A stretch of DNA of 64,000 nucleotides, from the NCBI RefSeq assembly GCF_008360935.1, contig NZ_SRXO01000026.1, forward strand, positions 1 through 64,000, in the 5' to 3' direction. The notes below the pieces were generated by a model, which made no database searches, was not told the origin of the DNA, and saw only the letters and a program-made list of their open reading frames with translations. A program made the position numbers and the translations under genes. Shown here piece by piece: positions 1 to 64,000 of the stretch; position 1 is the stretch's first letter; each line of letters begins with the position of its first letter. The stretch comes from Siccirubricoccus phaeus (GTDB lineage: Bacteria > Pseudomonadota > Alphaproteobacteria > Acetobacterales > Acetobacteraceae).

Positions 1-66
1 CAGCTTGCCCAGGCAGTGCGGTTCCATCTTCGCCCATTGCGCGTCAGTCAGAACGAATCGCTCCAT
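1..66 (-). CDS. IS5-family transposase, N-terminal fragment (cut by window edge)
   Basis: Only the first 22 codons are inside the window, read on the minus strand from an ATG at 66. The peptide begins MERFVLTDAQWAKMEP, the characteristic opening of IS5-family (DDE) transposases of alphaproteobacteria, where the N-terminal domain binds the terminal inverted repeat. The rest of the gene lies left of the window, so intactness cannot be judged. The 54 bases between this start and the CTAG at 121 would hold the element's right end. Family assignment is from the N-terminal motif only. Confidence 0.75.
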   Translation of the reverse strand, partial: MERFVLTDAQWAKMEPHCLGKL

Positions 67-120
67 CCAGAGCTTGAATCACATCTCGCACAGGTCGCAA
101 ATCCCAAATCTCAACAGACC

Positions 121-227
121 CTAGAGCAGATCGCCGGAGGGCGGCATCGCCCGGAGGCGTGAAGCTGCTCTACAATCCATACGCTAGAACGGTTTCGCGC
201 TGCACAGTCAGCGTGAAACCGCTCTAG
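121..227. repeat. Family B bipartite palindromic repeat, copy 1
   Basis: A 107-bp unit bounded by CTAG at 121-124 and 224-227. It holds two hairpins; the right one pairs cggtttcgcgctg with cagcgtgaaaccg. Compared with the copies at 3561-3667 and 60959-61066 it keeps the layout and the GC-rich second hairpin but is the most diverged. Its left CTAG touches the IS5-type element, and its right CTAG is shared with the next repeat. Confidence 0.6.
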
Positions 228-330
228 GGCGTGGCGCCCTCGCCTTTGTCCACGCACCCCGCTCCAGCTCTTCTTGGCCGCCTGATGCAAGGTTTCGGTT
301 GATTCAACCGCGAACGTTCACGCTCCGAGG
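224..330. repeat. Family A bipartite palindromic repeat, degenerate copy 1
   Basis: Begins at the CTAG shared with the family B copy and ends near cgctccgag at about 330. It retains the family A landmarks in order: the ccccgctccagctctt block, aaggtttcggttgattc, and a terminal ttcacgctc. The end has lost the CTAG sequence. The stretch from here to the end of hemE (631) shows no further gene. Confidence 0.55.
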
Positions 331-630
331 CAGGGTCGGCCGGAGTGGACCGACCGAAGGCATCGGGCAATGGCCGGGGCGCGAGCCGATGCGGCGGCAC
401 CATGCCGGGGCAAGCCCGATCGCCCCGGGGTGAGTTCGTCGAGTGGGGGCGGAGGTCATGCGTGCAGGAGGCAGGCATCTCGCTCGGGCCTTCGCAGGGC
501 CCGCGGCGGCGGTGGCTGCCGCGGGCCGCGCCCCAGGCGGAGGGGCCGCAGCCGGACAGCCATGGCCCTGCCAGCAGCGCCTCCCCGGCGCCGGCCTCCC
601 CGGCCCCGGCAGCGGCATCGTGGGGAATGG

Positions 631-1680
631 CTATCCCCCCCGCACCAGCCGCACCAGCGCCGCGACATGCTCGGGCGGCGTCACCTTCTCGATCCCATGG
701 CCCAGGTTGAAGATGAAGGGCCAGCCGCGCATCGCACCCAGGATGCTGCGCGCCTCCGCCTCCAGCGCGATGCCGCCGGCGACCAGCGCCAGCGGGTCGA
801 GATTCCCCTGCAGCGCCTGCCCCGGCTGCACCGCCCCGGCCGCCCAGCGCAGATCCATGCCCGTATCCACCCCCAGGCCCTGCACCCCCGTCCGCTGGGC
901 ATATTCCGCCAGCAGCGGCCCGGCCAGGCGGGGGAAGCCGATCACCGGCAGATCCGGCCGCGCCTTCTTCACCGCCCGCACCAGCAGCGCGGTGGGCTCG
1001 ATCACCCAGCGGCGGAACTGGCTCGGCGCCAGCAGCCCGGCCCAGCTGTCGAACAGCATCAGCGCTTCCGCCCCGGCCGCCGCCTGGGCCAGCAGATACT
1101 CGGCCGTCGCCTCCACCAGGGTGCGGATCAGCTTGCCGAACAGGCCGGGATCGGCATAGGCCAGCCCGCGGGTCGCGGCGAAATCCCGGCTGCCATGGCC
1201 CTCCACCATGTAGCAGGCGACGGTGAAGGGGCTGCCGGCGAAGCCGATCAGCGCGGTGCGCGGCGCCTGCGCCTCCAGCATCGCCCGCGCCAGCCGCACC
1301 GTCTCGAAGATCGGTGCCGCCCGTTCCAGCACGGCCCCGGGCGCCAGCGCGGCGATCGCCGCGGCATCGCGCACCGGCGCCAGCACCGGCCCCTCGCCTT
1401 CGGCGAAGCGCAAGGGCTGGCCCATGGCCCAGGGCACCATGAGGATGTCGGAGAACAGGATGGCGCCATCCATGCCGTAGCGGCGGATGGGCTGCAGCGT
1501 CACCTCGGCGGCCAGCTCCGGCGTGGTGCAGAGGCTGATGAAATCCCCTGCCTCCGCCCGCACCTCCCGGTATTCCGGCAGGTAGCGGCCGGCCTGGCGC
1601 ATCAGCCACAGCGGCGGCGGCCAGACGGCCTCCCCGGCCAGGGCGCGCAGCAGGGGTTTCTCGGGGGGCAGGCCGGCCAT
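631..1680 (-). CDS. hemE: Uroporphyrinogen III decarboxylase
   Basis: Cytosolic haem-biosynthesis enzyme that removes four carboxyl groups from uroporphyrinogen III to give coproporphyrinogen III. The 349-residue protein has the family's usual length. It shows the substrate-binding signature WLMRQAGRYLPEYR near residue 30, the conserved GAILFSDILMVPWAMG block with its catalytic aspartate near residue 80, and the C-terminal FNLGHGIEKVTPPEHV motif. The ATG at 1680 follows a ggagaac-type ribosome site on the minus strand. It is divergent from ppsR across a 313-bp gap proposed here as the replication origin; hemE beside the origin is a known alphaproteobacterial arrangement. Confidence 0.97.
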   Translation of the reverse strand: MAGLPPEKPLLRALAGEAVWPPPLWLMRQAGRYLPEYREVRAEAGDFISLCTTPELAAEVTLQPIRRYGMDGAILFSDILMVPWAMGQPLRFAEGEGPVLAPVRDAAAIAALAPGAVLERAAPIFETVRLARAMLEAQAPRTALIGFAGSPFTVACYMVEGHGSRDFAATRGLAYADPGLFGKLIRTLVEATAEYLLAQAAAGAEALMLFDSWAGLLAPSQFRRWVIEPTALLVRAVKKARPDLPVIGFPRLAGPLLAEYAQRTGVQGLGVDTGMDLRWAAGAVQPGQALQGNLDPLALVAGGIALEAEARSILGAMRGWPFIFNLGHGIEKVTPPEHVAALVRLVRGG

Positions 1681-1993
1681 CGCGTTCTCCTTGGCCCCGC
1701 CATCCTACCTGCAAACAAAGAGTCTTCGAAGATTGGGGTAGCCTGTAGGGCCTGTGGAAGCCGGGGATGCAATGCAACCCGCCCTTGTCCACAGCGTCAT
1801 CCACCCCGGCGGCGTGCCGCAAGCCCTTCAGCCACAGGGGAATTCCGGTGCCCTCCCCGCAACCGGCAACGCCTCCCGCCGCTTCGGCCACAGGCGGGGT
1901 GGCGGCGGGACCTATCCTCCTTCATCCCCAGGCGCCGGCTTGCGGCCCAGGGTTTTCCCCGGCATCCACAGCGATCCACGCTATTCTCCCGCC
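1681..1993. other. Candidate chromosomal replication origin (oriC) between hemE and ppsR
   Basis: This 313-bp gap lies between divergent genes. It has a locally A/T-richer patch at 1711-1740 and several DnaA-box-like nonamers: ttgtccaca at 1785-1793 (one mismatch to TTATCCACA), gcatccaca at 1962-1970, tcatccacc at 1797-1805, cgatccacg at 1972-1980, and weaker ccaca cores near 1834 and 1890. From established knowledge, the Caulobacter origin lies next to hemE, and the RP001 homologue paired with it in Rickettsia is, as I recall, the ppsR/DUF299 gene. The parABS locus 15 kb away supports an origin-proximal location. No skew calculation was possible. Confidence 0.5.
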
Positions 1994-2887
1994 ATGGCCC
2001 ACCGTTCCATCAACCTGCATCTGGTCTCCGACAGCACGGGGGAGACGCTGAACTCCATCGCCCGCGCCACCCTGGCGCGGTTCGAGGATCACCATGTCCT
2101 GCACCATCGCTGGAGCCTCATCCGCTCCCGCCTGCAGCTCGACCGGGTGCTGGAGGGGCTGAACCATGAGCCGGGGCCGGTGCTCTTCACCCTGGTGGAC
2201 CGCAGCCTGCGGCATGCGCTGGAGGAAGCCTGCCAGCGCCTCGGCGTGCCCTGCCTGTCCGTGCTGGACCAGGTGATGGATCTGCTGGCCGGCCAGCTCG
2301 GCGCCCAGGCGCGGGAGAAGCGGGCGGCCCAGCATGTGATGGATGCGGATTACTTCCGCCGCATCGACGCCATGCATTACGTCCTCTCGCATGATGACGG
2401 CCAGGGCACGGCCGGCATCGCGGAGGCCGATGTCTGCCTGGTCGGCGTCTCCCGCTCCTCCAAGACGCCCACCTGCTTCTACCTGGCGAACCGCGGCATC
2501 AAGGCGGCCAACGTCCCCATCGTGCCGGGCGCCAGGCTGCCGCCGGAGCTGGAGAATCCCCCCTGCCCCGTGGTCGGGCTGACCATCGACACCCAGGCGC
2601 TGATCGAGATCCGCCGCCACCGCCTCAAGCTGATCGGCGCCGCCGGCGTGCGGCAGGACAGCAACGACTATATCGACCATGACAGCGTGAAGGCGGAGAT
2701 CCTCGCCGCCCGCCGGCTCTGCACCGCCCGCGGCTGGCCGGTGATCGACGTGACCCGTCGCAGCATCGAGGAGACGGCGGCCACCGTGCTGCAGCTCATG
2801 GAGGCCTGGCACCAGCGGCATGAGCGGCCGGCGCCGCAGCCGGTCGACCCCGCGGCCGAGGTGCTGGTCGGCCGCGGGGGCGCCTGA
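1994..2887 (+). CDS. ppsR: Pyruvate, phosphate dikinase / PEP synthase regulatory protein (DUF299)
   Basis: Bifunctional kinase/pyrophosphorylase that inactivates and reactivates pyruvate phosphate dikinase or PEP synthase by threonine phosphorylation. The chosen ATG at 1994 gives 297 residues and starts [18 protein letters not shown], the conserved family N-terminus; a longer open frame upstream has no such similarity. The P-loop-like motif [10 protein letters not shown] lies near residue 155, followed by [16 protein letters not shown] and the conserved [14 protein letters not shown] block. Its stop codon touches the maf start, so the two are probably co-transcribed. It is divergent from hemE. 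Confidence 0.93.
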
Positions 2888-3511
2888 ATGACCGGGATCC
2901 TGCTCCAGGCGCCGGAGCCGCGGCTGGTCCTCGCCAGCCAGAGCAGCGCCCGCCGCGCCGTGCTGGCCGCCGCCGGCCTCGTCTTCACCGCGGAGGCGGC
3001 TGCGGTGGACGAGGCGGCGATCAAGGAAGGCTGCCGCGCGGAGGGCATCCCGGCCGAGGACGCCGCCATGCTGCTGGCCGAGGCCAAGGCGGAGCGCATC
3101 GCCCGCCGCCGGCCGGAGGCGCTGGTGCTGGGCGCCGACCAGATGCTGGTCTGCGACGGCGCCTGGTTCGACAAGCCCGCCGACCTGGCGGCCGCCCGGG
3201 CGCAGCTCCTGACGCTGCGCGGCAAGCCGCATGTGCTGGTGACGGCGCTGGTCGCCTGGCGGGACGGCCGGCGGATCTGGCAGCATCTGGCGCGGCCGCG
3301 CCTGGCGATGCGCGACTTTTCCGAGGCCTTCCTCGACGCCTATCTGGCGGCGGAGGGGGAGGCGGTGCTGGGCTCGGTCGGCGCCTACCGGCTGGAAGGG
3401 CTGGGGCCGCATCTGTTCCGGACGGTGGAGGGGGAGCACAGCGCCATCCTCGGCCTGCCCCTGCTGCCGCTGCTGGGCTTCCTCCGCCAGCACGGCGTGC
3501 TGCTGGGCTGA
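2888..3511 (+). CDS. maf: Maf-family nucleoside triphosphate pyrophosphatase
   Basis: Hydrolyses non-canonical or modified nucleoside triphosphates to monophosphates and is linked to septum inhibition. The 207-residue protein carries the Maf signature LASQSSARRAVLAAAG near residue 17, the EAKAERIARRRPEALVLGADQML block containing the catalytic aspartate, FDKP after it, and GSVGAYRLEGLG towards the C-terminus. The ATG begins immediately after the ppsR stop, indicating coupling. Alphaproteobacteria usually continue with aroE-coaE-dnaQ here; instead a repeat and a sensor kinase follow. Confidence 0.93.
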   Translation: MTGILLQAPEPRLVLASQSSARRAVLAAAGLVFTAEAAAVDEAAIKEGCRAEGIPAEDAAMLLAEAKAERIARRRPEALVLGADQMLVCDGAWFDKPADLAAARAQLLTLRGKPHVLVTALVAWRDGRRIWQHLARPRLAMRDFSEAFLDAYLAAEGEAVLGSVGAYRLEGLGPHLFRTVEGEHSAILGLPLLPLLGFLRQHGVLLG

Positions 3512-3560
3512 GGGACCGGCGCCCCCGGGGACCGGGCCGGCTCCCGCCAGGGGCTCCGGC

Positions 3561-3667
3561 TTGGAGCATTTTCAGGTCCGGCGGGATCGCCGGACGGTCC
3601 GGAAAAAGCGACAGAACAAGAAGCCGGAGCGGGTTCACCGAGCACAGGCGAGGTGAAACCGCTCCAG
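3561..3667. repeat. Family B bipartite palindromic repeat, copy 2
   Basis: A 107-bp unit from ttgg at 3561 to ccag at 3664-3667; both ends are one-base variants of CTAG. It has the B layout: ggagcatttt opening, first hairpin around gcgggatcgccgg, the linker cagaacaagaagccggagcgg, and a second hairpin pairing agcgggttcacc with ggtgaaaccgct. It lies 50 bp after maf. The remaining 208 bp to the kinase start contain only a short GC-rich hairpin near 3706 and no gene. Confidence 0.7.
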
Positions 3668-3875
3668 ACCCTCGGGTTCGGGCTGCCGGGGTCCGCGGCG
3701 CGGGGGCGGAGCCCCATTCTTCCCGCGGATGCCGTCCGCGCCGGACGTCACGGCAACGTGATGATGCCGCCAAAGGCCCGGCGCAAGGCGCCATCCGCAG
3801 CCGCCAGGCGCGCCGCCTACCGTTTCGCGCGAATTCCCCCCGCCCAGATACCGCCTTGCCGATCAGCCGCGCGGC

Positions 3876-6290
3876 GTGACATTTCCGAGGGCAGCTTCGT
3901 TCCAAGGCGCGGCAGAGCCGATCGTGGAAAGCCCCTATCCGACAAGGCTGGCCGGCCCCGGCATGGCGGGCCGGTCGGTCAGCTTTCATCTGGCCCGCTT
4001 CGCGGTGGCGCTGGTGCTGCCCATCCTTGTCGGGCTGGGCCTGATGCTCTGGCAAAGGGCGGAGGCGGAGCGCGCCGCGCTGCAGGAAAGTGCCACGGAA
4101 GCGGCGCAGTCCGCCGCCCTGGCGGTGGACCGGGAGCTGGTCGGGCTCAGCGCCGCGCTGGAGGTGATGCTGGTCTCGCGCGAGCTGCGGGAGGGCAACC
4201 TGGCCGGCTTCCACCGCCAGGCCAGCGCGGTGCGGGACCGGCTGGGGCTGCAGGTGGTGCTGCGGGAGCGGGACGGGACGCAGCTCGTCAACACCCGCCT
4301 GCCCTGGGGTACGGACCTGCCCCGCGCCGCCCTGCCGGATCCCGGCCCGGCGCTGTGGGAGGGCGGCCGGCCGGTGGTCTCCGACCTCTTCCTGGGCGCG
4401 GTCACCGGCACGGCGATGTTTGCCGTGCAGGGCGGGGTGCGGCTGCCGGATGGGCGGCAGGCGATCCTCGGCCTCAGCCTGCCGGTGGAGCGCATCCGCC
4501 AGCTCCTGGTCGAGGAAGGGGTGCCGGAGGGCTGGACCCTGGCGGTGGTGGACGGCGCCGGGCGGATCCTGGCGCGCAACATCCGGCACGAGGAACTGGT
4601 CGGCCGCGAGGCGACCGCCGATCTCCGGGCCAATACCCAGGGCCAGGGCGGCACCTGGCGCGGCACCACGCTGGACGGCACGAAGGCGCTCGGCGCCTAT
4701 GCCGTCACCCGCCTCGCCGGCTGGCGGGTCGCGGTCGGCGTGCCGGAGCAGCAGCTCACGGCGCCGCTGCATGACTCCCTCCGGCTGCTGGCCGGGGTCG
4801 GCTTCGCGCTGCTGCTGATCTCCGCCCTGCTGGCCTTCCTCTTCGCCCGCGCCATCGCCCTGCCGCTGCAGGCCCTGGCGCGGCAGGCCGCGGCGCTCGG
4901 CCGCGGCGAGAGGCTGCGCCTCACCCAGACCCGGGTGCGGGAGATCGGCGAGATCAGCCTCGCCATGGTCGAGGCTTCCCGCCGCCTGCGCGCGCGGGAA
5001 GCGGAGCTGCAGACGCTGAATGCCGGGCTGGAGCGGCATGTGGAGGAGCGGACGGAGGAGCTGAGCGAGGCCAATGCCCGGCTGCGCGCCGAGGCAGCGG
5101 AGCGGGAGCGGGCCGAGGCGCAATTCCGCCAGGCGCAGAAGATGGAGGCGGTGGGGCGGCTGACCGGCGGCGTGGCGCATGACTTCAACAACCTGCTGAC
5201 CGTCGTCATCGGCAACCTCTCGCTGATCCGCCGGCAGATCGGGCCGGAGGCGCCGGAGCGGCTGCAGCGCGCGGTGCATGGCGCGGATGAGGGGGCGCGG
5301 CGGGCGGCGGAGCTGACGCGGCGCCTGCTGGCGTTCTCCCGCCAGCAGGCGCTGGCGCCGGAGCCGGTGGAGGTGAACCGGCTGGTGGCCGGCATGTCCG
5401 ACCTGCTGCAGCGGACGATCGGCGAGGAGGTGCAGGTGGAGACCGTGCTCGCCGGCGGGCTGTGGCGGGCGCTGGTGGACCCCAACCAGCTCGAGAGCGC
5501 GCTGCTGAACCTCGCCGTGAATGCGCGGGACGCGATGCCGGAGGGCGGCAAGCTGACCATCGAGACCGCCAACGCCCATCTGGACGAGGCCTATGCCGCG
5601 GCGCGGGCGGAGGTGCGGCCCGGCCAGTATGTGATGGTCTCGGTCTCCGACACCGGCACCGGCATGACGCCGGAGGTGCTGGCCCGCGCCTTCGAGCCCT
5701 TCTTCACGACCAAGCCGGTGGGCAAGGGCACCGGGCTCGGGCTCAGCCAGGTCTATGGCTTCGCCAAGCAGACAGGCGGCCATGCGGCGATCTACAGCGA
5801 GCTGGGGCAGGGCACGGTGGTAAAGCTCTATTTGCCGCGGATGCGGGAGAGCGGGCCGGTGCCGATCGCGCCGACGCCCGGCATCCAGGACCCGCTGCCG
5901 CTGGCGCCGGGCCGGGGCGAGACGGTGCTGCTGGTGGAGGATGAGCCGATGGTGCGCGACTTCGCCGCCACGGCGCTGGAGGATGCCGGCTACCGCGTGT
6001 TGCTGGCGGATCAGGGCCCCGCGGCGATCGCGCTGCTGGAGACGCATCCGGAGATCGCGCTGGTCTTCACCGATGTGGTGCTGACCGGGCCGATGAACGG
6101 CCGCGCCCTGGCGGATGTGGTGGCGGCGCGCTGGCCGAAGCTGCCGGTGCTGTTCTCCACCGGCTATACCCGCAACGCCATCATCCACCATGGCCGGCTG
6201 GACCCGGGGGTGGAGCTGCTGAACAAGCCCTATACCGGCAATGCGCTGGCGGCGAAGGTGCGGCAGATGCTGGATGCGCGGAAGGGGTGA
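3876..6290 (+). CDS. Membrane hybrid sensor histidine kinase with C-terminal receiver
   Basis: An 804-residue signalling kinase. A transmembrane helix near residues 40-60 precedes an extracytoplasmic Cache-like sensor region to about residue 300. A second helix (LLAGVGFALLLISALLAFLF), a HAMP segment and a coiled coil follow. The phospho-acceptor box GGVAHDFNNLLTVVIGN contains His435. The ATPase domain shows NLAVNARDAM, DTGTGM, FEPFFTTK and GTGLGLSQVYGF. A receiver domain begins at VLLVEDEP, with the acceptor aspartate at 733 in FTDVVL and a conserved lysine in NKPY. The start taken is GTG 3876; an in-frame ATG at 3963 is possible. No cognate regulator lies beside it, so its output is unknown. 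Confidence 0.9.
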   Translation: MTFPRAASFQGAAEPIVESPYPTRLAGPGMAGRSVSFHLARFAVALVLPILVGLGLMLWQRAEAERAALQESATEAAQSAALAVDRELVGLSAALEVMLVSRELREGNLAGFHRQASAVRDRLGLQVVLRERDGTQLVNTRLPWGTDLPRAALPDPGPALWEGGRPVVSDLFLGAVTGTAMFAVQGGVRLPDGRQAILGLSLPVERIRQLLVEEGVPEGWTLAVVDGAGRILARNIRHEELVGREATADLRANTQGQGGTWRGTTLDGTKALGAYAVTRLAGWRVAVGVPEQQLTAPLHDSLRLLAGVGFALLLISALLAFLFARAIALPLQALARQAAALGRGERLRLTQTRVREIGEISLAMVEASRRLRAREAELQTLNAGLERHVEERTEELSEANARLRAEAAERERAEAQFRQAQKMEAVGRLTGGVAHDFNNLLTVVIGNLSLIRRQIGPEAPERLQRAVHGADEGARRAAELTRRLLAFSRQQALAPEPVEVNRLVAGMSDLLQRTIGEEVQVETVLAGGLWRALVDPNQLESALLNLAVNARDAMPEGGKLTIETANAHLDEAYAAARAEVRPGQYVMVSVSDTGTGMTPEVLARAFEPFFTTKPVGKGTGLGLSQVYGFAKQTGGHAAIYSELGQGTVVKLYLPRMRESGPVPIAPTPGIQDPLPLAPGRGETVLLVEDEPMVRDFAATALEDAGYRVLLADQGPAAIALLETHPEIALVFTDVVLTGPMNGRALADVVAARWPKLPVLFSTGYTRNAIIHHGRLDPGVELLNKPYTGNALAAKVRQMLDARKG

Positions 6291-6295
6291 AGATC

Positions 6296-6575
6296 GGGGG
6301 CTTCGCCCCTTGGCGGCAGTGCCGCCAACCTCCCGCCGTGCGAGTTTCAGCCCGACGGTTCGACCAGCAGACTCACGGCGGGGTCCGGGGGGAAGCCTTC
6401 CCCCCGGCGGGGGCTAGAGCGGGATCGGTTGAGCTGCGCTCACCCGCCCCGCTCTAGCTCATTGTTCGGTCGCGTGATTCACGGTTTCGGTCGATTCGAC
6501 CTCAACCGATCACGCTCTAGGGGCAGCACCCATGGTGGGGGGTCGGCGGCACTGCCGCCAAGGGGCGAAGCCCCC
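6296..6575. terminator. Bidirectional terminator-like region with a perfect 31-bp inverted repeat
   Basis: The 31 bases at 6296-6326 are exactly reverse-complemented at 6545-6575. Each arm is itself two hairpins (ggggcttcgcccc and ggcggcagtgccgcc). The arms sit 5 bp after the kinase stop and 3 bp before the stop of the opposing XRE gene, so each convergent gene ends in the same structure. The middle holds a further hairpin repeat (6330-6413) and a family A element. No U-tract is present, so termination is inferred from placement. Confidence 0.5.
6414..6520. repeat. Family A bipartite palindromic repeat, copy 2
   Basis: An exact 107-bp unit from CTAG (6414-6417) to CTAG (6517-6520), with a third CTAG at 6454-6457 at its internal junction. 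Terminal inverted repeats read ctagagcgggatcggttg and, on the other strand, ctagagcgtgatcggttg. It is almost identical to the copy at 28863-28969. It sits in the middle of the inverted-repeat gap between two convergent genes. Confidence 0.8.
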
Positions 6576-6578
6576 AAC

Positions 6579-6968
6579 CTATCGCCGATGACGCCCCGCA
6601 CGCGGCGCTTCCGCCGGCAGCGCGTCCAGCTCCGCCGCCATGCGGCGCAGCGCCTCGGCGGGCAGGCGGTGGATGTCCCGCGCCAGGCGGTTGGCCAGCG
6701 CCGTCGCTTCCGGGCTGAGGCCGGAGGTGTCCACCACGACCCGCGGGTGGGAGAGGCGGGCGAGCCGCACCATCTCCTCCGCATCGTCCCAGATCAGGCC
6801 GAAATATTCGTTCACCTGGTGGATGAGGCCGGGGGAGGGGCGGCCGCGATGGCCGTGCTCCAGCGCCGAGAGATAGGCGGCGGAGACGTGCAGCGCCCGC
6901 GCCAGTTCGGCGAGGCCGATGCCGCGGCCTTCCCGCAACGCGCGCAGCCGGGCGCCGAACGGGGTCAT
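6579..6968 (-). CDS. XRE-family helix-turn-helix regulator
   Basis: A 129-residue DNA-binding protein. Residues 4-60 form a Cro/CI-type HTH (FGARLRALREGRGIGLAE, then the recognition part VSAAYLSALEHG). The remainder is helical and ends in a basic tail. The ATG at 6968 was preferred over upstream in-frame starts because the HTH begins right after it and the upstream residues look non-coding. It is convergent with the hybrid kinase. The position of the HTH and the length fit small chromosomal XRE regulators rather than phage repressors; no target is evident. Confidence 0.8.
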   Translation of the reverse strand: MTPFGARLRALREGRGIGLAELARALHVSAAYLSALEHGHRGRPSPGLIHQVNEYFGLIWDDAEEMVRLARLSHPRVVVDTSGLSPEATALANRLARDIHRLPAEALRRMAAELDALPAEAPRAGRHRR

Positions 6969-7140
6969 GGCACCACCCGGGATGCCGTTGCGTGGTGCCG
7001 TGGGGGGCCCGGAGGTGGTCCCCACATCGCCGCGCAGCGCCAAGGGGCCGCCGCGGGCCGCCGCATCCTCGCGCCCCCACACGGCCTGAGGCGGCAGGGT
7101 CGCGGCAGCGCCACGGGCGGCGCGATCCGCGAGGCGGCGC

Positions 7141-7689
7141 TCATGGGCCGCGCGGACGGCGCAGCAGCAGGTGCACGGCGCCTGGGTTGGTGGCGTGCGG
7201 ATGGGCGGCGCCGAGCAGCAGGCCGCGCAGCTCCGGCGCGTTCAGCCAATGCGGCAATTCCCGCCGCAGCACCCCGCCTTCCAGCGCCGAGCCCTTGCCG
7301 GTGACGATGGCGACGCAGCGCAGCCCTTCCGCATGCGCCTGGAAGAGGAAATGGCGGACGGCGCCATGCGCCTCCTGCACCCGCCTGCCATGCAGGTCCA
7401 GGGTGCGTTCCGGCTTCATCGCGCCACGCTTCAGCGCTTTCCAGCGCCTGGCGTCCAGCCCGGCCGGGGCGGCGCCGACATGCAGCTCCGGCACATGGCG
7501 CGGCGGCGGGGCGTGGCGCGGCGGCGGGGCAGGGGGCGCGGCTGGGGCCGGCGCGGGCGCGGGCGGCGGCGGGGCCGGGGGCGGCGGGGCGAGTTCCTTG
7601 CCGGGCAGGGGGGTGATGGCGGCGCGCGCCGTATAGGCCTGCCACAGGGCGCGATCCGCCGCCGTCAGCCCGCGCCGGCGGGTGGACAT
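7141..7689 (-). CDS. Smr-domain protein
   Basis: A 182-residue protein with a proline/alanine-rich linker (residues about 35-65) and a C-terminal Smr domain from about residue 92. The domain shows the family hallmarks TLDLHGRRVQEAH and IVTGKGSALEGGVLRRELP. Smr domains (as in MutS2) are nucleases or nucleic-acid binders; this stand-alone form is common in alphaproteobacteria. Its ATG overlaps the lutC stop by one base, so it is probably translated from the lut transcript, though a functional link to lactate is not implied. Confidence 0.87.
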   Translation of the reverse strand: MSTRRRGLTAADRALWQAYTARAAITPLPGKELAPPPPAPPPPAPAPAPAAPPAPPPRHAPPPRHVPELHVGAAPAGLDARRWKALKRGAMKPERTLDLHGRRVQEAHGAVRHFLFQAHAEGLRCVAIVTGKGSALEGGVLRRELPHWLNAPELRGLLLGAAHPHATNPGAVHLLLRRPRGP

Positions 7690-8399
7690 CAGGCGGCGGG
7701 CGGCAGCGCCGCCGGGTCGTCATCCAGCAGCAGGATGTGCAGCCGCCGCGGGCCATGCGCGCCGAGCTCCAGCGTCTGCTCGATATCGGCGGAGCGGCTG
7801 GGGCCGGTGACGAACATGACGTTGCGCGGCATGTGGCCGCCGGTGCGGGCGTCCCGGTGCTCGGCGCGCAGCGCGTCCCAGGCTTCCTCATAGGCGCCGT
7901 GGATGCGGCTGGCGCGCAGCAGCACCACGGCGGTGTCGGCCAGCAGGTTCAGCGTGGTCGGGCGTTCCGGGGCGGAGGGGAGCATCAGCGTGCCGGTCTC
8001 CGCGATGCCGGCGAAGCCGTGCTGCAGGCTGACCTGGTCCGTGCCCTGGGCACGGCGCGGCTCCGGCTGCAGCAGCGGGCGGCTGTCCCAGGGGATGCCG
8101 AGCAGTTCGGGGTGCGGCGCCATGGGGAAGGCGGCGGGCAGGTTCTGCGCCGCCAGGTAGTCGGCCAGCGCGGCGGGCACGGCGGCGAGGTCCGGCACCC
8201 GCTCCACCGTGCCGAATTCCTTCTCCACATTGCGGATGAAGAGGGCGACCTGCTCCGGCCGCGGCAGGCGGGAGCGGGCGGGGATGAGATGGCGCGGATG
8301 GCTGGCGAGGCGGCCATCCAGCATCGCGCGCTGGTCGGCGGGCAGGGGGCCGCGCTTCAGGCCGCGGCGGATGGCGCCGAGGATGGCGTCCCGGCTCAT
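7689..8399 (-). CDS. lutC: Lactate utilisation protein C (LUD domain)
   Basis: A 236-residue LUD-domain protein of the LutABC L-lactate oxidation complex, which channels electrons from lactate through iron-sulfur proteins. It matches the family at FIRNVEKEFGTVERV, the GIAETGTLML motif and the C-terminal VTGPSRSADIEQTLELGAHG, which contains the signature GPSRTADIE in near-exact form. The start at 8399 (MSRDAILGAIRRGLK) is the family-like N-terminus; the longer open frame upstream is proline-rich noise. It lies 130 bp downstream of lutB on the same strand. Confidence 0.92.
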   Translation of the reverse strand: MSRDAILGAIRRGLKRGPLPADQRAMLDGRLASHPRHLIPARSRLPRPEQVALFIRNVEKEFGTVERVPDLAAVPAALADYLAAQNLPAAFPMAPHPELLGIPWDSRPLLQPEPRRAQGTDQVSLQHGFAGIAETGTLMLPSAPERPTTLNLLADTAVVLLRASRIHGAYEEAWDALRAEHRDARTGGHMPRNVMFVTGPSRSADIEQTLELGAHGPRRLHILLLDDDPAALPPAA

Positions 8400-8529
8400 C
8401 GCCTGGCGGGCTCCCCGGGGGTGGGGCGGCGCTGGGCACAGGCGGCGCAATGCCCCGGGGTGGGCAGGCGGCGCTTCGGGCCGGCGCCCGGGCGGCGCGG
8501 GGGAGGTGGCGGGAGAGTCGCCATCGCCG

Positions 8530-9966
8530 TCACCGCCGCCGCTGCCCGGCCGCGTAGCGGGCCATGAAGGTGCCGCCCGGTTCGGGCACCGGCAGGTCCC
8601 GCCCCTTGGTCCAATTGCCGGCGAGGGGCAGGGAGCGGAAGGCGCCCTTGCCCCCAAGGGACCATTTGCCCAGCAGGCCGAGCGCGCCGATCGCCGCCCG
8701 CGTGGCCAGCCGGTAAAGGCCGGGGCGGCGGGCGAAGAAGGCCCAGAGGCCGAGGCCCCAGCGGGCGGCGCCGGGCGTCAGGTGGCGTTCGAATTCGCGT
8801 TCCCGCCAGTGGCGCATCATGCCGGGCAGCGGGATCTTCACCGGGCAGACGCTTTCGCAGCGGCCGCAGAAGGTGGAGGCGTTGGGCAGGTTGCCGGTCT
8901 TCTCCACCCCGACCAGAGAGGGGGTGAGGACGCTGCCCATCGGTCCCGGATAGACCCAGCCATAGGCATGGCCGCCCACCGCGCCATAGACTGGGCAATG
9001 GTTCATGCAGGCGGCGCAGCGGATGCAGCGCAGCATCTCCTGGAACTCGGTGCCGATCATGTTGGAGCGGCCATTGTCGACCAGCACCACATGGTATTCT
9101 TCCGGCCCATCGAGGTCGCCGGGGCGGCGGCTGCCGGTGGAGAAGGTGGTGTAGACGGAGAAATCCTGGCCGGTGGCGGAGCGCGCCAGCAGGCGGAGCA
9201 GGGAGGTGCAGTCCTCCAGCGTCGGCACCACCTTCTCGATGCTCGCCAGCGCGATATGGATGCGCGGCAGGGTCTGGGTCAGGTCGCCATTGCCCTCATT
9301 CGTCACGATGACGGAGGAGCCGGTCTCGGCGATGAGGAAATTGGCGCCGGTGATGCCGACATCGGCGGCGAGGAAGCGCTCCCGCAGCCGGGTGCGGGCC
9401 TCGGCCAGGATGTCGCGGCGCTCGGCGAAGACGCGGTCCTTCGGCAGGTCCGTGTGCATGCGGCGGAAATCCGCCTCCCAATCCTCCCGGTTCAGGTGGA
9501 AGGCGGGGGCGATGATGTGGCTGGGCGGCTCGTCGCGGAGCTGCAGGATGTACTCGCCGAGGTCCGTCTCCACCGGCTGGATGCCGTGGCGTTCCAGGTG
9601 GCGGTTGATCCCGAGCTCCTCGGAGATCATCGACTTGCCCTTGGTGACGGTGCGGGCGCCGGCGCGGCGGCAGATGGCGAGGACCGCGTCGCGTGCCTCA
9701 TCCGCCGTGCTGCACCAATGCACCTGGCCGCCGGCCTTCTCCACATTGGCAGCGAAGGTTTCGAGGTAGTGGTCGAGATTCGCCAGGGTGTGGTTCTTGA
9801 TGTCCCGGCCGATGTCGCGCAGGCGTTCGAATTCCGGCAGGTTGGCGACGGCGGCGGCGCGGCGCTGCAGGAAGGCGCCCTTGGCGGTGCCGAGCGCCTT
9901 CTGCAGCCCGGCATCTTCCAGGGCACGGGCGGCATTCTGCTTGAAGGCGGGGGAGGTGATCTGCAC
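8530..9966 (-). CDS. lutB: Lactate utilisation iron-sulfur protein B
   Basis: A 478-residue cytoplasmic electron-transfer protein. The N-terminal LUD domain includes GITGANFLIAETGSSVIVTN and the conserved KGKSMISEELGIN. It is followed by two ferredoxin-type [4Fe-4S] motifs, CIRCAACMNHCP and CGRCESVCPVKIP, and a C-terminal DUF3390 region. These features and the length match LutB. The usual third partner LutA (cysteine-rich Fe-S oxidoreductase) is not present on either side, so it must be encoded elsewhere or be replaced. Confidence 0.95.
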   Translation of the reverse strand: MQITSPAFKQNAARALEDAGLQKALGTAKGAFLQRRAAAVANLPEFERLRDIGRDIKNHTLANLDHYLETFAANVEKAGGQVHWCSTADEARDAVLAICRRAGARTVTKGKSMISEELGINRHLERHGIQPVETDLGEYILQLRDEPPSHIIAPAFHLNREDWEADFRRMHTDLPKDRVFAERRDILAEARTRLRERFLAADVGITGANFLIAETGSSVIVTNEGNGDLTQTLPRIHIALASIEKVVPTLEDCTSLLRLLARSATGQDFSVYTTFSTGSRRPGDLDGPEEYHVVLVDNGRSNMIGTEFQEMLRCIRCAACMNHCPVYGAVGGHAYGWVYPGPMGSVLTPSLVGVEKTGNLPNASTFCGRCESVCPVKIPLPGMMRHWREREFERHLTPGAARWGLGLWAFFARRPGLYRLATRAAIGALGLLGKWSLGGKGAFRSLPLAGNWTKGRDLPVPEPGGTFMARYAAGQRRR

Positions 9967-10048
9967 GGGGTCGCTCCTCTGCGCCCTATGTAGCGGGTTT
10001 GCCGCCGGAGGTCAGGCCATGCGGCGGACCTTTGCGGGGCGGCGGCCC

Positions 10049-11053
10049 TCAGCCGCTGCGCGCCACCGGAAAGCGCGGCACCCCAGTCGCCTCGAATTCC
10101 GAGATGTTCCCGATCGTGACCTCGCCGATCGCCGCCAGCGCCTCCGCGGTGAAGAAGGCCTGGTGGGCGGTGACGAGAACATTCGGGAAGGTCAGCAGCC
10201 GGGTGAAGACGTCGTCCTGGATCACCTGGCCGGAGAGGTCCTCGAAGAACAGCCCCGCCTCCTCCTCATAGACATCGAGGCCGAGATAGCCGATCCGACC
10301 GCTCTTCAGCCCCGCGATCACCGCCGCCGTATCCACCAGGGCGCCGCGGCTGGTGTTCACCAGCATCACCCCGGGGCGCATCCGCGCCACCGCCGCGGCG
10401 TCGATCAGGTGGCGGGTCTCCGGCGTCAGCGGGCAATGCAGGGTGACGATATCCGCCACCGCCAGCAGCTCCGGCAAGGGCACGTAGCGCACTCCGGCGG
10501 CCGCCAGCCCGGCCTCCTCCACCGGATCGAAGGCCGGGACCTGGCAACCGAAGCCCAGCATGATGCGCGCCACCGCCGCGCCGATCCGCCCGGTGCCGAC
10601 CACCCCCACCACCCGGTCCTTCAGGTCGAAGCCCAGCAGCCCGTCCAGGGCGAAATTCCCTTCCCGCACCCGGTTGTAGGCGCGGTGGATCTTGCGGTTC
10701 AGGGCAAGGATGAGCGCCACCGTGTGCTCCGCCACCGCATCCGGCGAATAGGCCGGCACCCGCCCGACGGCGATGCCGAGCGCCGCCGCCGCGGCGAGAT
10801 CCACATTGTTGAAGCCGGCGCAGCGCAGCGCCGCCAGCCGCACCCCCTGGGCCGCGAGGGCCGCCAGCGTCGCCGCGTCCAGCTCGTCATTCACGAAGGC
10901 GCAGACGGCGCCGGCGCCATCCGCCAGCACCGCCGTGGCTTGGCCCAGCCGCGGTTCCAGGTAGCGCAGGGCATGCGGCCGGCCGGCAGCGGCATTGGCG
11001 GCATCCAGGCAGGCCCGGTCATAGGGCTTGGTGCTGAAGACGGCGACGTCCAT
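10049..11053 (-). CDS. ldhA: D-lactate dehydrogenase (NAD-dependent 2-hydroxyacid dehydrogenase)
   Basis: Reduces pyruvate to D-lactate, or the reverse, with NAD(H). The 334-residue protein from the ATG at 11053 begins [13 protein letters not shown], typical of LdhA. The Rossmann motif [20 protein letters not shown] lies near residue 150. The catalytic residues of the family are visible: Arg in [10 protein letters not shown], Glu in YEEE and His in [12 protein letters not shown]. It lies 82 bp upstream of lutB on the same strand, so one transcript could link D-lactate metabolism to the lut genes. Confidence 0.93.
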
Positions 11054-11263
11054 CCGCTTCTCCTTCGTGGCAGGGCCGGCCCGGGCGGGCAGGGCGAAGC
11101 CGCACCGCCCGGCCCCCGGGGCGACGTGACGGACGCAGCCTATCCCGGCCGGCGCCCGGGCGGTGATTTCGCAGGCCCGGCGGGCCCGCGCATTCCCCGA
11201 CCGGGCACGTCGCCGGCGGCATGGCAGCATCGCCACCCCTGGGAACCCTCGGATGGCGGAGGA

Positions 11264-11338
11264 TCAGGTTGCCCCAGGCCTCCACCTGCTCAGCCTGCTG
11301 AACAGCGCGGCGCAGCGGGTCGCGGTTGCCACCGCCAT
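11264..11338 (-). CDS. Possible 24-residue leader peptide
   Basis: A tiny open frame ([19 protein letters not shown], then five more residues) with a very good ribosome site, cgaggagagcag, directly before its ATG at 11338. It sits in the 442-bp gap between ldhA and leuS, upstream of ldhA on the same strand. No family is recognised. It could be a translated regulatory leader or chance; the strong Shine-Dalgarno is the only support. Nothing else gene-like is seen in 11054-11489. Confidence 0.3.
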
Positions 11339-11495
11339 CTGCTCTCCTCGGCATTCCGACGGTGCTCCTGCGCTTCCGAGGGAACCCGGCCTGCCCGGTG
11401 CGCCGGGGCGCTCCTGCCCGGCGGGCAGGGCGGAGGCTTCCCCTGCCGCGCACCTCGCCCTATTCCCTTGGACGAATTCTTGCCCAGCGATGCCG

Positions 11496-14123
11496 ATGAC
11501 CGACGCCAGCCCCGAGACCAGCAGCGAGCCGCGTGGCGACCTGCGCCACGACTTCAAGACCGCCGAGCCGCGCTGGCAGGCGGAATGGGAGAAGCGCGCC
11601 TGCTTCGCCGTGCCGGACGTGCCGGACGGCACCAAGCCGAAGTACTATGTTCTTGAGATGTTCCCGTACCCCAGTGGCAAGATCCATATGGGGCATGTCC
11701 GCAACTACACGCTGGGCGATGTGGTGGCGCGCTACAAGCGGGCGCGCGGCCATCTGGTGATGCACCCGATGGGCTGGGACGCCTTCGGCCTGCCGGCGGA
11801 GAATGCGGCGCGGGAGCGCGGCATCCATCCCGGCACCTGGACCTACCAGAACATCGCCAATATGCGCGCCGAGCTGCAGCGCATGGGCCTCTCCCTGGAA
11901 TGGGCCCGGGAATTCGCGACCTGCGATCCCGAATATTACGGCCAACAGCAGAAGCTGTTCCTCGATTTCTACCGGGCCGGCCTGGTGGAGCGGAAGGAAA
12001 GCTGGGTGAATTGGGACCCGGTGGACGGCACCGTGCTGGCGAATGAGCAGGTGATCGACGGGCGCGGCTGGCGCTCCGGCGCGCTGGTGGAGAAGAAGAA
12101 GCTCAGCCAGTGGTTCTTCAGCATCACCAAATACGCGCCGGACCTGCTGGAGGCGCTGGGCGAACTGGACCGCTGGCCGGAGCGGGTGAAGCTGATGCAG
12201 GCCAATTGGATCGGCCGCAGCGAGGGGGCGCGGGTGCGCTTCCGCCTGGCCGAGGCGGTGGCGGGTCTGGACGGCGAGGTGGAAGTCTTCACCACGCGGC
12301 CGGACACGCTGTTCGGCATGAGCTTCCTGGCCGTCGCCGCGGAGCATCCGCTGGCCGCAGCGGCGGGGGCGAAGGACCCCGGTGCCGCGGAGTTCATCGC
12401 CGAATGCCGGCGCATGGGCACCAGCGAGGCGGCGATCGAGCAGGCGGAGAAGCGGGGCTACGACACCGGCTTCCGCGTCGCGCATCCCTTCCTGCCGGGC
12501 GTCACCTTCCCGGTCTGGATCGCCAATTTCGTGCTCATGGAATACGGCACCGGCGCCATCTTCGGCTGCCCGGCGCATGACGAGCGGGACTTCGAATTCG
12601 CCACGAAATACGGGCTGGCCATCACCCAGGTGGTGCGGCCGCCGGAGGACGGGGCGGAAGTGACGCTGCCCTTCACCGACCCGGGCGTGGCGGTGAATTC
12701 CGGCCCGCTGGATGGGCTGCCGACCGCCGAGGCCAAGCGCGCCGCCATCGCCCGGCTGGAGGCGAGCGGGCAGGGGACCGGCGTGGTGAATTGGCGGCTG
12801 CGCGACTGGGGCGTTTCGCGCCAACGCTACTGGGGCTGCCCCATCCCCTTCATCCATTGCGAAGCCTGCGGTGTGGTGCCGGTGCCGGACGACCAGCTTC
12901 CGGTGAAGCTGCCGGAGGATGTGGATTTCTCGAAGCCGGGCAACCCGCTGGACAACCACCCGAGCTGGAAGCATGTCGCCTGCTCGTCCTGCGGCAGGCC
13001 GGCGGTGCGGGAGACGGACACCTGCGACACCTTCGTGGACAGTAGCTGGTACTTCGCCCGCTTCTGCTCGCCGCGGGCGGCGGTGCCGGTGACGAAGGCG
13101 GCCGTCGATGCCTGGCTGCCGGTGGACCAGTATATCGGCGGCATCGAGCACGCGATCCTGCATCTGCTCTACAGCCGCTTCTTCACCCGCGGCATGCGCG
13201 ACACCGGGCATCTGGAACTGACCGAGCCTTTCGCCGGGCTCTTCACCCAGGGCATGGTGACGCATGAGAGCTACAAGGGCGCGGATGGCCGCTGGCTCTA
13301 CCCGGAGGAGGTGGAGTTCAGCGCCGCGCCGGACGGCACGCGCAGCGCGGTGGTGAAGGGCGGCAATGAGCCCGTGACCATCGGCCGGGTCGAGGCCATG
13401 TCCAAATCCAAGCGCAACACGGTGGATCCGGGCGCCATCATCGACCGTTACGGCGCGGATACCGCGCGCTGGTTCATCCTCTCCGACAACCCGCCGGAGC
13501 GGGACATGGAGTGGACGGAGGCCGGGGTCGCCGGCGCCTATCGCTTCAGCCAGCGGCTCTACCGGCTGGTGGCGGGGGCGGTGCCGGGGCTGCCGCCGGC
13601 GGGGGCTTCGCCGGAAGGCGCGGCGGGCGAGGCGCGGAAGCTTCGCCAGGTGACGCACCGGACCATCGCCGCGGTGACCGAGGCACTGGAAAGCTTCGGC
13701 TTCAACGTCGCCGTCGCCCGCATCCATGAATTCGCCAATGCCATTGCCGAAAGCGCCGAGACGGGCCCGGCGAAGCGGGAGGCGCTGGAGACGATCGCCC
13801 GGCTGATCTCCCCGATGATGCCGCATCTGGCGGAGGAGCTGTGGTCCCTGCTGCGTCCGGAGGAGGAAGGCGGCGAGGCGGCGCTGGTGGCGGAGCTGCC
13901 CTGGCCGGCGGCCGACCCGGCGCTGCTGCGGGCGGAGACGCTGACCCTCGCCGTGCAGGTCCTCGGCAAATTGCGCGGCACGATCGAGGTGCCGGTCGGC
14001 GCCGATGAGGCTAGCATCTTCGCCCTGGCGGAGGCGGAGGAGAATGTCGCCCGTACCATCGCCGGCCGTCCCATCCGGAAGCGCATCCATGTCCCAGGCC
14101 GAATCGTCAATTTCGTCGTCTAG
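11496..14123 (+). CDS. leuS: Leucyl-tRNA synthetase
   Basis: Charges tRNA-Leu; cytosolic class I enzyme. About 875 residues, as expected. The HIGH motif appears as HMGH at residues 64-67 after FPYPSG, the editing (CP1) domain spans roughly 220-420, the [14 protein letters not shown] zinc-like region follows, and the KMSKS loop is AMSKSKRNT. The start is uncertain: ATG 11490 and ATG 11496 are in frame two codons apart and neither has a clear ribosome site; the long upstream extension of the frame is not conserved-looking. The 3' end overlaps lptE by 35 bp. Confidence 0.96.
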
Positions 14124-14667
14124 CGCCCGGCTGGGGCGGCGCGCCGCGCTGACCGGGCTGCTGGGCCTGGCGGGCTGCGGCTTCCGGCCGCTCTACGGCC
14201 CGATCGATGCCGGGAATGGCAGCGGGGCGGATCTCCGCAGCGAGCTGGCCGCAGTGCGGATCGGCCCGGTCTATGAGCGGCAGGGCCAGCTCCTGCGGCG
14301 CAGCCTGCTGCGCAAATTCGAGGACAGCGCACCGGGGACGCCGGCCCGCTACCTGCTGCAGGTCTCGGTGACCGGCGGGATGGAGATACTGGGCTATCGG
14401 CGGGATGGGGCGATCACCCGGGTGCGCTACACGGCGACGGGCAATTGGAACCTGGCGACCATGGGGACGCCGCCCCAGACCATCGCCGCCTCCGCCATCC
14501 CCTACCGGACGCTGGACAGCTTCAACATCCCGGACCTGCAATTCTTCGCCGCCGATTCCGCGCGGGACGCCATGGAGGCGCGGGTGGCGGAGGAGATGTC
14601 CGAGGAGATCTTCCGCCGGGTGGCGATGGAGCTGCGGCGGCGGAGGGAAGCCGGCAGCGCGGCCTGA
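14089..14667 (+). CDS. lptE: LPS-assembly lipoprotein LptE
   Basis: Outer-membrane lipoprotein that plugs the LptD translocon for lipopolysaccharide export. The 192-residue product from the ATG at 14089 has a lipoprotein signal, [17 protein letters not shown], with the lipobox LAGC; the CGFRPLYG sequence after the cysteine is typical of alphaproteobacterial LptE. It overlaps the end of leuS by 35 bp and precedes holA by 9 bp, the common leuS-lptE-holA operon. Confidence 0.93.
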
Positions 14668-14676
14668 GGCGCCCGC

Positions 14677-15696
14677 ATGCCGAAGATCGATGCGCGGCGG
14701 CTGGACGCCTTCCTGGCCGATCCCGGCGCCTGCCGGGTGGTGCTGCTGCATGGCGACGACCCCGGGCTGATCCGCGAAAGAGCCGAGGCGCTGGCGCGGA
14801 GCGTCGCCGGCGGGGATGCGCTGCGGCTGGTGGAGATGCCGAAGGAAGCGCTGCGCAGCCCGGCTGCCCTGGCGAATGAGGCGGCCAGCTCGCCGCTGAC
14901 CGGCGGGCGGGTGCTGGTGCGGGTGCGGGATGCAGCGGACGGCAAGCAGGTGGCGGAGGCCGCCCGCGCCGCGCTGGCCGGGAAAGGGCCAGGGGTGGTG
15001 GTGATCGAGGCGCCGGAGCTGCGCGGCAGTGCGGCGCTGATGAAGGCGGTGGAGGGTTCGGCCCAAGGCGCCGTGATCGCCTGCTACCGGGAGAGGGGGG
15101 CGGAGCTGACCGGCTCCATCGGCCGGATTCTGGCGGAGCTGGGGGTGAGCGCCGAGCCGGCGGCGGTGGAGTGGCTGGCGCAGCGCCTGGGCGAAGACCG
15201 CATGAAGCTGCGGCGGGAGCTGGAGAAGCTGGCGCTCTTCGTCGGCCAGGGCGGGCGGGTGACGCCGGAGGATGCACTGGCCTGCGTGGCGGAGGGCTCC
15301 GCCCTGGATCTGGAGGAGGCGCTGATGGCGGCGCTGGCCGGGGAGGTGGCGGTGGCGGACAGGGCGCTGGACACCGCCTTCGCCGAGGGCGCCAATGCCG
15401 TGCAGGTGGTGCGGGCGGCGCTGCGGCACGTGCAGCGGCTGTATCAGGCGGCGCTGGCGGTAGCGGCAGGGGCGGAGCCGCGCCAGGCAGTGGAGGGGCT
15501 GCGGCCGCCGGTCTTCTTCCGCCACCGGCCGGCGATGGAGCGGGCGCTGCGGCTGTGGCGGAGCAGCGCGCTGGAAGCGGCGGGGAGCGCGCTGCTGGAG
15601 GCGGAGCGGCGGACCAAGACCACCGGCATCCCATCCGAGGTGGTGGCCCGGAACGCGGTGGTGGGGCTGGCGCGGCAGGCGGCGGCGCGCCGGTAG
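14677..15696 (+). CDS. holA: DNA polymerase III delta subunit
   Basis: Clamp-loader subunit that opens the beta sliding clamp. The 339-residue length and features fit: VVLLHGDDPGLIRERAEAL near the N-terminus replaces a Walker A, LTGGRVLVRVRDAAD and LGEDRMKLRRELEKLALF follow in the order of the family, and the C-terminal collar domain shows GANAVQVVRAALRHVQRLY. It is third in the leuS-lptE-holA operon and is convergent with parB, whose stop lies only 1 bp away. Confidence 0.93.
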   Translation: MPKIDARRLDAFLADPGACRVVLLHGDDPGLIRERAEALARSVAGGDALRLVEMPKEALRSPAALANEAASSPLTGGRVLVRVRDAADGKQVAEAARAALAGKGPGVVVIEAPELRGSAALMKAVEGSAQGAVIACYRERGAELTGSIGRILAELGVSAEPAAVEWLAQRLGEDRMKLRRELEKLALFVGQGGRVTPEDALACVAEGSALDLEEALMAALAGEVAVADRALDTAFAEGANAVQVVRAALRHVQRLYQAALAVAAGAEPRQAVEGLRPPVFFRHRPAMERALRLWRSSALEAAGSALLEAERRTKTTGIPSEVVARNAVVGLARQAAARR

Positions 15697-15697
15697 T

Positions 15698-16564
15698 TCA
15701 GCCGCCCTGCAGCAGGCGGATCACCCCGTCGAGCTGGTCCAGATCCCGGTAGGCGATGGTGACCTGGCCGCCCTTGCCGCTCTGGCGGATGGTGATGCGG
15801 AGGCCGAGGCGCTCCGACAGCTCGCGTTCCAGGGCCAGCACTTCCGGTTCGGCCCGCGGGGCGGGGCCGCGATCCGGCCCGGACTCGCGGGGCTTCACGG
15901 CGGCGAGGGCTTCCGCCTGGCGGACATTGAGGCCGCGATCCACCACCTGCAGGGCGAGGCCGACCGGGTCCGGGGCGGTGAGGATCGCCCTGGCATGGCC
16001 GGCGGTCAGCGCCCCGTCCCGCAGCAGCTCCCGCACCCGGTCCGGCAGGGCGAGCAGGCGGAGGGTGTTGGCCACATGGCTGCGGCTTTTCCCCACCGCC
16101 TTGCCGAGGCCTTCCTGGGTCAGGCCGAATTCGTCGATGAGGCGGCGATAGCCCTCCGCCTCCTCCAGCGCGTTGAGGTCCTGGCGCTGGAGATTCTCCA
16201 CCAGGGCGGCGGCCATGGCCTCCCGGTCCCCGAGGGGGCGGAGGACGACCGGCACCTCATGCAGGGGGACGAGCTGGGCGGCGCGCCAGCGGCGCTCGCC
16301 GCCGATGATCTGGTAATGGCCGGGCTTGTCCGGGTGCTCGCGCGCCAGGATGGGCTGGAGGACGCCATGTTCCCGGATGCTGTCCGCCAGCTCCTGCAAG
16401 GGGGCGGGGTCGATCGGGCCACGCGGCTGGAAGGGGCCGGGCTCCAGCGCCTCGATGGGGAGGGTGCGGAGGGCTTCCGTCGCCTGGACGCCGGCGGGGG
16501 GCGGGGCGGGCGCCGGTTCGCCGATCAGGGCGGAGAGGCCGCGGCCGAGACGGGGGGGCTTCAT
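15698..16564 (-). CDS. parB: Chromosome-partitioning protein ParB (CTPase)
   Basis: Binds parS and spreads as a CTP-dependent clamp to drive origin segregation. The 288-residue protein opens RGLSALIGE, the peptide that stimulates ParA. It carries the CTP-binding motifs IREHGVLQPILARE and GGERRWRAA, the ENLQRQDLNALEEAEGY box, and the HTH GLTQEGLGKAVGKSRSHVANTLRLL that reads parS. The C-terminal dimerisation domain ends VIRLLQGG. Its ATG overlaps the parA stop (ATGA). Two parS sites lie 1.4 kb upstream. Confidence 0.97.
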   Translation of the reverse strand: MKPPRLGRGLSALIGEPAPAPPPAGVQATEALRTLPIEALEPGPFQPRGPIDPAPLQELADSIREHGVLQPILAREHPDKPGHYQIIGGERRWRAAQLVPLHEVPVVLRPLGDREAMAAALVENLQRQDLNALEEAEGYRRLIDEFGLTQEGLGKAVGKSRSHVANTLRLLALPDRVRELLRDGALTAGHARAILTAPDPVGLALQVVDRGLNVRQAEALAAVKPRESGPDRGPAPRAEPEVLALERELSERLGLRITIRQSGKGGQVTIAYRDLDQLDGVIRLLQGG

Positions 16565-17370
16565 GCCGCCTTGGCCTTCTCGCGCCGGCGCAGCTCCGCG
16601 GCCAGGGCGATATAGGCCTGGGCGCCAGGGGAGCGGAGATCATAGAGGGTGACGGGCAGGCCGTGGGAGGGCGCCTCGCTGACCCGGATGTTCCGGGGAA
16701 TCACCGTTTCAAATACCTTTTCCTTGAAGAAGCCGCGGACATCCTGGGCGACGAGCTCGGAGAGGTTGTTGCGGCGGTCATACATGGTGAGCGCGATGCC
16801 CTCGAGGGCCAGGCCAGGGTTGAGCGCGCGGCGGACGCGCTCGATGGTCTGGATGATCTGGCTGACGCCTTCCAGGGCAAAGAATTCGGTCTGCAGGGGG
16901 ACCAGAACGCTGTCCGCCGCCACCAGGGCGTTGAGGGTGAGAAGGCCGAGGGAGGGGGGGCAGTCGAGGAAGATGTAGTCATAGCCGGCGAGCAGCTCCG
17001 CGGCCTCGGCAAGGGCGTTGCGCAGGCGGCGGTCGCGGTCTTCCAGCGCCACCAGCTCTACCTCCGCGCCGGCCAGGTCGGTGTCGGCGGGGATGAGGGA
17101 GAGGGTGGCGACAGGGGTGGAGCGGATCAGCTCCGCCAGCGGCCGGTCGCCGGTCAGCAGGGCATAGGTGCCGGCGCCGCGGGCGGCGCGGTCCACGCCG
17201 AGCCCGGTGGAGGCATTGCCCTGGGGGTCCAGGTCGATCAGCAGGACACGGCGGTCCGCGGCCAGCACGGTGGCCAGGTTGATGGCGGTGGTGGTCTTGC
17301 CGACGCCCCCCTTCTGGTTGGCGAGGGCAATGACGCGCGGTTTGGCGCGCTCAGGCGGCGGGGGAGGCAG
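16561..17370 (-). CDS. parA: Chromosome-partitioning ATPase ParA, non-canonical start
   Basis: Walker-type ATPase that forms nucleoid gradients pulling ParB-parS. The deviant Walker A KGGVGKTTT is encoded near 17300, followed by VLLIDLDPQGNASTGLG and YDYIFLDCPPSLG. The frame is open from the stop near 17463 through the P-loop but contains no ATG, GTG or TTG before it. The first such codon, GTG at 17268, would delete the P-loop. The only plausible starts are CTG at 17370 (269 residues, overlapping the rsmG stop by 20 bp) or a rarer ATT further up. CTG is chosen; a sequence error is the alternative. Confidence 0.85.
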   Translation of the reverse strand: MPPPPPERAKPRVIALANQKGGVGKTTTAINLATVLAADRRVLLIDLDPQGNASTGLGVDRAARGAGTYALLTGDRPLAELIRSTPVATLSLIPADTDLAGAEVELVALEDRDRRLRNALAEAAELLAGYDYIFLDCPPSLGLLTLNALVAADSVLVPLQTEFFALEGVSQIIQTIERVRRALNPGLALEGIALTMYDRRNNLSELVAQDVRGFFKEKVFETVIPRNIRVSEAPSHGLPVTLYDLRSPGAQAYIALAAELRRREKAKAA

Positions 17371-17971
17371 GGCGGATCTCGCTGAGGCGTAGGAGGGTGG
17401 CGGAGGAATCGGTTCGGCTGGGGAACCGCTCGATGCGCATCGTCCAGCGGCGGGCTGCCTCCGTCAATTCCTGATCGACATTCCGACCCTTGGGGAAGAG
17501 GGCGATGCCGCCGGGGACGAGCAGGCGATGCGCATGAGGGAGGAGTTTTGCCAGTGGGGCGAGGGCGCGGGCGGTAAGGAGTTGGACCGGGGGCAGGGCG
17601 GTGTCCTCGATCCGTTGGGGGTGGGCGGTGACGGCGGCGAGGCCAAGGGCACGGCTGGCTTCCGTGAGGAAGGCGCATTTGCGGCGGTCCGATTCCACCA
17701 GATGCGTCGGCAGGCCGGTGGCGGCGGCGAGCACCAAGCCAGGAAAGCCGGCGCCGGAGCCGAGATCGACGAGCGGGCCGGTCGGGTCGGGAGGCATCAG
17801 GGGAAGGAGCTGGAGGGAGTCCAGAAAGTGCCGCTGCCACAGCGCCGCCTCGGGCGCCGCGGCCACCAGGTTGATGCGGCTGTTCCAGCGGATCAGCAAC
17901 GCGAGATAGGTGCGCAGCTTCTCCTCTGTTTCACGTGAAACGCCGAACTCCTCGGCCTGGAGCTGTTTCAC
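17351..17971 (-). CDS. rsmG: 16S rRNA (guanine-527-N7)-methyltransferase
   Basis: Methylates G527 of 16S rRNA using S-adenosylmethionine. The 206-residue protein shows the SAM-binding [18 protein letters not shown] motif, [12 protein letters not shown], and the [11 protein letters not shown] block, all typical of RsmG/GidB. The start is GTG at 17971, which overlaps the mnmG stop (GTGA) and lies within a parS palindrome. A second parS encodes the N-terminal SRET residues. It sits in the origin-proximal order mnmG-rsmG-parA-parB. Confidence 0.96.
17927..17942. promoter_or_regulatory. parS centromere site 1 (inside rsmG)
   Basis: The 16-mer tgtttcacgtgaaacg matches the universal ParB-binding consensus TGTTTCACGTGAAACA at 15 of 16 positions. 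It lies within the coding sequence of rsmG, where it specifies residues VSRET. It is 37 bp from a second site with the same sequence. Confidence 0.95.
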
Positions 17972-17979
17972 GTGAAACG
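17964..17979. promoter_or_regulatory. parS centromere site 2 (mnmG/rsmG junction)
   Basis: A second tgtttcacgtgaaacg, 15 of 16 to consensus. The palindrome contains both the mnmG stop codon (TGA, 17970-17968) and the rsmG start codon (GTG, 17971-17969), so coding and centromere functions overlap base for base. Confidence 0.95.
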
Positions 17980-19842
17980 CGGCTCCGCAGTGCGGCGGAG
18001 ATGGATGGCCAGGGCGGCGAGGGCGGCCGGCGTGACGCCGGGCACGCGGCCGGCACTGCCGAGGGTGGCGGGGCGAGCCGCTGCCAGGCGCTGGCGCATC
18101 TCGGCTGAAAGCCCAGGGATGGCGGCGAAATCCAGCACCGGCGGAATGGCCAGCCGCTCCTCCCGTTCCAGCGCCCGCAGCTCCGCCGCCTGACGCTCAA
18201 GATAGGGGGCGTAGAGGGTCTGAGCCTCCAGCTCCGCCCGCAGCCGGGGCGGGAGATCCCGCAGCCAGGGGAAAATGCGGTTGGCCGCGTCAGCCGTCAT
18301 CGCCGGCAGGGCCAGGGCTTCGAAGGCGCTGCGCCAGCGGCCATCCTGCTTCACCGGCACGCCGGCGGCGACGTACTGTGCCGGGGTGGCGCCTTCCGCC
18401 CGCGCGCGGGCCAGCGCATTCGCCAGGGCGGTGGCGAAGGCGCGATGGGCCGCGGCGCGCACGGGGCTGACGCAGCCCCAGCCCATGCCTTTTTCCGTCA
18501 GCCGCAGCCCGGCATTGTCCGCCCGCAGCGCCAGCCGGTATTCGGACCGCGCGGTGAGCATGCGGTAGGGCTCCGTCACCCCCTGCAGCACCAGATCGTC
18601 GATCATCACGCCGGCATAGGCCTCGCCGCGGTTCAGCGCCCGGTCCGGCACGGCGCCGCCGGCGCGCTGGGCGGCATTCACCCCGGCCAGCAGCCCCTGG
18701 GCGCCGGCTTCCTCATAGCCCGTGGTGCCATTGATCTGGCCGGCCAGAAACAGCCCGGGCACGTCCTTCACCTCCAACGTCGGGGTCAGGGCGCGCGGGT
18801 CCACATGGTCGTATTCGATGGCATAGCCCGGCCGCAGGATGCGCGCCTTCTCCAACCCGGGGATGGAGGCGATGAAAGCCGCCTGCACCGCCTCCGGCAG
18901 GCTGGTGGAAATGCCGTTGGGGTAGACGGTGTCGTCCTCCAGCCCCTCCGGCTCCAGGAAGATCTGGTGCCGCTCCCGCTCGGCGAAGCGCACCACCTTG
19001 TCCTCGATCGAAGGGCAGTAGCGCGGCCCCGTTCCGGCGATCCGCCCGCCATAGACGGCGCTGCGATGCAGATTGGCCCGGATCAGCGCATGGCCCGCCG
19101 GCGTGGTGGAGGTGATGGCGCAGGCCACCTGCCGGTTGGTGATCCGCTCCGTCAGCCAGGAAAGCGGCTCTGGCGGATCGTCGCCCGGGTCCGGCTGCAG
19201 CGCGGCCCAGTCGATGGTCCTGCCATCCAGCCGCGGCGGCGTGCCGGTCTTCAGCCGTGCCAGAGGCAGGCCCAGCCGGTCCAGCGTGGCGGCCAGCCCC
19301 AGCGAGGGCGCTTCCCCCACCCGCCCGGCTGGAATCCGGGTCTCGCCGATATGGATCTCGCCCCGCAGGAAGGTGCCGGTGGTGATGACCACCGCCCCGG
19401 CGCCGATTCGCCGGCCAGTGGCAGTGACGACGCCCGCCACTTGCCCACCGGCGCCCAGCAGCAGATCCTCCGCCGCCTCTGCCAGGATCGTCAGCCCCGA
19501 AGTCTCCCGCAGCAGCGCCTGCACCGCCCGGCGATATAGCTTGCGGTCCGCCTGCGCCCGCGGCCCGCGCACCGCCGGACCCTTGCTGCGGTTCAGCAGC
19601 TTGAAATGGATACCGGCTTCATCCGCGGTGCGGCCCATCAGCCCGTCCAACGCGTCGATCTCCCGCACCAGATGCCCCTTGCCTACCCCGCCGATCGCCG
19701 GGTTGCAGGACATCTCCCCCAGCGTCTCCAGCCGGTGGGTCAGCAGCAGGGTGCGGGCACCGCAGCGGGCGGCGGCGGCCGCGGCCTCGCAGCCGGCATG
19801 GCCGCCGCCCACCACCACCACATCGAAGGCAAGATCGTACAT
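17968..19842 (-). CDS. mnmG: tRNA uridine-34 carboxymethylaminomethyl modification enzyme MnmG
   Basis: FAD/NADH-dependent partner of MnmE in wobble-uridine modification. From the ATG at 19842 the protein has 624 residues and begins [20 protein letters not shown], the FAD-binding Rossmann motif. [39 protein letters not shown]-like [13 protein letters not shown] and [17 protein letters not shown] follow, as in the family. Upstream in-frame codons to 19914 are not conserved-looking. mnmE, often adjacent, is not in the window. The stop lies within a parS site. Confidence 0.96.
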
Positions 19843-20006
19843 GGCGAGGGTATAGAGCAGATCGCCGCGGCGGGTGAACGCTTCGGCGCATGAAGCCGTG
19901 CGATGCCGGCGCATCCCCGGCCTTCCGTCCTGTGCCTTCCGGCACTTTGGCGGCGCAGAGGAATCGGCGATGTTACCGCCATAGGCGCAGGGGGGAGGAA
20001 GGTGGC

Positions 20007-21215
20007 ATGGCAGCCGGCCCGCAGGATGCGTTACGCCCCGCTGGGCGATGGATCATCGTCGCCGCCGTCGCCCTGCTGCTGGCCGTCGCCATGGGTCAGC
20101 TCGTCAACGGCCTCTCCGTCTTCTTCATCCCGCTGGAGCTGGAATTCGGCTGGGCTCGCGGCCCCATCGCCCTCATCAACTCGGCCGGGCTGGCCGGCCT
20201 CTCCCTCGGCGGCATAGCCATGGGTCTGGTGGCGGACCGGGCCGGCATCAGGCTGGTGGCGCTGGCTGCCGCGCTGGTGGTCGGGCTCTGCGTCACTATG
20301 GCCTCGGGCGCGTCGGAGCTCTGGCAATTCTACCTGCTCTTCTTCCTGGCCGGGCTGTTCGGCGCCGGCCTCTTCGCGCCGCTGCTGAGTCTGGTGGGCA
20401 ATTGGTTTCCCACCGGGGCGGGGCTTGCCATCGGCATCGCCTCGGCTGGGCAGGCGGTGGGGCAGGGCGGGGTGCCCTTCGCCACCGCCTTCCTCATCGA
20501 GGCCATGGGCTGGCGCCAGGCCTTCCTGGCGCAGGGCCTCGTCTCCCTCGCCGTCATGCTGCCGCTGGCGCTGCTGATGCGGGAACCGCCCCGCCCAGCA
20601 ACTGGCCCGGCGGCCCAGGCGGGGCCTGCGCCCTTGCTGCCGCCCGGGCTGGTAGTGCCCTGGCTGAGCCTCGCCGTCATCGGCTGCTGCACCTGCATGG
20701 CGGTGCCGCTGATGCATCTGGTACCGCTAATTCACGGCCACCACATCTCGGCGCCCGATGCCGGTGGCGTGCTCTTCGTGATGCTGCTGGCGGCGATCCT
20801 GGGCCGCGTGGCCTTCGGCCGACTCGCCGACCGGATCGGCCCCATCCAGGCCTACCTCACCGCCTCCTTCTGGCAGACCGTCGCGGTCTTCGCCTTCACC
20901 CGCATCCACGATCTGAGCCTCTTCTACCTCTTCGCCCCCATCTACGGCTTCGGCTATGCCGGGGTGATGACCGGGGTGCTGGTGACGGCGCGGATGCTGA
21001 CGCCGGCGGCGAGCCGCGCCTCGCTGATGGGGATCATCATCGCCTTCGCCTGGCTGGGCCATGGGCTGGGCGGCTTCCAGGGCGGCTATCTCTTCGACCT
21101 AACGGGCGACTACACACTCAGCTTCGCCCTGGCGGCCCTGGCCGGGGTGACGAACCTGGTCCTGGTCGGCGCGCTGCTCCTCACCGTCCGGCGGCGGGTG
21201 GTGGTCCTGGCCTGA
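20007..21215 (+). CDS. MFS transporter (monocarboxylate/oxalate-formate type)
   Basis: A 402-residue inner-membrane carrier with twelve predicted hydrophobic segments, about 25 to 395. Early motifs such as [17 protein letters not shown] and the loop [14 protein letters not shown] (MFS motif A region) resemble the oxalate/formate and monocarboxylate antiporter branch. The ATG at 20007 follows a strong gggggaggaagg ribosome site. It is divergent from mnmG and upstream of two enzymes (flavin-binding protein, amidase) on the same strand, so it may import their substrate. Substrate unknown. Confidence 0.85.
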
Positions 21216-21326
21216 GCGGCTCGGACCCGGATTGGACCAATTCGCCCGCGCCGAATTGGCCCTCGCGCTGGACCATTCGCCAGGGCCATAAGCCGAAGGT
21301 CAGGAATTCCAGCCCGAGGCCAGACG

Positions 21327-22046
21327 ATGTCCGACGCCGCCTACCCCGTCTCCGAGCGCAACAAGGTCCGCCGCCTGCACGAACGCGGCACCTATGACAA
21401 GGCGGCGGTGCACGCCATCCTGGACGCGGCGATGCTCTGCCACATCGCCTACATCATCGACGGCCAGCCCTATTGCACCCCCACCGTCTTCTGGCGGGAA
21501 GGCGAGCACCTCTACTGGCACGGCTCCTCCGCCAGCCGGATGCTGCGCAGCCAGAAGGGCGGCGTGCCGGTCTGCCTGACGGTGACGCATCTGGATAGCC
21601 TGGTGCTCGCCCGCTGCGGCTTCAACCACTCCGTCGACTACCGCTCCGCCATGTGCTTCGGCCAGGCACACATCATCGACGAGCCGGCGCACAAGCACCG
21701 CGCCCTGTCCTCGATGATCGACCGCTTCTACCCCGGCCGCGACGCCACCCTCCGCCCCAGCACCACCCAGGAGCTGAAGGCCACGACGGTCATCGGCATG
21801 GAGATCGAGCAGGCCTCCGGCAAGGTCCGCGCCAAGGGCGTGGGCGATGAGGAGGAGGATTACGCCCTGCCGATCTATGCCGCCCGCTTCCCCGTCACCC
21901 AGGTGATCGGCGCCGCTGAGCCCTGCCCGCGCATGCCGAAGGGTGTCCCCTATCCGGAGGGTTTGGCAGGTTTCACCCCGGGGCGTAGGCTCGACGAATT
22001 GATGCTCGAGGCCTACCGGACGACCTATGGTGACAGTCACGACTGA
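21327..22046 (+). CDS. Pyridoxamine 5'-phosphate oxidase-family flavin-binding protein
   Basis: A 239-residue split-barrel flavin-binding protein. It begins with the NimA/PNPOx-like pattern RLHERGTYDKAAVHAILDAA, then HIAYIIDGQPYCTPTVFWRE and LYWHGSSASRML, which bind the flavin phosphate and ring in this superfamily. The C-terminal half contains IGMEIEQASGKVRAKG. Such proteins are oxidases, reductases or stress proteins; which applies here cannot be told. Its 3' end overlaps the amidase start by 20 bp. Confidence 0.83.
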   Translation: MSDAAYPVSERNKVRRLHERGTYDKAAVHAILDAAMLCHIAYIIDGQPYCTPTVFWREGEHLYWHGSSASRMLRSQKGGVPVCLTVTHLDSLVLARCGFNHSVDYRSAMCFGQAHIIDEPAHKHRALSSMIDRFYPGRDATLRPSTTQELKATTVIGMEIEQASGKVRAKGVGDEEEDYALPIYAARFPVTQVIGAAEPCPRMPKGVPYPEGLAGFTPGRRLDELMLEAYRTTYGDSHD

Positions 22047-23427
22047 TCTCGCCACCGCTTCCGCGGTGACGCTGGCGGCGATGGTGCGGGACAAATCCGT
22101 CTCGCCCGTGGAGGTGACGGCGGCGGTGCTGGCGCGCATCGCCACGCAGAACCCCACGCTGAACGCCTTCGCCGCGCTGGATGAGGAGGGCGCGCGCAGC
22201 GCAGCCCAGGCGGCCGAGGCGGCGGTGATGCGGGGCGATACGCTCGGCCTGCTGCATGGCGTGCCGGTGACGATCAAGGACGTCCAGGCGGTGCGCGGCC
22301 TGCCGACCCGTCGCGGCTCCCGCCTCTCGGATCCGACGCCTGCCACCGCCGACGCGCCGCTGGTGGCGCGGCTGCGGGAGGCCGGGGCCATCATCCTCGG
22401 CAAGACCACCAGCACGGAGCAGGGCTGGACCGCCGTCAGCGACAGCCCGCTGACCGGCACCACCCACAACCCCTGGAAGCATGGCCGCACCGCCGGCGGC
22501 TCCTCCTCCGGCGCCGCCGCGCTCTGCGGCGCGGGCTGCGGGCCGCTGCATATCGGCACGGATGGCGCGGGCTCCATCCGCCTGCCGGCGCATTTCTGCG
22601 GCGCGGTGGGGTTCAAGGCGACCTATGGCCGCGTGCCCTATGTGCCAGTGCCGAACAACGGCGCGCTCTCCCATGCCGGGCCCATCACCCGCAGCGTCGC
22701 GGATGCGGCGCTGATGTTCAGCGTCATCGCCGGGCCGCACCCGCTGGACCACACGACGCTGCCGGACCGCTTCCCGGCCGAGGTCGAGCCGGACGGCGCG
22801 CAGGGGCTGCGCATCGCCTACAGCGCCGATCTCGGCCACGCGAAGGTGGACCCGGAGGTGGCGGCGATCGTGGCCGCCGCGGTGCGGCGGTTCGAGGCGC
22901 TGGGCGCTACGGTGGAGGCGGTGACGCCGCCCTGGGGCCCGACCGGGCCGGAGCTGGAGCGCGATTTGTGGGGCGCCGCCATGCGGCCCTTCCTGGCCGC
23001 CGATGCCGCCGCCGCGGCGCAGATGGACCCCGGCCTGGTGGCCTGCACCGAGGCCTATCGCGATTACGGCTTCATGGCAGGCCATGCGGCACAGACCCGC
23101 CGCTTCGCCTATGCCGCGGCGGTGAACGCCTGGTTCGGCGAGGCGGGGTTCGATCTGCTGGTCACGCCCGCCGCCTCCGTCGCCGCCTTCGAGGTGGGGC
23201 GGCAGCGCCCGGCGCATTGGGACCAGCACGCATGGGACTGGCTAGTCTGGGCGGAATTCTCCTACCCCTTCAACCTCAGCCATGGGCCGGCGATCTCGCT
23301 GCCCTGCGGGGTGACGGAGGAAGGGCTGCCGGTGGGGCTGCAGATCGCCGGGCCGCGGCTGGCGGATGCGCTGGTGCTGCGGGCGGCGGGGGCGTTCCTG
23401 GACGGGGCGGTGGCGCATGCGGGGTAG
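22027..23427 (+). CDS. Amidase (amidase-signature family)
   Basis: Hydrolyses a carboxamide using a Ser-cisSer-Lys triad. In the 466-residue protein the lysine is in HGVPVTIKD near residue 83. The glycine-serine signature is TAGGSSSGAAALCGAG with the cis-serine, and the nucleophile is in GTDGAGSIRLPAHFCG near residue 183. The signature GADTGGSIR of GatA is varied, so this is a stand-alone amidase rather than the tRNA amidotransferase. It overlaps the flavoprotein gene by 20 bp and probably shares its operon. Substrate unknown. Confidence 0.9.
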   Translation: MVTVTTDLATASAVTLAAMVRDKSVSPVEVTAAVLARIATQNPTLNAFAALDEEGARSAAQAAEAAVMRGDTLGLLHGVPVTIKDVQAVRGLPTRRGSRLSDPTPATADAPLVARLREAGAIILGKTTSTEQGWTAVSDSPLTGTTHNPWKHGRTAGGSSSGAAALCGAGCGPLHIGTDGAGSIRLPAHFCGAVGFKATYGRVPYVPVPNNGALSHAGPITRSVADAALMFSVIAGPHPLDHTTLPDRFPAEVEPDGAQGLRIAYSADLGHAKVDPEVAAIVAAAVRRFEALGATVEAVTPPWGPTGPELERDLWGAAMRPFLAADAAAAAQMDPGLVACTEAYRDYGFMAGHAAQTRRFAYAAAVNAWFGEAGFDLLVTPAASVAAFEVGRQRPAHWDQHAWDWLVWAEFSYPFNLSHGPAISLPCGVTEEGLPVGLQIAGPRLADALVLRAAGAFLDGAVAHAG

Positions 23428-23433
23428 ATAGGG

Positions 23434-23612
23434 GCAGGGGGGCGCCGCCCCCCTGCACCCCCCGCCGGGACCAGGACCTGGCCCCGGACCCCGGTCCGAG
23501 TTTTGGATCCGACGGTCGAACCAGCAAACTTATGGCGGGGCCCGGGGGGAAGCCTTCCCCCGGCGGGGTCCGGGGGCAGAGCCCCTGGTGGGGGTTCGGG
23601 GGCGAAGCCCCC
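23434..23612. repeat. GC-rich hairpin repeat cluster (family D)
   Basis: The gap between the convergent amidase and HAD genes is filled by short GC hairpins (for example ggggcgccgcccccc, gggggcagagcccc, gggggcgaagccccc) around a core gagttttggatccgacgg that recurs at other gaps (6340s, 40330s, 56090s, 58920s). The placement at gene ends suggests terminators, although no T-tract follows. Confidence 0.6.
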
Positions 23613-23615
23613 TGC

Positions 23616-24476
23616 CTACCAGCGCAGCCCGCGGATCGCCGCCAGCGGGTCCACCCCCTCCGAGAGCGCCACCTGGCGCAGCGTCTCGGAGGAAGGGTTG
23701 TCGCCATGGGCGAACGCCGCCAGCCCGGTCAGCGCCCAGAGCGCATCCATCCCCGCCGCCTGCGCCCCCGCCAGGTCGGTATGCGGAGTATCGCCGATCG
23801 CCAGCACCCGGCTGCGCGGCACATCGCCGATGATCTCCATCACCGGGTCATAGACCGCCGGATCGGGCTTCCCCACCTCGAAGCTCTCGCCGCCCATTTC
23901 CGTGTAGATATCCGCCAGCGCGCCGGCGCAGATCAGCCGCTCCGTCCCCACCATCACATGCCGGTCCGGATTCACGCAGAGCATGGGCAGCCCGTATTTG
24001 CGCGCCTCCTCCAGCGCCGGCCGGTAGGCCTCGGCGTCGATCGAGCCGCGCTCCGGATCCGGGCCGGTATTCAGCAGGAAATCCGCGTCCTTCGCCTCGG
24101 CCACCAGCTCCGCCGCGCCATCCTCCACCACGGAAAGGTCGCGGTCCGGCCCGATATGGACGGCACGGGGGCCAAGCTGCGCGAAGAAGGGGTGCTGCTT
24201 CGCCTTCAGCATGCGCCAGGCGATCTCGCCGGAGGAGATGATGCCGTCATAGAGCGCGCGGTCCAGCCCCATGCGGTCCAGCATGCCGGCGATGAACCAG
24301 GACCGCCGCGGCGCATTGGTGAGGAACACCACCTTCTTGCCGCGGTCCTTCAATTGCCGCAGCGCCTCCGGCACCGGTGGGTAGGGCTGCTTGCCGTTGT
24401 GCACCACCCCCCAGAGGTCGAGCACATAGCCGTCATAGCGGTCCGCGAGGCTGGCAATGCCGTCCAGGATCTCCAT
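23616..24476 (-). CDS. HAD-superfamily class IIA phosphatase (TIGR01459-like)
   Basis: A 286-residue hydrolase with the four HAD motifs: LDLWGVVHNG (nucleophile aspartate), FLTNAPR, the lysine in VGKPDPAVYD, and IGDTPHTDLAGAQAAGMD. A class IIA cap domain lies between motifs II and III. Relatives are annotated as NagD- or phosphoglycolate-phosphatase-like sugar-phosphate phosphatases; the substrate is not known. ATG 24476 is preferred to GTG 24479 because it gives better spacing to the aggggaag site. It is 11 bp downstream of pyrD and likely co-transcribed. Confidence 0.9.
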   Translation of the reverse strand: MEILDGIASLADRYDGYVLDLWGVVHNGKQPYPPVPEALRQLKDRGKKVVFLTNAPRRSWFIAGMLDRMGLDRALYDGIISSGEIAWRMLKAKQHPFFAQLGPRAVHIGPDRDLSVVEDGAAELVAEAKDADFLLNTGPDPERGSIDAEAYRPALEEARKYGLPMLCVNPDRHVMVGTERLICAGALADIYTEMGGESFEVGKPDPAVYDPVMEIIGDVPRSRVLAIGDTPHTDLAGAQAAGMDALWALTGLAAFAHGDNPSSETLRQVALSEGVDPLAAIRGLRW

Positions 24477-24487
24477 CACTCTTCCCC

Positions 24488-25567
24488 TCAGGCCGCCTGC
24501 GGCCGGTCGTCGCGTGCCGCATCGACGCCGACAGCATCGGCGACGCTCCTGAACCCGTCGCGCTGCAGCAGCGCGGCGAGTTCCCGCTTCATGCGCGGGA
24601 TCAGCGCCGGGCCGGCATAGGCGAAGCCGGCATAGAGCTGCACCAGCGAGGCCCCGCTGCGGATCTTCGCATAGGCATCGACACCGGAGGCGACGCCGCC
24701 GACGCCGATCAGCGTCAGCCGCCCGTGCGACAGCCGATAGGCCAGCTTCAGCACCTCCGTCGCGCGGGCCAGCAGCGGCGCGCCGGAGAGGCCGCCGGCC
24801 TCGCCCCTGTGCGGGCTGCGCAGGCTGTCCGGCCGGGCGATGGTGGTGTTGGAGACGATGAGGCCGGCGACGCCGCGCGCGGCGCAGGCCTCCACCACCG
24901 CGGCCACCGCGTCGTCGGCGAGGTCCGGCGCGATCTTCACCAGCAGCGGTGGGCCTTCCGGCGTCCTCACCGCGGCGATGGCATCGAGGATCGCGACCAG
25001 CCGCGCCTCGCCCTGCAGGTCGCGCAGGCCGGGGGTGTTGGGGGAGGAGATGTTGACCGCGACATAGTCGCAGAGCGGCGCCAGGGCGGCGTAGAGGGCG
25101 GGGTAGTCCCGCTCCGGTACCGCGTCGTCCTTGTTCACCGCGATGTTGCCGCCGAGCACGGCGGGCAGCGGCCGCTTCAGGGCGGCGAGGCGGGCGCGGA
25201 AGGCCTCCAGCCCCTGGTTGTTCATGCCCATGCGGTTGATGACCGCGCGGTCCTCCTCCAGCCGGAACAGCCGCGGGCGGGGATTGCCGAGCTGGGGCCG
25301 CGGCGTGACCGTGCCCGCCTCGACGAAGCCGAAGCCGAGCCGCATCAGCGGCAGCACGGCGACGGCATTCTTGTCGAAGCCGGCGGCGAGGCCGATGGGG
25401 TTGCGGAAGGCGAGGCCGAGGGCGCTGGTGGCCAGCACCGGATCATCCGGCGCGGTGTCGCGCCCGGCCAGGCCCCAGCCCAGCGCCTGCAGCGCCAGAT
25501 TATGCGCCGTTTCGGGATCAAGCCCGCGCAGCAAGGGCATGAGGGCGGAGGCGAGGGTCGGGGTCAT
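24488..25567 (-). CDS. pyrD: Dihydroorotate dehydrogenase (quinone), class 2
   Basis: Membrane-associated flavoenzyme oxidising dihydroorotate to orotate with quinone in pyrimidine synthesis. The 359-residue protein from ATG 25567 has a helical membrane-contact N-terminus, then NPIGLAAGFDKNA, GFGFVEAGTVTPRPQLGNPRPRLFRL, the catalytic-serine region VNISSPNTPGLRDLQ, and LIGVGGVASGVDAYAKIRSGASLVQLY (FMN phosphate). These distinguish the class 2 form. The upstream extension of the open frame is rejected. It is divergent from a DMT transporter. Confidence 0.96.
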   Translation of the reverse strand: MTPTLASALMPLLRGLDPETAHNLALQALGWGLAGRDTAPDDPVLATSALGLAFRNPIGLAAGFDKNAVAVLPLMRLGFGFVEAGTVTPRPQLGNPRPRLFRLEEDRAVINRMGMNNQGLEAFRARLAALKRPLPAVLGGNIAVNKDDAVPERDYPALYAALAPLCDYVAVNISSPNTPGLRDLQGEARLVAILDAIAAVRTPEGPPLLVKIAPDLADDAVAAVVEACAARGVAGLIVSNTTIARPDSLRSPHRGEAGGLSGAPLLARATEVLKLAYRLSHGRLTLIGVGGVASGVDAYAKIRSGASLVQLYAGFAYAGPALIPRMKRELAALLQRDGFRSVADAVGVDAARDDRPQAA

Positions 25568-25718
25568 CGCCGCGCTCAATGCCTGAGGTGACGGCGAAGG
25601 GGAAGCGGGTTCCGTCCGCCCGGTTGACGCGCCGCCCGGGCCCCGCGACAACCTTAGGCACCAGACCGGCCCCGCCGGACGTAACGGCATGGGTGACACG
25701 GCATCGGGAGGAAATCGG

Positions 25719-26666
25719 GTGAAAGGGCCGTTGCTGCTGCTCGGCGGCATAGCGCTGTTCGGGTTGCTGGACGCCAACAGCAAGCTGCTCTCCGGGGCCT
25801 ATCCGATGGGCCAGGTGATCGCCATGCGATACCTGGTGCTGCTGCCGGCCTTCCTCGCCCTGCGGGCGCTGCGCCCGGGCTTCGGCGGCGCCTTCCGCAC
25901 GGCGCGGCCGGGGCTGCATATGCTGCGCGCGGCCTCGATGATGACGGCGGCGGGATCCTTCTTCCTCGGCTTCCGGCACATGGCGCTGGCCGAGGGCTAT
26001 CTGGTCTTCTTCACCTCGCCCTTCCTCATCCTGGCGCTGGCGGCCATCGCGCTGCGCGAGAGGGTGCCCTGGGCGGCCTGGGCCTGGTGCCTGGTGGGCT
26101 TCGCCGGCGTGCTGCTGGCGGTGGCGCCGAAGCTCGGCGGCGGCGGGTCGCTCATCGGCTATGGCTGGGTGGCGCTGGGCACCCTGGCCTTCAGCGTGAC
26201 CCAGACGGTGAACCGGACGTTGAAGGGCGAGGCGGGCCTCGCCATGCTGGTGGTCTGGCCCGGGCTGCTGGGGCTGCTGCTGTTCGGCCCGCTCGCGGTC
26301 CGGGACTGGGTGGCGCCGCCGCCCGCCGATCTGGCCATGCTGATGGTGAACGGGCTGATCGCGGGCGGCGCCTCGGTCTCCACCGCCCTGGCCTATCGCT
26401 ATGCCGATGCGGCGCGGCTGGGCCCGCTGGGCTATGCCGCCATGCCGGTGTCCGGCCTGCTGGATCTGCTGTTCTGGGGAAGGTTGCCGGATTGGCCGAC
26501 CCTGCTCGGCGCCGGCGTCGTCATCTTCGCCTGCGTGATGAGCGAGCGGGTGCGCCGGCGGGGCGCGGCGTCTCAGGGGATGTCCGGCGGGAAGGCATGC
26601 GCGCCATCGGCGCCCAGCGGCAGCGGTACCACCAGCCGCACCGCGCTGAGCGGCAGGGTGCCGTAG
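25719..26666 (+). CDS. DMT-superfamily (EamA) transporter
   Basis: Inner-membrane exporter or permease with ten hydrophobic segments in two EamA repeats (about residues 5-130 and 140-280). GTG 25719 was chosen because of the excellent gggaggaaat site 4 bp upstream; an ATG at 25689 would add ten residues. The C-terminus beyond VIFACVMSERVRRRG is low-complexity and overlaps the 3' end of the opposing DUF952 gene by 94 bp, so a functional end may be shorter. Substrate unknown. Confidence 0.85.
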   Translation: MKGPLLLLGGIALFGLLDANSKLLSGAYPMGQVIAMRYLVLLPAFLALRALRPGFGGAFRTARPGLHMLRAASMMTAAGSFFLGFRHMALAEGYLVFFTSPFLILALAAIALRERVPWAAWAWCLVGFAGVLLAVAPKLGGGGSLIGYGWVALGTLAFSVTQTVNRTLKGEAGLAMLVVWPGLLGLLLFGPLAVRDWVAPPPADLAMLMVNGLIAGGASVSTALAYRYADAARLGPLGYAAMPVSGLLDLLFWGRLPDWPTLLGAGVVIFACVMSERVRRRGAASQGMSGGKACAPSAPSGSGTTSRTALSGRVP

Positions 26667-26929
26667 AGATGCGGGAACAGGCCCGGGCGCTTGCCGCCCG
26701 CGGCCGGTTCCCAGCGCAGCGCCGGGCCCAGCGCGGCGGGGTCGGCGCCGACCAGCAGCAAATCTCGCTCCCCCGCGCGGTGCTTCGCGGCGCTGGCGCG
26801 GAGCTGCGCCGCGGCGGAGAAATGCAGGAAGCCGTCGCGCAGATCATCCGCGCTGCCGGTGTAGGCCCCGGCCAGCTCCGCCAGGCGCCAGTCGGCGGCG
26901 CGGACCATGGTGTAGATCAGCTCTCGCAT
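26573..26929 (-). CDS. DUF952-family protein
   Basis: A 118-residue protein of the DUF952 family. It shows the conserved YTGSADDLRDGFLHFSAAAQLRASAAKH block (residues about 22-50) and the later LFPHLYGTLPLSAVRLVVPL segment. Members lie next to pyrD in many alphaproteobacteria; here a DMT transporter on the other strand has come between them. The biochemical role is unknown. Its 3' end overlaps the transporter gene in convergent orientation. Confidence 0.87.
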   Translation of the reverse strand: MRELIYTMVRAADWRLAELAGAYTGSADDLRDGFLHFSAAAQLRASAAKHRAGERDLLLVGADPAALGPALRWEPAAGGKRPGLFPHLYGTLPLSAVRLVVPLPLGADGAHAFPPDIP

Positions 26930-26998
26930 GGGGAGGGTATAGCGGCGCTTTGCGGCCGCGGCACGGCTTGCCGCGGTCCGGCCGGCATGGGAGAGGCG

Positions 26999-27556
26999 AT
27001 GACATCCAACCAACATCGAGGCCGATGCATGACCCTCGCCCTTGCCAACCCCCGCAGCGCTGTCCGTTTCTGGGGCTTCGCCCTGCTCGGCTCTGCCGTG
27101 CTGGCGGCCAGCGCCCAGGTCAGCCTGCCCTTCTGGCCGGTGCCGGCGACGCTGCAGAGCCTTGCCGTGCTGCTGCTGGGGGCGCTGGGCGGCGGGCGGC
27201 TGGGCCTCGCGGCGGTCGCGCTCTATCTGCTGGAGGGGGCGCTGGGCCTGCCGGTCTTCGCCGGGGCGAAGGCCGGGCCGGCCGTGCTGCTGGGGCCGAC
27301 GGCGGGCTACCTGCTGGGCTTCCTGCCGGCCGCCTGGATCGCCGGGCTGGCGGCGCGGGGCAGCGGGCTCTGGCGCCAGGCGGCGCTGCTGACGCTGGCG
27401 CATCTGGCCCTGTTCCTGCCCGGCGTGCTCTGGCTCGCCGGCTTCACCGGGCTGGAGCGGGCCTGGATGGCCGGCTTCCTGCTGTTCCTGCCGGGGACGC
27501 TGGTGAAGACCGCGCTGGCCCTGGCGGTGCTGCGCGCGGCCGGCGCGCGGCGCTGA
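26999..27556 (+). CDS. bioY: Biotin transporter substrate-binding subunit BioY
   Basis: S-component of the energy-coupling-factor biotin importer; it can work with shared or no energising units. The 185-residue protein has six hydrophobic segments and the family motifs VSLPFWPVPATLQSLAVLLLGALGG, YLLEGALGLPVFAG and GPTAGYLLGF. ATG 26999 has the better ribosome site (gggagaggcg); ATG 27029 is an alternative. No bioM or bioN is adjacent. It is convergent with, and 9 bp from, the phage-type hydrolase. Confidence 0.92.
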   Translation: MTSNQHRGRCMTLALANPRSAVRFWGFALLGSAVLAASAQVSLPFWPVPATLQSLAVLLLGALGGGRLGLAAVALYLLEGALGLPVFAGAKAGPAVLLGPTAGYLLGFLPAAWIAGLAARGSGLWRQAALLTLAHLALFLPGVLWLAGFTGLERAWMAGFLLFLPGTLVKTALALAVLRAAGARR

Positions 27557-27565
27557 GACCGGCGC

Positions 27566-28024
27566 TCAGCCCGCCGGCAGCCGGTAGAAGATGAAGCCGC
27601 CGATCTCGGCCGTTGGTACCAGCCCGACGGCCCAGCCCGGCAGTTCCTCCGCCAGGTGCCAATGGGTGGCGCCGCCGGTCGGGTCGCCCAGCACGCCGGC
27701 CGCGGCGCGGGCGGCGACGCGGCGGCAGGTCTCCAGCGCCGCATCCGCCTCGCCCGAGAGCATGGCGTTCAGCAGCGCCTTGCGTCGCGGGTGCTTCGGC
27801 ATCCAGCAGCCGAACAGGAAGGGCGCGCGGCAGACCAGGGCCAGCATCGGCGCCAGGCCGAGGCCCGGCGCCGCACCCGGGGCGTAGCGCGCGGCCGCCG
27901 TGGCATCCGCCGCGGCCAGCCGGGCGCGGTTCACCGCCAGCGCCGCCAACGCCTCGATGGCGCGGACCGGCTTGCTGCCGGCCTCGGCGCGGAGGGTGAG
28001 GGCGAGGATATCGGCGCCGGTCAT
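27566..28024 (-). CDS. Cell-wall hydrolase, SleB-like (phage-type endolysin)
   Basis: A 152-residue protein resembling the Hydrolase_2/SleB group of peptidoglycan hydrolases. An N-terminal LTLRAEAGSKP (with the catalytic-type glutamate after the LTLRA element) is followed by AALAVNRARLA, and the family's THWH-containing GGATHWHLAEELPGW lies near residue 120. It has no signal peptide, as expected for a lysin released by a holin. It overlaps the membrane protein gene upstream by 4 bp (ATGA), forming a lysis pair at the downstream end of the podovirus-type cluster. Confidence 0.75.
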   Translation of the reverse strand: MTGADILALTLRAEAGSKPVRAIEALAALAVNRARLAAADATAAARYAPGAAPGLGLAPMLALVCRAPFLFGCWMPKHPRRKALLNAMLSGEADAALETCRRVAARAAAGVLGDPTGGATHWHLAEELPGWAVGLVPTAEIGGFIFYRLPAG

Positions 28025-28371
28025 GCCTCGTCCTCCTCGGCATGGCTGCGGTCGCGCAGCCGGGGCATGGGCTGGCCCAGGGGGGCGCCCAACCGCTTCA
28101 CTTCCTCGATCTTCTCCTCGATGCGCAGCAGATGCTGGGAAAGGCGCCGGTCCACGTCGCGGATGAGGGAGAGCGGGACGTAATTGCGCGCGACTTCCAG
28201 CTTGAATTCCGCCAGGTCGTCGCGGGTGCGGGTCACCGCCTCGGTCTCGCGCTGGTCGCTGCGGTCGATGCGGTCATGCATGTCCCGCCGCAGGCCGAGG
28301 ATCATGTAGAACAGCGCGGCGACGATCGGCGCCTCCACGGCGGTGATCCACCAGGTGGTTTCGAACGGCAT
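28021..28371 (-). CDS. Small membrane protein, holin/lysis-type
   Basis: 116 residues: one N-terminal transmembrane helix (ITAVEAPIVAALFYMILGL, residues 9-27), then a long charged, coiled-coil-prone region (about 29-95) and an acidic tail. No specific family is recognised. It is translationally coupled to the endolysin-like gene and starts after a good gaggag site, the usual place of a holin or spanin. Assignment as a lysis protein is from context and topology. Confidence 0.6.
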   Translation of the reverse strand: MPFETTWWITAVEAPIVAALFYMILGLRRDMHDRIDRSDQRETEAVTRTRDDLAEFKLEVARNYVPLSLIRDVDRRLSQHLLRIEEKIEEVKRLGAPLGQPMPRLRDRSHAEEDEA

Positions 28372-28444
28372 GGGGGCTCCTCGCTGCCTCCTTGAAGCGG
28401 GTGGGGGGGCCGCCCACCCTTCAGGCCGAAGGAGGGGCGGTGAT

Positions 28445-28669
28445 TTGATCGAATGGAACGAGCCCTATCTGGAGACCTGCTGCCGGTCGGCCCTGCACCG
28501 GCTGACCCTGGTCGGCGCGGTGGGACGGCCGGCGGGGCTGAAGGACGGGCCTTGCCTGCGGCGGCTGCAGGGGATGGGGCTGGCGGCGCAGCGGCCGGAT
28601 GGGCGGTACGAGCTGACGGAAGAAGGCGTGGCGCGGCACCGGAGCGAGATTCTGCGCCGAGCGGGTTGA
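28445..28669 (+). CDS. Small winged-helix-like protein
   Basis: A 74-residue protein starting at TTG 28445 after a ggaggggcgg site; longer in-frame starts lack support. The predicted pattern of three helices followed by QRPDGRYELTEEGVARHRSEIL is that of a winged-helix domain with its wing and last helix. It is divergent from the lysis genes and the only plus-strand gene inside the phage-type cluster, so it may regulate them. No named family is recognised. Confidence 0.55.
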   Translation: MIEWNEPYLETCCRSALHRLTLVGAVGRPAGLKDGPCLRRLQGMGLAAQRPDGRYELTEEGVARHRSEILRRAG

Positions 28670-28682
28670 GGGAGGGCCCTGC

Positions 28683-28858
28683 CCTCCTCGTTGGGCGCAG
28701 TGCGCCCAACCCCACCCGCAAAGGGCCGAAGGGCCCTTGGAACCCTTGAGTTTGGCGTTTCGACCGTCGCGCCTGAGACTGGTGGTTTCCAAAGGCCCTT
28801 CGGCCTTTGGCGGATCGGACGCACTGCGTCCGATGCGAGAGAGGGGCGGAGCCCCTCT
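28683..28858. repeat. GC-rich hairpin repeats (family F) after the small regulator gene
   Basis: Successive perfect hairpins: gttgggcgcagtgcgcccaac, aagggccgaagggccctt, caaaggcccttcggcctttg and ggacgcactgcgtcc. The same succession, inverted, lies at 47178-47262 after dcyD. The position, between the winged-helix gene and the terminase end, suits transcription termination. Confidence 0.6.
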
Positions 28859-28862
28859 CGAC

Positions 28863-28969
28863 CTAGAGCGGGATCGGTTGGGCTGCGCTCACCCGCCCCG
28901 CTCTAGCTCTTTGTTCGGTCGCGTGATTCACGGTTTCGGTCGATTCGACCTCAACCGATCACGCTCTAG
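28863..28969. repeat. Family A bipartite palindromic repeat, copy 3
   Basis: An exact 107-bp unit, CTAG at 28863-28866 to CTAG at 28966-28969, nearly identical to the 6414-6520 copy. The right CTAG supplies the TAG stop codon of the terminase gene on the minus strand. Confidence 0.85.
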
Positions 28970-30417
28970 CCTCCGTGCCACCCCTGGCCGCGTACCGCCG
29001 GCACGACTGCCGGCAGCCGCACCGGCTCCGCCAGCAGGCACCCCGCCAGCGCGTCCAGCGCATCGTCCCGGTTGCCGGCGGCGTCGGGCCGCCACGCCGC
29101 CATTTCCGCCGGAAAGGGCGTGCGGAACACGGCTTCATGCGCATGCAGCCGCCGCGCCGCCAGCGCCGGTTCCAGTGCGGAGAGGATCCGCTCCACCTTG
29201 GCCCGCCGGCTGGTGTGCTCGATCACCGTGCAAGGCGCCCCGGCCCGCGCCAGCTCCCGCCGCAGCAGCGCCGGCAGGAACCGCCCGAGGCCGTTGGTCT
29301 CGACGCGTACCACCGGCAGCAGCAACTCCCGCGCCAGGCTGGCCACGGCGCGGCATTGCTGCGTCGCCGGGTCGATGGCGGCATCCGGGTCATGCGTCAG
29401 CCACTGGATGCGGTGGAGGAAGTGGTTGCCCTCCCCATCCGCATAGGTGGCCGCCAGCACGGAGCCGTCGCCGGAAACGCCACGCGCCGGCGGCCGCCCG
29501 AAGGCCGGGTCCCAGAACCCGCCCCCCGAGACCAGCCGCCGCCCGAGTAGCAGCAATTGCGCCCGCCCGCTCGCCTCCCGGTACTCCGGCTCCTCCGCAT
29601 AGCGGATGAGCAAGGCGGGATCGAGCCGCAGCGCCGCCTCGGCGACCGCCTGCAGCAACATCTGCCGCGCGAAGCGATGCGGGCCGACGCGGCTGCGCAG
29701 CGCCTCGATCGCCGCCGCGTCGAAGCGCTCCGGCCAGGCGCTGTTCCCTGCCGCATCCAGCAGCGGCAGGGTGAAGCGCCGATAGCCGGCGAGAAACGCC
29801 TCCCCCTGCGAGGGATGCAAATAGAGCGTTTCCGCGCAATGCGGCGTGCCGATGTAGAGCACGGTGCCGCCGGGGACGAGCACGAACTCCACCTCGGCCA
29901 GCCGCGCCCGCAACTCCTCTCGCTTCGCCGGCGTGTCGCAATTGCCCGCCACCTCGACATCGTCGCAGATGACGAGGTCGGCGCGTGCGCCGGTGATGTT
30001 GCCGCCCAGCCCCTGGGCCAGCATGGACGGGTCCCGCAGCACGGCATCCCGCGCCACGGTGAAGCGGTCCATCGCCCAGTTTTCCGCGCCTTCCGGCAGC
30101 AACGGGCGACATAAGGGGTGACGTTCCAGGATGCGCCGGACCTGCGCCACCATCTTCACCGCCAGGGGCTGGTCCGCCGCCAGCACCAGGATGCGCGTCT
30201 CCGGCGCCCGCAGCAGCCGCCAGGCGCAATAGAGCCCGGTGAGCGTGGATTTGCCGCAGCCGCGGAAGGCCATCAGCAGCAGCCGCCGGTCGCCCGTCTC
30301 CCACCGCAGTTGCAGCCAGCGGGCGATGCGGCGATGCGGGGCCGGCGTGGTCTGGTTCTGGACGTGATTCCAGATCCAGACGAATTCCAGGAAGTCAGGC
30401 TCCGTCCCCTGGGTCAT
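28966..30417 (-). CDS. terL: Phage terminase large subunit
   Basis: ATP-driven DNA packaging motor and nuclease. The 483-residue protein has Walker A in MAFRGCGKSTLTG (residues 49-61), Walker B LVICDDVEV with acidic residues at 152-153, and a C-terminal RNase H-like nuclease with conserved acids in SGDGSVLAATYADG and RDDALDALAG. This is the Terminase_6/T7 gp19-like group. It overlaps the upstream small gene by 23 bp. The stop codon is formed by the end of a family A repeat, so the last residues may have been altered by its insertion, but the nuclease motifs are complete. Confidence 0.92.
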   Translation of the reverse strand: MTQGTEPDFLEFVWIWNHVQNQTTPAPHRRIARWLQLRWETGDRRLLLMAFRGCGKSTLTGLYCAWRLLRAPETRILVLAADQPLAVKMVAQVRRILERHPLCRPLLPEGAENWAMDRFTVARDAVLRDPSMLAQGLGGNITGARADLVICDDVEVAGNCDTPAKREELRARLAEVEFVLVPGGTVLYIGTPHCAETLYLHPSQGEAFLAGYRRFTLPLLDAAGNSAWPERFDAAAIEALRSRVGPHRFARQMLLQAVAEAALRLDPALLIRYAEEPEYREASGRAQLLLLGRRLVSGGGFWDPAFGRPPARGVSGDGSVLAATYADGEGNHFLHRIQWLTHDPDAAIDPATQQCRAVASLARELLLPVVRVETNGLGRFLPALLRRELARAGAPCTVIEHTSRRAKVERILSALEPALAARRLHAHEAVFRTPFPAEMAAWRPDAAGNRDDALDALAGCLLAEPVRLPAVVPAVRGQGWHGG

Positions 30418-30709
30418 CGGTTTCGGATTCCTCCTTCATCTCCGCGGCCATGAAAGAGCGGTACTTCGCCAGCGATTCCCCGATCTCCTGGAGCTGCGCC
30501 TCGTCCGCCTGCCCGGCGGCCAGCTTCAGCAATTGCTCGAGATGCGAGAGCGCGGCCTTGCCGGCGGTGTGGCGCCCGGCGAAGAGCTTGCTCGCGCCAT
30601 CTTCCTGCGTGGCCGGGTCGGCGGACATGAAGCGGTGATAGTCCGCGAGGATCAGCCGGGCGGATGCGACGAAATCCAGATCGATCTTCGCCCTGCGCTT
30701 GCCTGCCAT
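30395..30709 (-). CDS. Putative terminase small subunit
   Basis: A 104-residue, mostly helical protein (start MAGKRRAKIDLDF) with an acidic C-terminal tail. No family motif is clear. It lies directly upstream of, and overlaps by 23 bp, the large terminase gene, where T7-type phages keep the DNA-recognition subunit, and follows the tail fibre gene as in T7. The role is inferred from position and size. Confidence 0.6.
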   Translation of the reverse strand: MAGKRRAKIDLDFVASARLILADYHRFMSADPATQEDGASKLFAGRHTAGKAALSHLEQLLKLAAGQADEAQLQEIGESLAKYRSFMAAEMKEESETDDPGDGA

Positions 30710-30714
30710 CGGCG

Positions 30715-33036
30715 TCAGAGCCGCGGCTTCGCGGCGCGGACGAAGAGCGTCCCCGCATCGAGGTCGATCGGGTTCGAGGGGTGGCGGTTGGTGGCCCGCG
30801 CCGTCACCGTGCCGGTGGCGCCGGTGGTGGTGATGGCGGCGGTCCATTCGACGAAGGCGGAGGCCTGGCCGGTGAAGCTCGCCTGCACGAAATCGCCGTT
30901 CTGCACATAGGGCATCGTCACCGCCTGGATGGCGACGGCGCCGGCCGCGAGCTCCGGCGGGTCATAGGCCAGCGAGGCCGTCAGCTCCCGCGTGCCCCAG
31001 AGCCGGCCGGCGCCGGCCAGCACCTGCGGCGCTTCCGTCGCCGGCGCGTAGAGCCGCAGCGATTTCAGCACGGAGGCGGCATTGCCGCCGCGCACGCCGA
31101 TGACCGCGAAGGCGGCACTGGCATGCAGCGTGACGCGCTGCAGCCGGTTGAGCGCGACGCCGCCCGTCAGGCTGTCCAGATCCGCATTGCCTTCCCACCA
31201 GTAGGAGGGCGGGCCTTGCCAGGCGGTGTTCATGTTGGACCACAGCACGGGGGCGCTGTTGTCCAGCACGTTCTCCGCCGCGTCGAACTGCATGGCCATG
31301 GGCCGCAAGCCGCTGCCCTCCGCCGCCAGGAAGAACTCCTTGCAGGTGGTGCAGTCCACCACGAAGGCCAGCGCCCGGCTGGTCGGCAGCGTCACGGTAT
31401 TGGCGTTCAGCGTGACGGAGGAGAGGCCGGGAAAGCAGAAGCCCGTCAGGTCGGTCGGCGGCCCGGCAGGGTTGCCGGAGAGCACCGCCAGCCCCTCGAA
31501 GCCGGTGGAGGCGCTGTCCCAGCGGAAGGCGCGGCTGCGGACATTCGCCGCCTCCGCCACCAGCCGCGGGCTGCCGAGCGCCGCCGCCGCCTGGTGCAGC
31601 GGCAGCACCGTGCCGCCGGCGCGCGTCGCCGTGCCGGCATAATGCACCGCGCAGCCGGTGAAGCCATAGGTGCCGACATAGGCCACCTCGTAGCGCGCAT
31701 CCGAGAAGCCGGCGGTATGCCGCGCGACGAAGGGGGAGCAGGCTTCCATCCGCACGCCCTGCGCGATCAGCCCGCGGCCATCCACCTCCACCAGGAAGGG
31801 GATGGCGTCCACGGTGCCGGGCGTGCCCTGGCGTTGCAGCTCGAAGGCCGGGCCGGTGAAGAGATGCGCGTTGTGCAGCCGGTAGGCGCCCTCGGCGGCG
31901 GAAAGCCGCACGCCGAAGCGGCCCATGCCCGGGTTGGTGCCGGAGGAGCAGGCGAAATGCCCGCCGGCATGCCGCAGCGAATTCATCCAGGCGGCAGCGG
32001 TCGCCGTGCGCAGATCGAGGCCGATGCGGTTGTCGATGATGCGGCCGTAGCGCAGGTCGCTGTCCTCGCAGCCGCGCTGGTCGCCGAGGAGCTGCACGCC
32101 GATGGTGAAGCGCTCCGCCCGGCGGATCTCCACCTGGCAGGCATCGATGTTGCGGATGCGGATGCCGACATCTGCCTCGTCGATCCAGTCGCTTTGCAGC
32201 GAGCGATAGACGGCGAGGCCGAGATAGCTCTTGCGCTGGTTGTTGACCTCGCCGCCGTCGCCGAGGGTGAGCGCCGCCTGCCCGCCCGGCCCGGCATAGA
32301 GGATGGTGCCGCGCATCTGGATGCCGGCCGCCGCCCCCGGCAGCAGCAGCGGCAGGGTGGTGCGGAAGACGCCCTCCCCCACCTCCAGCAGCTTGCCGCT
32401 GGCCGCCGCGGCGTTCATCGCGGCTTGCAGGGAGGGGCCGTCATCCGTCACGCCGTCGCCGGTGGCGGCGAAATCGCGGGCGGAGAGGCGCTCCGCCAGC
32501 TTGTCCTCCACGGTGCGCGGCACGCCATCCGGGAAGGGCACGCTGATCGTGCCCTCGCCGCGGTCGAACACCGTCAGGTTGCCGATGCTGTCGAAGCCCA
32601 GCAGCTTGTTCACCCGCCCGCCGCGCAGCGGCACCGTCGTCACCCCGCCGATATCGGAGGGGTCGAGCTGGATGGCATTGGCCATCTGTGCCTTCACCTC
32701 CTGCAGCGCGGCGATCTGGTAGTCCAGCTCATCATTCAGCGTGCGGGCGCGGAGGATGCCATTCTCCTGGAAATCCGTGATGCGCTCCACGGCCAGGTTG
32801 CGTCGCAGCGTCAGCACCGCGCCGGCACGCGGCGGCTCGGGGAATTCCACCGTGCCGCCGGTGCTTTCCCCCGCGCCGGTCACGGCGAAGCCGTAGCCCT
32901 GCACCAGCCCGTCCACCCGCAGCTCGAGGTCGGTCTCGGCGAAGATCGGGAAAGGGTAGGTGAAGCTGGTCTGGACGCCGTCCGCCACGTACTGCACGCG
33001 TGGCGCGACGTCGCCGATCTTGATGTGCTCGGCCAT
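30715..33036 (-). CDS. Tail fibre/tailspike protein (T7 gp17-like N-terminus, beta-helix body)
   Basis: 773 residues. The first 160 or so resemble the T7-type tail-fibre attachment domain (VQYVADGVQTSFTYPFP, FAETDLELRVDG, a coiled segment ELDYQIAALQEVKAQM). The pectate-lyase-type entry motif DFAATGDGVTDD follows at residues 188-199, leading into a right-handed beta-helix to about residue 480, then receptor- or glycan-binding sequence. It would bind and perhaps cleave surface polysaccharide of the target cell. It lies between the internal virion protein and the terminase genes, as in T7. Confidence 0.85.
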   Translation of the reverse strand: MAEHIKIGDVAPRVQYVADGVQTSFTYPFPIFAETDLELRVDGLVQGYGFAVTGAGESTGGTVEFPEPPRAGAVLTLRRNLAVERITDFQENGILRARTLNDELDYQIAALQEVKAQMANAIQLDPSDIGGVTTVPLRGGRVNKLLGFDSIGNLTVFDRGEGTISVPFPDGVPRTVEDKLAERLSARDFAATGDGVTDDGPSLQAAMNAAAASGKLLEVGEGVFRTTLPLLLPGAAAGIQMRGTILYAGPGGQAALTLGDGGEVNNQRKSYLGLAVYRSLQSDWIDEADVGIRIRNIDACQVEIRRAERFTIGVQLLGDQRGCEDSDLRYGRIIDNRIGLDLRTATAAAWMNSLRHAGGHFACSSGTNPGMGRFGVRLSAAEGAYRLHNAHLFTGPAFELQRQGTPGTVDAIPFLVEVDGRGLIAQGVRMEACSPFVARHTAGFSDARYEVAYVGTYGFTGCAVHYAGTATRAGGTVLPLHQAAAALGSPRLVAEAANVRSRAFRWDSASTGFEGLAVLSGNPAGPPTDLTGFCFPGLSSVTLNANTVTLPTSRALAFVVDCTTCKEFFLAAEGSGLRPMAMQFDAAENVLDNSAPVLWSNMNTAWQGPPSYWWEGNADLDSLTGGVALNRLQRVTLHASAAFAVIGVRGGNAASVLKSLRLYAPATEAPQVLAGAGRLWGTRELTASLAYDPPELAAGAVAIQAVTMPYVQNGDFVQASFTGQASAFVEWTAAITTTGATGTVTARATNRHPSNPIDLDAGTLFVRAAKPRL

Positions 33037-33144
33037 GTCGGGCTCCGATATCTCGGTTGCGGCGCAGGCGTGGCCGTGTGGGGCTGCGCCTGGTCAGGGG
33101 GCGCCGGCGCCTCCCGGCGGGGAGGCGCGCCGGGGCGCCATGGG

Positions 33145-33585
33145 TCAATCCAGCAGGCTGCGCGCGGCGCTGCCGAGGGTGCGGCCGCTGCGCAGCAGCG
33201 TGGTGAGGGTGCCGTCCGGCTGCAACAGGCTGGCGCGGCCCCGGGCGAGCTGCGCCTGGTAGGCCTCCTCATCCGCTGCCTGGGCGGCGGCGGCATCCTG
33301 CTGCAGCCCGCCGGTGACGGCGGCGGCGGAGCCTTCATCCGGCTGCGGCCCGCTCGCCGCCAGCCGGGCGCGGGTGGCGGCGACGGTGCGGGCCAGATCC
33401 TGCTGGCGCCGGCGCGTCTGCTCCTCCTGCTGCACCGCCAGCTCCTGCTGCCGGGCCGCCTGCTGCTGCTGGGCGATCTGCGCCTGCGCCCGCGCCGTCG
33501 CCTGCTGCGACTGCTGCTGACGCACGGTGCCGTAGACGGTAGCGCCCGCACCGAGCACGGTGGCGAGCGAGGCGAGAGAAGCCAT
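33145..33585 (-). CDS. Small internal virion protein (T7 gp14-like)
   Basis: 146 residues. A short hydrophobic/small-residue N-terminus (MASLASLATVLGAGATVYG) precedes a long glutamine- and alanine-rich coiled coil (about 22-70) and a variable C-terminus. This architecture is shared with T7 gp14-type core/ejection proteins, and the gene sits between tubular protein B and the tail fibre as gp14 does. Its ATG overlaps the upstream stop by one base. Sequence identity to gp14 cannot be asserted by eye. Confidence 0.6.
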   Translation of the reverse strand: MASLASLATVLGAGATVYGTVRQQQSQQATARAQAQIAQQQQAARQQELAVQQEEQTRRRQQDLARTVAATRARLAASGPQPDEGSAAAVTGGLQQDAAAAQAADEEAYQAQLARGRASLLQPDGTLTTLLRSGRTLGSAARSLLD

Positions 33586-35465
33586 CAGTCGGTGATCCTC
33601 GTCTCGGTGGTGACGGAAAGCAGCGTCATCGGCAGCGGCGTCGCATCCTCGATCCGCCAGAGCGGCGCGAGCGCGTCCCGCTTCCAGCCGATGGCGCGGA
33701 GCTGCACATCGCCGGTGAAGCGTTGCGGCGCGGCATCCAGCAGTGGCGTGCCGAGCCGGCGGAAGGAAACCGGCGTGCTGCCGCGGCCGAGATCGACCGA
33801 GAGCGCCGCGCTGTCCAGCAGCCGGAAGGTGACGGAGACCAGCCGCAGCGGCGCCGCCTTGACGCCGGTGACGGTGGCGAGGTCGGGCGGCAGCGGCTCG
33901 ATCACATGGCTGAAGGCGAGGCCGGCCTGCAGGGTCAGCGCGCCAGGGTCGATGGTGACGGCGCCGTTCGAGACCAGGGCGGACTCGCGCGGCGCACCAT
34001 CTGCCAGGATGCCGACGGTGCGGCCATCCAGATGGCCGAGCCCGGACCAGCTTTCCTGCGGCGTGGCGCTGCTGCCGGTGAGCGCCGCATCCAGCGCCAG
34101 AGCCGGGTCGAAGCGTTCCAGCCGATGCGTGCCGCCGCGCTCCACCACCGCCCAGACGGTGCCTTCGATCTCGGCCAGGGCAAGGAACAGCCCGTCCGTC
34201 TCCTGCCGCGTCCAGGCGGTGACTTCCTCGGCGCGGTAGAGCGTGAGCGTGGCGAGGCCGCCATCGGCCATCGCCACGTGCAGCAACCGGCGAATCTGGT
34301 CGTAGCACATCGCCACCGGGTCGCGGACCAGGTGCTGCGCCGCCAGCGCCAGGTCATTCGCCTGATAGACCTGCTGCAGGTCCGTGTAGGTGAACTCATA
34401 GACGCCGCGGCCGCTGCGGGAGACGAAGATGGTGGAACCATCGACATCCACCGGCGCGATCATCCGCGCCACCGGCGAGCCGACCCGCGTCTGCCGGTTG
34501 AGCTGGATGGAGGCGGGGGTGAGCGGCGCGCCGCTGACCATCCACTCCGCGCCGGAGGTGAAGACCTGGAGGTGCAGGCCGGAGAAGACGCCGCGGATTG
34601 CATTCACCTGGTCGGAAACCAGGCCGAAGGCGATGGACTGGTCGTCGAGCCCGGTGCCGGTGTCGAAGTTGAAGAGATCGCCGGAGCGCGAGAGCCAGAG
34701 CCGGTTCGGCAGATCCCGCGAACCGCCGATCACCAGCCGGTCCTGGTGGAAGCAGAGGCAGACCGGCCAGCCGCGCACGGCGGAGAAGGAGGCCTCGTCC
34801 CAATCCGCGGTCGCCGCGGTGCCGGGGAGCACTTCCTCCACCGAGGCCGTCGCGGAGGTGGCGGTGGCGACGGCGGTGACCAGCACCCGCTTGCCGCCGA
34901 GGCGGAAGCGCGTGCCGACATGACCAGGCAGGAAGGCGGCGGCGGAGGCGGTCAGCGCTACGCTGCCGCTGGTGCCGGAAGGCGTCAGTGTCGTCGCGAT
35001 GTCGCTGAAGCGGAAGAAGGGCTCGTAGAGGAAGCTCCAGGCCGTCACGCTCCAGCTTGTATGGCTGCTGCGCGTCACCTTCTGCGGCACCATGTCCGGA
35101 TGGCAGAGCAGCAGCGTGTCCGCGCTTTGGGTGAAGGCGAGCTGCGGCAGCATCGCCGCTGTCCAGGGGCCGCTGATCTGCGCCACCTGGTCGTCATTAA
35201 TGAAGACCCGTAGCTGACCCGCGGTCAGCACCAGCAGGTAGGTCTGCTCGGTGTTGAACTCGAAGGGGATCAGCCGGGCAGGGCCGGGGAGGGTCATCAC
35301 ATGGCGCAGCCCGGGGCGGCGGGTGACGCCGCCCGTGGGCTGGATGAAGACGTTGCGCAGCCTGCGCGCGCCATTGGCCCAGGCGCGCAGATCCGGCCGG
35401 CCGAGCAGTTCGGGCGCCACCTCGCCGGCGGCGAAGCTGGTCTTCAGGATGCGGGACTGGGCCAT
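33585..35465 (-). CDS. Tail tubular protein B / stabilisation protein (T7 gp12-like)
   Basis: 626 residues beginning MAQSRILKTSFAAGEVAPELLGRPDLRAW, the conserved opening of phage tubular/nozzle proteins. GARRLRNVFIQPTGGVTRRPGLRHV and IPFEFNTEQTYLLVLT follow, then beta-propeller-like repeats (DRLVIGGSRDLPNRLWLSRSG, YDQIRRLLHVAMADGG). It would form the tail nozzle below the adaptor ring. ATG 35465 directly follows the previous stop (TGAGATG). Family assignment is strong; the number gp12 is by synteny. Confidence 0.87.
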   Translation of the reverse strand: MAQSRILKTSFAAGEVAPELLGRPDLRAWANGARRLRNVFIQPTGGVTRRPGLRHVMTLPGPARLIPFEFNTEQTYLLVLTAGQLRVFINDDQVAQISGPWTAAMLPQLAFTQSADTLLLCHPDMVPQKVTRSSHTSWSVTAWSFLYEPFFRFSDIATTLTPSGTSGSVALTASAAAFLPGHVGTRFRLGGKRVLVTAVATATSATASVEEVLPGTAATADWDEASFSAVRGWPVCLCFHQDRLVIGGSRDLPNRLWLSRSGDLFNFDTGTGLDDQSIAFGLVSDQVNAIRGVFSGLHLQVFTSGAEWMVSGAPLTPASIQLNRQTRVGSPVARMIAPVDVDGSTIFVSRSGRGVYEFTYTDLQQVYQANDLALAAQHLVRDPVAMCYDQIRRLLHVAMADGGLATLTLYRAEEVTAWTRQETDGLFLALAEIEGTVWAVVERGGTHRLERFDPALALDAALTGSSATPQESWSGLGHLDGRTVGILADGAPRESALVSNGAVTIDPGALTLQAGLAFSHVIEPLPPDLATVTGVKAAPLRLVSVTFRLLDSAALSVDLGRGSTPVSFRRLGTPLLDAAPQRFTGDVQLRAIGWKRDALAPLWRIEDATPLPMTLLSVTTETRITD

Positions 35466-35466
35466 C

Positions 35467-36036
35467 TCAGCCCCGCGCATTCAGCAGCGGGAAATCCTCG
35501 ATGCCGCGCGGCGTCGCCTGCTGGCTGTCCGCCTGGCGCGCGCTGCGGAGCTCCGCCTCCGCCTGGTTCAGCAGAAGCTGGGCGCGGGAGGTGTTCTCGG
35601 TCAGCGGGATGCAGAATTCGGCGGCAAGGCGCGTGGCCAGCGCGGCGGCGAAGAAGGGCGGGAAGGCGGCCTCCACCGGGCGGAAGATGTAGGAGAGGAT
35701 GACCTGCTCCGCGCTGCAATGCAGCCGGTCCTCCAGGATGCGGTAGACCAGGCCGCGGCCGCTATTCGGCGTGCCGGCGGAGAGGGCGCGGAGGAAATCC
35801 ACGGGGAGCTGGAAGGCGTGGTCGAAATCCGCGGTCGGCCGGGCGGAGAGCCGCGGCAGGGCGGCCTGGGCGGTCGCGAAGCTCCACGGGAAGAGGGAGA
35901 GCAGGGCGTCGCGCACAGCCGGGTAGAGATTCGCCGCCACCTCGGCCTCGGCGGTGCCTTCATCGAGCGAGGCGATCGGCTGTGCGCCGATCTTCAGCAG
36001 CGCGCGCGAGCAGAGCGCGAGGGCGGAAAGGGCCAT
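35467..36036 (-). CDS. Tail tubular protein A / head-tail adaptor (T7 gp11-like)
   Basis: 189 residues with the typical gp11 profile: ALALCSRALLKIGAQPIASLDEGTAEAEVAANLYPAVRDALLSLFPWSFATAQ at the N-terminus (the DALL...PWSFA signature) and a C-terminal QAEAELRSARQADSQQ region. It forms the ring between portal and nozzle. It is directly upstream of the tubular B gene with a 1-bp gap. Confidence 0.85.
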   Translation of the reverse strand: MALSALALCSRALLKIGAQPIASLDEGTAEAEVAANLYPAVRDALLSLFPWSFATAQAALPRLSARPTADFDHAFQLPVDFLRALSAGTPNSGRGLVYRILEDRLHCSAEQVILSYIFRPVEAAFPPFFAAALATRLAAEFCIPLTENTSRAQLLLNQAEAELRSARQADSQQATPRGIEDFPLLNARG

Positions 36037-36072
36037 TTGGGGCTCCGGGCAGGCGGGAGGTGGAAAAGGAAG

Positions 36073-36166
36073 GGCCCACCCCCACCCCGACCCTCCCCCG
36101 CATTGCGGGGGAGGGAGTGCGGCAAGCCCTCCCCCGCTGGCGGGGGAGGGTTGGGTGGGGGTGGCC
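36073..36166. repeat. Large GC-rich inverted repeat between capsid and tubular A genes
   Basis: Two nested hairpin units (ccctcccccgc / gcgggggaggg, twice), enclosed by outer arms cccacccccacccc and ggttgggtgggggtgg, give one roughly 94-bp imperfect palindrome. It lies in the gap after the capsid gene, where T7 has its main late terminator, so a partial terminator or processing site that favours capsid expression is possible. Confidence 0.55.
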
Positions 36167-36178
36167 AGGCCGCGCGAA

Positions 36179-36202
36179 CTATTCCTTGGCGCGCATCCGC
36201 AA
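36179..36202 (-). other. In-frame repeat of the capsid C-terminus after its amber stop
   Basis: The capsid frame ends RMRAKE then TAG. The next seven codons in the same frame read LRMRAKE and end in a second TAG. The two RMRAKE copies differ at three synonymous third positions (gcg/gcc, aaa/aag, gag/gaa). Either an old duplication or a minor readthrough extension; nothing here distinguishes them. Confidence 0.6.
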
Positions 36203-37036
36203 CTACTCTTTCGCGCGCATGCGCACGACGCCGGTGTTGTCCACCAGCACCGCGCCCTGGCTCATCATGGTGTTGACGAAATGCGCAGCGCGGTCGCCAT
36301 GCCAGGTGACGTCCGTGGTGATCTCGGACGCCACGGCGTGGCCGACCGCGCTCTTGTGGTAGAAGTAGCAGTAGCGCAGCGTGCCGCTCAGGGTCAGGCC
36401 GCTATGCGGCATCCAGGTGGCGCCCAGCCAGCGCTTCGCCTGGGTGCCCTTCCAGGGCAGCTCGTCCGGACCGATATAATCGGCATTGGCGAATTCCTGG
36501 ATGGTCAGCAGCTCGCTCCACTGCTTCCAGCCGACCACCGCGAAGCGGTTGCCATCATCCGGCACGTCCGCATTGCCCAGCGCCTGGAAGGCCAGCAGCA
36601 CCTTGGCGCGGGTCAGGCCGTCATTGTCGGTCTCGCCGCTGTTGGTGCCGATCGCCTCGACCGTGCCGCTGTCCAGCGCGGCGATGATCAGCTCGTCCGT
36701 CTTGCGGCCCAGCGCATAGGCCCCGGCATTCGCCACCACGGCGCGCTCATCGATGTTGGTCTTCAGCTCGTCCAGCCGGTCGATCCAGTCGCCGGCGTAG
36801 TAGTCCTGCAGGAAGCATTCGACGGCGGTGTGGTCGATGTTCATCACCGGCACCACGCCGTTGCGGGCCTTCGCCGCCGCGGTGCCCTTGCCCACCTTCT
36901 GGAAGATGGTGGAGGCGCCGCGGACATCGGATTTGCTGCGCACGCTGGGGCGCAGCTTGCTGCCGTGACGCTGATAGGCCTCCTGCACCTCGGCTTCGTA
37001 TTGCTTGATGAAGGCCTGGTCGATGGAAGCGGACAT
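36203..37036 (-). CDS. Major capsid protein
   Basis: 277 residues, smaller than T7 gp10A (345). HK97-fold-type features are suggested: N-terminal YEAEVQEAYQRHGSKLRPSVRSKSDVRG, then DHTAVECFLQDYYAGDWIDRLDELKTNIDERAVVANAGAYALGRKTDELIIAAL and RFAVVGWKQWSELLTIQEFANADYIG, a pattern found in capsids of podovirus-type prophages of alphaproteobacteria. A strong aaggaaggac site precedes the ATG at 37036, in keeping with high expression. It lies between scaffold and tubular A genes. Confidence 0.85.
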   Translation of the reverse strand: MSASIDQAFIKQYEAEVQEAYQRHGSKLRPSVRSKSDVRGASTIFQKVGKGTAAAKARNGVVPVMNIDHTAVECFLQDYYAGDWIDRLDELKTNIDERAVVANAGAYALGRKTDELIIAALDSGTVEAIGTNSGETDNDGLTRAKVLLAFQALGNADVPDDGNRFAVVGWKQWSELLTIQEFANADYIGPDELPWKGTQAKRWLGATWMPHSGLTLSGTLRYCYFYHKSAVGHAVASEITTDVTWHGDRAAHFVNTMMSQGAVLVDNTGVVRMRAKE

Positions 37037-37366
37037 GTGTCCTTCCTTTCACGATGGGGGCGGAAGCGCCGCCGCCACGGTTGGCCGCGTTCGCGGGCCG
37101 GACGGCTGCGCGCGGCCATGGCCCGCACGGCGCGGCGCCTTGCGGGTTGGTCATGGCCGTGAAGGGAGGGGGCGGGCGATGCGACAACGGCCGCGTCACG
37201 CGAGGCGGGTGGCGCCTGCGTCGGCAGGGCGCGCCTCGGCGCGGCCGGGCATCCGCCCGCCCCCGGGCGCCGCGCCGCGAGGAAGGCGGCGGGCGCCCGC
37301 GGCAGGGCGAGGGCGCTGTGGGGGAGGGGGCAGCGCGCACTCCAGCCCTGCCGGAGAGGGTGGGGG

Positions 37367-37496
37367 CCTGGTGCCCTGCCCGCTCCTTCGCTGCCATGGC
37401 AGCGAAGGAGCAGATAAGCAGGACCCTCAAACAAAGGCTGGTGCCCGATCCGAAGGGCGCCGCGCCAACGGCGAACTTCGGAAGCGGGACATCAGG
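37367..37496. repeat. Family C bipartite palindromic repeat, copy 2
   Basis: A unit of about 130 bp from cctg to cagg (degenerate CTAG ends) with a perfect first hairpin, cttcgctgccatggcagcgaag, the linker tcaaacaaaggctggtgccc, and a second hairpin pairing ccgaag with cttcgg. It matches the layout of the copy at 60841-60962. It lies in the 467-bp gap between the scaffold and capsid genes; the other 330 bp (37037-37366) are GC-rich with no convincing gene. Confidence 0.65.
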
Positions 37497-37503
37497 CCTC
37501 GGC

Positions 37504-38253
37504 TCAGTTGCCGACCAGGCGGCGGAAGCCCTCGGTCACGCGGCGGACGAAGGCCGGGTCCCGCTGCCGCCAGTAGCGCGGGTCGCGCATCATGGCGCGC
37601 AGCTCGCTCTCGCTCTCGGCGGTCTGCGGCGCGGCATCCCGGCTAAGGCCCGGCTCCTCCTTCCGCATCATCTGCTCCAGGGCGAGCACGCCATCCGCGG
37701 TGCTGGCCAGCGCGCCGTAGACGCCCTCCGGCAGCTTCGCGCGGCCCCAGGCGGAAAGCTGCGCCGCCACCTGGCGGAACCGCTCCTCGCCGCCGAAATG
37801 CGCCATCAGCTTCTCGCGCTGCCGGTCGGCCTCGTACTGCGCTGCGGCCTCGGCGATCAGCGGCAGCAGCCGCTCCGCCGCCAGATCGTAGACGAGCTGC
37901 GCCTGGTCCTGGGTGAAATTCGCCTGGTGCAGCCGGCCATTCACCTCGTCGTCGGAGCAGCAGAGCGCATGCGGCGGGGTGATGCTGTAGCCCTCCGGCG
38001 CGTCCGGGATGCCCATGGCCTGGCGGAAGCGCAGCAGGTCCTCCGGCGCCGCATCGGCAGCCGGCGGGCCCATGCGCTGGGAGAGGCGGCGCTCCAGCTC
38101 GCGGTAGGATTTCAGCAGGGCGTCGACGCGCAGCGCGCCGGTCTCGGGGTCGCGGAATTTCTCCGGCACATCGGTGGGGGCGGGACGCGGGGCGGGCGCG
38201 CTGCCCTCCGGCGCGGAAGACTGGTCCGGCGACTGCAGCAGATCCTCAGGCAT
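37504..38253 (-). CDS. Capsid assembly scaffolding protein
   Basis: 249 residues, proline/alanine-rich N-terminus then VPEKFRDPETGALRVDALLKSYRELERRL, a helical pattern characteristic of scaffold proteins of T7-type phages. MGIPDAPEGYSITPP and an acidic/helical C-terminus with basic ending (RRVTEGFRRLVGN) that would contact the capsid follow. It overlaps the portal gene by 8 bp and precedes the capsid gene, the order of T7 gp8-gp9-gp10. Confidence 0.82.
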   Translation of the reverse strand: MPEDLLQSPDQSSAPEGSAPAPRPAPTDVPEKFRDPETGALRVDALLKSYRELERRLSQRMGPPAADAAPEDLLRFRQAMGIPDAPEGYSITPPHALCCSDDEVNGRLHQANFTQDQAQLVYDLAAERLLPLIAEAAAQYEADRQREKLMAHFGGEERFRQVAAQLSAWGRAKLPEGVYGALASTADGVLALEQMMRKEEPGLSRDAAPQTAESESELRAMMRDPRYWRQRDPAFVRRVTEGFRRLVGN

Positions 38254-39700
38254 GCGGGGTCACTCCCGGTTGGGCAGGGGGTTGAGCGGGGCTCGACAGC
38301 AGCACCTCGGCCGGGGCGCCGAGGGTGCGGGCCAGCCAGCGCGTGGCGGCGACGGCATCGACCTGGGCGGCCGCGCTGCCGCCGAGCTTGCCGACGGATT
38401 CCAGGAACAGCAGGGTATTCGCCGCATCCGCACGGCCCTGCACGCGGGCCAGCGGGCTTTCGTAGCGCAGCGCGACCTCCCGCCCATCGGCCACCAGCAG
38501 CGGCGGCAGCTCGCCCCGCCGGCGGAGGATGGCGAGGCAGCGCATGACGAGCGGCGTCAGCAGCTCCGTCTGCAAGCGGCCGTAAGTGGCGCCGAGCAGC
38601 CGCGCGGTCTGGGCGCTGCGTTCCAGCACCTCGGTCGCCGTCATCTTCGCGTCCTGCGCCGGGCCCAGCCGGTCCGCCAGCAGCGCGCCGCGGATGCGGG
38701 TGCGGAGATCCTCGAGCACGAGCTGCGAGACGTCGAAATTGCCGGGCGCGGCGAGCGGCGTCAGGCCGGCGCTGCCCGGTGCCTTCGGGATGATGGCGCC
38801 GGGGACCAGCTTGATGGTGGCGGGGTTCAGCACCCCGTCATCCTCCGCCTGCCAGATCCCGGTCGCGGCGATGGAGGCGTTCTTCAGAATCAGCTCCACC
38901 ACCTTGTTGGCGGTGCGGATATCCGGCAGCGCCTTCATCACCGGGCCGCGGCCGTAGAGTTCGCCCGGCACCTTCATCCAGCGGAAGGCGATGCAGGGAT
39001 TCTCCGCGAAGCGGCCTTCCGCCAAGGGCAGCGGCCGCAGCGGATCGTCGATCAGCAGGGCGTGGTAGCTTATGCCGCCGCGGTCCGGCTGCACCACTTC
39101 CAGCACCGGATGGGCGGTGGTGTCGCCATTCGCCGCCTCGCGCAGCAGTTCAGGCGGCAGCACTGCCTCGGGGAAGCGGCGGCGCAGCGCGGTGGCGGTC
39201 AGCCGGGCCTGGCGATAGACGATGGAAAGCCTGCCATCCGGCCCTTCCTCCAGCACCGCCATGCGCATCGGCACCGCGCTGAAGCGGAAGGCGGAGGCCT
39301 CGCCGAGCGGCGCTTCCTCCACCATCAGCAGCCCGGTGCCGGTGATGACCAGGTCGAGGAAGGCCTGGTGCATCTCGATCGCGAAGTTGGAGCGGTCGAA
39401 ATGCCGCTGCAGCGTATCCGCCGCATCCTCCAGCGCGAGCGCCGCAGCGTGGCCGCGGGCGGTATCCTGCAACGGCCGCGCGGGCGCCAGGCCGAACCAG
39501 CGGGACCAGGGCGGCGTCAGCTCCGCCAGCAGGGAGGCGGCGAGCTGCTCCACCGCATCGGCCGCCGTGGCGTCGAACAAAGCGGGGCCGTGCTGCGGCG
39601 CGGGCAGCACGTAGTCGTAGCAGGCCTGCCAGATCGGCTCGACCGGCCGGCGCCGTTCGAGGGCGCTGGCATGGCCGGCGAGGAGCGCTTCGGCGTCCAT
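38246..39700 (-). CDS. Portal / head-tail connector protein (T7 gp8-like)
   Basis: 484 residues of the podovirus head-tail connector family. It shows WQACYDYVLPAP, the FDATAADAVEQLAASLLAELTPPWSRWFGL block typical of this family, the GTGLLMVEE strand, GELYGRGPVMKALPDIRTANKVVELILKNA, and a C-terminal RLGPAQDAKMTATEVLERS stretch. It forms the dodecameric DNA gate. ATG 39700 is preferred to GTG 39709 for spacing to the gggaga site. It starts just after the small upstream gene's stop. Confidence 0.9.
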   Translation of the reverse strand: MDAEALLAGHASALERRRPVEPIWQACYDYVLPAPQHGPALFDATAADAVEQLAASLLAELTPPWSRWFGLAPARPLQDTARGHAAALALEDAADTLQRHFDRSNFAIEMHQAFLDLVITGTGLLMVEEAPLGEASAFRFSAVPMRMAVLEEGPDGRLSIVYRQARLTATALRRRFPEAVLPPELLREAANGDTTAHPVLEVVQPDRGGISYHALLIDDPLRPLPLAEGRFAENPCIAFRWMKVPGELYGRGPVMKALPDIRTANKVVELILKNASIAATGIWQAEDDGVLNPATIKLVPGAIIPKAPGSAGLTPLAAPGNFDVSQLVLEDLRTRIRGALLADRLGPAQDAKMTATEVLERSAQTARLLGATYGRLQTELLTPLVMRCLAILRRRGELPPLLVADGREVALRYESPLARVQGRADAANTLLFLESVGKLGGSAAAQVDAVAATRWLARTLGAPAEVLLSSPAQPPAQPGVTPHA

Positions 39701-39705
39701 CGGGG

Positions 39706-39954
39706 TCACTCTCCCAGCAGGGATTTGCGGGCGGCGGCGGGCAGGGTGGGCGCCGGGTCCAGCACGCCGCGGGCGGAGGTGGCGATGGTGCCGGCGATGC
39801 CGCGGGCGGCGCGGCTGCGGGCCTCGCTGCGCGCTTGGCTGGCGGCATCCGCCGCGGCAGCTTCGGCCGCGCTGATCGTCTCCGCGGGAGTGGGGGCGGG
39901 GGCGGGCGTCGGCTGGACGATCACCGGCCGCGGGGAACTGAACAGGCCACCCAT
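39706..39954 (-). CDS. Small proline/alanine-rich phage protein
   Basis: 82 residues starting MGGLFSSPRPVIVQP at ATG 39954, which is 9 bp from an aggagagg site; ATG 39960 is the alternative. A low-complexity PAPAPTPAE stretch is followed by an alanine-rich helix. No family is recognised. Small genes of this kind, starting MGxLFS, often precede the portal gene in podovirus-type prophages; it is the first gene of the structural operon after a promoter/terminator leader. Confidence 0.6.
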   Translation of the reverse strand: MGGLFSSPRPVIVQPTPAPAPTPAETISAAEAAAADAASQARSEARSRAARGIAGTIATSARGVLDPAPTLPAAARKSLLGE

Positions 39955-39996
39955 GCGCATCCTCTCCTGTCGGCAGGGCTCCGCGACCCCGGGCGC

Positions 39997-40043
39997 AAAA
40001 AAGCGCGGACCCGGTCCTTCACGGGGAAGGGCCGGGTCCGCGC
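39997..40043 (-). terminator. Rho-independent terminator in the leader of the phage structural operon
   Basis: On the minus strand the perfect 12-bp stem gcgcggacccgg / ccgggtccgcgc (40043-40032 with 40014-40003) is followed at once by TTTTTT (40002-39997). The loop itself holds a short ccttccccgtgaagg pairing. It lies 43 bp upstream of the first structural gene and downstream of a candidate promoter, so transcription must read through it. Confidence 0.8.
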
Positions 40044-40100
40044 CAAGGGAGGGGATCGGGAGGAAGGCCAGCGGGCGCAGTTCGCCCGTTGACGAGGAGG

Positions 40101-40129
40101 TTCTTAGCCGAGGATGCTGCGATGGTCAA
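40101..40129 (-). promoter_or_regulatory. Candidate sigma-70 promoter for the phage structural operon
   Basis: On the minus strand TTGACC (40129-40124, five of six to -35) is separated by exactly 17 bp from TAAGAA (40106-40101, three of six to -10), in one of the few A/T-rich patches of the window (40081-40190). Transcription would start near 40094, just before the intrinsic terminator. Confidence 0.45.
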
Positions 40130-40349
40130 GAAAATATTCTTAGGACCAGACGGAATTCCATAGCAGTGAATAAGCAGGTATTCCTGCAAACACAGAAACG
40201 GTGGAACGGCATCCGTGCCGTTCCGCCGCTGCGTGTGTCGGGGCGCTGCCCCCGAACCCCCGGCAGGAGGGCGTCGCGGGCAGCGCCAGCGACCCTGCAC
40301 CTCCGCCGGGACCAGGACCTTGGCCCCGGACCCCGGTCTGAGTTTTGGA

Positions 40350-40457
40350 CTAGAGCGTGATCGGTTTGAGGTCGAATCGACCGAAACCGTGAATCACGCG
40401 ACCGAACAAAGAGCTAGAGCGGAGCGGGTGAGCGCAGATCAACCGATCCCGCTCTAG
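40350..40457. repeat. Family A bipartite palindromic repeat, copy 4 (inverted)
   Basis: A 108-bp unit from CTAG (40350-40353) to CTAG (40454-40457), in the opposite orientation to the copies at 6414 and 28863. It shows the linker ccgaacaaagagctagagcg clearly. It interrupts a family D hairpin repeat: the sequence before it (gtctgagttttgga) and after it (gttcagcctgccgact) are the two halves of the D core. Confidence 0.85.
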
Positions 40458-40475
40458 TGGGTTCAGCCTGCCGAC

Positions 40476-40979
40476 TTACACCGGGGTCCGGGGAGGGAGT
40501 TGCCGGCACTGCCGCAACCACCGGCGGGGTGCAGGGGCAGAGCCCCTGCTGGGGGGTATGGGGGCGAAGCCCCCACGCTTCAGCCCCCGATACAGCCCAT
40601 GCGGCGTCACCGCGAAGGGCGCCCCACACCCCAGCACCGCCCGGCAGAACGAGACGCAATTCAACGGCCAGAGCGAGGGCAGCACGGACCAGCGCGGCCC
40701 GCCCGGCTGGAAGGGCCCCAGCACCGTCAGCCCCGCCCGGCGGTAGAAGCCCGGCAGGTCGAAGCCCGCCGGCAGATCCAGCCGCGTCAGCACCAGCCGG
40801 CCGGAGAGCGGGTCCGCCACCAGCCAGCCGCCCGCCTCCTCCAGCGCCGCGAAGCAGTGGCGGAAGCCGGGGCGCAGCAGGCGCAGCCAAGGCAGCTCCG
40901 CCGCCCCGCCGAAGGCGATGTAGACGCGCTGCCCCGCCGCCCCGACAGCCCGCCCGTGGGAAGGCCGTGCCCGGATCAC
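40476..40979 (-). CDS. Hypothetical phage-cluster protein, possible permuted NlpC/P60-like hydrolase
   Basis: 167 residues from GTG 40979, which overlaps the upstream stop (GTGA). A histidine in PGFRHCFAALEEAGGWLVADP and a later cysteine in PLNCVSFCRAVLG recall circularly permuted NlpC/P60 (LRAT-like) enzymes, in which His precedes an NCxxF cysteine; this is inference from two motifs. If true it could be a peptidoglycan or lipid hydrolase acting in entry or lysis. The last 30 or so residues are encoded by a GC-rich hairpin repeat, so the natural C-terminus has probably been changed. Confidence 0.6.
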   Translation of the reverse strand: MIRARPSHGRAVGAAGQRVYIAFGGAAELPWLRLLRPGFRHCFAALEEAGGWLVADPLSGRLVLTRLDLPAGFDLPGFYRRAGLTVLGPFQPGGPRWSVLPSLWPLNCVSFCRAVLGCGAPFAVTPHGLYRGLKRGGFAPIPPSRGSAPAPRRWLRQCRQLPPRTPV

Positions 40980-41407
40980 GGCCGGTGGCCCGGGAAGGCC
41001 AGCACCTCCGCCGGCTGCGCCACCGGCAGCGGGCCGGCGACGATGCCCTTCACCCTGAGCGGCCAGTCGAGCCGCGAGATCGCCTCCCGCCATAGCCGCC
41101 AATCGCCCTTCTCGCTGGCATAGCGCGGGTCCGGCGCCGCCTGGCGCTCGCCCCAGATCCGCAGGATGCGGGCATGCTGCAGGTCGATCCGCCGCTGGCG
41201 GTAGAGCCGGTCCAGCGCCTTCACCACATCGTCCGGCTCACAGGGCCGCTGCACCAGCCCGGCGCCGGAGACGATGCGGGCGCCGTCGCGCCGGGCGATG
41301 AGGGCGGCCATGGTCCAGAACCAGACCTCTTCCGTGGTGTCGAAGGGCTGCATCCGGTTGGGTGTATTGCGGACGGGGGCGTGTCCGGGGCGGGCGGCGG
41401 TGGTCAT
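40976..41407 (-). CDS. Hypothetical protein, first gene after the S24 regulator
   Basis: 143 residues. The middle contains TTEEVWFWTMAALIARRDGARIVSG and PDDVVKALDRLYRQRRIDLQHARILRIWGERQAAPD, a helical, basic region that may bind nucleic acid or form an assembly surface. No family is recognised. It is divergent from the S24-type repressor across a 185-bp gap with repeated ggaacgt motifs and overlaps the next gene by 4 bp, so it heads a two-gene transcript probably under repressor control. Confidence 0.6.
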   Translation of the reverse strand: MTTAARPGHAPVRNTPNRMQPFDTTEEVWFWTMAALIARRDGARIVSGAGLVQRPCEPDDVVKALDRLYRQRRIDLQHARILRIWGERQAAPDPRYASEKGDWRLWREAISRLDWPLRVKGIVAGPLPVAQPAEVLAFPGHRP

Positions 41408-41432
41408 CGGGGGCTGTCCTTCGCGCCAGGGT

Positions 41433-41467
41433 GGAACGTTTCAGGAACGTAAACCCAGGGTTGTTCC
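41433..41467. promoter_or_regulatory. Candidate operator cluster between the S24 regulator and the phage-cluster genes
   Basis: Two direct ggaacgt copies 11 bp apart (41433-41439 and 41444-41450) and an inverted ttgttcc (41461-41467) lie 26-60 bp upstream of the minus-strand gene start at 41407, where a repressor would block transcription. One helical-turn spacing of the direct copies supports cooperative binding. No experimental consensus is known to me. Confidence 0.4.
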
Positions 41468-41592
41468 CAAGGCAAGCACGAAAAAGGAAAATTCGCCTAT
41501 TGATCCCCGACTCCGAACCTAGGATGTTATGCCCAGGTCAAGCCCCCATATCTAGGGCCACCCACCCATTGCGCTGAACCGAGGAGCGGGAC

Positions 41593-42240
41593 GTGAACCA
41601 TGAGGATATCTGGCGTGCCCTGGATGCGCTCGCCGCCGAGCACGGGCTTTCCGCCTCGGGCCTTGCCCGCCGGGCTGGGCTCGACGCCACCGCCTTCAAC
41701 CCCTCCAAGCGGGTAGGGGCGGATGGCCGCTCCCGCTGGCCCTCCACCGAAAGCGTCGCCAAGGTGCTGGGCGCGACGGGCACCAGCTTCGAGGATTTCG
41801 CCGCCCTCGTCACCGGCGTGCCCGCACTCTCGCGCAACGGCCGCCAGACGGCGTCCCGCCGGATTCCGCTGATCGGCCTGGCCCAGGCGGGTGGCGACGG
41901 CTATTTCGACGATGGCGGCTATCCGGTGGGCGGCGGCTGGGACGAGATCTCGCTGCCCGATGTCGGCGACCCCAACGCCTATGCGCTGGAGATTTCCGGC
42001 GAGAGCATGGAGCCGGTGTTCCGCGATGGCGACACCGTCATCGTCTCCCCCGCCGCGCCCATCCGCCGCGGCGACCGCGTGGTGGTGCGCACCCAGCAGG
42101 GGGAGGTGATGGCGAAGGAGCTGAAGCGCCAATCCGCCAGGCGGATCGAGCTGCGCAGCCTGAACCCCGCGCATCCGGACTATGCCTTCGACTTGGCCGA
42201 GATCACCTGGATGCACCGCATCATCTGGGCGACGCAATAG
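41593..42240 (+). CDS. S24-family (CI/LexA-like) transcriptional regulator
   Basis: 215 residues: an N-terminal HTH (about 1-70; GLSASGLARRAGLDATAFNPSKR resembles the LexA/CI-like form found in Rhodospirillales) and a C-terminal S24 peptidase domain. The serine is Ser138 in SGESMEPVF and the lysine is Lys175 in VMAKELKR, the catalytic dyad. An Ala-Gly pair at 99-100 (LAQAGGDG) is a plausible self-cleavage site. GTG 41593 follows gaggagcggg. By family, it may derepress after RecA-stimulated self-cleavage; it is divergent from the phage-type cluster, which is its likely target, but related regulators also exist as core genes. Confidence 0.85.
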   Translation: MNHEDIWRALDALAAEHGLSASGLARRAGLDATAFNPSKRVGADGRSRWPSTESVAKVLGATGTSFEDFAALVTGVPALSRNGRQTASRRIPLIGLAQAGGDGYFDDGGYPVGGGWDEISLPDVGDPNAYALEISGESMEPVFRDGDTVIVSPAAPIRRGDRVVVRTQQGEVMAKELKRQSARRIELRSLNPAHPDYAFDLAEITWMHRIIWATQ

Positions 42241-42299
42241 TCCCCACGCCGCCAATCCCCGCGCCGTTGCTGCGCAACGCCGCGGGGGCCCCGTTATCG

Positions 42300-42345
42300 C
42301 TCCGGGATCGGCGCCTCGCACGGCCTTTCATGGCGAAGCCATGAA
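42300..42345. terminator. GC-rich hairpin after the S24 gene (family E)
   Basis: A perfect stem ggcctttcatgg / ccatgaaaggcc around cgaag, preceded by ggcgcctcgcac. The same arrangement (ggcgcctcgcacggccggcc...) recurs at 54982-55022 after tctA. It lies between the convergent S24 and mprF genes, so a bidirectional terminator is likely. Confidence 0.5.
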
Positions 42346-42386
42346 AGGCCAACGGTAAATCCGCTCCGGCCGTGCCGCAGGGCGCC

Positions 42387-44351
42387 CTACTCCGCGGGCG
42401 CCTTCTGCAGCTTCGCCTCGCGCTGCATTTCCGGCGGCAGCAGAGGCAGCAGCGTCGCCAGGTCGCGTTCCGCCTTCAGCGCCAGATAGAGGGGCGGCTG
42501 TTCCGCCAGCCGCACCGTCGTCAGCCCGATATCGCCATAGACCCGCAGCAGCCCGTCCCCGATGCGCCAGAAAGCCGGGTCCACCCCTGCCCGCTCGCAC
42601 AGATCGCGGAAGCGCCAGATGGCGGAGATCGCATCCGCTCTTTCCCCCGCCGGATCACCCAGCGCCAGCCAGACGCCGTCCCGCTTCAGGAAGGCGAAGC
42701 CGGCCCTGCCATTCTCTCCGAATACCGCCCCATCCGCCTCGGCCGGGGCCAGGGCGCCAAGTTCGGTCAGCCGCGTCCGCATCGCCGCACCCCAGGGCAA
42801 CGGGGCGATGCGCGCCGGACGCAGCAGCCGCACCATGCCGGCCAGCAGCAGCACCCCGGTCAGCCCCACGGTGAAGCGCAGCGAATCCGGCGCCAGCCGG
42901 GAGAACACCACCTGCCACCAGCTTTCATTGGAAACCCGCCCGCCATAGGCGACCAGTGCCAGGGTGATGCCGCAGACCGCGACGGCCAGCAGCGGCACCA
43001 GCGTCTCCGCCGAAAGCGGTTCCCGGATCAGCCGGCTGTCCCGGTAGAAGGCGCTGCGCAAACTGGCCAGCAGGGCGGTGAGCAGCAGGAAGGGGCCCCA
43101 GAGCCACCATTCCTCCCCGCGCACCCAGGCGATGGCGGCGCCGTTCAGCAGCAGGATGAGCGTCAGGCTCCAGGCGATGGTCAGCCGCCGCAGCAGGCCG
43201 AAGGCCATGACCAGCAGCAGGGAGCCGACGATGGAGGCGGCGAAATGCGAAACGAGGGCCGCCACATGCCCGGCCCAGAGCTCGATGATCGTCCCCCGCG
43301 TCGGCAGCGCGCCGAGGAAGATCAGCAGCGCGCCGGCCAGCGCCACCAGGGAGGCGAGCGCCGGCACCTCCAGCGCATCCGTGCCCGTGCCGATCGCGGT
43401 CAGCCTTTGCAGCATGGCGCGGCGCTGGCCGATCTCGAAGCCGACGAAGAGCGCGCCGGCGATGAAGAGCGGCAGGATGTAGTAGTAGAGCCGGAAGACG
43501 AAGAGTGCGCCGATCACCTCCGGCGCCGGCAGGTAGGGCTGCAGCCCGAGCAGGATGGCGCCGTCGAATACGCCGATGCCGCCCGGCACATGCGCGAGGA
43601 TCCCGGCGGCATAGGCGGCCAGGTAGATGCCGACGAAGCGGATGAAGGTCAGCCCCTCCGCCTCCGGCAGCAGGATGTAGAAGATGCCGGCGGTGACGGC
43701 GACATCGACGGTGGCGAGCAGCGCCTGCGCCAGCGCCATGCGCGGCCGCGGCAGCTCGATCTCATGGCGGAAGATCCGCACATGCCGGAAGAATCGGCTG
43801 AGCACCACATAGGTCAGCACCACGCCCCAGAGCGGGATGGCCAGCGCCTGCAGCGCCCAATGCGGCAGATGGGTGCCGAACCAGGGTACCACCTCCGGCT
43901 CCAGCACCAGCACCAGCCCGCCAAGCGCCATGCCGCCCAGCCCGAAGGTGAGGCTGGTGAAGCCCACCACCTTGGCGATCTCGAGTGGCGTCAGCCCCCA
44001 GGCGGAGTAGAGCCGGTAGCGCACCGCGGCGCCGGAGACGGCAGCGAAGCCGAGATTATGCGCCAGCGAATAGCCGCAGAAGGAGGCAAGGAAGCTCTTG
44101 GTCCAGGAAACCGACCGCCCGGCATAGACCGAGCCGAGCTTGTCGTAGATGGCCAGCACCAGGTAGGCGAGGATTGTGCAGCCGCCCGCCAGCCAGATGG
44201 CGCGGGCCGGGATGGCGGCCATGGCGCGGCGGATATCGGCGACCGAGAGGCTGCTGAATTCCCGCTGCACCACATAGAGGGCGCCGACCAGCAGCAGCAG
44301 GCCGAAGACCGCCGCCCCATGGCGCCTCAGCCAGCCCAGCGCGCCGGTCAC
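42387..44351 (-). CDS. mprF: MprF-like phosphatidylglycerol flippase/synthase with a shortened catalytic domain
   Basis: 654 residues from GTG 44351 (GTGA overlap with the lysS stop). The N-terminal UPF0104 flippase domain spans residues 8-320 ([45 protein letters not shown]), then six or so further membrane helices to about 530. The C-terminal DUF2156 synthase domain starts at [22 protein letters not shown] but ends about 125 residues later, whereas full MprF proteins (about 840-880) have some 200 more. Lysyl- or alanyl-lipid synthesis may therefore be lost. Coupling to lysS fits a lysyl-tRNA-dependent ancestor. Confidence 0.85.
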
Positions 44352-45916
44352 GCCGCGCCGGCCTCCCGCGCCAGGGCAGTCTCCACCAGCCCGATGGTGC
44401 CGGCGATGCCGTAGAGGGCGACGAAGCCGCCGAAGCGCGGGCCTTCCTGCTGCCCCAGCAGCACCTGGTAGAGGCAGCCGAACCAATCCCGCAGATTGGC
44501 GAAGGCGTGGCGCTTGCCGATTTCGAAGACCTGGTTCTGGATCATCTCCGCATCGGCATCCGCCGGCAGGCTGCGCAGCACCTGTAGCAGATCCTCGAGT
44601 GCTGCGCGTTCCATGGCGCTCGGCGCGCGGTACTGCTTCGTTGGGGCGACGAAATCGCGATAGTAGGAAACGGCATGCTCGGCCAGCCGGGCCAGCATGG
44701 GGTGGCTGTCCGGCGTCACGCCCGGGGCGTAGCGACGAATAAAACCCCAGAGGATCTCCGGCCCCTCCGCATTCACCACGCTGGCGAGATTCAGCAGCAT
44801 GGCGAAGGAGATGGGCGAGCCAGGGTCGTTGCTGCTGCCGTTGTGGATGTGGAAGGCGGGGTTGGTCGGCTCCGGCTGCGCCTTCAGCTTCTCCAGATTG
44901 GCAAGGTATTCATCCACCGCGCGGGGAATGACGTCGAAGAACAGCCGCTTCGCCCGCTGCGGCGCGGCGTACATGAATTGCGCCAGGCTCTCCGGCGGGG
45001 CGTAGCGCAGCCATTCCTCGATGGTCAGGCCATTGCCCTTGGACTTGCTGATCTTCTGCCCCTGCTCGTCCAGGAACAGCTCATAGGTGAAGCCCACGGG
45101 CGGCGTGCCGCCGAGGACACGGCAGATGGCCGAGGAAAGCTTCACGCTGTCGATCAGGTCCTTGCCGGACATCTCGTAATCCACGCCGAGGGCGTACCAG
45201 CGCAGCGCCCAATCCGCCTTCCACTGCGCCTTGCAATGCCCGCCGGTGATGCGCGTGCCATGCCGCTTGCCGGTCGCGGGGTCCAGCCAGACCAGCAGGT
45301 CGCCCGCCGGCCGCACCTCCTCCATCGGCACCTGCATCACCACGCCGGTCTCCGGGTGGATGGGCAGGAAGGGGGAATAGGTGGCGCGGCGCTCCGGCCC
45401 CAGGGTGGGCAGGATCACCCGCCGCACCTCCTCATGCCGCTCCGCCATGCGCAGCAGGGCGGCGTCGAAGCGGCCGCCCTTGTAGTAGTCGGTGGCGGAA
45501 GCGAATTCGTACTGGAAGCCGAATTCATCGAGGAAGGCCTGCAGCCGCGCATTGTTGTGCGCGCCGAAGGAAGAATGGGTGCCGAAGGGGTCCGGGATGG
45601 CGGTCAGCGACTTGCCCAGATGCTGCGCCAGCATCTCCTTGTTCGGGACATTGTCCGGGACCTTGCGCAGCCCATCCATGTCGTCGCTGAAGGCGATGAG
45701 GCGGGCAGGCAGGCCGGTCATCCGCTCGAAGGCGCGGCGGACCCAGGTGGTGCGCGCCACCTCCCCGAAAGTGCCGATATGCGGCAGGCCGGAAGGGCCG
45801 TAGCCGGTCTCGAACAGCGCCGCGGGCTTCGGCGCCGCCGCCAGGCGATCGGCGACCTTGGCGGCTTCCTCGAAAGGCCAGGCCTTGACGGTGCGGAGAG
45901 TGGGGTCGGCGCTCAT
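44348..45916 (-). CDS. lysS: Class I lysyl-tRNA synthetase
   Basis: Charges tRNA-Lys; the class I (LysK-type) form typical of alphaproteobacteria and archaea. 522 residues from ATG 45916. The HIGH motif is HIGT at residues 46-49 in [12 protein letters not shown], and the KMSKS loop is KISKSKG at 288-294. [14 protein letters not shown] and the C-terminal anticodon-binding region are as expected. It lies upstream of, and is coupled to, mprF, whose enzyme class uses aminoacyl-tRNA. Confidence 0.95.
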
Positions 45917-45990
45917 GCGGCAGGCATGGCAGGGGGCGGCGGCGGGGTCAACGCGGGCAGGACACCGCTGGACCGGAGGGATGCAAAATG

Positions 45991-46072
45991 CCCGGCAGCG
46001 GGGCCGAGGGGGGCGCCGCCCCCCTCCGGCTCTCCCCGCCAAAGGCCGAAAGGCCTTTGGAAACCATGAGTT
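45991..46072. repeat. GC-rich hairpin repeats upstream of dcyD
   Basis: Hairpins ggggggcgccgcccccc and caaaggccgaaaggcctttg followed by gaaaccatgagtttggcg-like sequence, the same motifs as in the gaps at 28.7 and 47.2 kb. They lie between the divergent lysS and dcyD genes, so here they cannot simply terminate converging transcripts. Confidence 0.5.
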
Positions 46073-46166
46073 TGGGCGTCGCGGGTTCGGCGGGTGCGGG
46101 GAGCCTGGTTCTGGCTTCTGCAGCGGCCTGCTAGGCTGCCGGAAAAGAGACAAGGAGACGCTGCGC

Positions 46167-47177
46167 ATGAACCTCGGCCGCTTCCCCCGCATCCGGCTCG
46201 GCCACCTGCCGACGCCGCTGGAGAAGATGGAGGCGCTGACCCGCCACCTGGGCGGGCCGCAGCTCTGGATCAAGCGGGATGACTGCACCGGGCTTTCCAC
46301 CGGCGGGAACAAGACGCGAAAGCTGGAATTCCTGATGGCGGAGGCGCTTGGCCAACAGGCGGATATCGTCATCACCCAGGGCGCCACCCAGTCCAACCAT
46401 GCGCGGCAAACGGCGGCGGCAGCGGCGAAGCTGGGGCTGGACTGCCTGATCCTGCTGGAGGACCGGACCGGCTATGCCGATCCCGCCTACAAATTCTCCG
46501 GCAATGTGCTGATGGACAGGCTGCACGGCGCCCAGATCTCCCGCCGCCCGGGCGGGGCCGATATGCAGGCGGAGATGGAGGCGGTGGCGGCGGAGCTGCG
46601 GGCCAAGGGCCGCCGGCCCTATGTCATTCCCGGCGGCGGATCGAACCCGGTGGGCGCGCTGGGCTATGTGAATGCGGCGCTGGAGCTGGTGAACCAGGCG
46701 GCGGAGATGGGGCTGCGCATCGACCGGGTGGTGCATGCCACGGGCAGCGCCGGCACCCAGGCCGGGCTGGTGGCGGGGCTGGTGGCGCTGAATTCCGGCA
46801 TTCCCGTGCTCGGCATCGGCGTCCGTGCCCCGAAGCCACGGCAGGAGGCGAATGTGCTGGCGCTGGCCGAGCGCACCGCCGCCCATCTCGGCTTGCCCGG
46901 GATCATCAGGCCGGAGCATGTGGCCGCCAATTGCGACTATGTCGGCCAGGGCTATGGCCTGCCCACCGAGGGCATGGTGGAGGCCGTGAAGCTGGTGGCG
47001 CAGAAGGAAGGAATCCTGCTGGACCCGGTCTATTCCGGCAAGGGCATGGCCGGGTTGATCGATCTGATCGGCAAGGGTGCTTTCGGCAAGGAGGAGAACA
47101 TCGTCTTCCTCCACACCGGCGGCCAGGCCGGCCTGTTCGGCTACCCGGAGGCCTTCGGCCTGCCGGCCGAGGCCTGA
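46167..47177 (+). CDS. dcyD: D-cysteine desulfhydrase / ACC-deaminase-family PLP enzyme
   Basis: Converts D-cysteine to pyruvate, ammonia and sulfide, or a related 2,3-elimination/deamination. The 336-residue protein shows [37 protein letters not shown] with the PLP-binding lysine in GGNKTRK, the [20 protein letters not shown] motif and [15 protein letters not shown] for cofactor phosphate. The ACC-deaminase relatives share these, so the exact substrate is likely but not certain. ATG 46167 follows aaggag. Confidence 0.9.
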
Positions 47178-47262
47178 CTCAAGGGTTCCAGGGCCTTTCG
47201 GCCCTCGGCAGGTGGGGTTGGGCGCACTGCGCCCAACGAGGAGGGTCGCGCCGCAAGGCGCG
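47178..47262. terminator. GC-rich hairpins between convergent dcyD and VOC genes (family F)
   Basis: Consecutive stems: agggcctttcggccct, gttgggcgcactgcgcccaac and gcgccgcaaggcgc. The block is an inverted relative of 28683-28760, and starts right after the dcyD stop. Bidirectional termination is inferred. Confidence 0.55.
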
Positions 47263-47294
47263 CCTTGCGGCGGACGCCCTCCCTCGACACCGCA

Positions 47295-48140
47295 TCAGGC
47301 CATGAAGTCGATCGTGGTGTTCACCGCGGATTTCGCCGGCACCCGCAGGATGCCCGCCGCCATCGCGCCCGGGAGGCGTGCCGTCATCACGCAGCGCGCC
47401 GCCTCCGCCACATCCTTCACGCGCAGCCCCAGCAGCGCCATATAGTCCCCTCGCCCTGCCGGGTCCGGCGCGGCGTTGCCGAGTTCCGCCGCCACCGCGG
47501 CGTGCGGTGCCGCTTCCACCACCGCGTCCTTCACCTTCAGTATGACGCGCCCGTCCTCGCGCAGGGTCACCGCCTCCGCCCCGAACATCCGGCGGAATTG
47601 CGCCGCCTGGCGTTCCGGGTCCCGCACCGAGAGCAGCACGCGCGCGACGCCGGTGACGCCGTTCGGGTGCGCCTGCCATTCAGGACGCCAGACATGCTCC
47701 GGCGTCAGATGCTCACACCAGTAGAGGCGGCCGTCGAAGGCAGCGGCGCGGTCCAGCCGCACCACCTTGAACTTCGCATCGCCCTTCGTGCCGTCCGGCA
47801 GATCGACCGGGCGGTTGAAGGCTTGCGTCGGCTGCGCCGGCACGCCGTTGGCGAGCAGCCTTGCCTCCAGCGCCTCCGACTCCCCGTCCCAGGCGCGGAA
47901 GACCAGCCCGTTCAGCCCTTGCGGGAAGGGCGCGATATCCGGCCGCAGCTTGCCGCCCGGCACGTCGGTGCCCAGCAGCTCCAGGTAATCCGTGCCGAAG
48001 ACCGCCAGATGGTTGGCGGAGCCCAGGCTGTGCCTGCCCATCGGCGTCAATTGGAAGCCGAGGCGGCGGAAGGCCTCCGCCCCTTCCTGCATCCGGTCAC
48101 GGACATCGACGACGATGTGGTCGATCTGCAGCACGCCCAT
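47295..48140 (-). CDS. Glyoxalase/VOC-fold protein
   Basis: 281 residues with a vicinal-oxygen-chelate fold resembling the Glyoxalase_3 group. It shows QIDHIVVDVRDRMQEGAEAFRRLGFQLTPMGRHSLGSANHLAVFGTDYLELLG at the N-terminus, with the metal-type histidine and glutamate, and a second module from about residue 150. ATG 48140 has a gggggaagg site; TTG 48146 is in frame upstream. Last gene of the five-gene minus-strand operon; a dioxygenase, isomerase or resistance role is possible. Confidence 0.8.
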   Translation of the reverse strand: MGVLQIDHIVVDVRDRMQEGAEAFRRLGFQLTPMGRHSLGSANHLAVFGTDYLELLGTDVPGGKLRPDIAPFPQGLNGLVFRAWDGESEALEARLLANGVPAQPTQAFNRPVDLPDGTKGDAKFKVVRLDRAAAFDGRLYWCEHLTPEHVWRPEWQAHPNGVTGVARVLLSVRDPERQAAQFRRMFGAEAVTLREDGRVILKVKDAVVEAAPHAAVAAELGNAAPDPAGRGDYMALLGLRVKDVAEAARCVMTARLPGAMAAGILRVPAKSAVNTTIDFMA

Positions 48141-48142
48141 GC

Positions 48143-49132
48143 TCAAGCCTTCCCCCTTGTGTAGAGCCCGGCGGCTTCCGCGACCTGGGCCATCATGGCG
48201 ACGAAGAGTTCCAGCGTCGGCGCCGCCACGCCCTTCTCCCGTGCCAGGCGCAGCGGCGCCTGGAACAGCGAGTCCACCTCCATCGGCCGCCCCGCTTCCA
48301 GATCCTGCAGGATGGAAGGCTTGTGCGGCAGGCTGGCGGACAGCGCGATGCGATCCTCCGCCGTGCCGGAGACCGGCCTTCCATGCGCGGCAGCGATGGC
48401 CATGCCTTCCGCCACCAGCCGCGTGCAGGCGGTGCGCAGCGCGGGGTCCGAGAGCATATCCTGCATATGCCGCCGCACCAGCACGCAGGCAGGGCCGGAG
48501 GAGAGGTTGTTCAGCAGCTTCCCCCAGACGTCGCTGCGGATGTCCTCGCTGACCGCGCAGGCCAGGCCGCCCTGCTTGCAGAGGCGGGCCAGCGCCAAGG
48601 CGCGGTCGCTCACCTTTCCGTCAGGCTCGCCGAGGATCAACTTGCTCGTGCGGCTGGTCACTTCGACGATACCGGGCGCCTTCACATTGCAGGCAGAATA
48701 GATCACGCCGCCGATGGCACGCTCAGGCCCGACGGCGTTCCACACCACGTCGCCGGGATCGGCTTCCGGCATGCGGCGCCCTTCCTCCGGCCCGCCATGG
48801 GCGTGGAAATACCACCAGGGGATGCCGTTGGTGACGAAGGCCACCGGCGTCTCCTTCCCCAGCAGCGGCGCGATGGCGGCGGCGACGGAAGGCAGCGCAG
48901 GCACCTTGGTACAGACCAGCACGGCATCCTGCTCGCCCAGCGCGGCGGGGTCGGAGGCCGCGCGGGGATGCACATGCATCTCCTTGTCTGCCGCCAGCAC
49001 GCGCAACCCGTTGGCGCGGATCGCCTCGAGCTGCGCGCCGCGGGCGACGACCGACACTTCCGCCCCGCCGCTGGCCAGCCGTCCCGCCAAATGGCCGCCG
49101 ATGGCGCCGGCGCCGAAGACACAGACCCTCAC
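48143..49132 (-). CDS. Ketopantoate reductase-family (PanE/ApbA) dehydrogenase, paralogue 1
   Basis: 329 residues. The N-terminal NADP-binding Rossmann motif VCVFGAGAIGGHLAGRLASGG is followed by the family's VLVCTKVPALPSVAAAI and the C-terminal helical domain with the catalytic-type lysine region SDVWGKLLNNLSSGPACVL. It starts at GTG 49132, overlapping the previous stop. It is a tandem paralogue of the next gene and sits in a catabolic operon with amidohydrolases, so it probably acts on a different 2-oxo/hydroxy acid than pantoate. Confidence 0.85.
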   Translation of the reverse strand: MRVCVFGAGAIGGHLAGRLASGGAEVSVVARGAQLEAIRANGLRVLAADKEMHVHPRAASDPAALGEQDAVLVCTKVPALPSVAAAIAPLLGKETPVAFVTNGIPWWYFHAHGGPEEGRRMPEADPGDVVWNAVGPERAIGGVIYSACNVKAPGIVEVTSRTSKLILGEPDGKVSDRALALARLCKQGGLACAVSEDIRSDVWGKLLNNLSSGPACVLVRRHMQDMLSDPALRTACTRLVAEGMAIAAAHGRPVSGTAEDRIALSASLPHKPSILQDLEAGRPMEVDSLFQAPLRLAREKGVAAPTLELFVAMMAQVAEAAGLYTRGKA

Positions 49133-50124
49133 GCCCCCACCCCTTCCGGCAGGGCGTAAAGCCCGGCGGAAATCGCCGCGCGCGTTGCCAGCGCGACGAT
49201 GCGCTCCAGATTCGGCACCGCCACGCCATTGGCCTGCGCGATGTGCAGCGGCGCGCGGAACATGGTCGCGACTTCCATGGATTTCCCCGCTTCCAGATCC
49301 TGGAGGATGGAAGGCTTGTGGGCCAGCTTCGCCGAGCGCGCGATGCGTGCATCCGGCGCGTCCCCCGGAATCTCGACGCCTTCTGAGGCGGCGATGGCCG
49401 TCACCTCCCGCATCATCTCCACTGCCAGGCTGCGCACGGCGGGGCTGCTCAGCACATCGGCCATGCCGGCGCGGCCGAGGATGCAGAGCGGGCCGGAGAC
49501 GAGGTTGCCCATCAGCTTGGTCCAGATCGCCTTGCGGATATCCGGCACCACCGGCGCCGGCAGCCCGCCCGCGGCGATCGCCGCGCCCAGCACCTCCACC
49601 CGCGGCGTCAGGCTGCCATCCGGCTCGCCCAGGATGACGCGGCCATCGGCGGTTTCCACATGCACCACGCCGGGCTCCACCACCTCGCAGGCCGAATAGA
49701 CCACGCCGCCGATGGTGCGGTTCACGCCGATGGCGCTGCGCACCGCATTGCCGGGGTCGAGCTCCGGCAGGATTTCACCTTCGCGCGGGGTGCGGTCGCG
49801 ATACCACCAGGGGATGCCGTTCATCACGAAGGCGACGGGCGTCTCCTTCCCCAGTAGCGGCGCGATGCTGGCGGCGACGGAAGGCAGCGCCGGCGATTTG
49901 GTGGTGACGATGACGTAGTCCTGCGGCCCCAGCTCCGCCGGCGTCGCCGCTGCGCGGGGCCTGCTGTGCAGCGTGCCGTCCGGCGCGTGCATGGTCAGCC
50001 CCTTCGTCCGGATCGCCTCCAGGATGGCGCCGCGGGCGAGGACGGAGACCTCCGCGCCACCCTTGGCGAGGCGCGCGGCGATGACGCCGCCGATCGCGCC
50101 GACGCCGAAGATGCAGACCTTCAT
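49129..50124 (-). CDS. Ketopantoate reductase-family (PanE/ApbA) dehydrogenase, paralogue 2
   Basis: 331 residues from ATG 50124. It shows VCIFGVGAIGGVIAARLAKGG, VIVTTKSPALPSVAASIAPLLGKETPVAFVMNGIPWWY and the catalytic-domain block IRKAIWTKLMGNLVSGPLCIL. It matches the neighbouring paralogue throughout (GKETPVAFV.NGIPWWY, HKPSILQDLEAG), so the pair arose by tandem duplication. The start overlaps the creatininase stop by 4 bp. Two related dehydrogenases may handle successive or enantiomeric substrates. Confidence 0.85.
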   Translation of the reverse strand: MKVCIFGVGAIGGVIAARLAKGGAEVSVLARGAILEAIRTKGLTMHAPDGTLHSRPRAAATPAELGPQDYVIVTTKSPALPSVAASIAPLLGKETPVAFVMNGIPWWYRDRTPREGEILPELDPGNAVRSAIGVNRTIGGVVYSACEVVEPGVVHVETADGRVILGEPDGSLTPRVEVLGAAIAAGGLPAPVVPDIRKAIWTKLMGNLVSGPLCILGRAGMADVLSSPAVRSLAVEMMREVTAIAASEGVEIPGDAPDARIARSAKLAHKPSILQDLEAGKSMEVATMFRAPLHIAQANGVAVPNLERIVALATRAAISAGLYALPEGVGA

Positions 50125-50909
50125 GCCACATGCTCCTTCAGCCGCGCCAGCATGGCGGCGCCGGCGGTGGTGATGCGTTCCACGATGCGCGCGCCATGCG
50201 CGGCATTGCCCGGACGGCTGTCGGCGCAGGCGACGCCGCCCGGTGCCACCTCCTCCACCTCGGTCGGCAGGGTGAAGGCGACGCCCTCGATCTTCACCGT
50301 GGCGAAATCCGCGACCGGCAGGCCGTAGATCGGCGGCACCGCTTCCCGCTCCCGCGCTTTCTCCGGCCTGCACAGCTCCGGCCGCAGATGCTGCGCCACG
50401 GACCACACCGGATCGCCGCCATGGCCGAAGCTTGCCGCCGCGCCGCCGAATTCCTGGTGCAGCGCGCCGGCGACGCGCCAGAGATGCAGCACCGGCAGGC
50501 GCAGCTCGTATTTCCGCCGCAGCACCCGCATCGCCGCATCCACCGGAGCGATGGAGCCGGCATGGCCGTTGACCAGCAGGATACGCCGCGCGCCGGTGCG
50601 GATGAGGTTGTCGCACACCTCCTCCACCACCGCCTGCAGCGTCGCCGGCGTCAGCACGATGCCGCCCGGGACGAACGAGAAAAAATCCTCGCCGCCGAAG
50701 GGGATGGGCGGCAGCACCAGCGCATCCGTTCCTGCGGCGCCGGCAGCTTCGGCGATACGCAGCGCGATCTCCTCCGCCAGCAGGAAATCGCCCATCGGCG
50801 CCTGCGGCCCATGCGTCTCCAGGCTGCCCAGCGGCAGCAGCACGGCGGCGCCTGCGGCCAGGCGCGCGGCCACGTCCGGCGCCGTCAGCTCGGCGATGCG
50901 CCGGCTCAC
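50121..50909 (-). CDS. Creatininase-family amidohydrolase
   Basis: 262 residues of the creatininase/FAPy-deformylase family of metal-dependent cyclic-amide hydrolases. The metal-binding motif LPLGSLETHGPQAPMGDFLLAEEIA (Glu, His, Asp) is near residue 25. GGIVLTPATLQAVVEEV, LLVNGHAGS and the SFGHGGDPVWS glutamate/histidine region follow. It starts at GTG 50909, overlapping the M20 gene's stop. Its substrate might be a lactam or hydantoin-like compound imported by the divergent TTT system; this is inference. Confidence 0.87.
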   Translation of the reverse strand: MSRRIAELTAPDVAARLAAGAAVLLPLGSLETHGPQAPMGDFLLAEEIALRIAEAAGAAGTDALVLPPIPFGGEDFFSFVPGGIVLTPATLQAVVEEVCDNLIRTGARRILLVNGHAGSIAPVDAAMRVLRRKYELRLPVLHLWRVAGALHQEFGGAAASFGHGGDPVWSVAQHLRPELCRPEKAREREAVPPIYGLPVADFATVKIEGVAFTLPTEVEEVAPGGVACADSRPGNAAHGARIVERITTAGAAMLARLKEHVA

Positions 50910-52090
50910 GAGAGGATCTCCAGCGCGATGCGCGACAGCGCCTGCACGCCGAGCCCGATGCAGCGCTCATCCGGCTGGTAGCCGGCATTGTGCAGATGGT
51001 CGTTGCGCCCCGGCGCGCCGCTGCCGATGCGGAGCTGGAAGGCCGGCACGCGCTCCGCGAATTCCGCGAAATCCTCGGCGCCCATGCTGGGCTTGCCTTC
51101 CGCCACCACTTCCCCGAATTGCGCGCGCACGGCGGAAACGGCCGGATCCAGTACGCTGTCCGCATTGATCAGCGGCGGCACGCCGCGGCGGTAATTCAGG
51201 TGGCAGGTGACGCGGTGCATCGCCTCCAGCCCTGCCGCCAGCCGCTTCAGCGCGGCTTCCGCCGTATCGCGCGCCTCCACGCTCAGCGTGCGCACCGTGC
51301 CGCGCAGCTCGACGCTTTCCGGGATGATGTTGGGCGCGGTGCCGCCATGGATCATGCCGATGGTGACGACGGCCGGGTGCAGCGGGTCGATCTCGCGGCT
51401 CACCACGGTCTGCGCATTGGCGACGAAGGCGCTGGCGGCGACGATCGGGTCGATCGCATCCTCCGGATGCGCGGCATGGCCGCTGCGGCCCTGCACCACC
51501 AGGTCGAAGCGGTCCGCCGCGGCCAGCGTGGCACCGCGGACATAGCCGAATTCGCCGACCGGCATGTCCGGGATGTTGTGGAAGCCCACTGCCATGTCCA
51601 CGCCTTCCAGCACGCCATCCGCCACCATGGCGGCAGCGCCGCCCAGCGCCTCCTCGGCCGGCTGGAACACCAGCACCACCCGTCCGGCAAGCTGCGGCGC
51701 CAGCGCCTGCAGCACCTCCGCCACGCCGAGCAGCGTGGTGGTGTGGATGTCATGGCCGCAGGCATGCATCTTCCCGTCCACCGTGCTGGCGAAGGGCAGC
51801 CCCGTCGCCTCATGGATCGGCAGCGCGTCCATGTCGGCGCGGAGGGCGAGCGTCGGGCCCGGCCGCCCGCCTGCGATCACGCCGACGACACCGGTCTTGC
51901 CGATGCCCGTGCGGTGCGCGATGCCCATGCGCGCCAGCTCGGCGGCGACGATGCCGGCCGTCCGCACCTCCTCGAAGGCCAGCTCCGGATGGGCGTGGAT
52001 GTCGCGGCGGATGGCGATGAGCTGCGGCTCCAGCGCCTCGGTCGCGACGCGGATGCGGGTTTCAGGGTCGTTCAGCAGGCGGTCGGCCAT
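50906..52090 (-). CDS. M20-family amidohydrolase (hippurate hydrolase-like)
   Basis: 394 residues. Dinuclear-metal motifs of M20D peptidases are present: RADMDALPI, HACGHDIHTTTLLGVAEVL, QPAEEALGGAAAMVADG, and the C-terminal GAEDFAEFAERVPAFQLRIG. RRDIHAHPELAFEE opens the protein, as in hippurate and N-acyl-amino-acid hydrolases. First gene of the five-gene operon with 4-bp overlaps through the next three genes; divergent from the TTT transporter genes. Confidence 0.9.
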   Translation of the reverse strand: MADRLLNDPETRIRVATEALEPQLIAIRRDIHAHPELAFEEVRTAGIVAAELARMGIAHRTGIGKTGVVGVIAGGRPGPTLALRADMDALPIHEATGLPFASTVDGKMHACGHDIHTTTLLGVAEVLQALAPQLAGRVVLVFQPAEEALGGAAAMVADGVLEGVDMAVGFHNIPDMPVGEFGYVRGATLAAADRFDLVVQGRSGHAAHPEDAIDPIVAASAFVANAQTVVSREIDPLHPAVVTIGMIHGGTAPNIIPESVELRGTVRTLSVEARDTAEAALKRLAAGLEAMHRVTCHLNYRRGVPPLINADSVLDPAVSAVRAQFGEVVAEGKPSMGAEDFAEFAERVPAFQLRIGSGAPGRNDHLHNAGYQPDERCIGLGVQALSRIALEILS

Positions 52091-52262
52091 GGCATGTCCT
52101 GCGCGGGAGATCGGGCGGCGAGGATTACGGGAAGCCTACACGGACACAAGAGCCGGAATGTCGCAGCGCAACAAAGCCTTGCGGTGCCTTGAACGATGCG
52201 CCGCCGCTTGCCCGGTGGGACAATCCCATGCCATAGGACCGGCACATCCGACCGGGGGGAAG

Positions 52263-52796
52263 ATGTCCGGGACGTCGCCGCGCCACATGCTTGTCGCGGA
52301 CAGTGCTGCATTGGCGGCGCTGTCGCCGGTGGCGCGTGCTCAGCGCACGGCCTGGCCCGGCCTGCCTGCCATGCGGGGCGGCCCGGCCGTGCCGGACGGT
52401 GCTGCGCCGCCGCTGCCTGGCCATGCCACCGTGGCGATGCGCTGCCGCTGGCTGCGCGGTGCAGCGGGGCCGGACCTCGCCTGGTACCGCCCGCGCCAGC
52501 CGCGGCGTGGCCGCCGGCATTGCCCGGCCGGGCGGCGCCTTGCGCAGGCCGGAGGCGGCGGCGTTCTCACCCGCGACATGCACGGCCCGCCCGGTCGCCC
52601 CGCCGGCCGGCCGGGCGACCATCTGCCGGGCCTCCGGGCCCGGGCTCCGATGCGGGCCGTAAGGCCGCCCCATTGCCCCGGTTGCGCCACCGGCTTGACC
52701 GGGGCCGCGTGCCAGGGTGTCGTTGCAGCGAAAGCCGGAACCCGGGCCTCACTACGCCCGGGGCCAGCCTGGGAGCCGAGGAAAGTCGACAAATGA
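52263..52796 (+). CDS. Uncertain ORF coupled to tctB, possible decayed receptor remnant
   Basis: 177 residues from ATG 52263 after a ggggggaag site; its TGA overlaps the tctB ATG (ATGA), the hallmark of coupling. The N-terminus SAALAALSPVARAQ followed by TAWP looks like the export signal and first residues of TTT (TctC/BUG) receptors, but the rest is low-complexity, Arg/Pro/Gly-rich and unlike a binding protein in any frame. Either a degraded or replaced tctC, or an unrelated short exported protein. The 172 bp before it (52091-52262) hold the divergent promoter region. Confidence 0.35.
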   Translation: MSGTSPRHMLVADSAALAALSPVARAQRTAWPGLPAMRGGPAVPDGAAPPLPGHATVAMRCRWLRGAAGPDLAWYRPRQPRRGRRHCPAGRRLAQAGGGGVLTRDMHGPPGRPAGRPGDHLPGLRARAPMRAVRPPHCPGCATGLTGAACQGVVAAKAGTRASLRPGPAWEPRKVDK

Positions 52797-53395
52797 AACT
52801 TAATGCAAAGGATATCGCGGCGGGCGCCTTGCTGGTCCTGCTGGCCGTCATCGGCCTATGGCTCAACCAGGACCATGCGCTGGGCTCGGCGCGTCGCATG
52901 GGCCCGGGCTACATGCCGATGCTGGTGTTCTGGCTGCAATTCGGCCTCGGCTCGCTGGTGCTGGCCACGGCGCTGTTCAATGGCCCGGACCCGCTGCAGA
53001 AATGGACGGGAACCGAGATCACCACCCTCATCGCCGGGATCGTCGTCGGCACCCTGGTGTGGAAGCTCGCCCCCGCGCTCGGCACGTTTTTCGAAAGCAC
53101 CTACAACGCCGTCGGCCTCGGCATGCTGGCCGGTTTCCTGGTGGTCTGCATCGCCAAGGGCTGGTCGCTCATCGGCTTCATCTGCGCCGCCATGTGCGTC
53201 TTCTCCCTGCTGCTCGAGCAGGGCGGGCTGATGCTGGCGCTGATCGGCACCATCCTGGTCGCCTGCGCGGCGGAGCCGGAGCACCGGCAGCGTCCGCTCG
53301 GCGTGCTCGGCATGGGCATCTTCCTTCTGGCGCTCTGCTGGTGGGTGTTCATCAAGCAACTCGACATCCGCGTGGCCGTCTGGCCGCAGTTCTGA
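52793..53395 (+). CDS. tctB: TTT transporter small membrane subunit TctB
   Basis: 200 residues with four hydrophobic segments. The opening KDIAAGALLVLLAVIGLWL and RRMGPGYMPMLVFWLQFGLG (the conserved GPGYFP-type motif) identify TctB. It partners TctA to import carboxylates captured by a periplasmic receptor. ATG 52793 overlaps the upstream ORF stop. A 30-bp gap precedes tctA. No intact receptor gene is adjacent. Confidence 0.9.
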   Translation: MKLNAKDIAAGALLVLLAVIGLWLNQDHALGSARRMGPGYMPMLVFWLQFGLGSLVLATALFNGPDPLQKWTGTEITTLIAGIVVGTLVWKLAPALGTFFESTYNAVGLGMLAGFLVVCIAKGWSLIGFICAAMCVFSLLLEQGGLMLALIGTILVACAAEPEHRQRPLGVLGMGIFLLALCWWVFIKQLDIRVAVWPQF

Positions 53396-53425
53396 CCCAG
53401 GCGCCGGAAAAGGGACCGAACGGCC

Positions 53426-54925
53426 ATGGACATCCTCGCCAATCTGGGGCACGGCTTCACCGTCGCCTTCAGCTTCACCAATCTGCTCTTTGCCCTGATC
53501 GGCGCCCTGATCGGCACCGCCATCGGCGTGCTGCCGGGCATCGGGCCGGTCGCCACCATCTCCCTGCTGCTGCCGATCACCTTCGGCCAGCCGGCGACGA
53601 CGGCCATCATTATGCTCGCTGGCATCTACTACGGCGCGCAGTATGGCGGCTCCACCACCGCCATCCTGCTCAACCTGCCGGGTGAGATCAGCTCGGTGGT
53701 GACGACGCTCGAAGGCTACAAGATGGCGCGCAACGGCCGCGCCGGCGCGGCGCTCGCCACCTCCGCCCTCGGCTCCTTCTTCGCCGGCACCGTCGCCACC
53801 GTGCTGGTCGCCGGTTCCGGCCCGCTGCTCACCTCGGTCGCCCTCTCCTTCGGCCCGGCGGATTACTTTTCGCTCATGTTGCTTGGCCTGATCATCTCCG
53901 CCGTGCTCGCCCAGGGCTCGGTGCTGAAATCGGTCGCCATGGTGGTGCTGGGCGTCGCCCTCGGCCTGGTCGGCACGGATGTGCAGACCGGCCAGCAGCG
54001 CTTCACCTTCGGCATTCCGGAGCTTTCCGACGGCATCGGCTTTGTCGCCCTCGCCATGGGCATGTTCGGCATCGCCGAGATCATCCTGAACCTCGAGCGG
54101 CCGGAGGCGCGCTCCGTCCTCAAGACCAAGGTCGGCAATCTGTGGCTGACCAGGGAGGAATTCAGGCGCGCGACGCCCTCCGTGCTGCGCGGCACGCTGG
54201 TCGGCTCCGTCCTCGGCATCCTGCCGGGCGGCGGCGCCTCGCTGGCCTCCTTCGGCTCCTACATGATGGAGCGGAAGATCTCGAGGGGCCGGAACATGTT
54301 CGGCCAGGGCGCCATCGAGGGCGTGGCGGGGCCGGAAGCGGCCAACAACGCCGCGGCGCAGACCAGCTTCATCCCGCTGCTCACCCTCGGCATCCCGGCC
54401 AATGCCGTGATGGCGCTGATGGTCGGCGCCCTCATCATCCAGGGCATCCAGCCGGGCCCGCGCATGGTGGAAGCCCAGCCGGACCTGTTCTGGGGCCTCA
54501 TCGCCTCCATGTGGATCGGCAATGTGATGCTGCTGGTCATCAACCTGCCGATGATCGGCATGTGGGTGAAGCTGCTGCAGGTGCCCTACAAATTCCTCTA
54601 CCCGTCGATCCTGGTGTTCTGCTGCATCGGCTCCTACTCCATCAACAACAACGTCTTCGACGTGTACATGACGGTGCTGTTCGCGGTGTTCGGCGTGGTC
54701 TGCGCCAAGCTGAAGATGGAGCCGGCGCCGCTGCTCATCGGCTTCGTGCTCGGCCCGATGATGGAGGAGCATCTGCGCCGCGCCATGCTGCTCTCCCGCG
54801 GCGATCCCATGGTGTTCGTGCAGCGGCCGATCAGCGCCACCATGCTGGCGATCGCCGCCGTCGCCCTCATCGCCATGCTGATGCCCACCCTGCGCAAGGG
54901 CAAGGAAGCGGCGATGGCGGGCTAG
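53426..54925 (+). CDS. tctA: TTT transporter large membrane subunit TctA
   Basis: 499 residues with about twelve membrane segments. Signature motifs: ALIGTAIGVLPGIGPVATISLLLPITF near residue 30, YYGAQYGGSTTAILLNLPGE, and the second glycine motif VLGILPGGGASLASFGSYMME. GPEAANNAAAQTSFIPLLTLGIPAN follows. These define the tripartite tricarboxylate transporter large subunit. Start ATG 53426 after aaaaggga. With tctB it is divergent from the amidohydrolase/dehydrogenase operon and probably imports its substrate. Confidence 0.95.
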   Translation: MDILANLGHGFTVAFSFTNLLFALIGALIGTAIGVLPGIGPVATISLLLPITFGQPATTAIIMLAGIYYGAQYGGSTTAILLNLPGEISSVVTTLEGYKMARNGRAGAALATSALGSFFAGTVATVLVAGSGPLLTSVALSFGPADYFSLMLLGLIISAVLAQGSVLKSVAMVVLGVALGLVGTDVQTGQQRFTFGIPELSDGIGFVALAMGMFGIAEIILNLERPEARSVLKTKVGNLWLTREEFRRATPSVLRGTLVGSVLGILPGGGASLASFGSYMMERKISRGRNMFGQGAIEGVAGPEAANNAAAQTSFIPLLTLGIPANAVMALMVGALIIQGIQPGPRMVEAQPDLFWGLIASMWIGNVMLLVINLPMIGMWVKLLQVPYKFLYPSILVFCCIGSYSINNNVFDVYMTVLFAVFGVVCAKLKMEPAPLLIGFVLGPMMEEHLRRAMLLSRGDPMVFVQRPISATMLAIAAVALIAMLMPTLRKGKEAAMAG

Positions 54926-54927
54926 CT

Positions 54928-55028
54928 CCTCGCGAAGCCGCGCAGCGGCTTCGCGAGGGCCCCGAAGGCGCCGGGCGACCGGCGCCTCGCACGGCCGGCC
55001 AGGGCGAAGCCCCGGCCGGCACCGGACA
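54928..55028. terminator. GC-rich hairpins after tctA (family E)
   Basis: A strong stem ctcgcgaagccgc / gcggcttcgcgag begins a few bases after the tctA stop. It is followed by ggcgcctcgcacggccggcc and its partner ggccggc around cgaag, the same unit as at 42300-42345. Termination of the tct transcript is inferred. Confidence 0.55.
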
Positions 55029-55076
55029 GCCCGGTGCGCCGCCGGGACCTGCGGACAGCAGCCGCGTCGGGGAGCC

Positions 55077-55515
55077 ACGGGGCGGCTGTTCCTTTACCGG
55101 GCCCGGCCGTCGCGTCGGGGACCGTGCCATCCGCCTCTTCGCCGAGGCGCTGCAGCGGCATTTCCCGGAGCAGGAGGGCGTCTTCCTCGGCCATATCGGC
55201 GGCGACGACTTCTTCGCCGGCCCGGCCGGCCCGGCGCCGGAGGAGCTGCGCCGCCGGATCGCCGGGGCTGCTGGCGAATTTCGCCGCCTCCGCCGCCACC
55301 TTCTACAATGCCGCGGACCGCGCCGCCGACCAGGTGCGCGCGTAAGGACCGCGAGGGGCGGGAACGGACCTTCCCCCTGCTCTGCTGCTCCGCCGCGGTG
55401 CTGGAGATTCCGGCTGGCGAGGCAGGCTGGGACCCGGACAAGCGCTGGCGGAGATCGCCCGGCTGAAGGCGGTGGCCAAAACCGCGCCTCGCCTGGTACC
55501 GGCTCGGCGCCTGAG
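55077..55515 (+). pseudogene. Decayed GGDEF-domain fragment
   Basis: Three consecutive pieces of a GGDEF (diguanylate cyclase-like) domain lie in different frames. First comes VGDRAIRLFAEALQRHF with FLGHIGGDDFFAG, where GGDDF replaces GGDEF. Then, after a frameshift near 55260, LLANFAASAATFYNAADRA. Then, after more shifts near 55340 and 55450, RTFPLLCCSAAVLEIPAGE and LAEIARLKAVAKTAP. No start or upstream EAL part remains. The order and spacing match GGDEF domains of EAL-GGDEF proteins, so this is a truncated, multiply frameshifted relic. Confidence 0.7.
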
Positions 55516-55595
55516 GCACCGCCAGGCCTTGCGCCAGCGCAAGGCACAACCGCGCGGGATCGGCTAGGCTTCCATCATCGGTAGGAGGACGGGCG

Positions 55596-55751
55596 ATGTG
55601 GGTCCGGGCGATCTTGGTGGTGGCGGGCGCGCTGGCCGCTCTGGTGGTGGCGCGGGATGCGCCGAATTTCCTGGTGGTGGAGGCGATGGTGGCCGTGGTG
55701 CTGATCGCCGCCGTGGTGGGGCTGCTGGCCCTGCTGAACCGGCGCCGCTGA
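55596..55751 (+). CDS. 51-residue two-helix membrane protein
   Basis: Short but convincing: ATG 55596 is preceded by taggaggac, and the product has two hydrophobic helices (AILVVAGALAALVVA and FLVVEAMVAVVLIAAVV) separated by a short polar turn RDAPN and ending in NRRR, positive-inside. No family is recognised. It stands alone between the GGDEF relic and a repeat-filled gap. Confidence 0.65.
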   Translation: MWVRAILVVAGALAALVVARDAPNFLVVEAMVAVVLIAAVVGLLALLNRRR

Positions 55752-55835
55752 GAGGCGGCGGTGGGTTGATCGGCTGACTCACGCGGGCCGCGGACTCGCG
55801 CGGCGGGCCAAGGGGCGAAGCCCGCAGCGCCGCCG

Positions 55836-55942
55836 CCAGGGCGTGCTTCGTTCGCTTTCGCTCACGCGCCCCGCTCCAGCTCCTTGTCTGGTCACGTGAT
55901 TCACGGTCTCGGCTGATCCAGCCCCAACCGACCACGCTCTAA
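55836..55942. repeat. Family A bipartite palindromic repeat, degenerate copy 5
   Basis: Recognisable by ccccgctccagctccttg, tcacgtgattcacggt and the terminal accacgctctaat. Its ends have lost CTAG (ctaa on the right; the left end is placed by length). It is followed by 150 bp without a recognised gene. Confidence 0.6.
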
Positions 55943-56091
55943 TCCGGCCTTTGCAGCCGCAGGAGGCCAGGCAAGAGCGCCATCCACAACAACGCCATCC
56001 CCACCGTGCCTGCCGCCCTCACCTGTCAGCGCATAGAGCTGCCAGCCGACGGCGACGGGAAGGATCTGGAAGGAGTCGGCCGGTTCAACCC

Positions 56092-56206
56092 GCGAGGATT
56101 GAAACTCGGACCGGGGTCCGGGGCCAGGTCCCTGGCCCCGGCGGGGGTTGGCGGCACTGCCGCCAGCCGGGGCAGCGTCCCCTGCCGGGGGTTGGGGGCA
56201 AACCCC
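56092..56206. repeat. GC-rich hairpin repeats (family D) after the protease gene
   Basis: Contains ggattgaaactcggaccggg (the D core on the opposite strand), ccagggacctgg-like pairing, ggcggcactgccgcc and ggggttgggggcaaaccccc. It lies just beyond the stop of the minus-strand protease gene, where it could act as a terminator. Confidence 0.55.
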
Positions 56207-56212
56207 CCACCC

Positions 56213-57166
56213 CTACCCTTCCCTCTCCCCCGGCACCACCCGCACCCGGCGCGGATCGCCCCGTCGCAGCAGCAGCACCTCCGCCGTCTCTCCCACCCGG
56301 TCCCCGGTCAGCCAGCGCAGCAGCGCGTCCACCCCCGTCACCGCCACCCCGCCGATCTCCAGCACCAGATCCCCGGGCGCGATGCCCGCCCGGTCCGCCG
56401 GCCCGCCGCGCTGCACCGCCGCCACCAGCACGCCGCTTTCCTGCGCGACGCCCAGCGCCCGGGCGAAGCGCCGCGGCACCGCCTCCCGCTGGCCCGTCAG
56501 CCCCAGCGCCGCCCGCCGTACCCGGCCGAAGCGCGCCAATTGCCCCAGCACGAGCTGCGCCGTGTTGCTGGCCACCGCGAAGCACAGCCCCTGCGCTCCG
56601 GCGATGATCGCCGTGTTGATGCCGATGACCCGCCCGGCGGAATCCACCAGCGCGCCGCCGGAATTCCCGGGATTCAGCGCCGCGTCGGTCTGCACCAGAT
56701 CCTCGATCGGCCTGCCGCCCCGCCCCGCCAGGCTGCGCCCCAGCGCGCTGATCACCCCCGCCGTGACGGTGGAGGAGAAGCCCAGCGGGTTGCCGATGGC
56801 CACCGCGAGCTGCCCTACCCGGAGCGCGGCGGAATCCCCCAGCGTCGCGGCCGGCAGCGCGGCGCCATTCTCCGCCCGCAGCAGGGCCAGGTCGGTATCC
56901 GCATCCTGCCCCAGCAGCCGCGCCGGCAGGGGCCGGCCTTCCGCCGTGGTGACCAGGATCTCCTCCGCCCCGGCCACCACATGGGCATTGGTCAGCACCA
57001 GCCCGTCCGGCGAGACGGTGACGCCGGAGCCGCCCCCGGCGCCGCGCCTGCCGCGCACCGCCACATGCAGCACCGCCGGCCCGGCCCGCTCCACTGCCGT
57101 GGTCACCGCGCGGGAATAGGCATCGAGCAGCGAGACGTCATCCGGGGGCAAGGGGGTATCAAGCAT
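56213..57166 (-). CDS. HtrA/DegP-type trypsin-like serine protease with PDZ domain
   Basis: 317 residues. The catalytic triad is visible: His in VLTNAHVVAGA, Asp in DADTDLALLRA, and Ser in NPGNSGGALVD, with the S1' loop AIGNPLGFSSTVTAGVIS. A C-terminal PDZ domain follows (residues about 220-305, GVLVAAVQRGGPADRAGIAPGDLVLEIGG). No N-terminal signal or membrane helix is apparent after MLDTPLPPDD, so a cytoplasmic location is possible, unlike typical DegP. The ATG at 57166 is divergent from an antiporter gene 69 bp away. Confidence 0.9.
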   Translation of the reverse strand: MLDTPLPPDDVSLLDAYSRAVTTAVERAGPAVLHVAVRGRRGAGGGSGVTVSPDGLVLTNAHVVAGAEEILVTTAEGRPLPARLLGQDADTDLALLRAENGAALPAATLGDSAALRVGQLAVAIGNPLGFSSTVTAGVISALGRSLAGRGGRPIEDLVQTDAALNPGNSGGALVDSAGRVIGINTAIIAGAQGLCFAVASNTAQLVLGQLARFGRVRRAALGLTGQREAVPRRFARALGVAQESGVLVAAVQRGGPADRAGIAPGDLVLEIGGVAVTGVDALLRWLTGDRVGETAEVLLLRRGDPRRVRVVPGEREG

Positions 57167-57235
57167 GGCGAGGAAGCAGGTGGTGCGCCGAACGGCCCCC
57201 TCGCAACCCCGCCATGCGGCCGGGTAGAAGCGTGC

Positions 57236-58882
57236 ATGGCCCTCGCCGAACTCCTCCTCGCCCTGACCGCCGCCTGCATCGGCTTCGCCCTGCTGGCGCG
57301 GTACCTGAAGCTGCCCTACGCCGTCATCCTGGTGCTGGGGGGCATGCTGCTGGCCCTGCTGCCCGGCCTGCCGATGGTGCCGCTGGACCCGGAATTCGCT
57401 CTGGCCTTCTTCCTGCCGCCGCTGCTGCAGGGCAGCGCCTTTCGCACGGATTGGCGGGCCTTCCGCAGCTATCTGCGGCCGATTCTGCTGCTGGCGGTGG
57501 GGGCGGTGGCGTTCACCGCCTTCTGCATCGCCCTGGTCGCCCGGCTGCTGCTGCCGGAACTGCCCTGGAGTGCGGCCATCGCCCTCGGCGCCATCGTCGC
57601 CCCGCCGGATGCGGTGGCGGCCGCCGCGGTGCTGCAGAGGCTCCGCCTGCCCCGCAAGATCGTCACCGTGCTGGAAGGCGAGAGCCTGATCAACGACGCC
57701 TCCGCCCTCGTGCTCTACAGGCTGGCGGTGGCCGCGGCGATGAGCGGCGCCAATGTCACGCCAAGCACGGGCATCCTGATCTTCCTCGGCCTCGGCCTCG
57801 GCGGCATCGTCATCGGCTGGCTGGTGGCGCAGGCCACCATCGCCCTGCTGCGCCGGCTGGGCGACCCGATGCTGGAGACCGCGACCACCTTCCTCGCCGC
57901 CTATGCCGCCTACCTCGCGGCGGAGGCGGCGCATGTCTCCGGCGTGATGGCGGTGGTGACGGCCGGCATGGTGTTCGGTCGGGTGCAGCACACGCTGTTC
58001 AGCTCGCAATCCCGCATTGCCGCCAAGGCGATCTGGGACTTCGTCGAATTCCTGCTCAACAGCCTGGTCTTCGTGCTGATCGGGCTGCAGCTCAACCAGG
58101 TGCTGGGCCGCATCGCGGACATCGGCACCGGGCAGCTCGCCTCGCTGGCTCTCATCCTCTCGGCGACGCTCATCCTCTCCCGCTTCCTCTGGGTCTATCC
58201 CGCCACCTGGCTGCCGCGGCTGGTGTGGGGGGCGCGGCGGCATGACCCGCTGCCGAGCGGACGCTATACCGCGATCGTCGCCTGGGCCGGCATGCGGGGC
58301 GTGGTGAGCCTGGCCGCCGCCCTGGCCCTGCCGGAGGAATTCCCCGAACGCGACCTCATCGTCTTTCTCGCCTTCTGCGCCATCCTGGCGACGCTGGTGG
58401 TGCAGGGCACCACGCTGGAATGGGTGATCAAGACGCTCCGCGTCGAAGTGCCGGCGCATCCCGGCGGCATCGACCCGGAGGAGGCGGAGGCACGGCGCAT
58501 CATCGCCGCCGCGGCGCTGGCGGAGGTGGAGAGCCGGCTGGACGACCCGCTGGAAGGTGCCATCGCCGCCGACCTGATCCATGAATTCCGCGACCGCGCC
58601 GGGCACCAGGAACGCATCGCCACCAACCATGCCGCGGCGGCGGCGGAACGCGCGGCGCGGCGGCGGATCCGGCTGGCGGCGCTGGAGACCTCCCGCCGCA
58701 TCCTCCTCGCCCACCATGCGGAAGGGCTGCTGACCCAGGAGGGTGTGGCGCATATCGAGCAGGAGCTGGATCTGGAGGAGCTGCGCATCCGCCAGGTGCT
58801 GGGCGATGAGCGGACCGAGGCGGAGAAGGCCAGGGCGCTGCGGATGCGCCGGCCGGTGCTGGCGCTGGCCGGCCATGCCTGA
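57236..58882 (+). CDS. CPA1-family Na+(K+)/H+ antiporter
   Basis: 548 residues with about twelve membrane segments to residue 400. The family ion-binding motif is in GAIVAPPDAVAAAAVLQRL near residue 120, followed by VLEGESLINDASALVLY, both diagnostic of NhaP/YjcE-type CPA1 exchangers. AWAGMRGVVSLAAALALP near residue 345 is the other conserved block. The C-terminal 150 residues are soluble, helical and charged, probably regulatory. ATG 57236; divergent from the protease. Confidence 0.92.
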   Translation: MALAELLLALTAACIGFALLARYLKLPYAVILVLGGMLLALLPGLPMVPLDPEFALAFFLPPLLQGSAFRTDWRAFRSYLRPILLLAVGAVAFTAFCIALVARLLLPELPWSAAIALGAIVAPPDAVAAAAVLQRLRLPRKIVTVLEGESLINDASALVLYRLAVAAAMSGANVTPSTGILIFLGLGLGGIVIGWLVAQATIALLRRLGDPMLETATTFLAAYAAYLAAEAAHVSGVMAVVTAGMVFGRVQHTLFSSQSRIAAKAIWDFVEFLLNSLVFVLIGLQLNQVLGRIADIGTGQLASLALILSATLILSRFLWVYPATWLPRLVWGARRHDPLPSGRYTAIVAWAGMRGVVSLAAALALPEEFPERDLIVFLAFCAILATLVVQGTTLEWVIKTLRVEVPAHPGGIDPEEAEARRIIAAAALAEVESRLDDPLEGAIAADLIHEFRDRAGHQERIATNHAAAAAERAARRRIRLAALETSRRILLAHHAEGLLTQEGVAHIEQELDLEELRIRQVLGDERTEAEKARALRMRRPVLALAGHA

Positions 58883-58904
58883 CCTGGCGCAGGGCGCCGT
58901 CGGG

Positions 58905-59010
58905 CGCCCCGCCAGGTTCAACCGTCGGATCGCAAACTCGGACCGGGGTCCGGTCCCCGGCGGGGTCCAGGGGCAGAGCCCCTGGCGGGGTGCAGGGGGA
59001 GGAGCCCCTG
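58905..59010. repeat. GC-rich hairpin repeats (family D) between antiporter and mscL
   Basis: Contains the D core on the reverse strand (ggttcaaccgtcggatcg, aaactcggaccggggtcc) and stems ccaggggcagagcccctgg and caggggaggagcccctg-like. The flanking genes are convergent and both end here, consistent with a bidirectional terminator. Confidence 0.6.
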
Positions 59011-59078
59011 CCGGGCCGGCATGCCGTCAACGGAACAGCCCGCACCCGCCATGCCGGGCGATCCGCCCGTCGCTCGCG

Positions 59079-59537
59079 TCACTTCGGCGCGCGCTGCGCC
59101 TTCAGCTCGTCGCGGATTTCGGCCAGCAGCTTCTCGGTCGGCGTCTCCGCCGGCGGCGGGGCCTTGCCCAGCTCGTTCAGCCGCAGGGTGGAGAGCGCCT
59201 TCACCACCCAGAAGATGGCGAAGGAGACGATCAGGAATTTGATGATGGTGTTGATGAAGCTGCCGATGGCGATCACCGCCGCCCCGCCCTGCCGCGTCGC
59301 GGCCAGGGAGGGCTGCCGCTCCCCGCTCAGCACCAGGAAGATGTTGGAGAAATCCACGCCGCCGATGGCCAGGCCGATGATGGGGTTGATGATGTCCTCG
59401 ACGAAGGAGGTGACGATGGTGGTGAAGGCGGCGCCGACCACGATGCCGACCGCGAGGTCCACCACCGAGCCGCGCATGATGAAGGCCTTGAACTCGCGCA
59501 GCCAGGCGGGTTCGCGGAACGGAATGGGTGATTGCAT
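59079..59537 (-). CDS. mscL: Large-conductance mechanosensitive channel
   Basis: Releases solutes on hypo-osmotic shock. 152 residues: the N-terminal helix and FKAFIMRGSVVDLAVGIVVGAAFTTIVTS (TM1 with the conserved FxxRGNxxDLAVG-type motif, here FIMRGSVVDLAVG), a periplasmic loop, TM2 GSFINTIIKFLIVSFAIFWVV, and a charged cytoplasmic C-terminal bundle. All key features are present and the length is normal. Convergent with the antiporter. Confidence 0.97.
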   Translation of the reverse strand: MQSPIPFREPAWLREFKAFIMRGSVVDLAVGIVVGAAFTTIVTSFVEDIINPIIGLAIGGVDFSNIFLVLSGERQPSLAATRQGGAAVIAIGSFINTIIKFLIVSFAIFWVVKALSTLRLNELGKAPPPAETPTEKLLAEIRDELKAQRAPK

Positions 59538-59638
59538 GGGCAGGCGCCTCCAGCCGGGGAGACGAGCCTAGACCAGGGCGGTTCCGCGCCGCCACCGCAC
59601 GGCCTTGCGAGCGCCGCCGCAGCCGGGGAAGCTGCGTC

Positions 59639-60043
59639 ATGCCGCCCCCGGAATTCACCCAGCAGATCACCTTCCTCTACGCCGCGGACCCCGCTGCTTG
59701 CCGCCGTTTCTATGCGGAGGTGCTGCGCCTGCCGCTGGTGCAGGACCAGGGGGATGTCGCGATCTTCGCGGTGGCCGGGCGGCGCGGCTTCCTCGGCATC
59801 TGCCCGGCGCGCGGGGCGCGGGAGGTGACCGACCCGCGCCGCGAGGGCGGGGCGCTGCTGACGCTGGTGAGCGAGGCGGTGGAGGAATGGCACGCCTGGT
59901 TGCTGGCGCAGGGGGTGCGGCCGGAAGCCCCGCCGAGCCGCAGCCCGCACGGCATCACCCATTTCTTCTTCCGCGATCCGGCCGGTTACCTGCTGGAAAT
60001 TCAGCGTTTCGACCGCCCGGACTGGCCGGCGCCCATGGCCTGA
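59639..60043 (+). CDS. VOC/glyoxalase-like single-domain protein
   Basis: 134 residues of the vicinal-oxygen-chelate superfamily. It shows TQQITFLYAADPAACRRFYAEVLRLPLVQDQGDVAIFAV at the N-terminus and GITHFFFRDPAGYLLEIQRFD at the C-terminus, with the metal-type glutamate in YLLEIQ. ATG 59639 was chosen because homologous sequence begins there; the longer open frame overlaps the divergent mscL start. Function unknown; such proteins act as lyases, dioxygenases or drug-binding proteins. Confidence 0.83.
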   Translation: MPPPEFTQQITFLYAADPAACRRFYAEVLRLPLVQDQGDVAIFAVAGRRGFLGICPARGAREVTDPRREGGALLTLVSEAVEEWHAWLLAQGVRPEAPPSRSPHGITHFFFRDPAGYLLEIQRFDRPDWPAPMA

Positions 60044-60136
60044 GGCCCGGCCCGCCGCAACCAGACCGGCCCACGGACGTTCCGGAGGCCGTGGGACGGG
60101 CGCGACGCCCGACCGGCAGCAATGGAGGCCAGGACG

Positions 60137-60844
60137 ATGAGCTGGAAATTGGTCGGTGCGGCGACTCTTGCCCTCGCGCTCGGCGCCTGCGGCAGCAACA
60201 GCGAGGACCGGACCACGGGCGGCGCGGCGGCGGGCGCCGCGACCGGGGCGGGCATCGGCGCCTTTGGCGGGCCGGTAGGCGCGCTGGCCGGGGCGGCCAT
60301 CGGCGGCGGCGCCGGCGCCATCACCGGCGCGGCGACCTCGCCGCGCGACGTCAACCTCGGCACCCCGCCCTGGAGCAACCCGGAAACCCGGGTGCCGGGC
60401 GTGCAGGAAGGCTCCTCCGGCCGCCATCGCGGCGGCTCGGCCAGCGGCACGGTCCGGCAGGCGCAGGAGGCGCTGAACAGCCGCGGCTTCAATGCCGGCA
60501 CGGCCGATGGCGTCTGGGGGCCAAGGACCCAGGAGGCGCTCACCGCCTTCCAGCAGGCCAACAACCTGGAGGCCACGGGCCGGCTGAACGCGCCGACCCG
60601 CCAGGCGCTCAACATCGGCGGCGGCGGCGAGGGCCGGACCGCGGCGCGCGCCGAGCGCGACCGTGCCTATATGGGCGGCGGCATGGCTGCGCCGGCCGAG
60701 ACCGGCAGCCCGGCGGCGCCGGCGCCCGCCACCGGCGGCAGCCCGGCCCCGAGTTACAACCCGGGTCAGAGCCCGACCACGCCGACCCCCGGGACTGGCG
60801 GCACCGTGGCGCCCGGCAGCAGCACGCCCTCCGCGCCGCGCTAG
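60137..60844 (+). CDS. Peptidoglycan-binding-domain lipoprotein
   Basis: 235 residues from ATG 60137 (ggaggccagg site). Lipoprotein signal with lipobox ALGAC at about residue 18. A glycine/alanine-rich segment of the glycine-zipper type (GAAAGAATGAGIGAFGGPVG) could insert in membrane. A PG_binding_1 module lies near residues 105-150 (VRQAQEALNSRGFNAGTADGVWGPRTQEALTAFQQ), and the tail is low-complexity Pro/Thr/Gly. Probably an envelope-anchoring protein. The TAG stop codon is part of the CTAG that begins a family C repeat. Confidence 0.83.
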   Translation: MSWKLVGAATLALALGACGSNSEDRTTGGAAAGAATGAGIGAFGGPVGALAGAAIGGGAGAITGAATSPRDVNLGTPPWSNPETRVPGVQEGSSGRHRGGSASGTVRQAQEALNSRGFNAGTADGVWGPRTQEALTAFQQANNLEATGRLNAPTRQALNIGGGGEGRTAARAERDRAYMGGGMAAPAETGSPAAPAPATGGSPAPSYNPGQSPTTPTPGTGGTVAPGSSTPSAPR

Positions 60845-60962
60845 TGTCCTGCCCGCGAAGTTCGCTGGATTTCCAGCGAACGCAGCGGACAAGCAGGCCA
60901 CTGGAAACAAGAGCTAGTGGCCCGAGAACGAAGTCCGCAGGATTGCGGAATCGGGACACTAG
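60841..60962. repeat. Family C bipartite palindromic repeat, copy 1
   Basis: A 122-bp unit, CTAG (60841-60844) to CTAG (60959-60962), with an internal CTAG at 60914-60917. Outer ends ctagtgtcctg and cgggacactag pair. First hairpin ttcgctggatttccagcgaa, then linker gaaacaagagctagtggccc, then a second hairpin around tccgcaggattgcgga. Its left end provides the stop of the lipoprotein gene. Confidence 0.8.
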
Positions 60963-61066
60963 AGCATTTTTCAAGCCGGGCGGAATCGCCGGCGGACTCG
61001 GAAAATGCGATCAAACAAAGGGCTGGAGCGGGTTCGCCGAGCACAGGCGAGGTGAATCCGCTCTGG
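60959..61066. repeat. Family B bipartite palindromic repeat, copy 3
   Basis: 108 bp from the CTAG shared with family C (60959-60962) to ctgg (61063-61066) shared with the next family A copy. It shows gagcatttttcaagccgggc, linker atcaaacaaagggctggagc and the hairpin agcgggttcgcc / ggtgaatccgct. Confidence 0.8.
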
Positions 61067-61171
61067 AATGGGATCGGCGGGTGAGCTTCGCCCACCCGTT
61101 CGCTCCGGCTCATTGTCGGGTCGCGTGATTCACGGTTTCAGTCGATTCGACCTTACCCGATCACGCTCCAG
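61063..61171. repeat. Family A bipartite palindromic repeat, copy 6
   Basis: About 109 bp from ctgg (61063-61066) to ccag (61168-61171), a diverged family A unit retaining cggctcattgtcgggtcgcg, tgattcacggtttcagtc and gatcacgctccag. Third member of a contiguous C-B-A array. The remaining 107 bp before the TRAP genes contain a small hairpin (ctccatggaggcgc region) and no gene. Confidence 0.75.
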
Positions 61172-61278
61172 CCGGGCTGCGGGAAGTGCCGCAGGGGCTT
61201 CCCCCGTCGGAACAGGCGCCGCCTGTGCCCTCAGCAGATCCGGGGCTCCCATGGAGGCGCGCAGCGCTCCATGGGGAA

Positions 61279-62583
61279 CTATCGTGAGAGCAGCCAGTCC
61301 GGCAAGCCGGTGACGAGGGTAACGGGGAACAGGGTGCAGAGCACCACCGTCAGCACCAGCATCAGGAAGAAGGGCAGGCTGGCCATCGCCACCTCGGTCT
61401 GCTCCTTCCCCGTCATGGTCTGCATGACGAAGAGGTTGAAGCCGACCGGCGGCGTGATTTCCGCAATCTCCACCAGCAGCACGATGAAGATGCCGAACCA
61501 CACCAGGTCGAACCCCGCATGCTGCACCAGCGGGATGACGATGGAGGTGGTGAGCACGATCATCGAGACGCCGTCGAGCGCCGTCCCCAGCAGCACATAG
61601 ACCACGGTGAGGATGGCGATCAGTCCATAGGGGCCGAGGTTCAGCGAGGCCGCGCCCTGGGCCAGCGCCGCCGGGATGCCGGTCAGCGCCATCGCCTTGG
61701 TGAGGAAGGCGGCGCCGGCGAGGATGAACATGATCATGCAGGAAAGCCGGGTGGCGCCGCGCAGGCTGTCGAGGAAGCTCTGCCAGGTCAGCACCCCCGT
61801 CACCGCGGCGAGGATCAGGCTGCCGAGCACGCCGAAGGCCGCCGCCTCCGTCGCCGTCGCCCAGCCGACGAACATGGAGCCGATGGTGGCGATGATGAGC
61901 AGGGCGCAGGGGATGAGCTGGGCGCTGGCCCGCATCTTCTCCCCGAAGGAGAGGCGCGGCTCCGGCGGCGGCTGCTTGTCCGGGTTCAGCTTCGCCCAGA
62001 TCGCGATGTAGGCGCTGAACAGCAGCATCACCAGCAGCCCGGGCAGGCAGCCGGCGATGAAGACGCGGATGATCGAAACCTCCGCCGCCACCGCATAGAC
62101 CACCATGATGATGGAGGGCGGGATGAGGATGCCGAGGGTGCCGGAGGTGGCGAGCGAGCCGATCGCCACGCTCTCGCTGTAGCCGCGCTTCTTCAGCTCC
62201 GGCAGCGCGATCTTCGAGACCGTGGCGCAGGTCGCCGCGGAGGAGCCAGAGACGCTGCCGAAGATGCCGCAGGCGAGGATGTTCACATGGAGCAAGCCCC
62301 CCGGGATGCGCCGCACCCAGGGGGAGAGGCCGTTGAACAGCTCCTCCGAGAGCTTGGTGCGGAACAGGATCTCGCCCATCCAGACGAACATCGGCAGGGC
62401 GGCCAGTGTCCAGGACCCGGTGCTCTCCCAGAAGGCGGAGGCGAGGAAGAGGCCAGGCGAGGGATGCACGAAGGTCATCGCCACATAGCCGACGGCCGCC
62501 AGCGACATGGAGATCCAGAGCCCGGCGCCGAGCAGCAGGCAGAGCAGCACGAGCAGCAGCAGAGCGAAGGTCAGCAGATCCAC
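61279..62583 (-). CDS. dctM: TRAP transporter large permease (DctM)
   Basis: 434 residues, about twelve membrane segments. Typical motifs: LLLVLLCLLLGAGLWISMSLAAVGYV at the start, LAALPMFVWMGEILFRTKLSEELF, GGLLHVNILACGIFGSVSGSSAATCATVSKIALPELKKRGYS (DctM signature) and SGTLGILIPPSIIMVVYA. It moves organic acids with a sodium gradient, fed by DctP. It is 3 bp after dctQ on the minus strand. Confidence 0.95.
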   Translation of the reverse strand: MDLLTFALLLLVLLCLLLGAGLWISMSLAAVGYVAMTFVHPSPGLFLASAFWESTGSWTLAALPMFVWMGEILFRTKLSEELFNGLSPWVRRIPGGLLHVNILACGIFGSVSGSSAATCATVSKIALPELKKRGYSESVAIGSLATSGTLGILIPPSIIMVVYAVAAEVSIIRVFIAGCLPGLLVMLLFSAYIAIWAKLNPDKQPPPEPRLSFGEKMRASAQLIPCALLIIATIGSMFVGWATATEAAAFGVLGSLILAAVTGVLTWQSFLDSLRGATRLSCMIMFILAGAAFLTKAMALTGIPAALAQGAASLNLGPYGLIAILTVVYVLLGTALDGVSMIVLTTSIVIPLVQHAGFDLVWFGIFIVLLVEIAEITPPVGFNLFVMQTMTGKEQTEVAMASLPFFLMLVLTVVLCTLFPVTLVTGLPDWLLSR

Positions 62584-62586
62584 CGT

Positions 62587-63120
62587 TCAGACCTCCGCCG
62601 AGAAATCGCCGGCGGCGGCGCGTTCCTCCGCCGCCACCACATAGCCGGGCTTCTGCCCGCGCAGCACCGTCACCAGCTCGTCCAGCACCGCGATGAGGAG
62701 CAGGGCGGAGCCGGCGGGCATGGCGATCTTCGGGATCCAGAGGGGGATGGGCACGGTGCCCTGCGCCACCTCCTCGATCTCATAGCTGAACATCATGTCC
62801 TGGAAGACCCAGCGGGTGATGTAGGCCAGCAGCGCCGCGGCCAGCAGCAGCACCCCGGCTTCCGCCCAGCGCCGCGGTCCCGGGCCCAGCTTTTCCAGCA
62901 GCATGCCGACGCGGATCAGCTCGCCCCGCTTGAAGGTGGCGGCCAGCGCGAAGAAGGTGGTGCTGACGCAGAGATAGGCGCTGATGTCGTCGGCGGCAGG
63001 GAATTGCATCTGCATCTCCCGCAGCACCACCTGCGCCATCATCACCAGGAAGATCGCCAGCAGGGAGAGCGCCGCGAGCCCCGCGCCTGCGGCGTAGAGC
63101 GCATCCAGCAGCCGCCGCAT
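62587..63120 (-). CDS. dctQ: TRAP transporter small permease (DctQ)
   Basis: 177 residues with four membrane helices (about 12-30, 45-65, 88-108, 130-155). It shows VVLREMQMQFPAADDISAYLCVSTTFFALAATFKRGELIRVGML, the conserved DctQ region between helices 1 and 2. Start ATG 63120 follows the dctP stop directly (TGAGATG); upstream in-frame ATGs lie inside dctP and are less likely. It completes the dctP-dctQ-dctM operon. Confidence 0.92.
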   Translation of the reverse strand: MRRLLDALYAAGAGLAALSLLAIFLVMMAQVVLREMQMQFPAADDISAYLCVSTTFFALAATFKRGELIRVGMLLEKLGPGPRRWAEAGVLLLAAALLAYITRWVFQDMMFSYEIEEVAQGTVPIPLWIPKIAMPAGSALLLIAVLDELVTVLRGQKPGYVVAAEERAAAGDFSAEV

Positions 63121-63121
63121 C

Positions 63122-64000
63122 TCAGCCGGCCTTGTAGGCGTCGAGCGCCTTCCGGCCATCCTCGCCGGCACGGCCCACCCATTCCTCGGCGATGGTGTTG
63201 CCGACTGTGGCGAGCCCAGCCAGCAATTCAGGCGTCGGCGTCGCGATGGTCATGCCGCGGCTGCCGAGCATGGCCTGCAGCTCGGTCGCCGCCTCGTCGG
63301 ACATCTGCCAGCCGCGCAGCTCCGCCTTCGCCGCGGCGGCGCGGATCGCCTGCTGCTGCGCCGCCGGCAGGGCTTCCAGCGTGCGGCGCTGCATGAAGAT
63401 GGTGTTCATCGTGCGGGTGAAGCCGATGGGGGTGAAGATCTTGCAGTAATCCCAGGCCTGGCTGTCCACGCCGGTCTGCGCGCTGGTGACCATCACATTC
63501 ACCACGCCGGTGGCGAAGGCCTGCGGAATCTCCGCCGACTGCACCAGGGTGGGAGAGGCGCCGACCAGCGTCGCGAAGCGGTTGGTCATGACGTTGAAGG
63601 TGCGCATGCGGGTGCCGCGCAGGGTTTCCAGGCTCGGCACCGGCGCGTTGGTGTAGAGGCCGGAGGGCGGCCAGGGCACCTCGTACAGCACCGTCAGCCC
63701 CTGGCGGGCGAAGCGTGCCTCCACATAGGGCTTGGCCAGGGCGCGCAGCTTCCGCGCCATCGCCGTGGAGGTGACGAGCTGCGGGATGCTGTCGATCTCG
63801 AAGAAGGGATCCTCATTGCCATAGGCGCTGATCAGGATCTCGCCGAGCTGCACCTGGCCGGTCTGCACCCCACGCTTGATCTGCGGCAGCGGCAGCAGGG
63901 AGCCGTTGGTGTGCATCTGCGTCTGGATGCCGGTGATCTGCGCCACCTCCTCCAGGAACATCTTCAGGTTGCGGGTGTGGTAATTGCCGTCCGGATAGGC
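63122..64000 (-). CDS. dctP: TRAP transporter substrate-binding protein DctP (5' end beyond window)
   Basis: 293 codons are present; the signal peptide and first residues lie right of the window. The visible part begins AYPDGNYHTRNLKMFLEEV, typical of DctP. GVQTGQVQLGEILISAYGNEDPFFEIDSIPQLV follows, with the family's VPSLETLRGTRMRTFN ligand-arginine region (the carboxylate-binding arginine) and ATGVVNVMVTSAQTGVDSQAWDYCK. Periplasmic receptor of the TRAP system; ligand unknown, a carboxylate by family. Confidence 0.93.
   Translation of the reverse strand, partial: AYPDGNYHTRNLKMFLEEVAQITGIQTQMHTNGSLLPLPQIKRGVQTGQVQLGEILISAYGNEDPFFEIDSIPQLVTSTAMARKLRALAKPYVEARFARQGLTVLYEVPWPPSGLYTNAPVPSLETLRGTRMRTFNVMTNRFATLVGASPTLVQSAEIPQAFATGVVNVMVTSAQTGVDSQAWDYCKIFTPIGFTRTMNTIFMQRRTLEALPAAQQQAIRAAAAKAELRGWQMSDEAATELQAMLGSRGMTIATPTPELLAGLATVGNTIAEEWVGRAGEDGRKALDAYKAG

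Follow-up and report, generated by a model that had tools for sequence, protein, structure and literature searches.

A domesticated T7-type podovirus gene cluster in Siccirubricoccus phaeus as a probable SOS-inducible gene transfer agent

Our results suggest that Siccirubricoccus phaeus carries a domesticated, vertically inherited structural cluster of a T7-type podovirus that works as a gene transfer agent (GTA). We give this reading a probability of roughly 0.68. Domestication is well supported by the comparison of genomes. The best explanation of the cluster is an SOS-inducible, podovirus-type GTA that is independent of RcGTA, and its particles would most likely move bacterial DNA from cell to cell once DNA damage has occurred. 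The original prediction, a podovirus-derived GTA-like particle or a domesticated prophage, is thus supported, its domestication part more firmly than GTA function.

Gene content and surroundings of the block

Profile searches of the window (the whole stretch of 64,000 nucleotides that we analysed) find structural, packaging and lysis genes of a T7-type podovirus on the minus strand between 27566 and 42240. The block extends over about 14.7 kb, with no replication genes among them. It encodes portal, scaffold, capsid, both tail tubes, a small internal virion protein, spike, both terminase subunits (TerS and TerL) and a lysis pair, and is headed by two conserved leader genes (h2 and h3) and a divergent S24 regulator:

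41593..42240, plus strand: S24-type (LexA/CI-like) regulator, divergent from the block (Peptidase_S24 1e-22)
41434..41448, minus: predicted LexA box GTTC-N7-GTTC, perfect alphaproteobacterial form, upstream of h2
40976..41407, minus: h2, small helical protein, first gene of the block (41/42 family loci)
40476..40979, minus: h3, small conserved protein with invariant His and Cys; start and C-terminus uncertain
39706..39954, minus: small protein ahead of the portal (phrog_831 3e-7; 38/42 family loci)
38246..39709, minus: portal, head-tail connector (Head-tail_con 3e-125)
37504..38253, minus: scaffold or capsid assembly protein (Phage_T7_Capsid 1e-16)
36203..37036, minus: major capsid protein (Phage_capsid_2 4e-81; phrog_3437)
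35467..36036, minus: tail tubular protein A (phrog_394 1e-48)
33585..35480, minus: tail tubular protein B, nozzle (phrog_376 1e-144)
33145..33585, minus: small internal virion protein, gp14-like (phrog_418 1e-4; 40/42 family loci)
30715..33036, minus: tail fibre/spike, T7 tail N-terminus (PF03906, Phage_T7_tail, 8e-6) and a pectate-lyase-like stretch (PF12708 1e-3, below that profile's cut-off)
30395..30709, minus: TerS, 104 aa, start inferred, probably 30709 (phrog_31793 3e-5; 40/42 family loci)
28966..30417, minus: TerL (phrog_38 2e-80; NCBIfam termin_lrg_T7, NF033889, 416 bits, cut-off 150)
28021..28371, minus: small membrane protein, holin candidate by position (phrog_29007, function unknown, 3e-28)
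27566..28024, minus: endolysin candidate, Hydrolase_2 (SleB/CwlJ-like; PF07486 matched mainly via relatives)

Portal, scaffold, tail tubes and TerL, all of T7 type, mark the block as podoviral, and GTAs likewise consist of chromosomally resident genes for the structure, packaging and lysis functions of a tailed virus. The podovirus-type cluster and the divergent S24 gene had both been predicted. The core of the predicted span (27566-41407) stands, and its right edge moves to 42240 with the S24 gene, h2 and h3 added. A small terminase had also been expected and is present, with its frame corrected to end at 30395 and start at about 30709; the overlapping frame 30414-30758 has no PHROG match. 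The name TerS rests on the position before TerL, as phrog_31793 carries no function. In TerL, the Walker and nuclease residues are intact. The motif residues of the terminal hydrolase are more variable than those of TerL. Its own Hydrolase_2 match is weak and under the cut-off (0.0014); 19 of 21 aligned relatives match PF07486 at E <= 0.01 (best 2e-24).

The leader genes are less easily named. For h2, searches of Pfam, PHROG and NCBIfam were negative, and so was a PDB fold comparison at E <= 0.001. The His and Cys of h3 are invariant in all 149 aligned copies. Its AlphaFold model (pLDDT 86) has as top VIA structural match the cysteine peptidase 3kw0 (Z 6.1, 99/130 residues), while a Foldseek search gave nothing stronger than E 0.3. 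From the model, h3 is possibly a cysteine peptidase or hydrolase.

Among the block and flank ORFs scanned there is no integrase, no replication gene, no ejectosome protein and no phage-encoded RNA or DNA polymerase, a T7-type trait; the source contig belongs to a draft assembly, and the search for replication and integration genes covered these ORFs. T7-like gp15 and gp16, the ejectosome proteins, are not present at the locus between the internal virion gene and the spike, where there is no space for them because the former ends at 33145 and the latter starts at 33036. Large proteins occupy this position in the prophage comparators. With the ejectosome proteins missing, delivery into a Gram-negative cell would therefore need another route.

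The surroundings look like ordinary chromosome. The flanking genes are bioY, an EamA transporter, PyrD and mprF; of ten further flank ORFs scanned, one has no match and the other nine match non-phage entries, including metabolic genes and a class I lysyl-tRNA synthetase. There is no tRNA in the 64-kb window, and the GC content of the block resembles that of its surroundings. In all these respects, including the missing integrase and polymerase, the original prediction was right. Its claim that host repeats have settled in the gaps was not confirmed, since the one repeat examined, at 40352-40383, occurs only once in the window.

Distribution, inheritance and selection

Portal genes of nearly full length are present in 43 of 200 genomes of the same family (Acetobacteraceae), counting the window's own. 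In the class Alphaproteobacteria, 45 of 385 sampled genomes, from 28 families, have one as well. Outside the class, portal identity is at most 34% in a sample of 299 genomes of the phylum. Gene order is largely kept across relatives, and most class loci share it. Among the 42 family loci, 40 extend past the scaffold; in all 40, each gene from capsid through TerS is a single open frame covering at least 85% of the profile, and in 39 the same holds for TerL. TerS is poorly conserved, and the hydrolase is missing or incomplete in some family loci. Broken copies (G271, G344, G448, G483, G072) are a minority of those seen. The portal of G568 has an internal stop, and several portal matches carry a flag for a single stop; some of these were checked.

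The block also tends to sit in the same place, a site used in different genera. Of 37 family loci that leave 2.5 kb of sequence at the lysis end, 22 have the EamA transporter and/or pyrD there and the other 15 show neither; pyrD is at most 1.6 kb away in 7 of 20 class loci with room, from six families. In six genomes (G731, G606, G808, G649, G537, G701) the set is divided over two distant loci. The capsid gene in these split forms is single, 0.13-1.24 Mb distant or on another contig, and the order from capsid to lysis genes is retained; outside the family, the spike match covers mainly the N-terminal third.

Judged from gene order, site and trees, the block is inherited vertically with its host and is not a recent prophage. 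The structural tree and that of the host gene MnmG have 24 of 54 splits in common (random mean 0.19). Structural branches in conflict with MnmG number 13/40 at support 80, 4/37 at support 90 and zero at support 95. Distances in the two correlate with r 0.86, with a median rate ratio of 0.95. Selection estimates point to maintenance by purifying selection, with two exceptions. In 12 pairs, omega is below 0.45 for most block genes, similar to the neighbouring pyrD and EamA genes, with TerS partly unalignable in this comparison. The exceptions are the internal virion gene (omega 0.89 in the closest pair) and the spike, which can evolve much faster (omega 0.62 and 56% identity, against 86% for the portal, to one congener).

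An active temperate prophage should have an integrase adjoining its structural genes, and neither this locus nor the 42 family loci do. Two integrases from prophages of the same family, used as queries on these loci, gave a best E of 0.019, to a 95-aa frame without a Pfam match, and nine frames from the larger gaps within the block are negative as well. The original prediction had named three findings that would count against it: a block confined to one strain, an integrase beside it in relatives, and inactivation of most homologues. None of these is what we see, and 'domesticated' is therefore well supported.

Regulation and relation to known particles

The sequence GTTC-N7-GTTC is the alphaproteobacterial LexA consensus (PMC3091678). 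A perfect copy, a predicted LexA site, lies in the promoter region of 63 of 92 loci; for the family alone the figure is 31 of 38. The remaining sequence of the family loci, 755 kb, has 10 such boxes. The perfect box is absent from the remaining 29 of 92 gaps between the S24 gene and h2, and from 33 of 68 such gaps in the named set. In 21 of 22 genomes, lexA itself is preceded by an identical box. The S24 regulator keeps the cleavage Ala-Gly and the catalytic Ser and Lys in all 40 family copies; the gene also occurs in some genomes without the block. It is 215 aa long with an S24 domain, and RogA (CCNA_00080), the repressor of the Caulobacter GTA, has 213 aa with HTH and S24. Compared by description only, the two differ in that RogA lacks key cleavage residues according to the RogA paper.

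Taken together, a plausible course of events would begin with DNA damage and the activation of RecA. LexA would come off its predicted site ahead of h2 and the S24 repressor encoded divergently would cleave itself, so that h2, h3, portal and the following genes down to the lysis genes are expressed. Heads would be built from scaffold, capsid and portal; TerL and a non-specific TerS would load them with pieces of the host chromosome, and short tails with spikes would be added. The membrane protein and the hydrolase would then lyse the producer, and sister cells would take up the released DNA.

RcGTA (Rhodogtaviriformidae) is siphovirus-like, whereas the cluster described here has a T7-type portal, scaffold, tail tubes and TerL. 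In the window's genome, as in all 45 class carriers and 4 fragmentary ones, the RcGTA marker GTA_TIM (PF13547) is absent, and a head-tail cluster with GTA_TIM is thus not what we find. Conversely, none of 36 genomes with the RcGTA marker also carries the podovirus set, and the three marker carriers in the family sample have no portal. Azospirillum and Magnetospirillum are among the named carriers of the block and fall within the orders Acetobacterales, Azospirillales and Rhodospirillales. For these three orders, the tabulation in PMC6821227 lists no RcGTA-like clusters.

Faecalibacterium, outside the Proteobacteria, has an element that is similar by description. Like our cluster in its split form, FpGTA is GTA-like, thought to be podovirus-like and spread over two loci with lysis genes included, as far as it is described in PMC12946183. 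Azospirillum itself may provide the particles. In the sections of PMC3899980 concerned with mitomycin C, A. lipoferum and B510 are said to release particles that contain random host DNA of about 10 kb and are GTA rather than phage, A. brasilense CBG497 does not lyse, and the authors guessed in 2012 at a region with RcGTA-like gene order. Those particles are induced by DNA damage, and the LexA box predicts the same here. The cluster may encode the particles of A. lipoferum; other Azospirillum species and strains named A. brasilense other than CBG497 carry the block.

Phages and prophages are more distant. The two best annotated records, podoviruses of Pelagibacter and Methylophilales, have a portal homologue over 96% of its length, but identity is at most 35% and their genomes are about 34-35 kb, compared with about 14.7 kb here; no phage record exceeds 51% portal identity. 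Four podoviral prophages of the same family (G332, G044, G047, G221) share homologues of scaffold, capsid, tail tubes and spike as well as an h3-like gene near the portal, but their portals are only 36-39% identical to that of the block. They carry genes that the block lacks: an integrase (G332 and G044, the two in which it was sought), a primase (G332) and transglycosylase internal virion proteins (G047, G332). In IMG/VR, pieces of the block are present as viral contigs; 80 of 161 relatives are listed, none of them on a contig above 16.2 kb.

Competing readings and what the cluster would mean

PBSX is a killing particle induced by the SOS response. One could argue that our cluster makes a similar domesticated particle, which packs host DNA or none and kills competitors instead of transferring genes. 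The SOS box with a divergent, potentially autocleavable regulator, the lysis pair in most loci, the missing ejectosome proteins and a spike that can diversify faster than the rest, down to its N-terminal third in split loci outside the family, would all fit. Nevertheless we consider this unlikely: the cluster retains the head genes and both subunits of the terminase, with purifying selection on TerL and the head genes and with intact residues, and it is not obvious that a killing particle would need them.

It is quite improbable that the block is a conserved module for defence or piracy, whose structural and packaging proteins hamper infecting phages or serve other elements. Structural genes do occur without replication genes, and members of the family do harbour related podoviral prophages, but interference needs only parts, and here the full assembly line is kept, usually with lysis genes. 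Slightly less credible still is that the block belongs to an active podovirus, temperate or satellite-like, whose genes for replication and integration lie elsewhere in the genome. RcGTA-type elements are known to be multi-locus, the genome is a draft and the helper-gene search in it was confined to the locus. Against this reading stand the host-like tree, the recurrent site, the portal identities to phage records and the short IMG/VR contigs among the relatives listed. Least probable, and strongly disfavoured, is a functionless defective prophage, decaying or recently acquired: the broken copies, the portal stop and the viral contigs of at most 16.2 kb among the matches listed fit it, but nearly all 42 family loci have uninterrupted frames, omega is low, trees are congruent, the site recurs across genera and both halves are retained after splitting.

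The gene transfer agent remains our preferred reading, and a fuller version of it, to which we give a little less than even chances, has a long history. The cluster would be a second, independent and very old alphaproteobacterial GTA, kept where RcGTA is absent. It would go back to a single domestication, near pyrD, of a T7-type podovirus by an ancestor of Rhodospirillales, Azospirillales and Acetobacterales. It would be switched by SOS through LexA and the autocleavable S24 repressor, have a minimal tail without the T7 ejectosome, function even when split over two loci, and be the source of the A. lipoferum particles with about 10 kb of DNA.

If particles form, they would be a natural example of a podovirus particle reduced to a minimum, with the ejectosome proteins left out. 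The cluster also supplies a concrete gene set and an inducing condition for the Azospirillum particles described earlier. Since IMG/VR contigs hold pieces of it, it is probably counted as a virus there. The classified alphaproteobacterial GTAs derive, as far as is known, from virus types other than T7-type podoviruses. Our cluster, which comes from an unrelated type of virus, fills the RcGTA gap in Acetobacterales, Azospirillales and Rhodospirillales, and domestication of the GTA kind would therefore have recurred within one class, with complementary distribution (0/36 overlap). If true, this recurrence points to a benefit of the trait itself, not to the persistence of one virus.

Gene content of the block and its surroundings

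A T7-type podovirus structural set had been read on the minus strand at 27566-41407, and profile matches bear this out. The set comprises portal, scaffold, capsid, tail tubes A and B, a small internal virion protein (ivp), spike, and the terminase genes TerS and TerL, after which come a membrane protein and a cell-wall hydrolase. TerL scores 416 bits against the NCBIfam T7 terminase model, for which the cut-off is 150. Two further genes, h2 and h3, lie ahead of portal.

Genes at the head of the block
40476-40979, minus strand: h3, conserved leader gene of an unnamed family
40976-41407, minus strand: h2, conserved leader gene of an unnamed family
41593-42240, divergent from the block, at its head: S24-type regulator

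The flanking genes are ordinary, as originally described for bioY and mprF. The bioY side also has an EamA transporter and PyrD; the mprF side has a lysyl-tRNA synthetase. The reported lack of an integrase, polymerase or helicase also stands among the ORFs scanned in the block and its flanks, which show no primase either, and we found no tRNA in the window. Host repeats were thought to have settled in the gaps of the block. The gap repeat that we tested, at 40352, does not confirm this claim: it has a single copy in the window.

Distribution, gene order and descent

The block is not confined to one strain. A near-full-length portal occurs in 43 of 200 genomes of the same family (the window's own included), at 61-100% identity, with portal pieces only in two more (G035, G072). 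The order sample of 395 genomes gives the same picture; 123 have any portal match, including other phages at 25-39%. Across the class, 45 of 385 genomes have a strong match; these 45 belong to 28 families and match at 52-63% identity except for the window's own genome, and four further genomes have pieces. A separate tail of class matches at 24-49% represents other phages or distant relatives. Outside the class, no portal match exceeds 34% in the phylum sample (299 genomes). Named carriers among the best 80 of 546 stretches include Azospirillum, Magnetospirillum, Paramagnetospirillum, Caenispirillum, Terasakiella, Rhodospira, Roseospira, Defluviicoccus and Micavibrio. Seven class loci (L225-L231) have a portal at 43-49% and partial gene sets, six of them in genomes of 0.9-2 Mb. 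They may be early offshoots of the element or phages in their own right, and being more distant they were left out of the member count.

Gene order was compared in 42 family loci. Besides the window's own genome, 42 in the family have a near-full-length portal; 40 of these supplied a locus, and G217 and G333 the remaining two. The synteny proposed as a check is there: the order from S24 through h2, h3 and portal to the lysis genes recurs in most family and class loci. Two of the 42 loci stop early at contig edges. In all 40 that remain, scaffold, capsid, both tubes, ivp, spike and TerS each occupy one open frame over at least 85% of the profile, as does TerL in 39. The portal profile lies in a single open frame in 42 of 42, despite one stop within the match flagged earlier by the portal search in G088, G104, G160, G044 and G038. 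Of the lysis pair, the membrane protein is present in 37 of 42 loci and the hydrolase in 36. Broken homologues are a minority: G271, G344, G448, G483 and G072 are decayed, and G568 has a stop in portal.

The site is also shared. Of 37 family loci whose sequence extends 2.5 kb or more past the lysis end, 22 have an EamA gene and/or PyrD adjoining that end. Twenty class loci extend as far, and in 7 of them, from six families, PyrD lies on the same strand at most 1.6 kb away.

Some members depart from this order. One class genome (G603, locus L222) is rearranged, with the terminase and lysis genes preceding portal instead of ending the block. In six others (G731, G606, G808, G649, G537, G701) the set is split after scaffold. 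Their capsid is single-copy and lies about 0.13-1.24 Mb off or on another contig, and behind it tubes, spike, TerL and hydrolase keep their order. This split form, represented by loci L318-L323 together with L206, L207, L209, L216, L221 and L223, has its break at the same point in three different families (f105, f51 and f151). Both halves are kept in all three, far apart or on different contigs. The split form, along with a 10-kb limit on flanks, accounts for a complete structural core in just 13 of the 80 named loci. We infer that parted structural genes would be scarcely viable for a virus and workable for a host-owned particle.

The tree of the structural genes follows that of the host. We compared quick trees (LG+G4) of concatenated portal, capsid, tubes and TerL with trees of the host protein MnmG in 57 genomes; G538 and G706 are outside the trees, as are G154 and G196, whose MnmG match was unconvincing. 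The two trees have 24 of 54 splits in common, against a random mean of 0.19 and a maximum of 3 in 1000. Structural branches conflict with MnmG in 13 of 40 cases at support 80, 4 of 37 at 90 and 0 of 35 at 95. Structural and MnmG distances correlate at 0.86, and the median structural protein rate is 0.95 times that of MnmG.

The dN/dS ratio (omega), another proposed check, shows most genes to be under purifying selection. In the closest pair it is 0.03-0.35 for the block's genes apart from ivp (0.89 at 82% identity) and TerS, which did not align; the neighbours EamA and PyrD give 0.38 and 0.25. Spike reaches 0.62 against another congener (56% identity) and 0.11-0.39 in pairs outside the window's genus. 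Several values for TerS, ivp and the lysis gene were discarded, since their frames were unaligned, with identities of 23-54% beside far higher neighbours.

Prophages, phages and other particles

A prophage found in one strain or recently inserted was rejected on account of the spread, the congruent trees, and the conserved order and site. Four podoviral prophages of the same family, with portals at 36-39%, served as comparators. They encode large proteins (about 790-1560 aa), positioned downstream of tube B or ivp, and two of the four large proteins tested (G047, G332) have a transglycosylase domain and match a PHROG internal virion protein. Integrases occur in prophages G332 and G044 (the latter's is below the Pfam cut-off and clear in PHROGs), and G332 has a Toprim primase. 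We found no such large transglycosylase protein, integrase or primase in the conserved cluster. An adjacent integrase in relatives was looked for specifically: the two prophage integrases match nothing convincing in the 42 family loci, and nine frames from the larger gaps of the cluster contain none. Most flagged gaps between ivp and tube A are overlap artefacts with tube B. Genuine gaps include one with a nickel transporter (L073) and another with a CBS-domain frame (L048), and the remaining gap frames tested have no match or are scaffold itself.

Leader gene h2 matched no fold or family in our searches. The best structural match of h3 is a cysteine peptidase, a middling one (Z 6.1); Foldseek gave a best E of 0.3. 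A His and a Cys are invariant in h3. It may be a cysteine hydrolase, and could possibly stand in for the missing wall-degrading ejection protein.

Annotated phages reach a best portal identity of 35%, and the 80 IMG/VR relatives listed of 161 lie on contigs of at most 16.2 kb. An unannotated human faecal scaffold labelled 'Bacteriophage sp.' (L111; MT838907.1, 5084 bp) has a portal at 51% identity. Besides portal, it has the cluster's small gene, scaffold, capsid and tube genes, and it may represent GTA-like DNA that had been packaged, or DNA of a gut alphaproteobacterial host.

A tailocin is ruled out by the retained head and terminase genes. Membership in RcGTA, the siphovirus-like gene transfer agent (GTA) of Alphaproteobacteria, is ruled out by the absence of its marker protein, GTA_TIM. 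Of the 385 class genomes 36 have the marker, and no carrier is among them; the overlap expected by chance is 4.6 (P 0.006, a statistic that ignores genome relatedness). RcGTA-like clusters are not listed for Acetobacterales, Azospirillales or Rhodospirillales in a table of PMC6821227.

Regulation and probable function

A perfect GTTC-N7-GTTC or GAAC-N7-GAAC box lies in the gap between S24 and h2 in 63 of 92 loci and 31 of 38 family loci; some of the 92 are IMG/VR copies of genomes, or relatives, that were also sampled elsewhere, so these counts are non-independent. The named loci, a partly overlapping set, have it in 35 of 68. Elsewhere in the family loci, 755 kb of sequence hold 10 boxes as background. 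GTTC-N7-GTTC is the published alphaproteobacterial LexA site (PMC3091678), and lexA itself is preceded by this box in 21 of 22 carriers examined, the window's genome included. The box carries weight because its position is conserved, not because it is rare in the window (2 seen, 0.5 expected). Among GTTC-oriented boxes, 54 of 57 sit 66-95 bp upstream of the h2 start, with distances measured to the profile-estimated start of h2 (or h3).

All 40 family copies of the S24 protein have the Ala-Gly cleavage pair and the catalytic Ser and Lys; the residues are kept in 79-85 of 101 class copies, and 10-11 of the remainder are gaps. Its S24 domain and length are similar to those of RogA, which represses the Caulobacter GTA (PMC9632790). 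However, RogA reportedly lacks key residues (same paper), whereas the S24 protein keeps both cleavage and catalytic residues. S24 was rejected as a strict indicator that the block is present, given its relatives in genomes without one. Orthologues at 75-77% occur in five same-family genomes with no portal match (G010, G018, G020, G062, G124), and relatives at 52-62% in 9 of 15 RcGTA-marker genomes tested. The portal-less family genomes suggest that the cluster was lost and the regulator left behind, or that S24 has a second role.

The terminase keeps its Walker and nuclease residues, so packaging by the cluster should work. The cargo is likely host DNA, since there are no replication genes to serve.

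GTAs as a kind are already known, and a podovirus-like one was reported in Faecalibacterium in January 2026 (PMC12946183). In the open-licence PMC literature, which most subscription papers fall outside, we found neither a podovirus-type alphaproteobacterial GTA nor a T7-type, widespread, vertically inherited one. PMC10386132 concerns a different podovirus lineage, and its text contains neither 'gene transfer agent' nor 'Rhodospirill'. The Azospirillum literature offers a possible link to particles. PMC3899980, citing a 2008 paper, describes ~10 kb particles after mitomycin C in Azospirillum lipoferum and strain B510, those of A. lipoferum 4B being said to contain random host DNA; the same account gives no lysis for A. 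brasilense CBG497. The cluster is a good candidate for encoding these ~10 kb particles.
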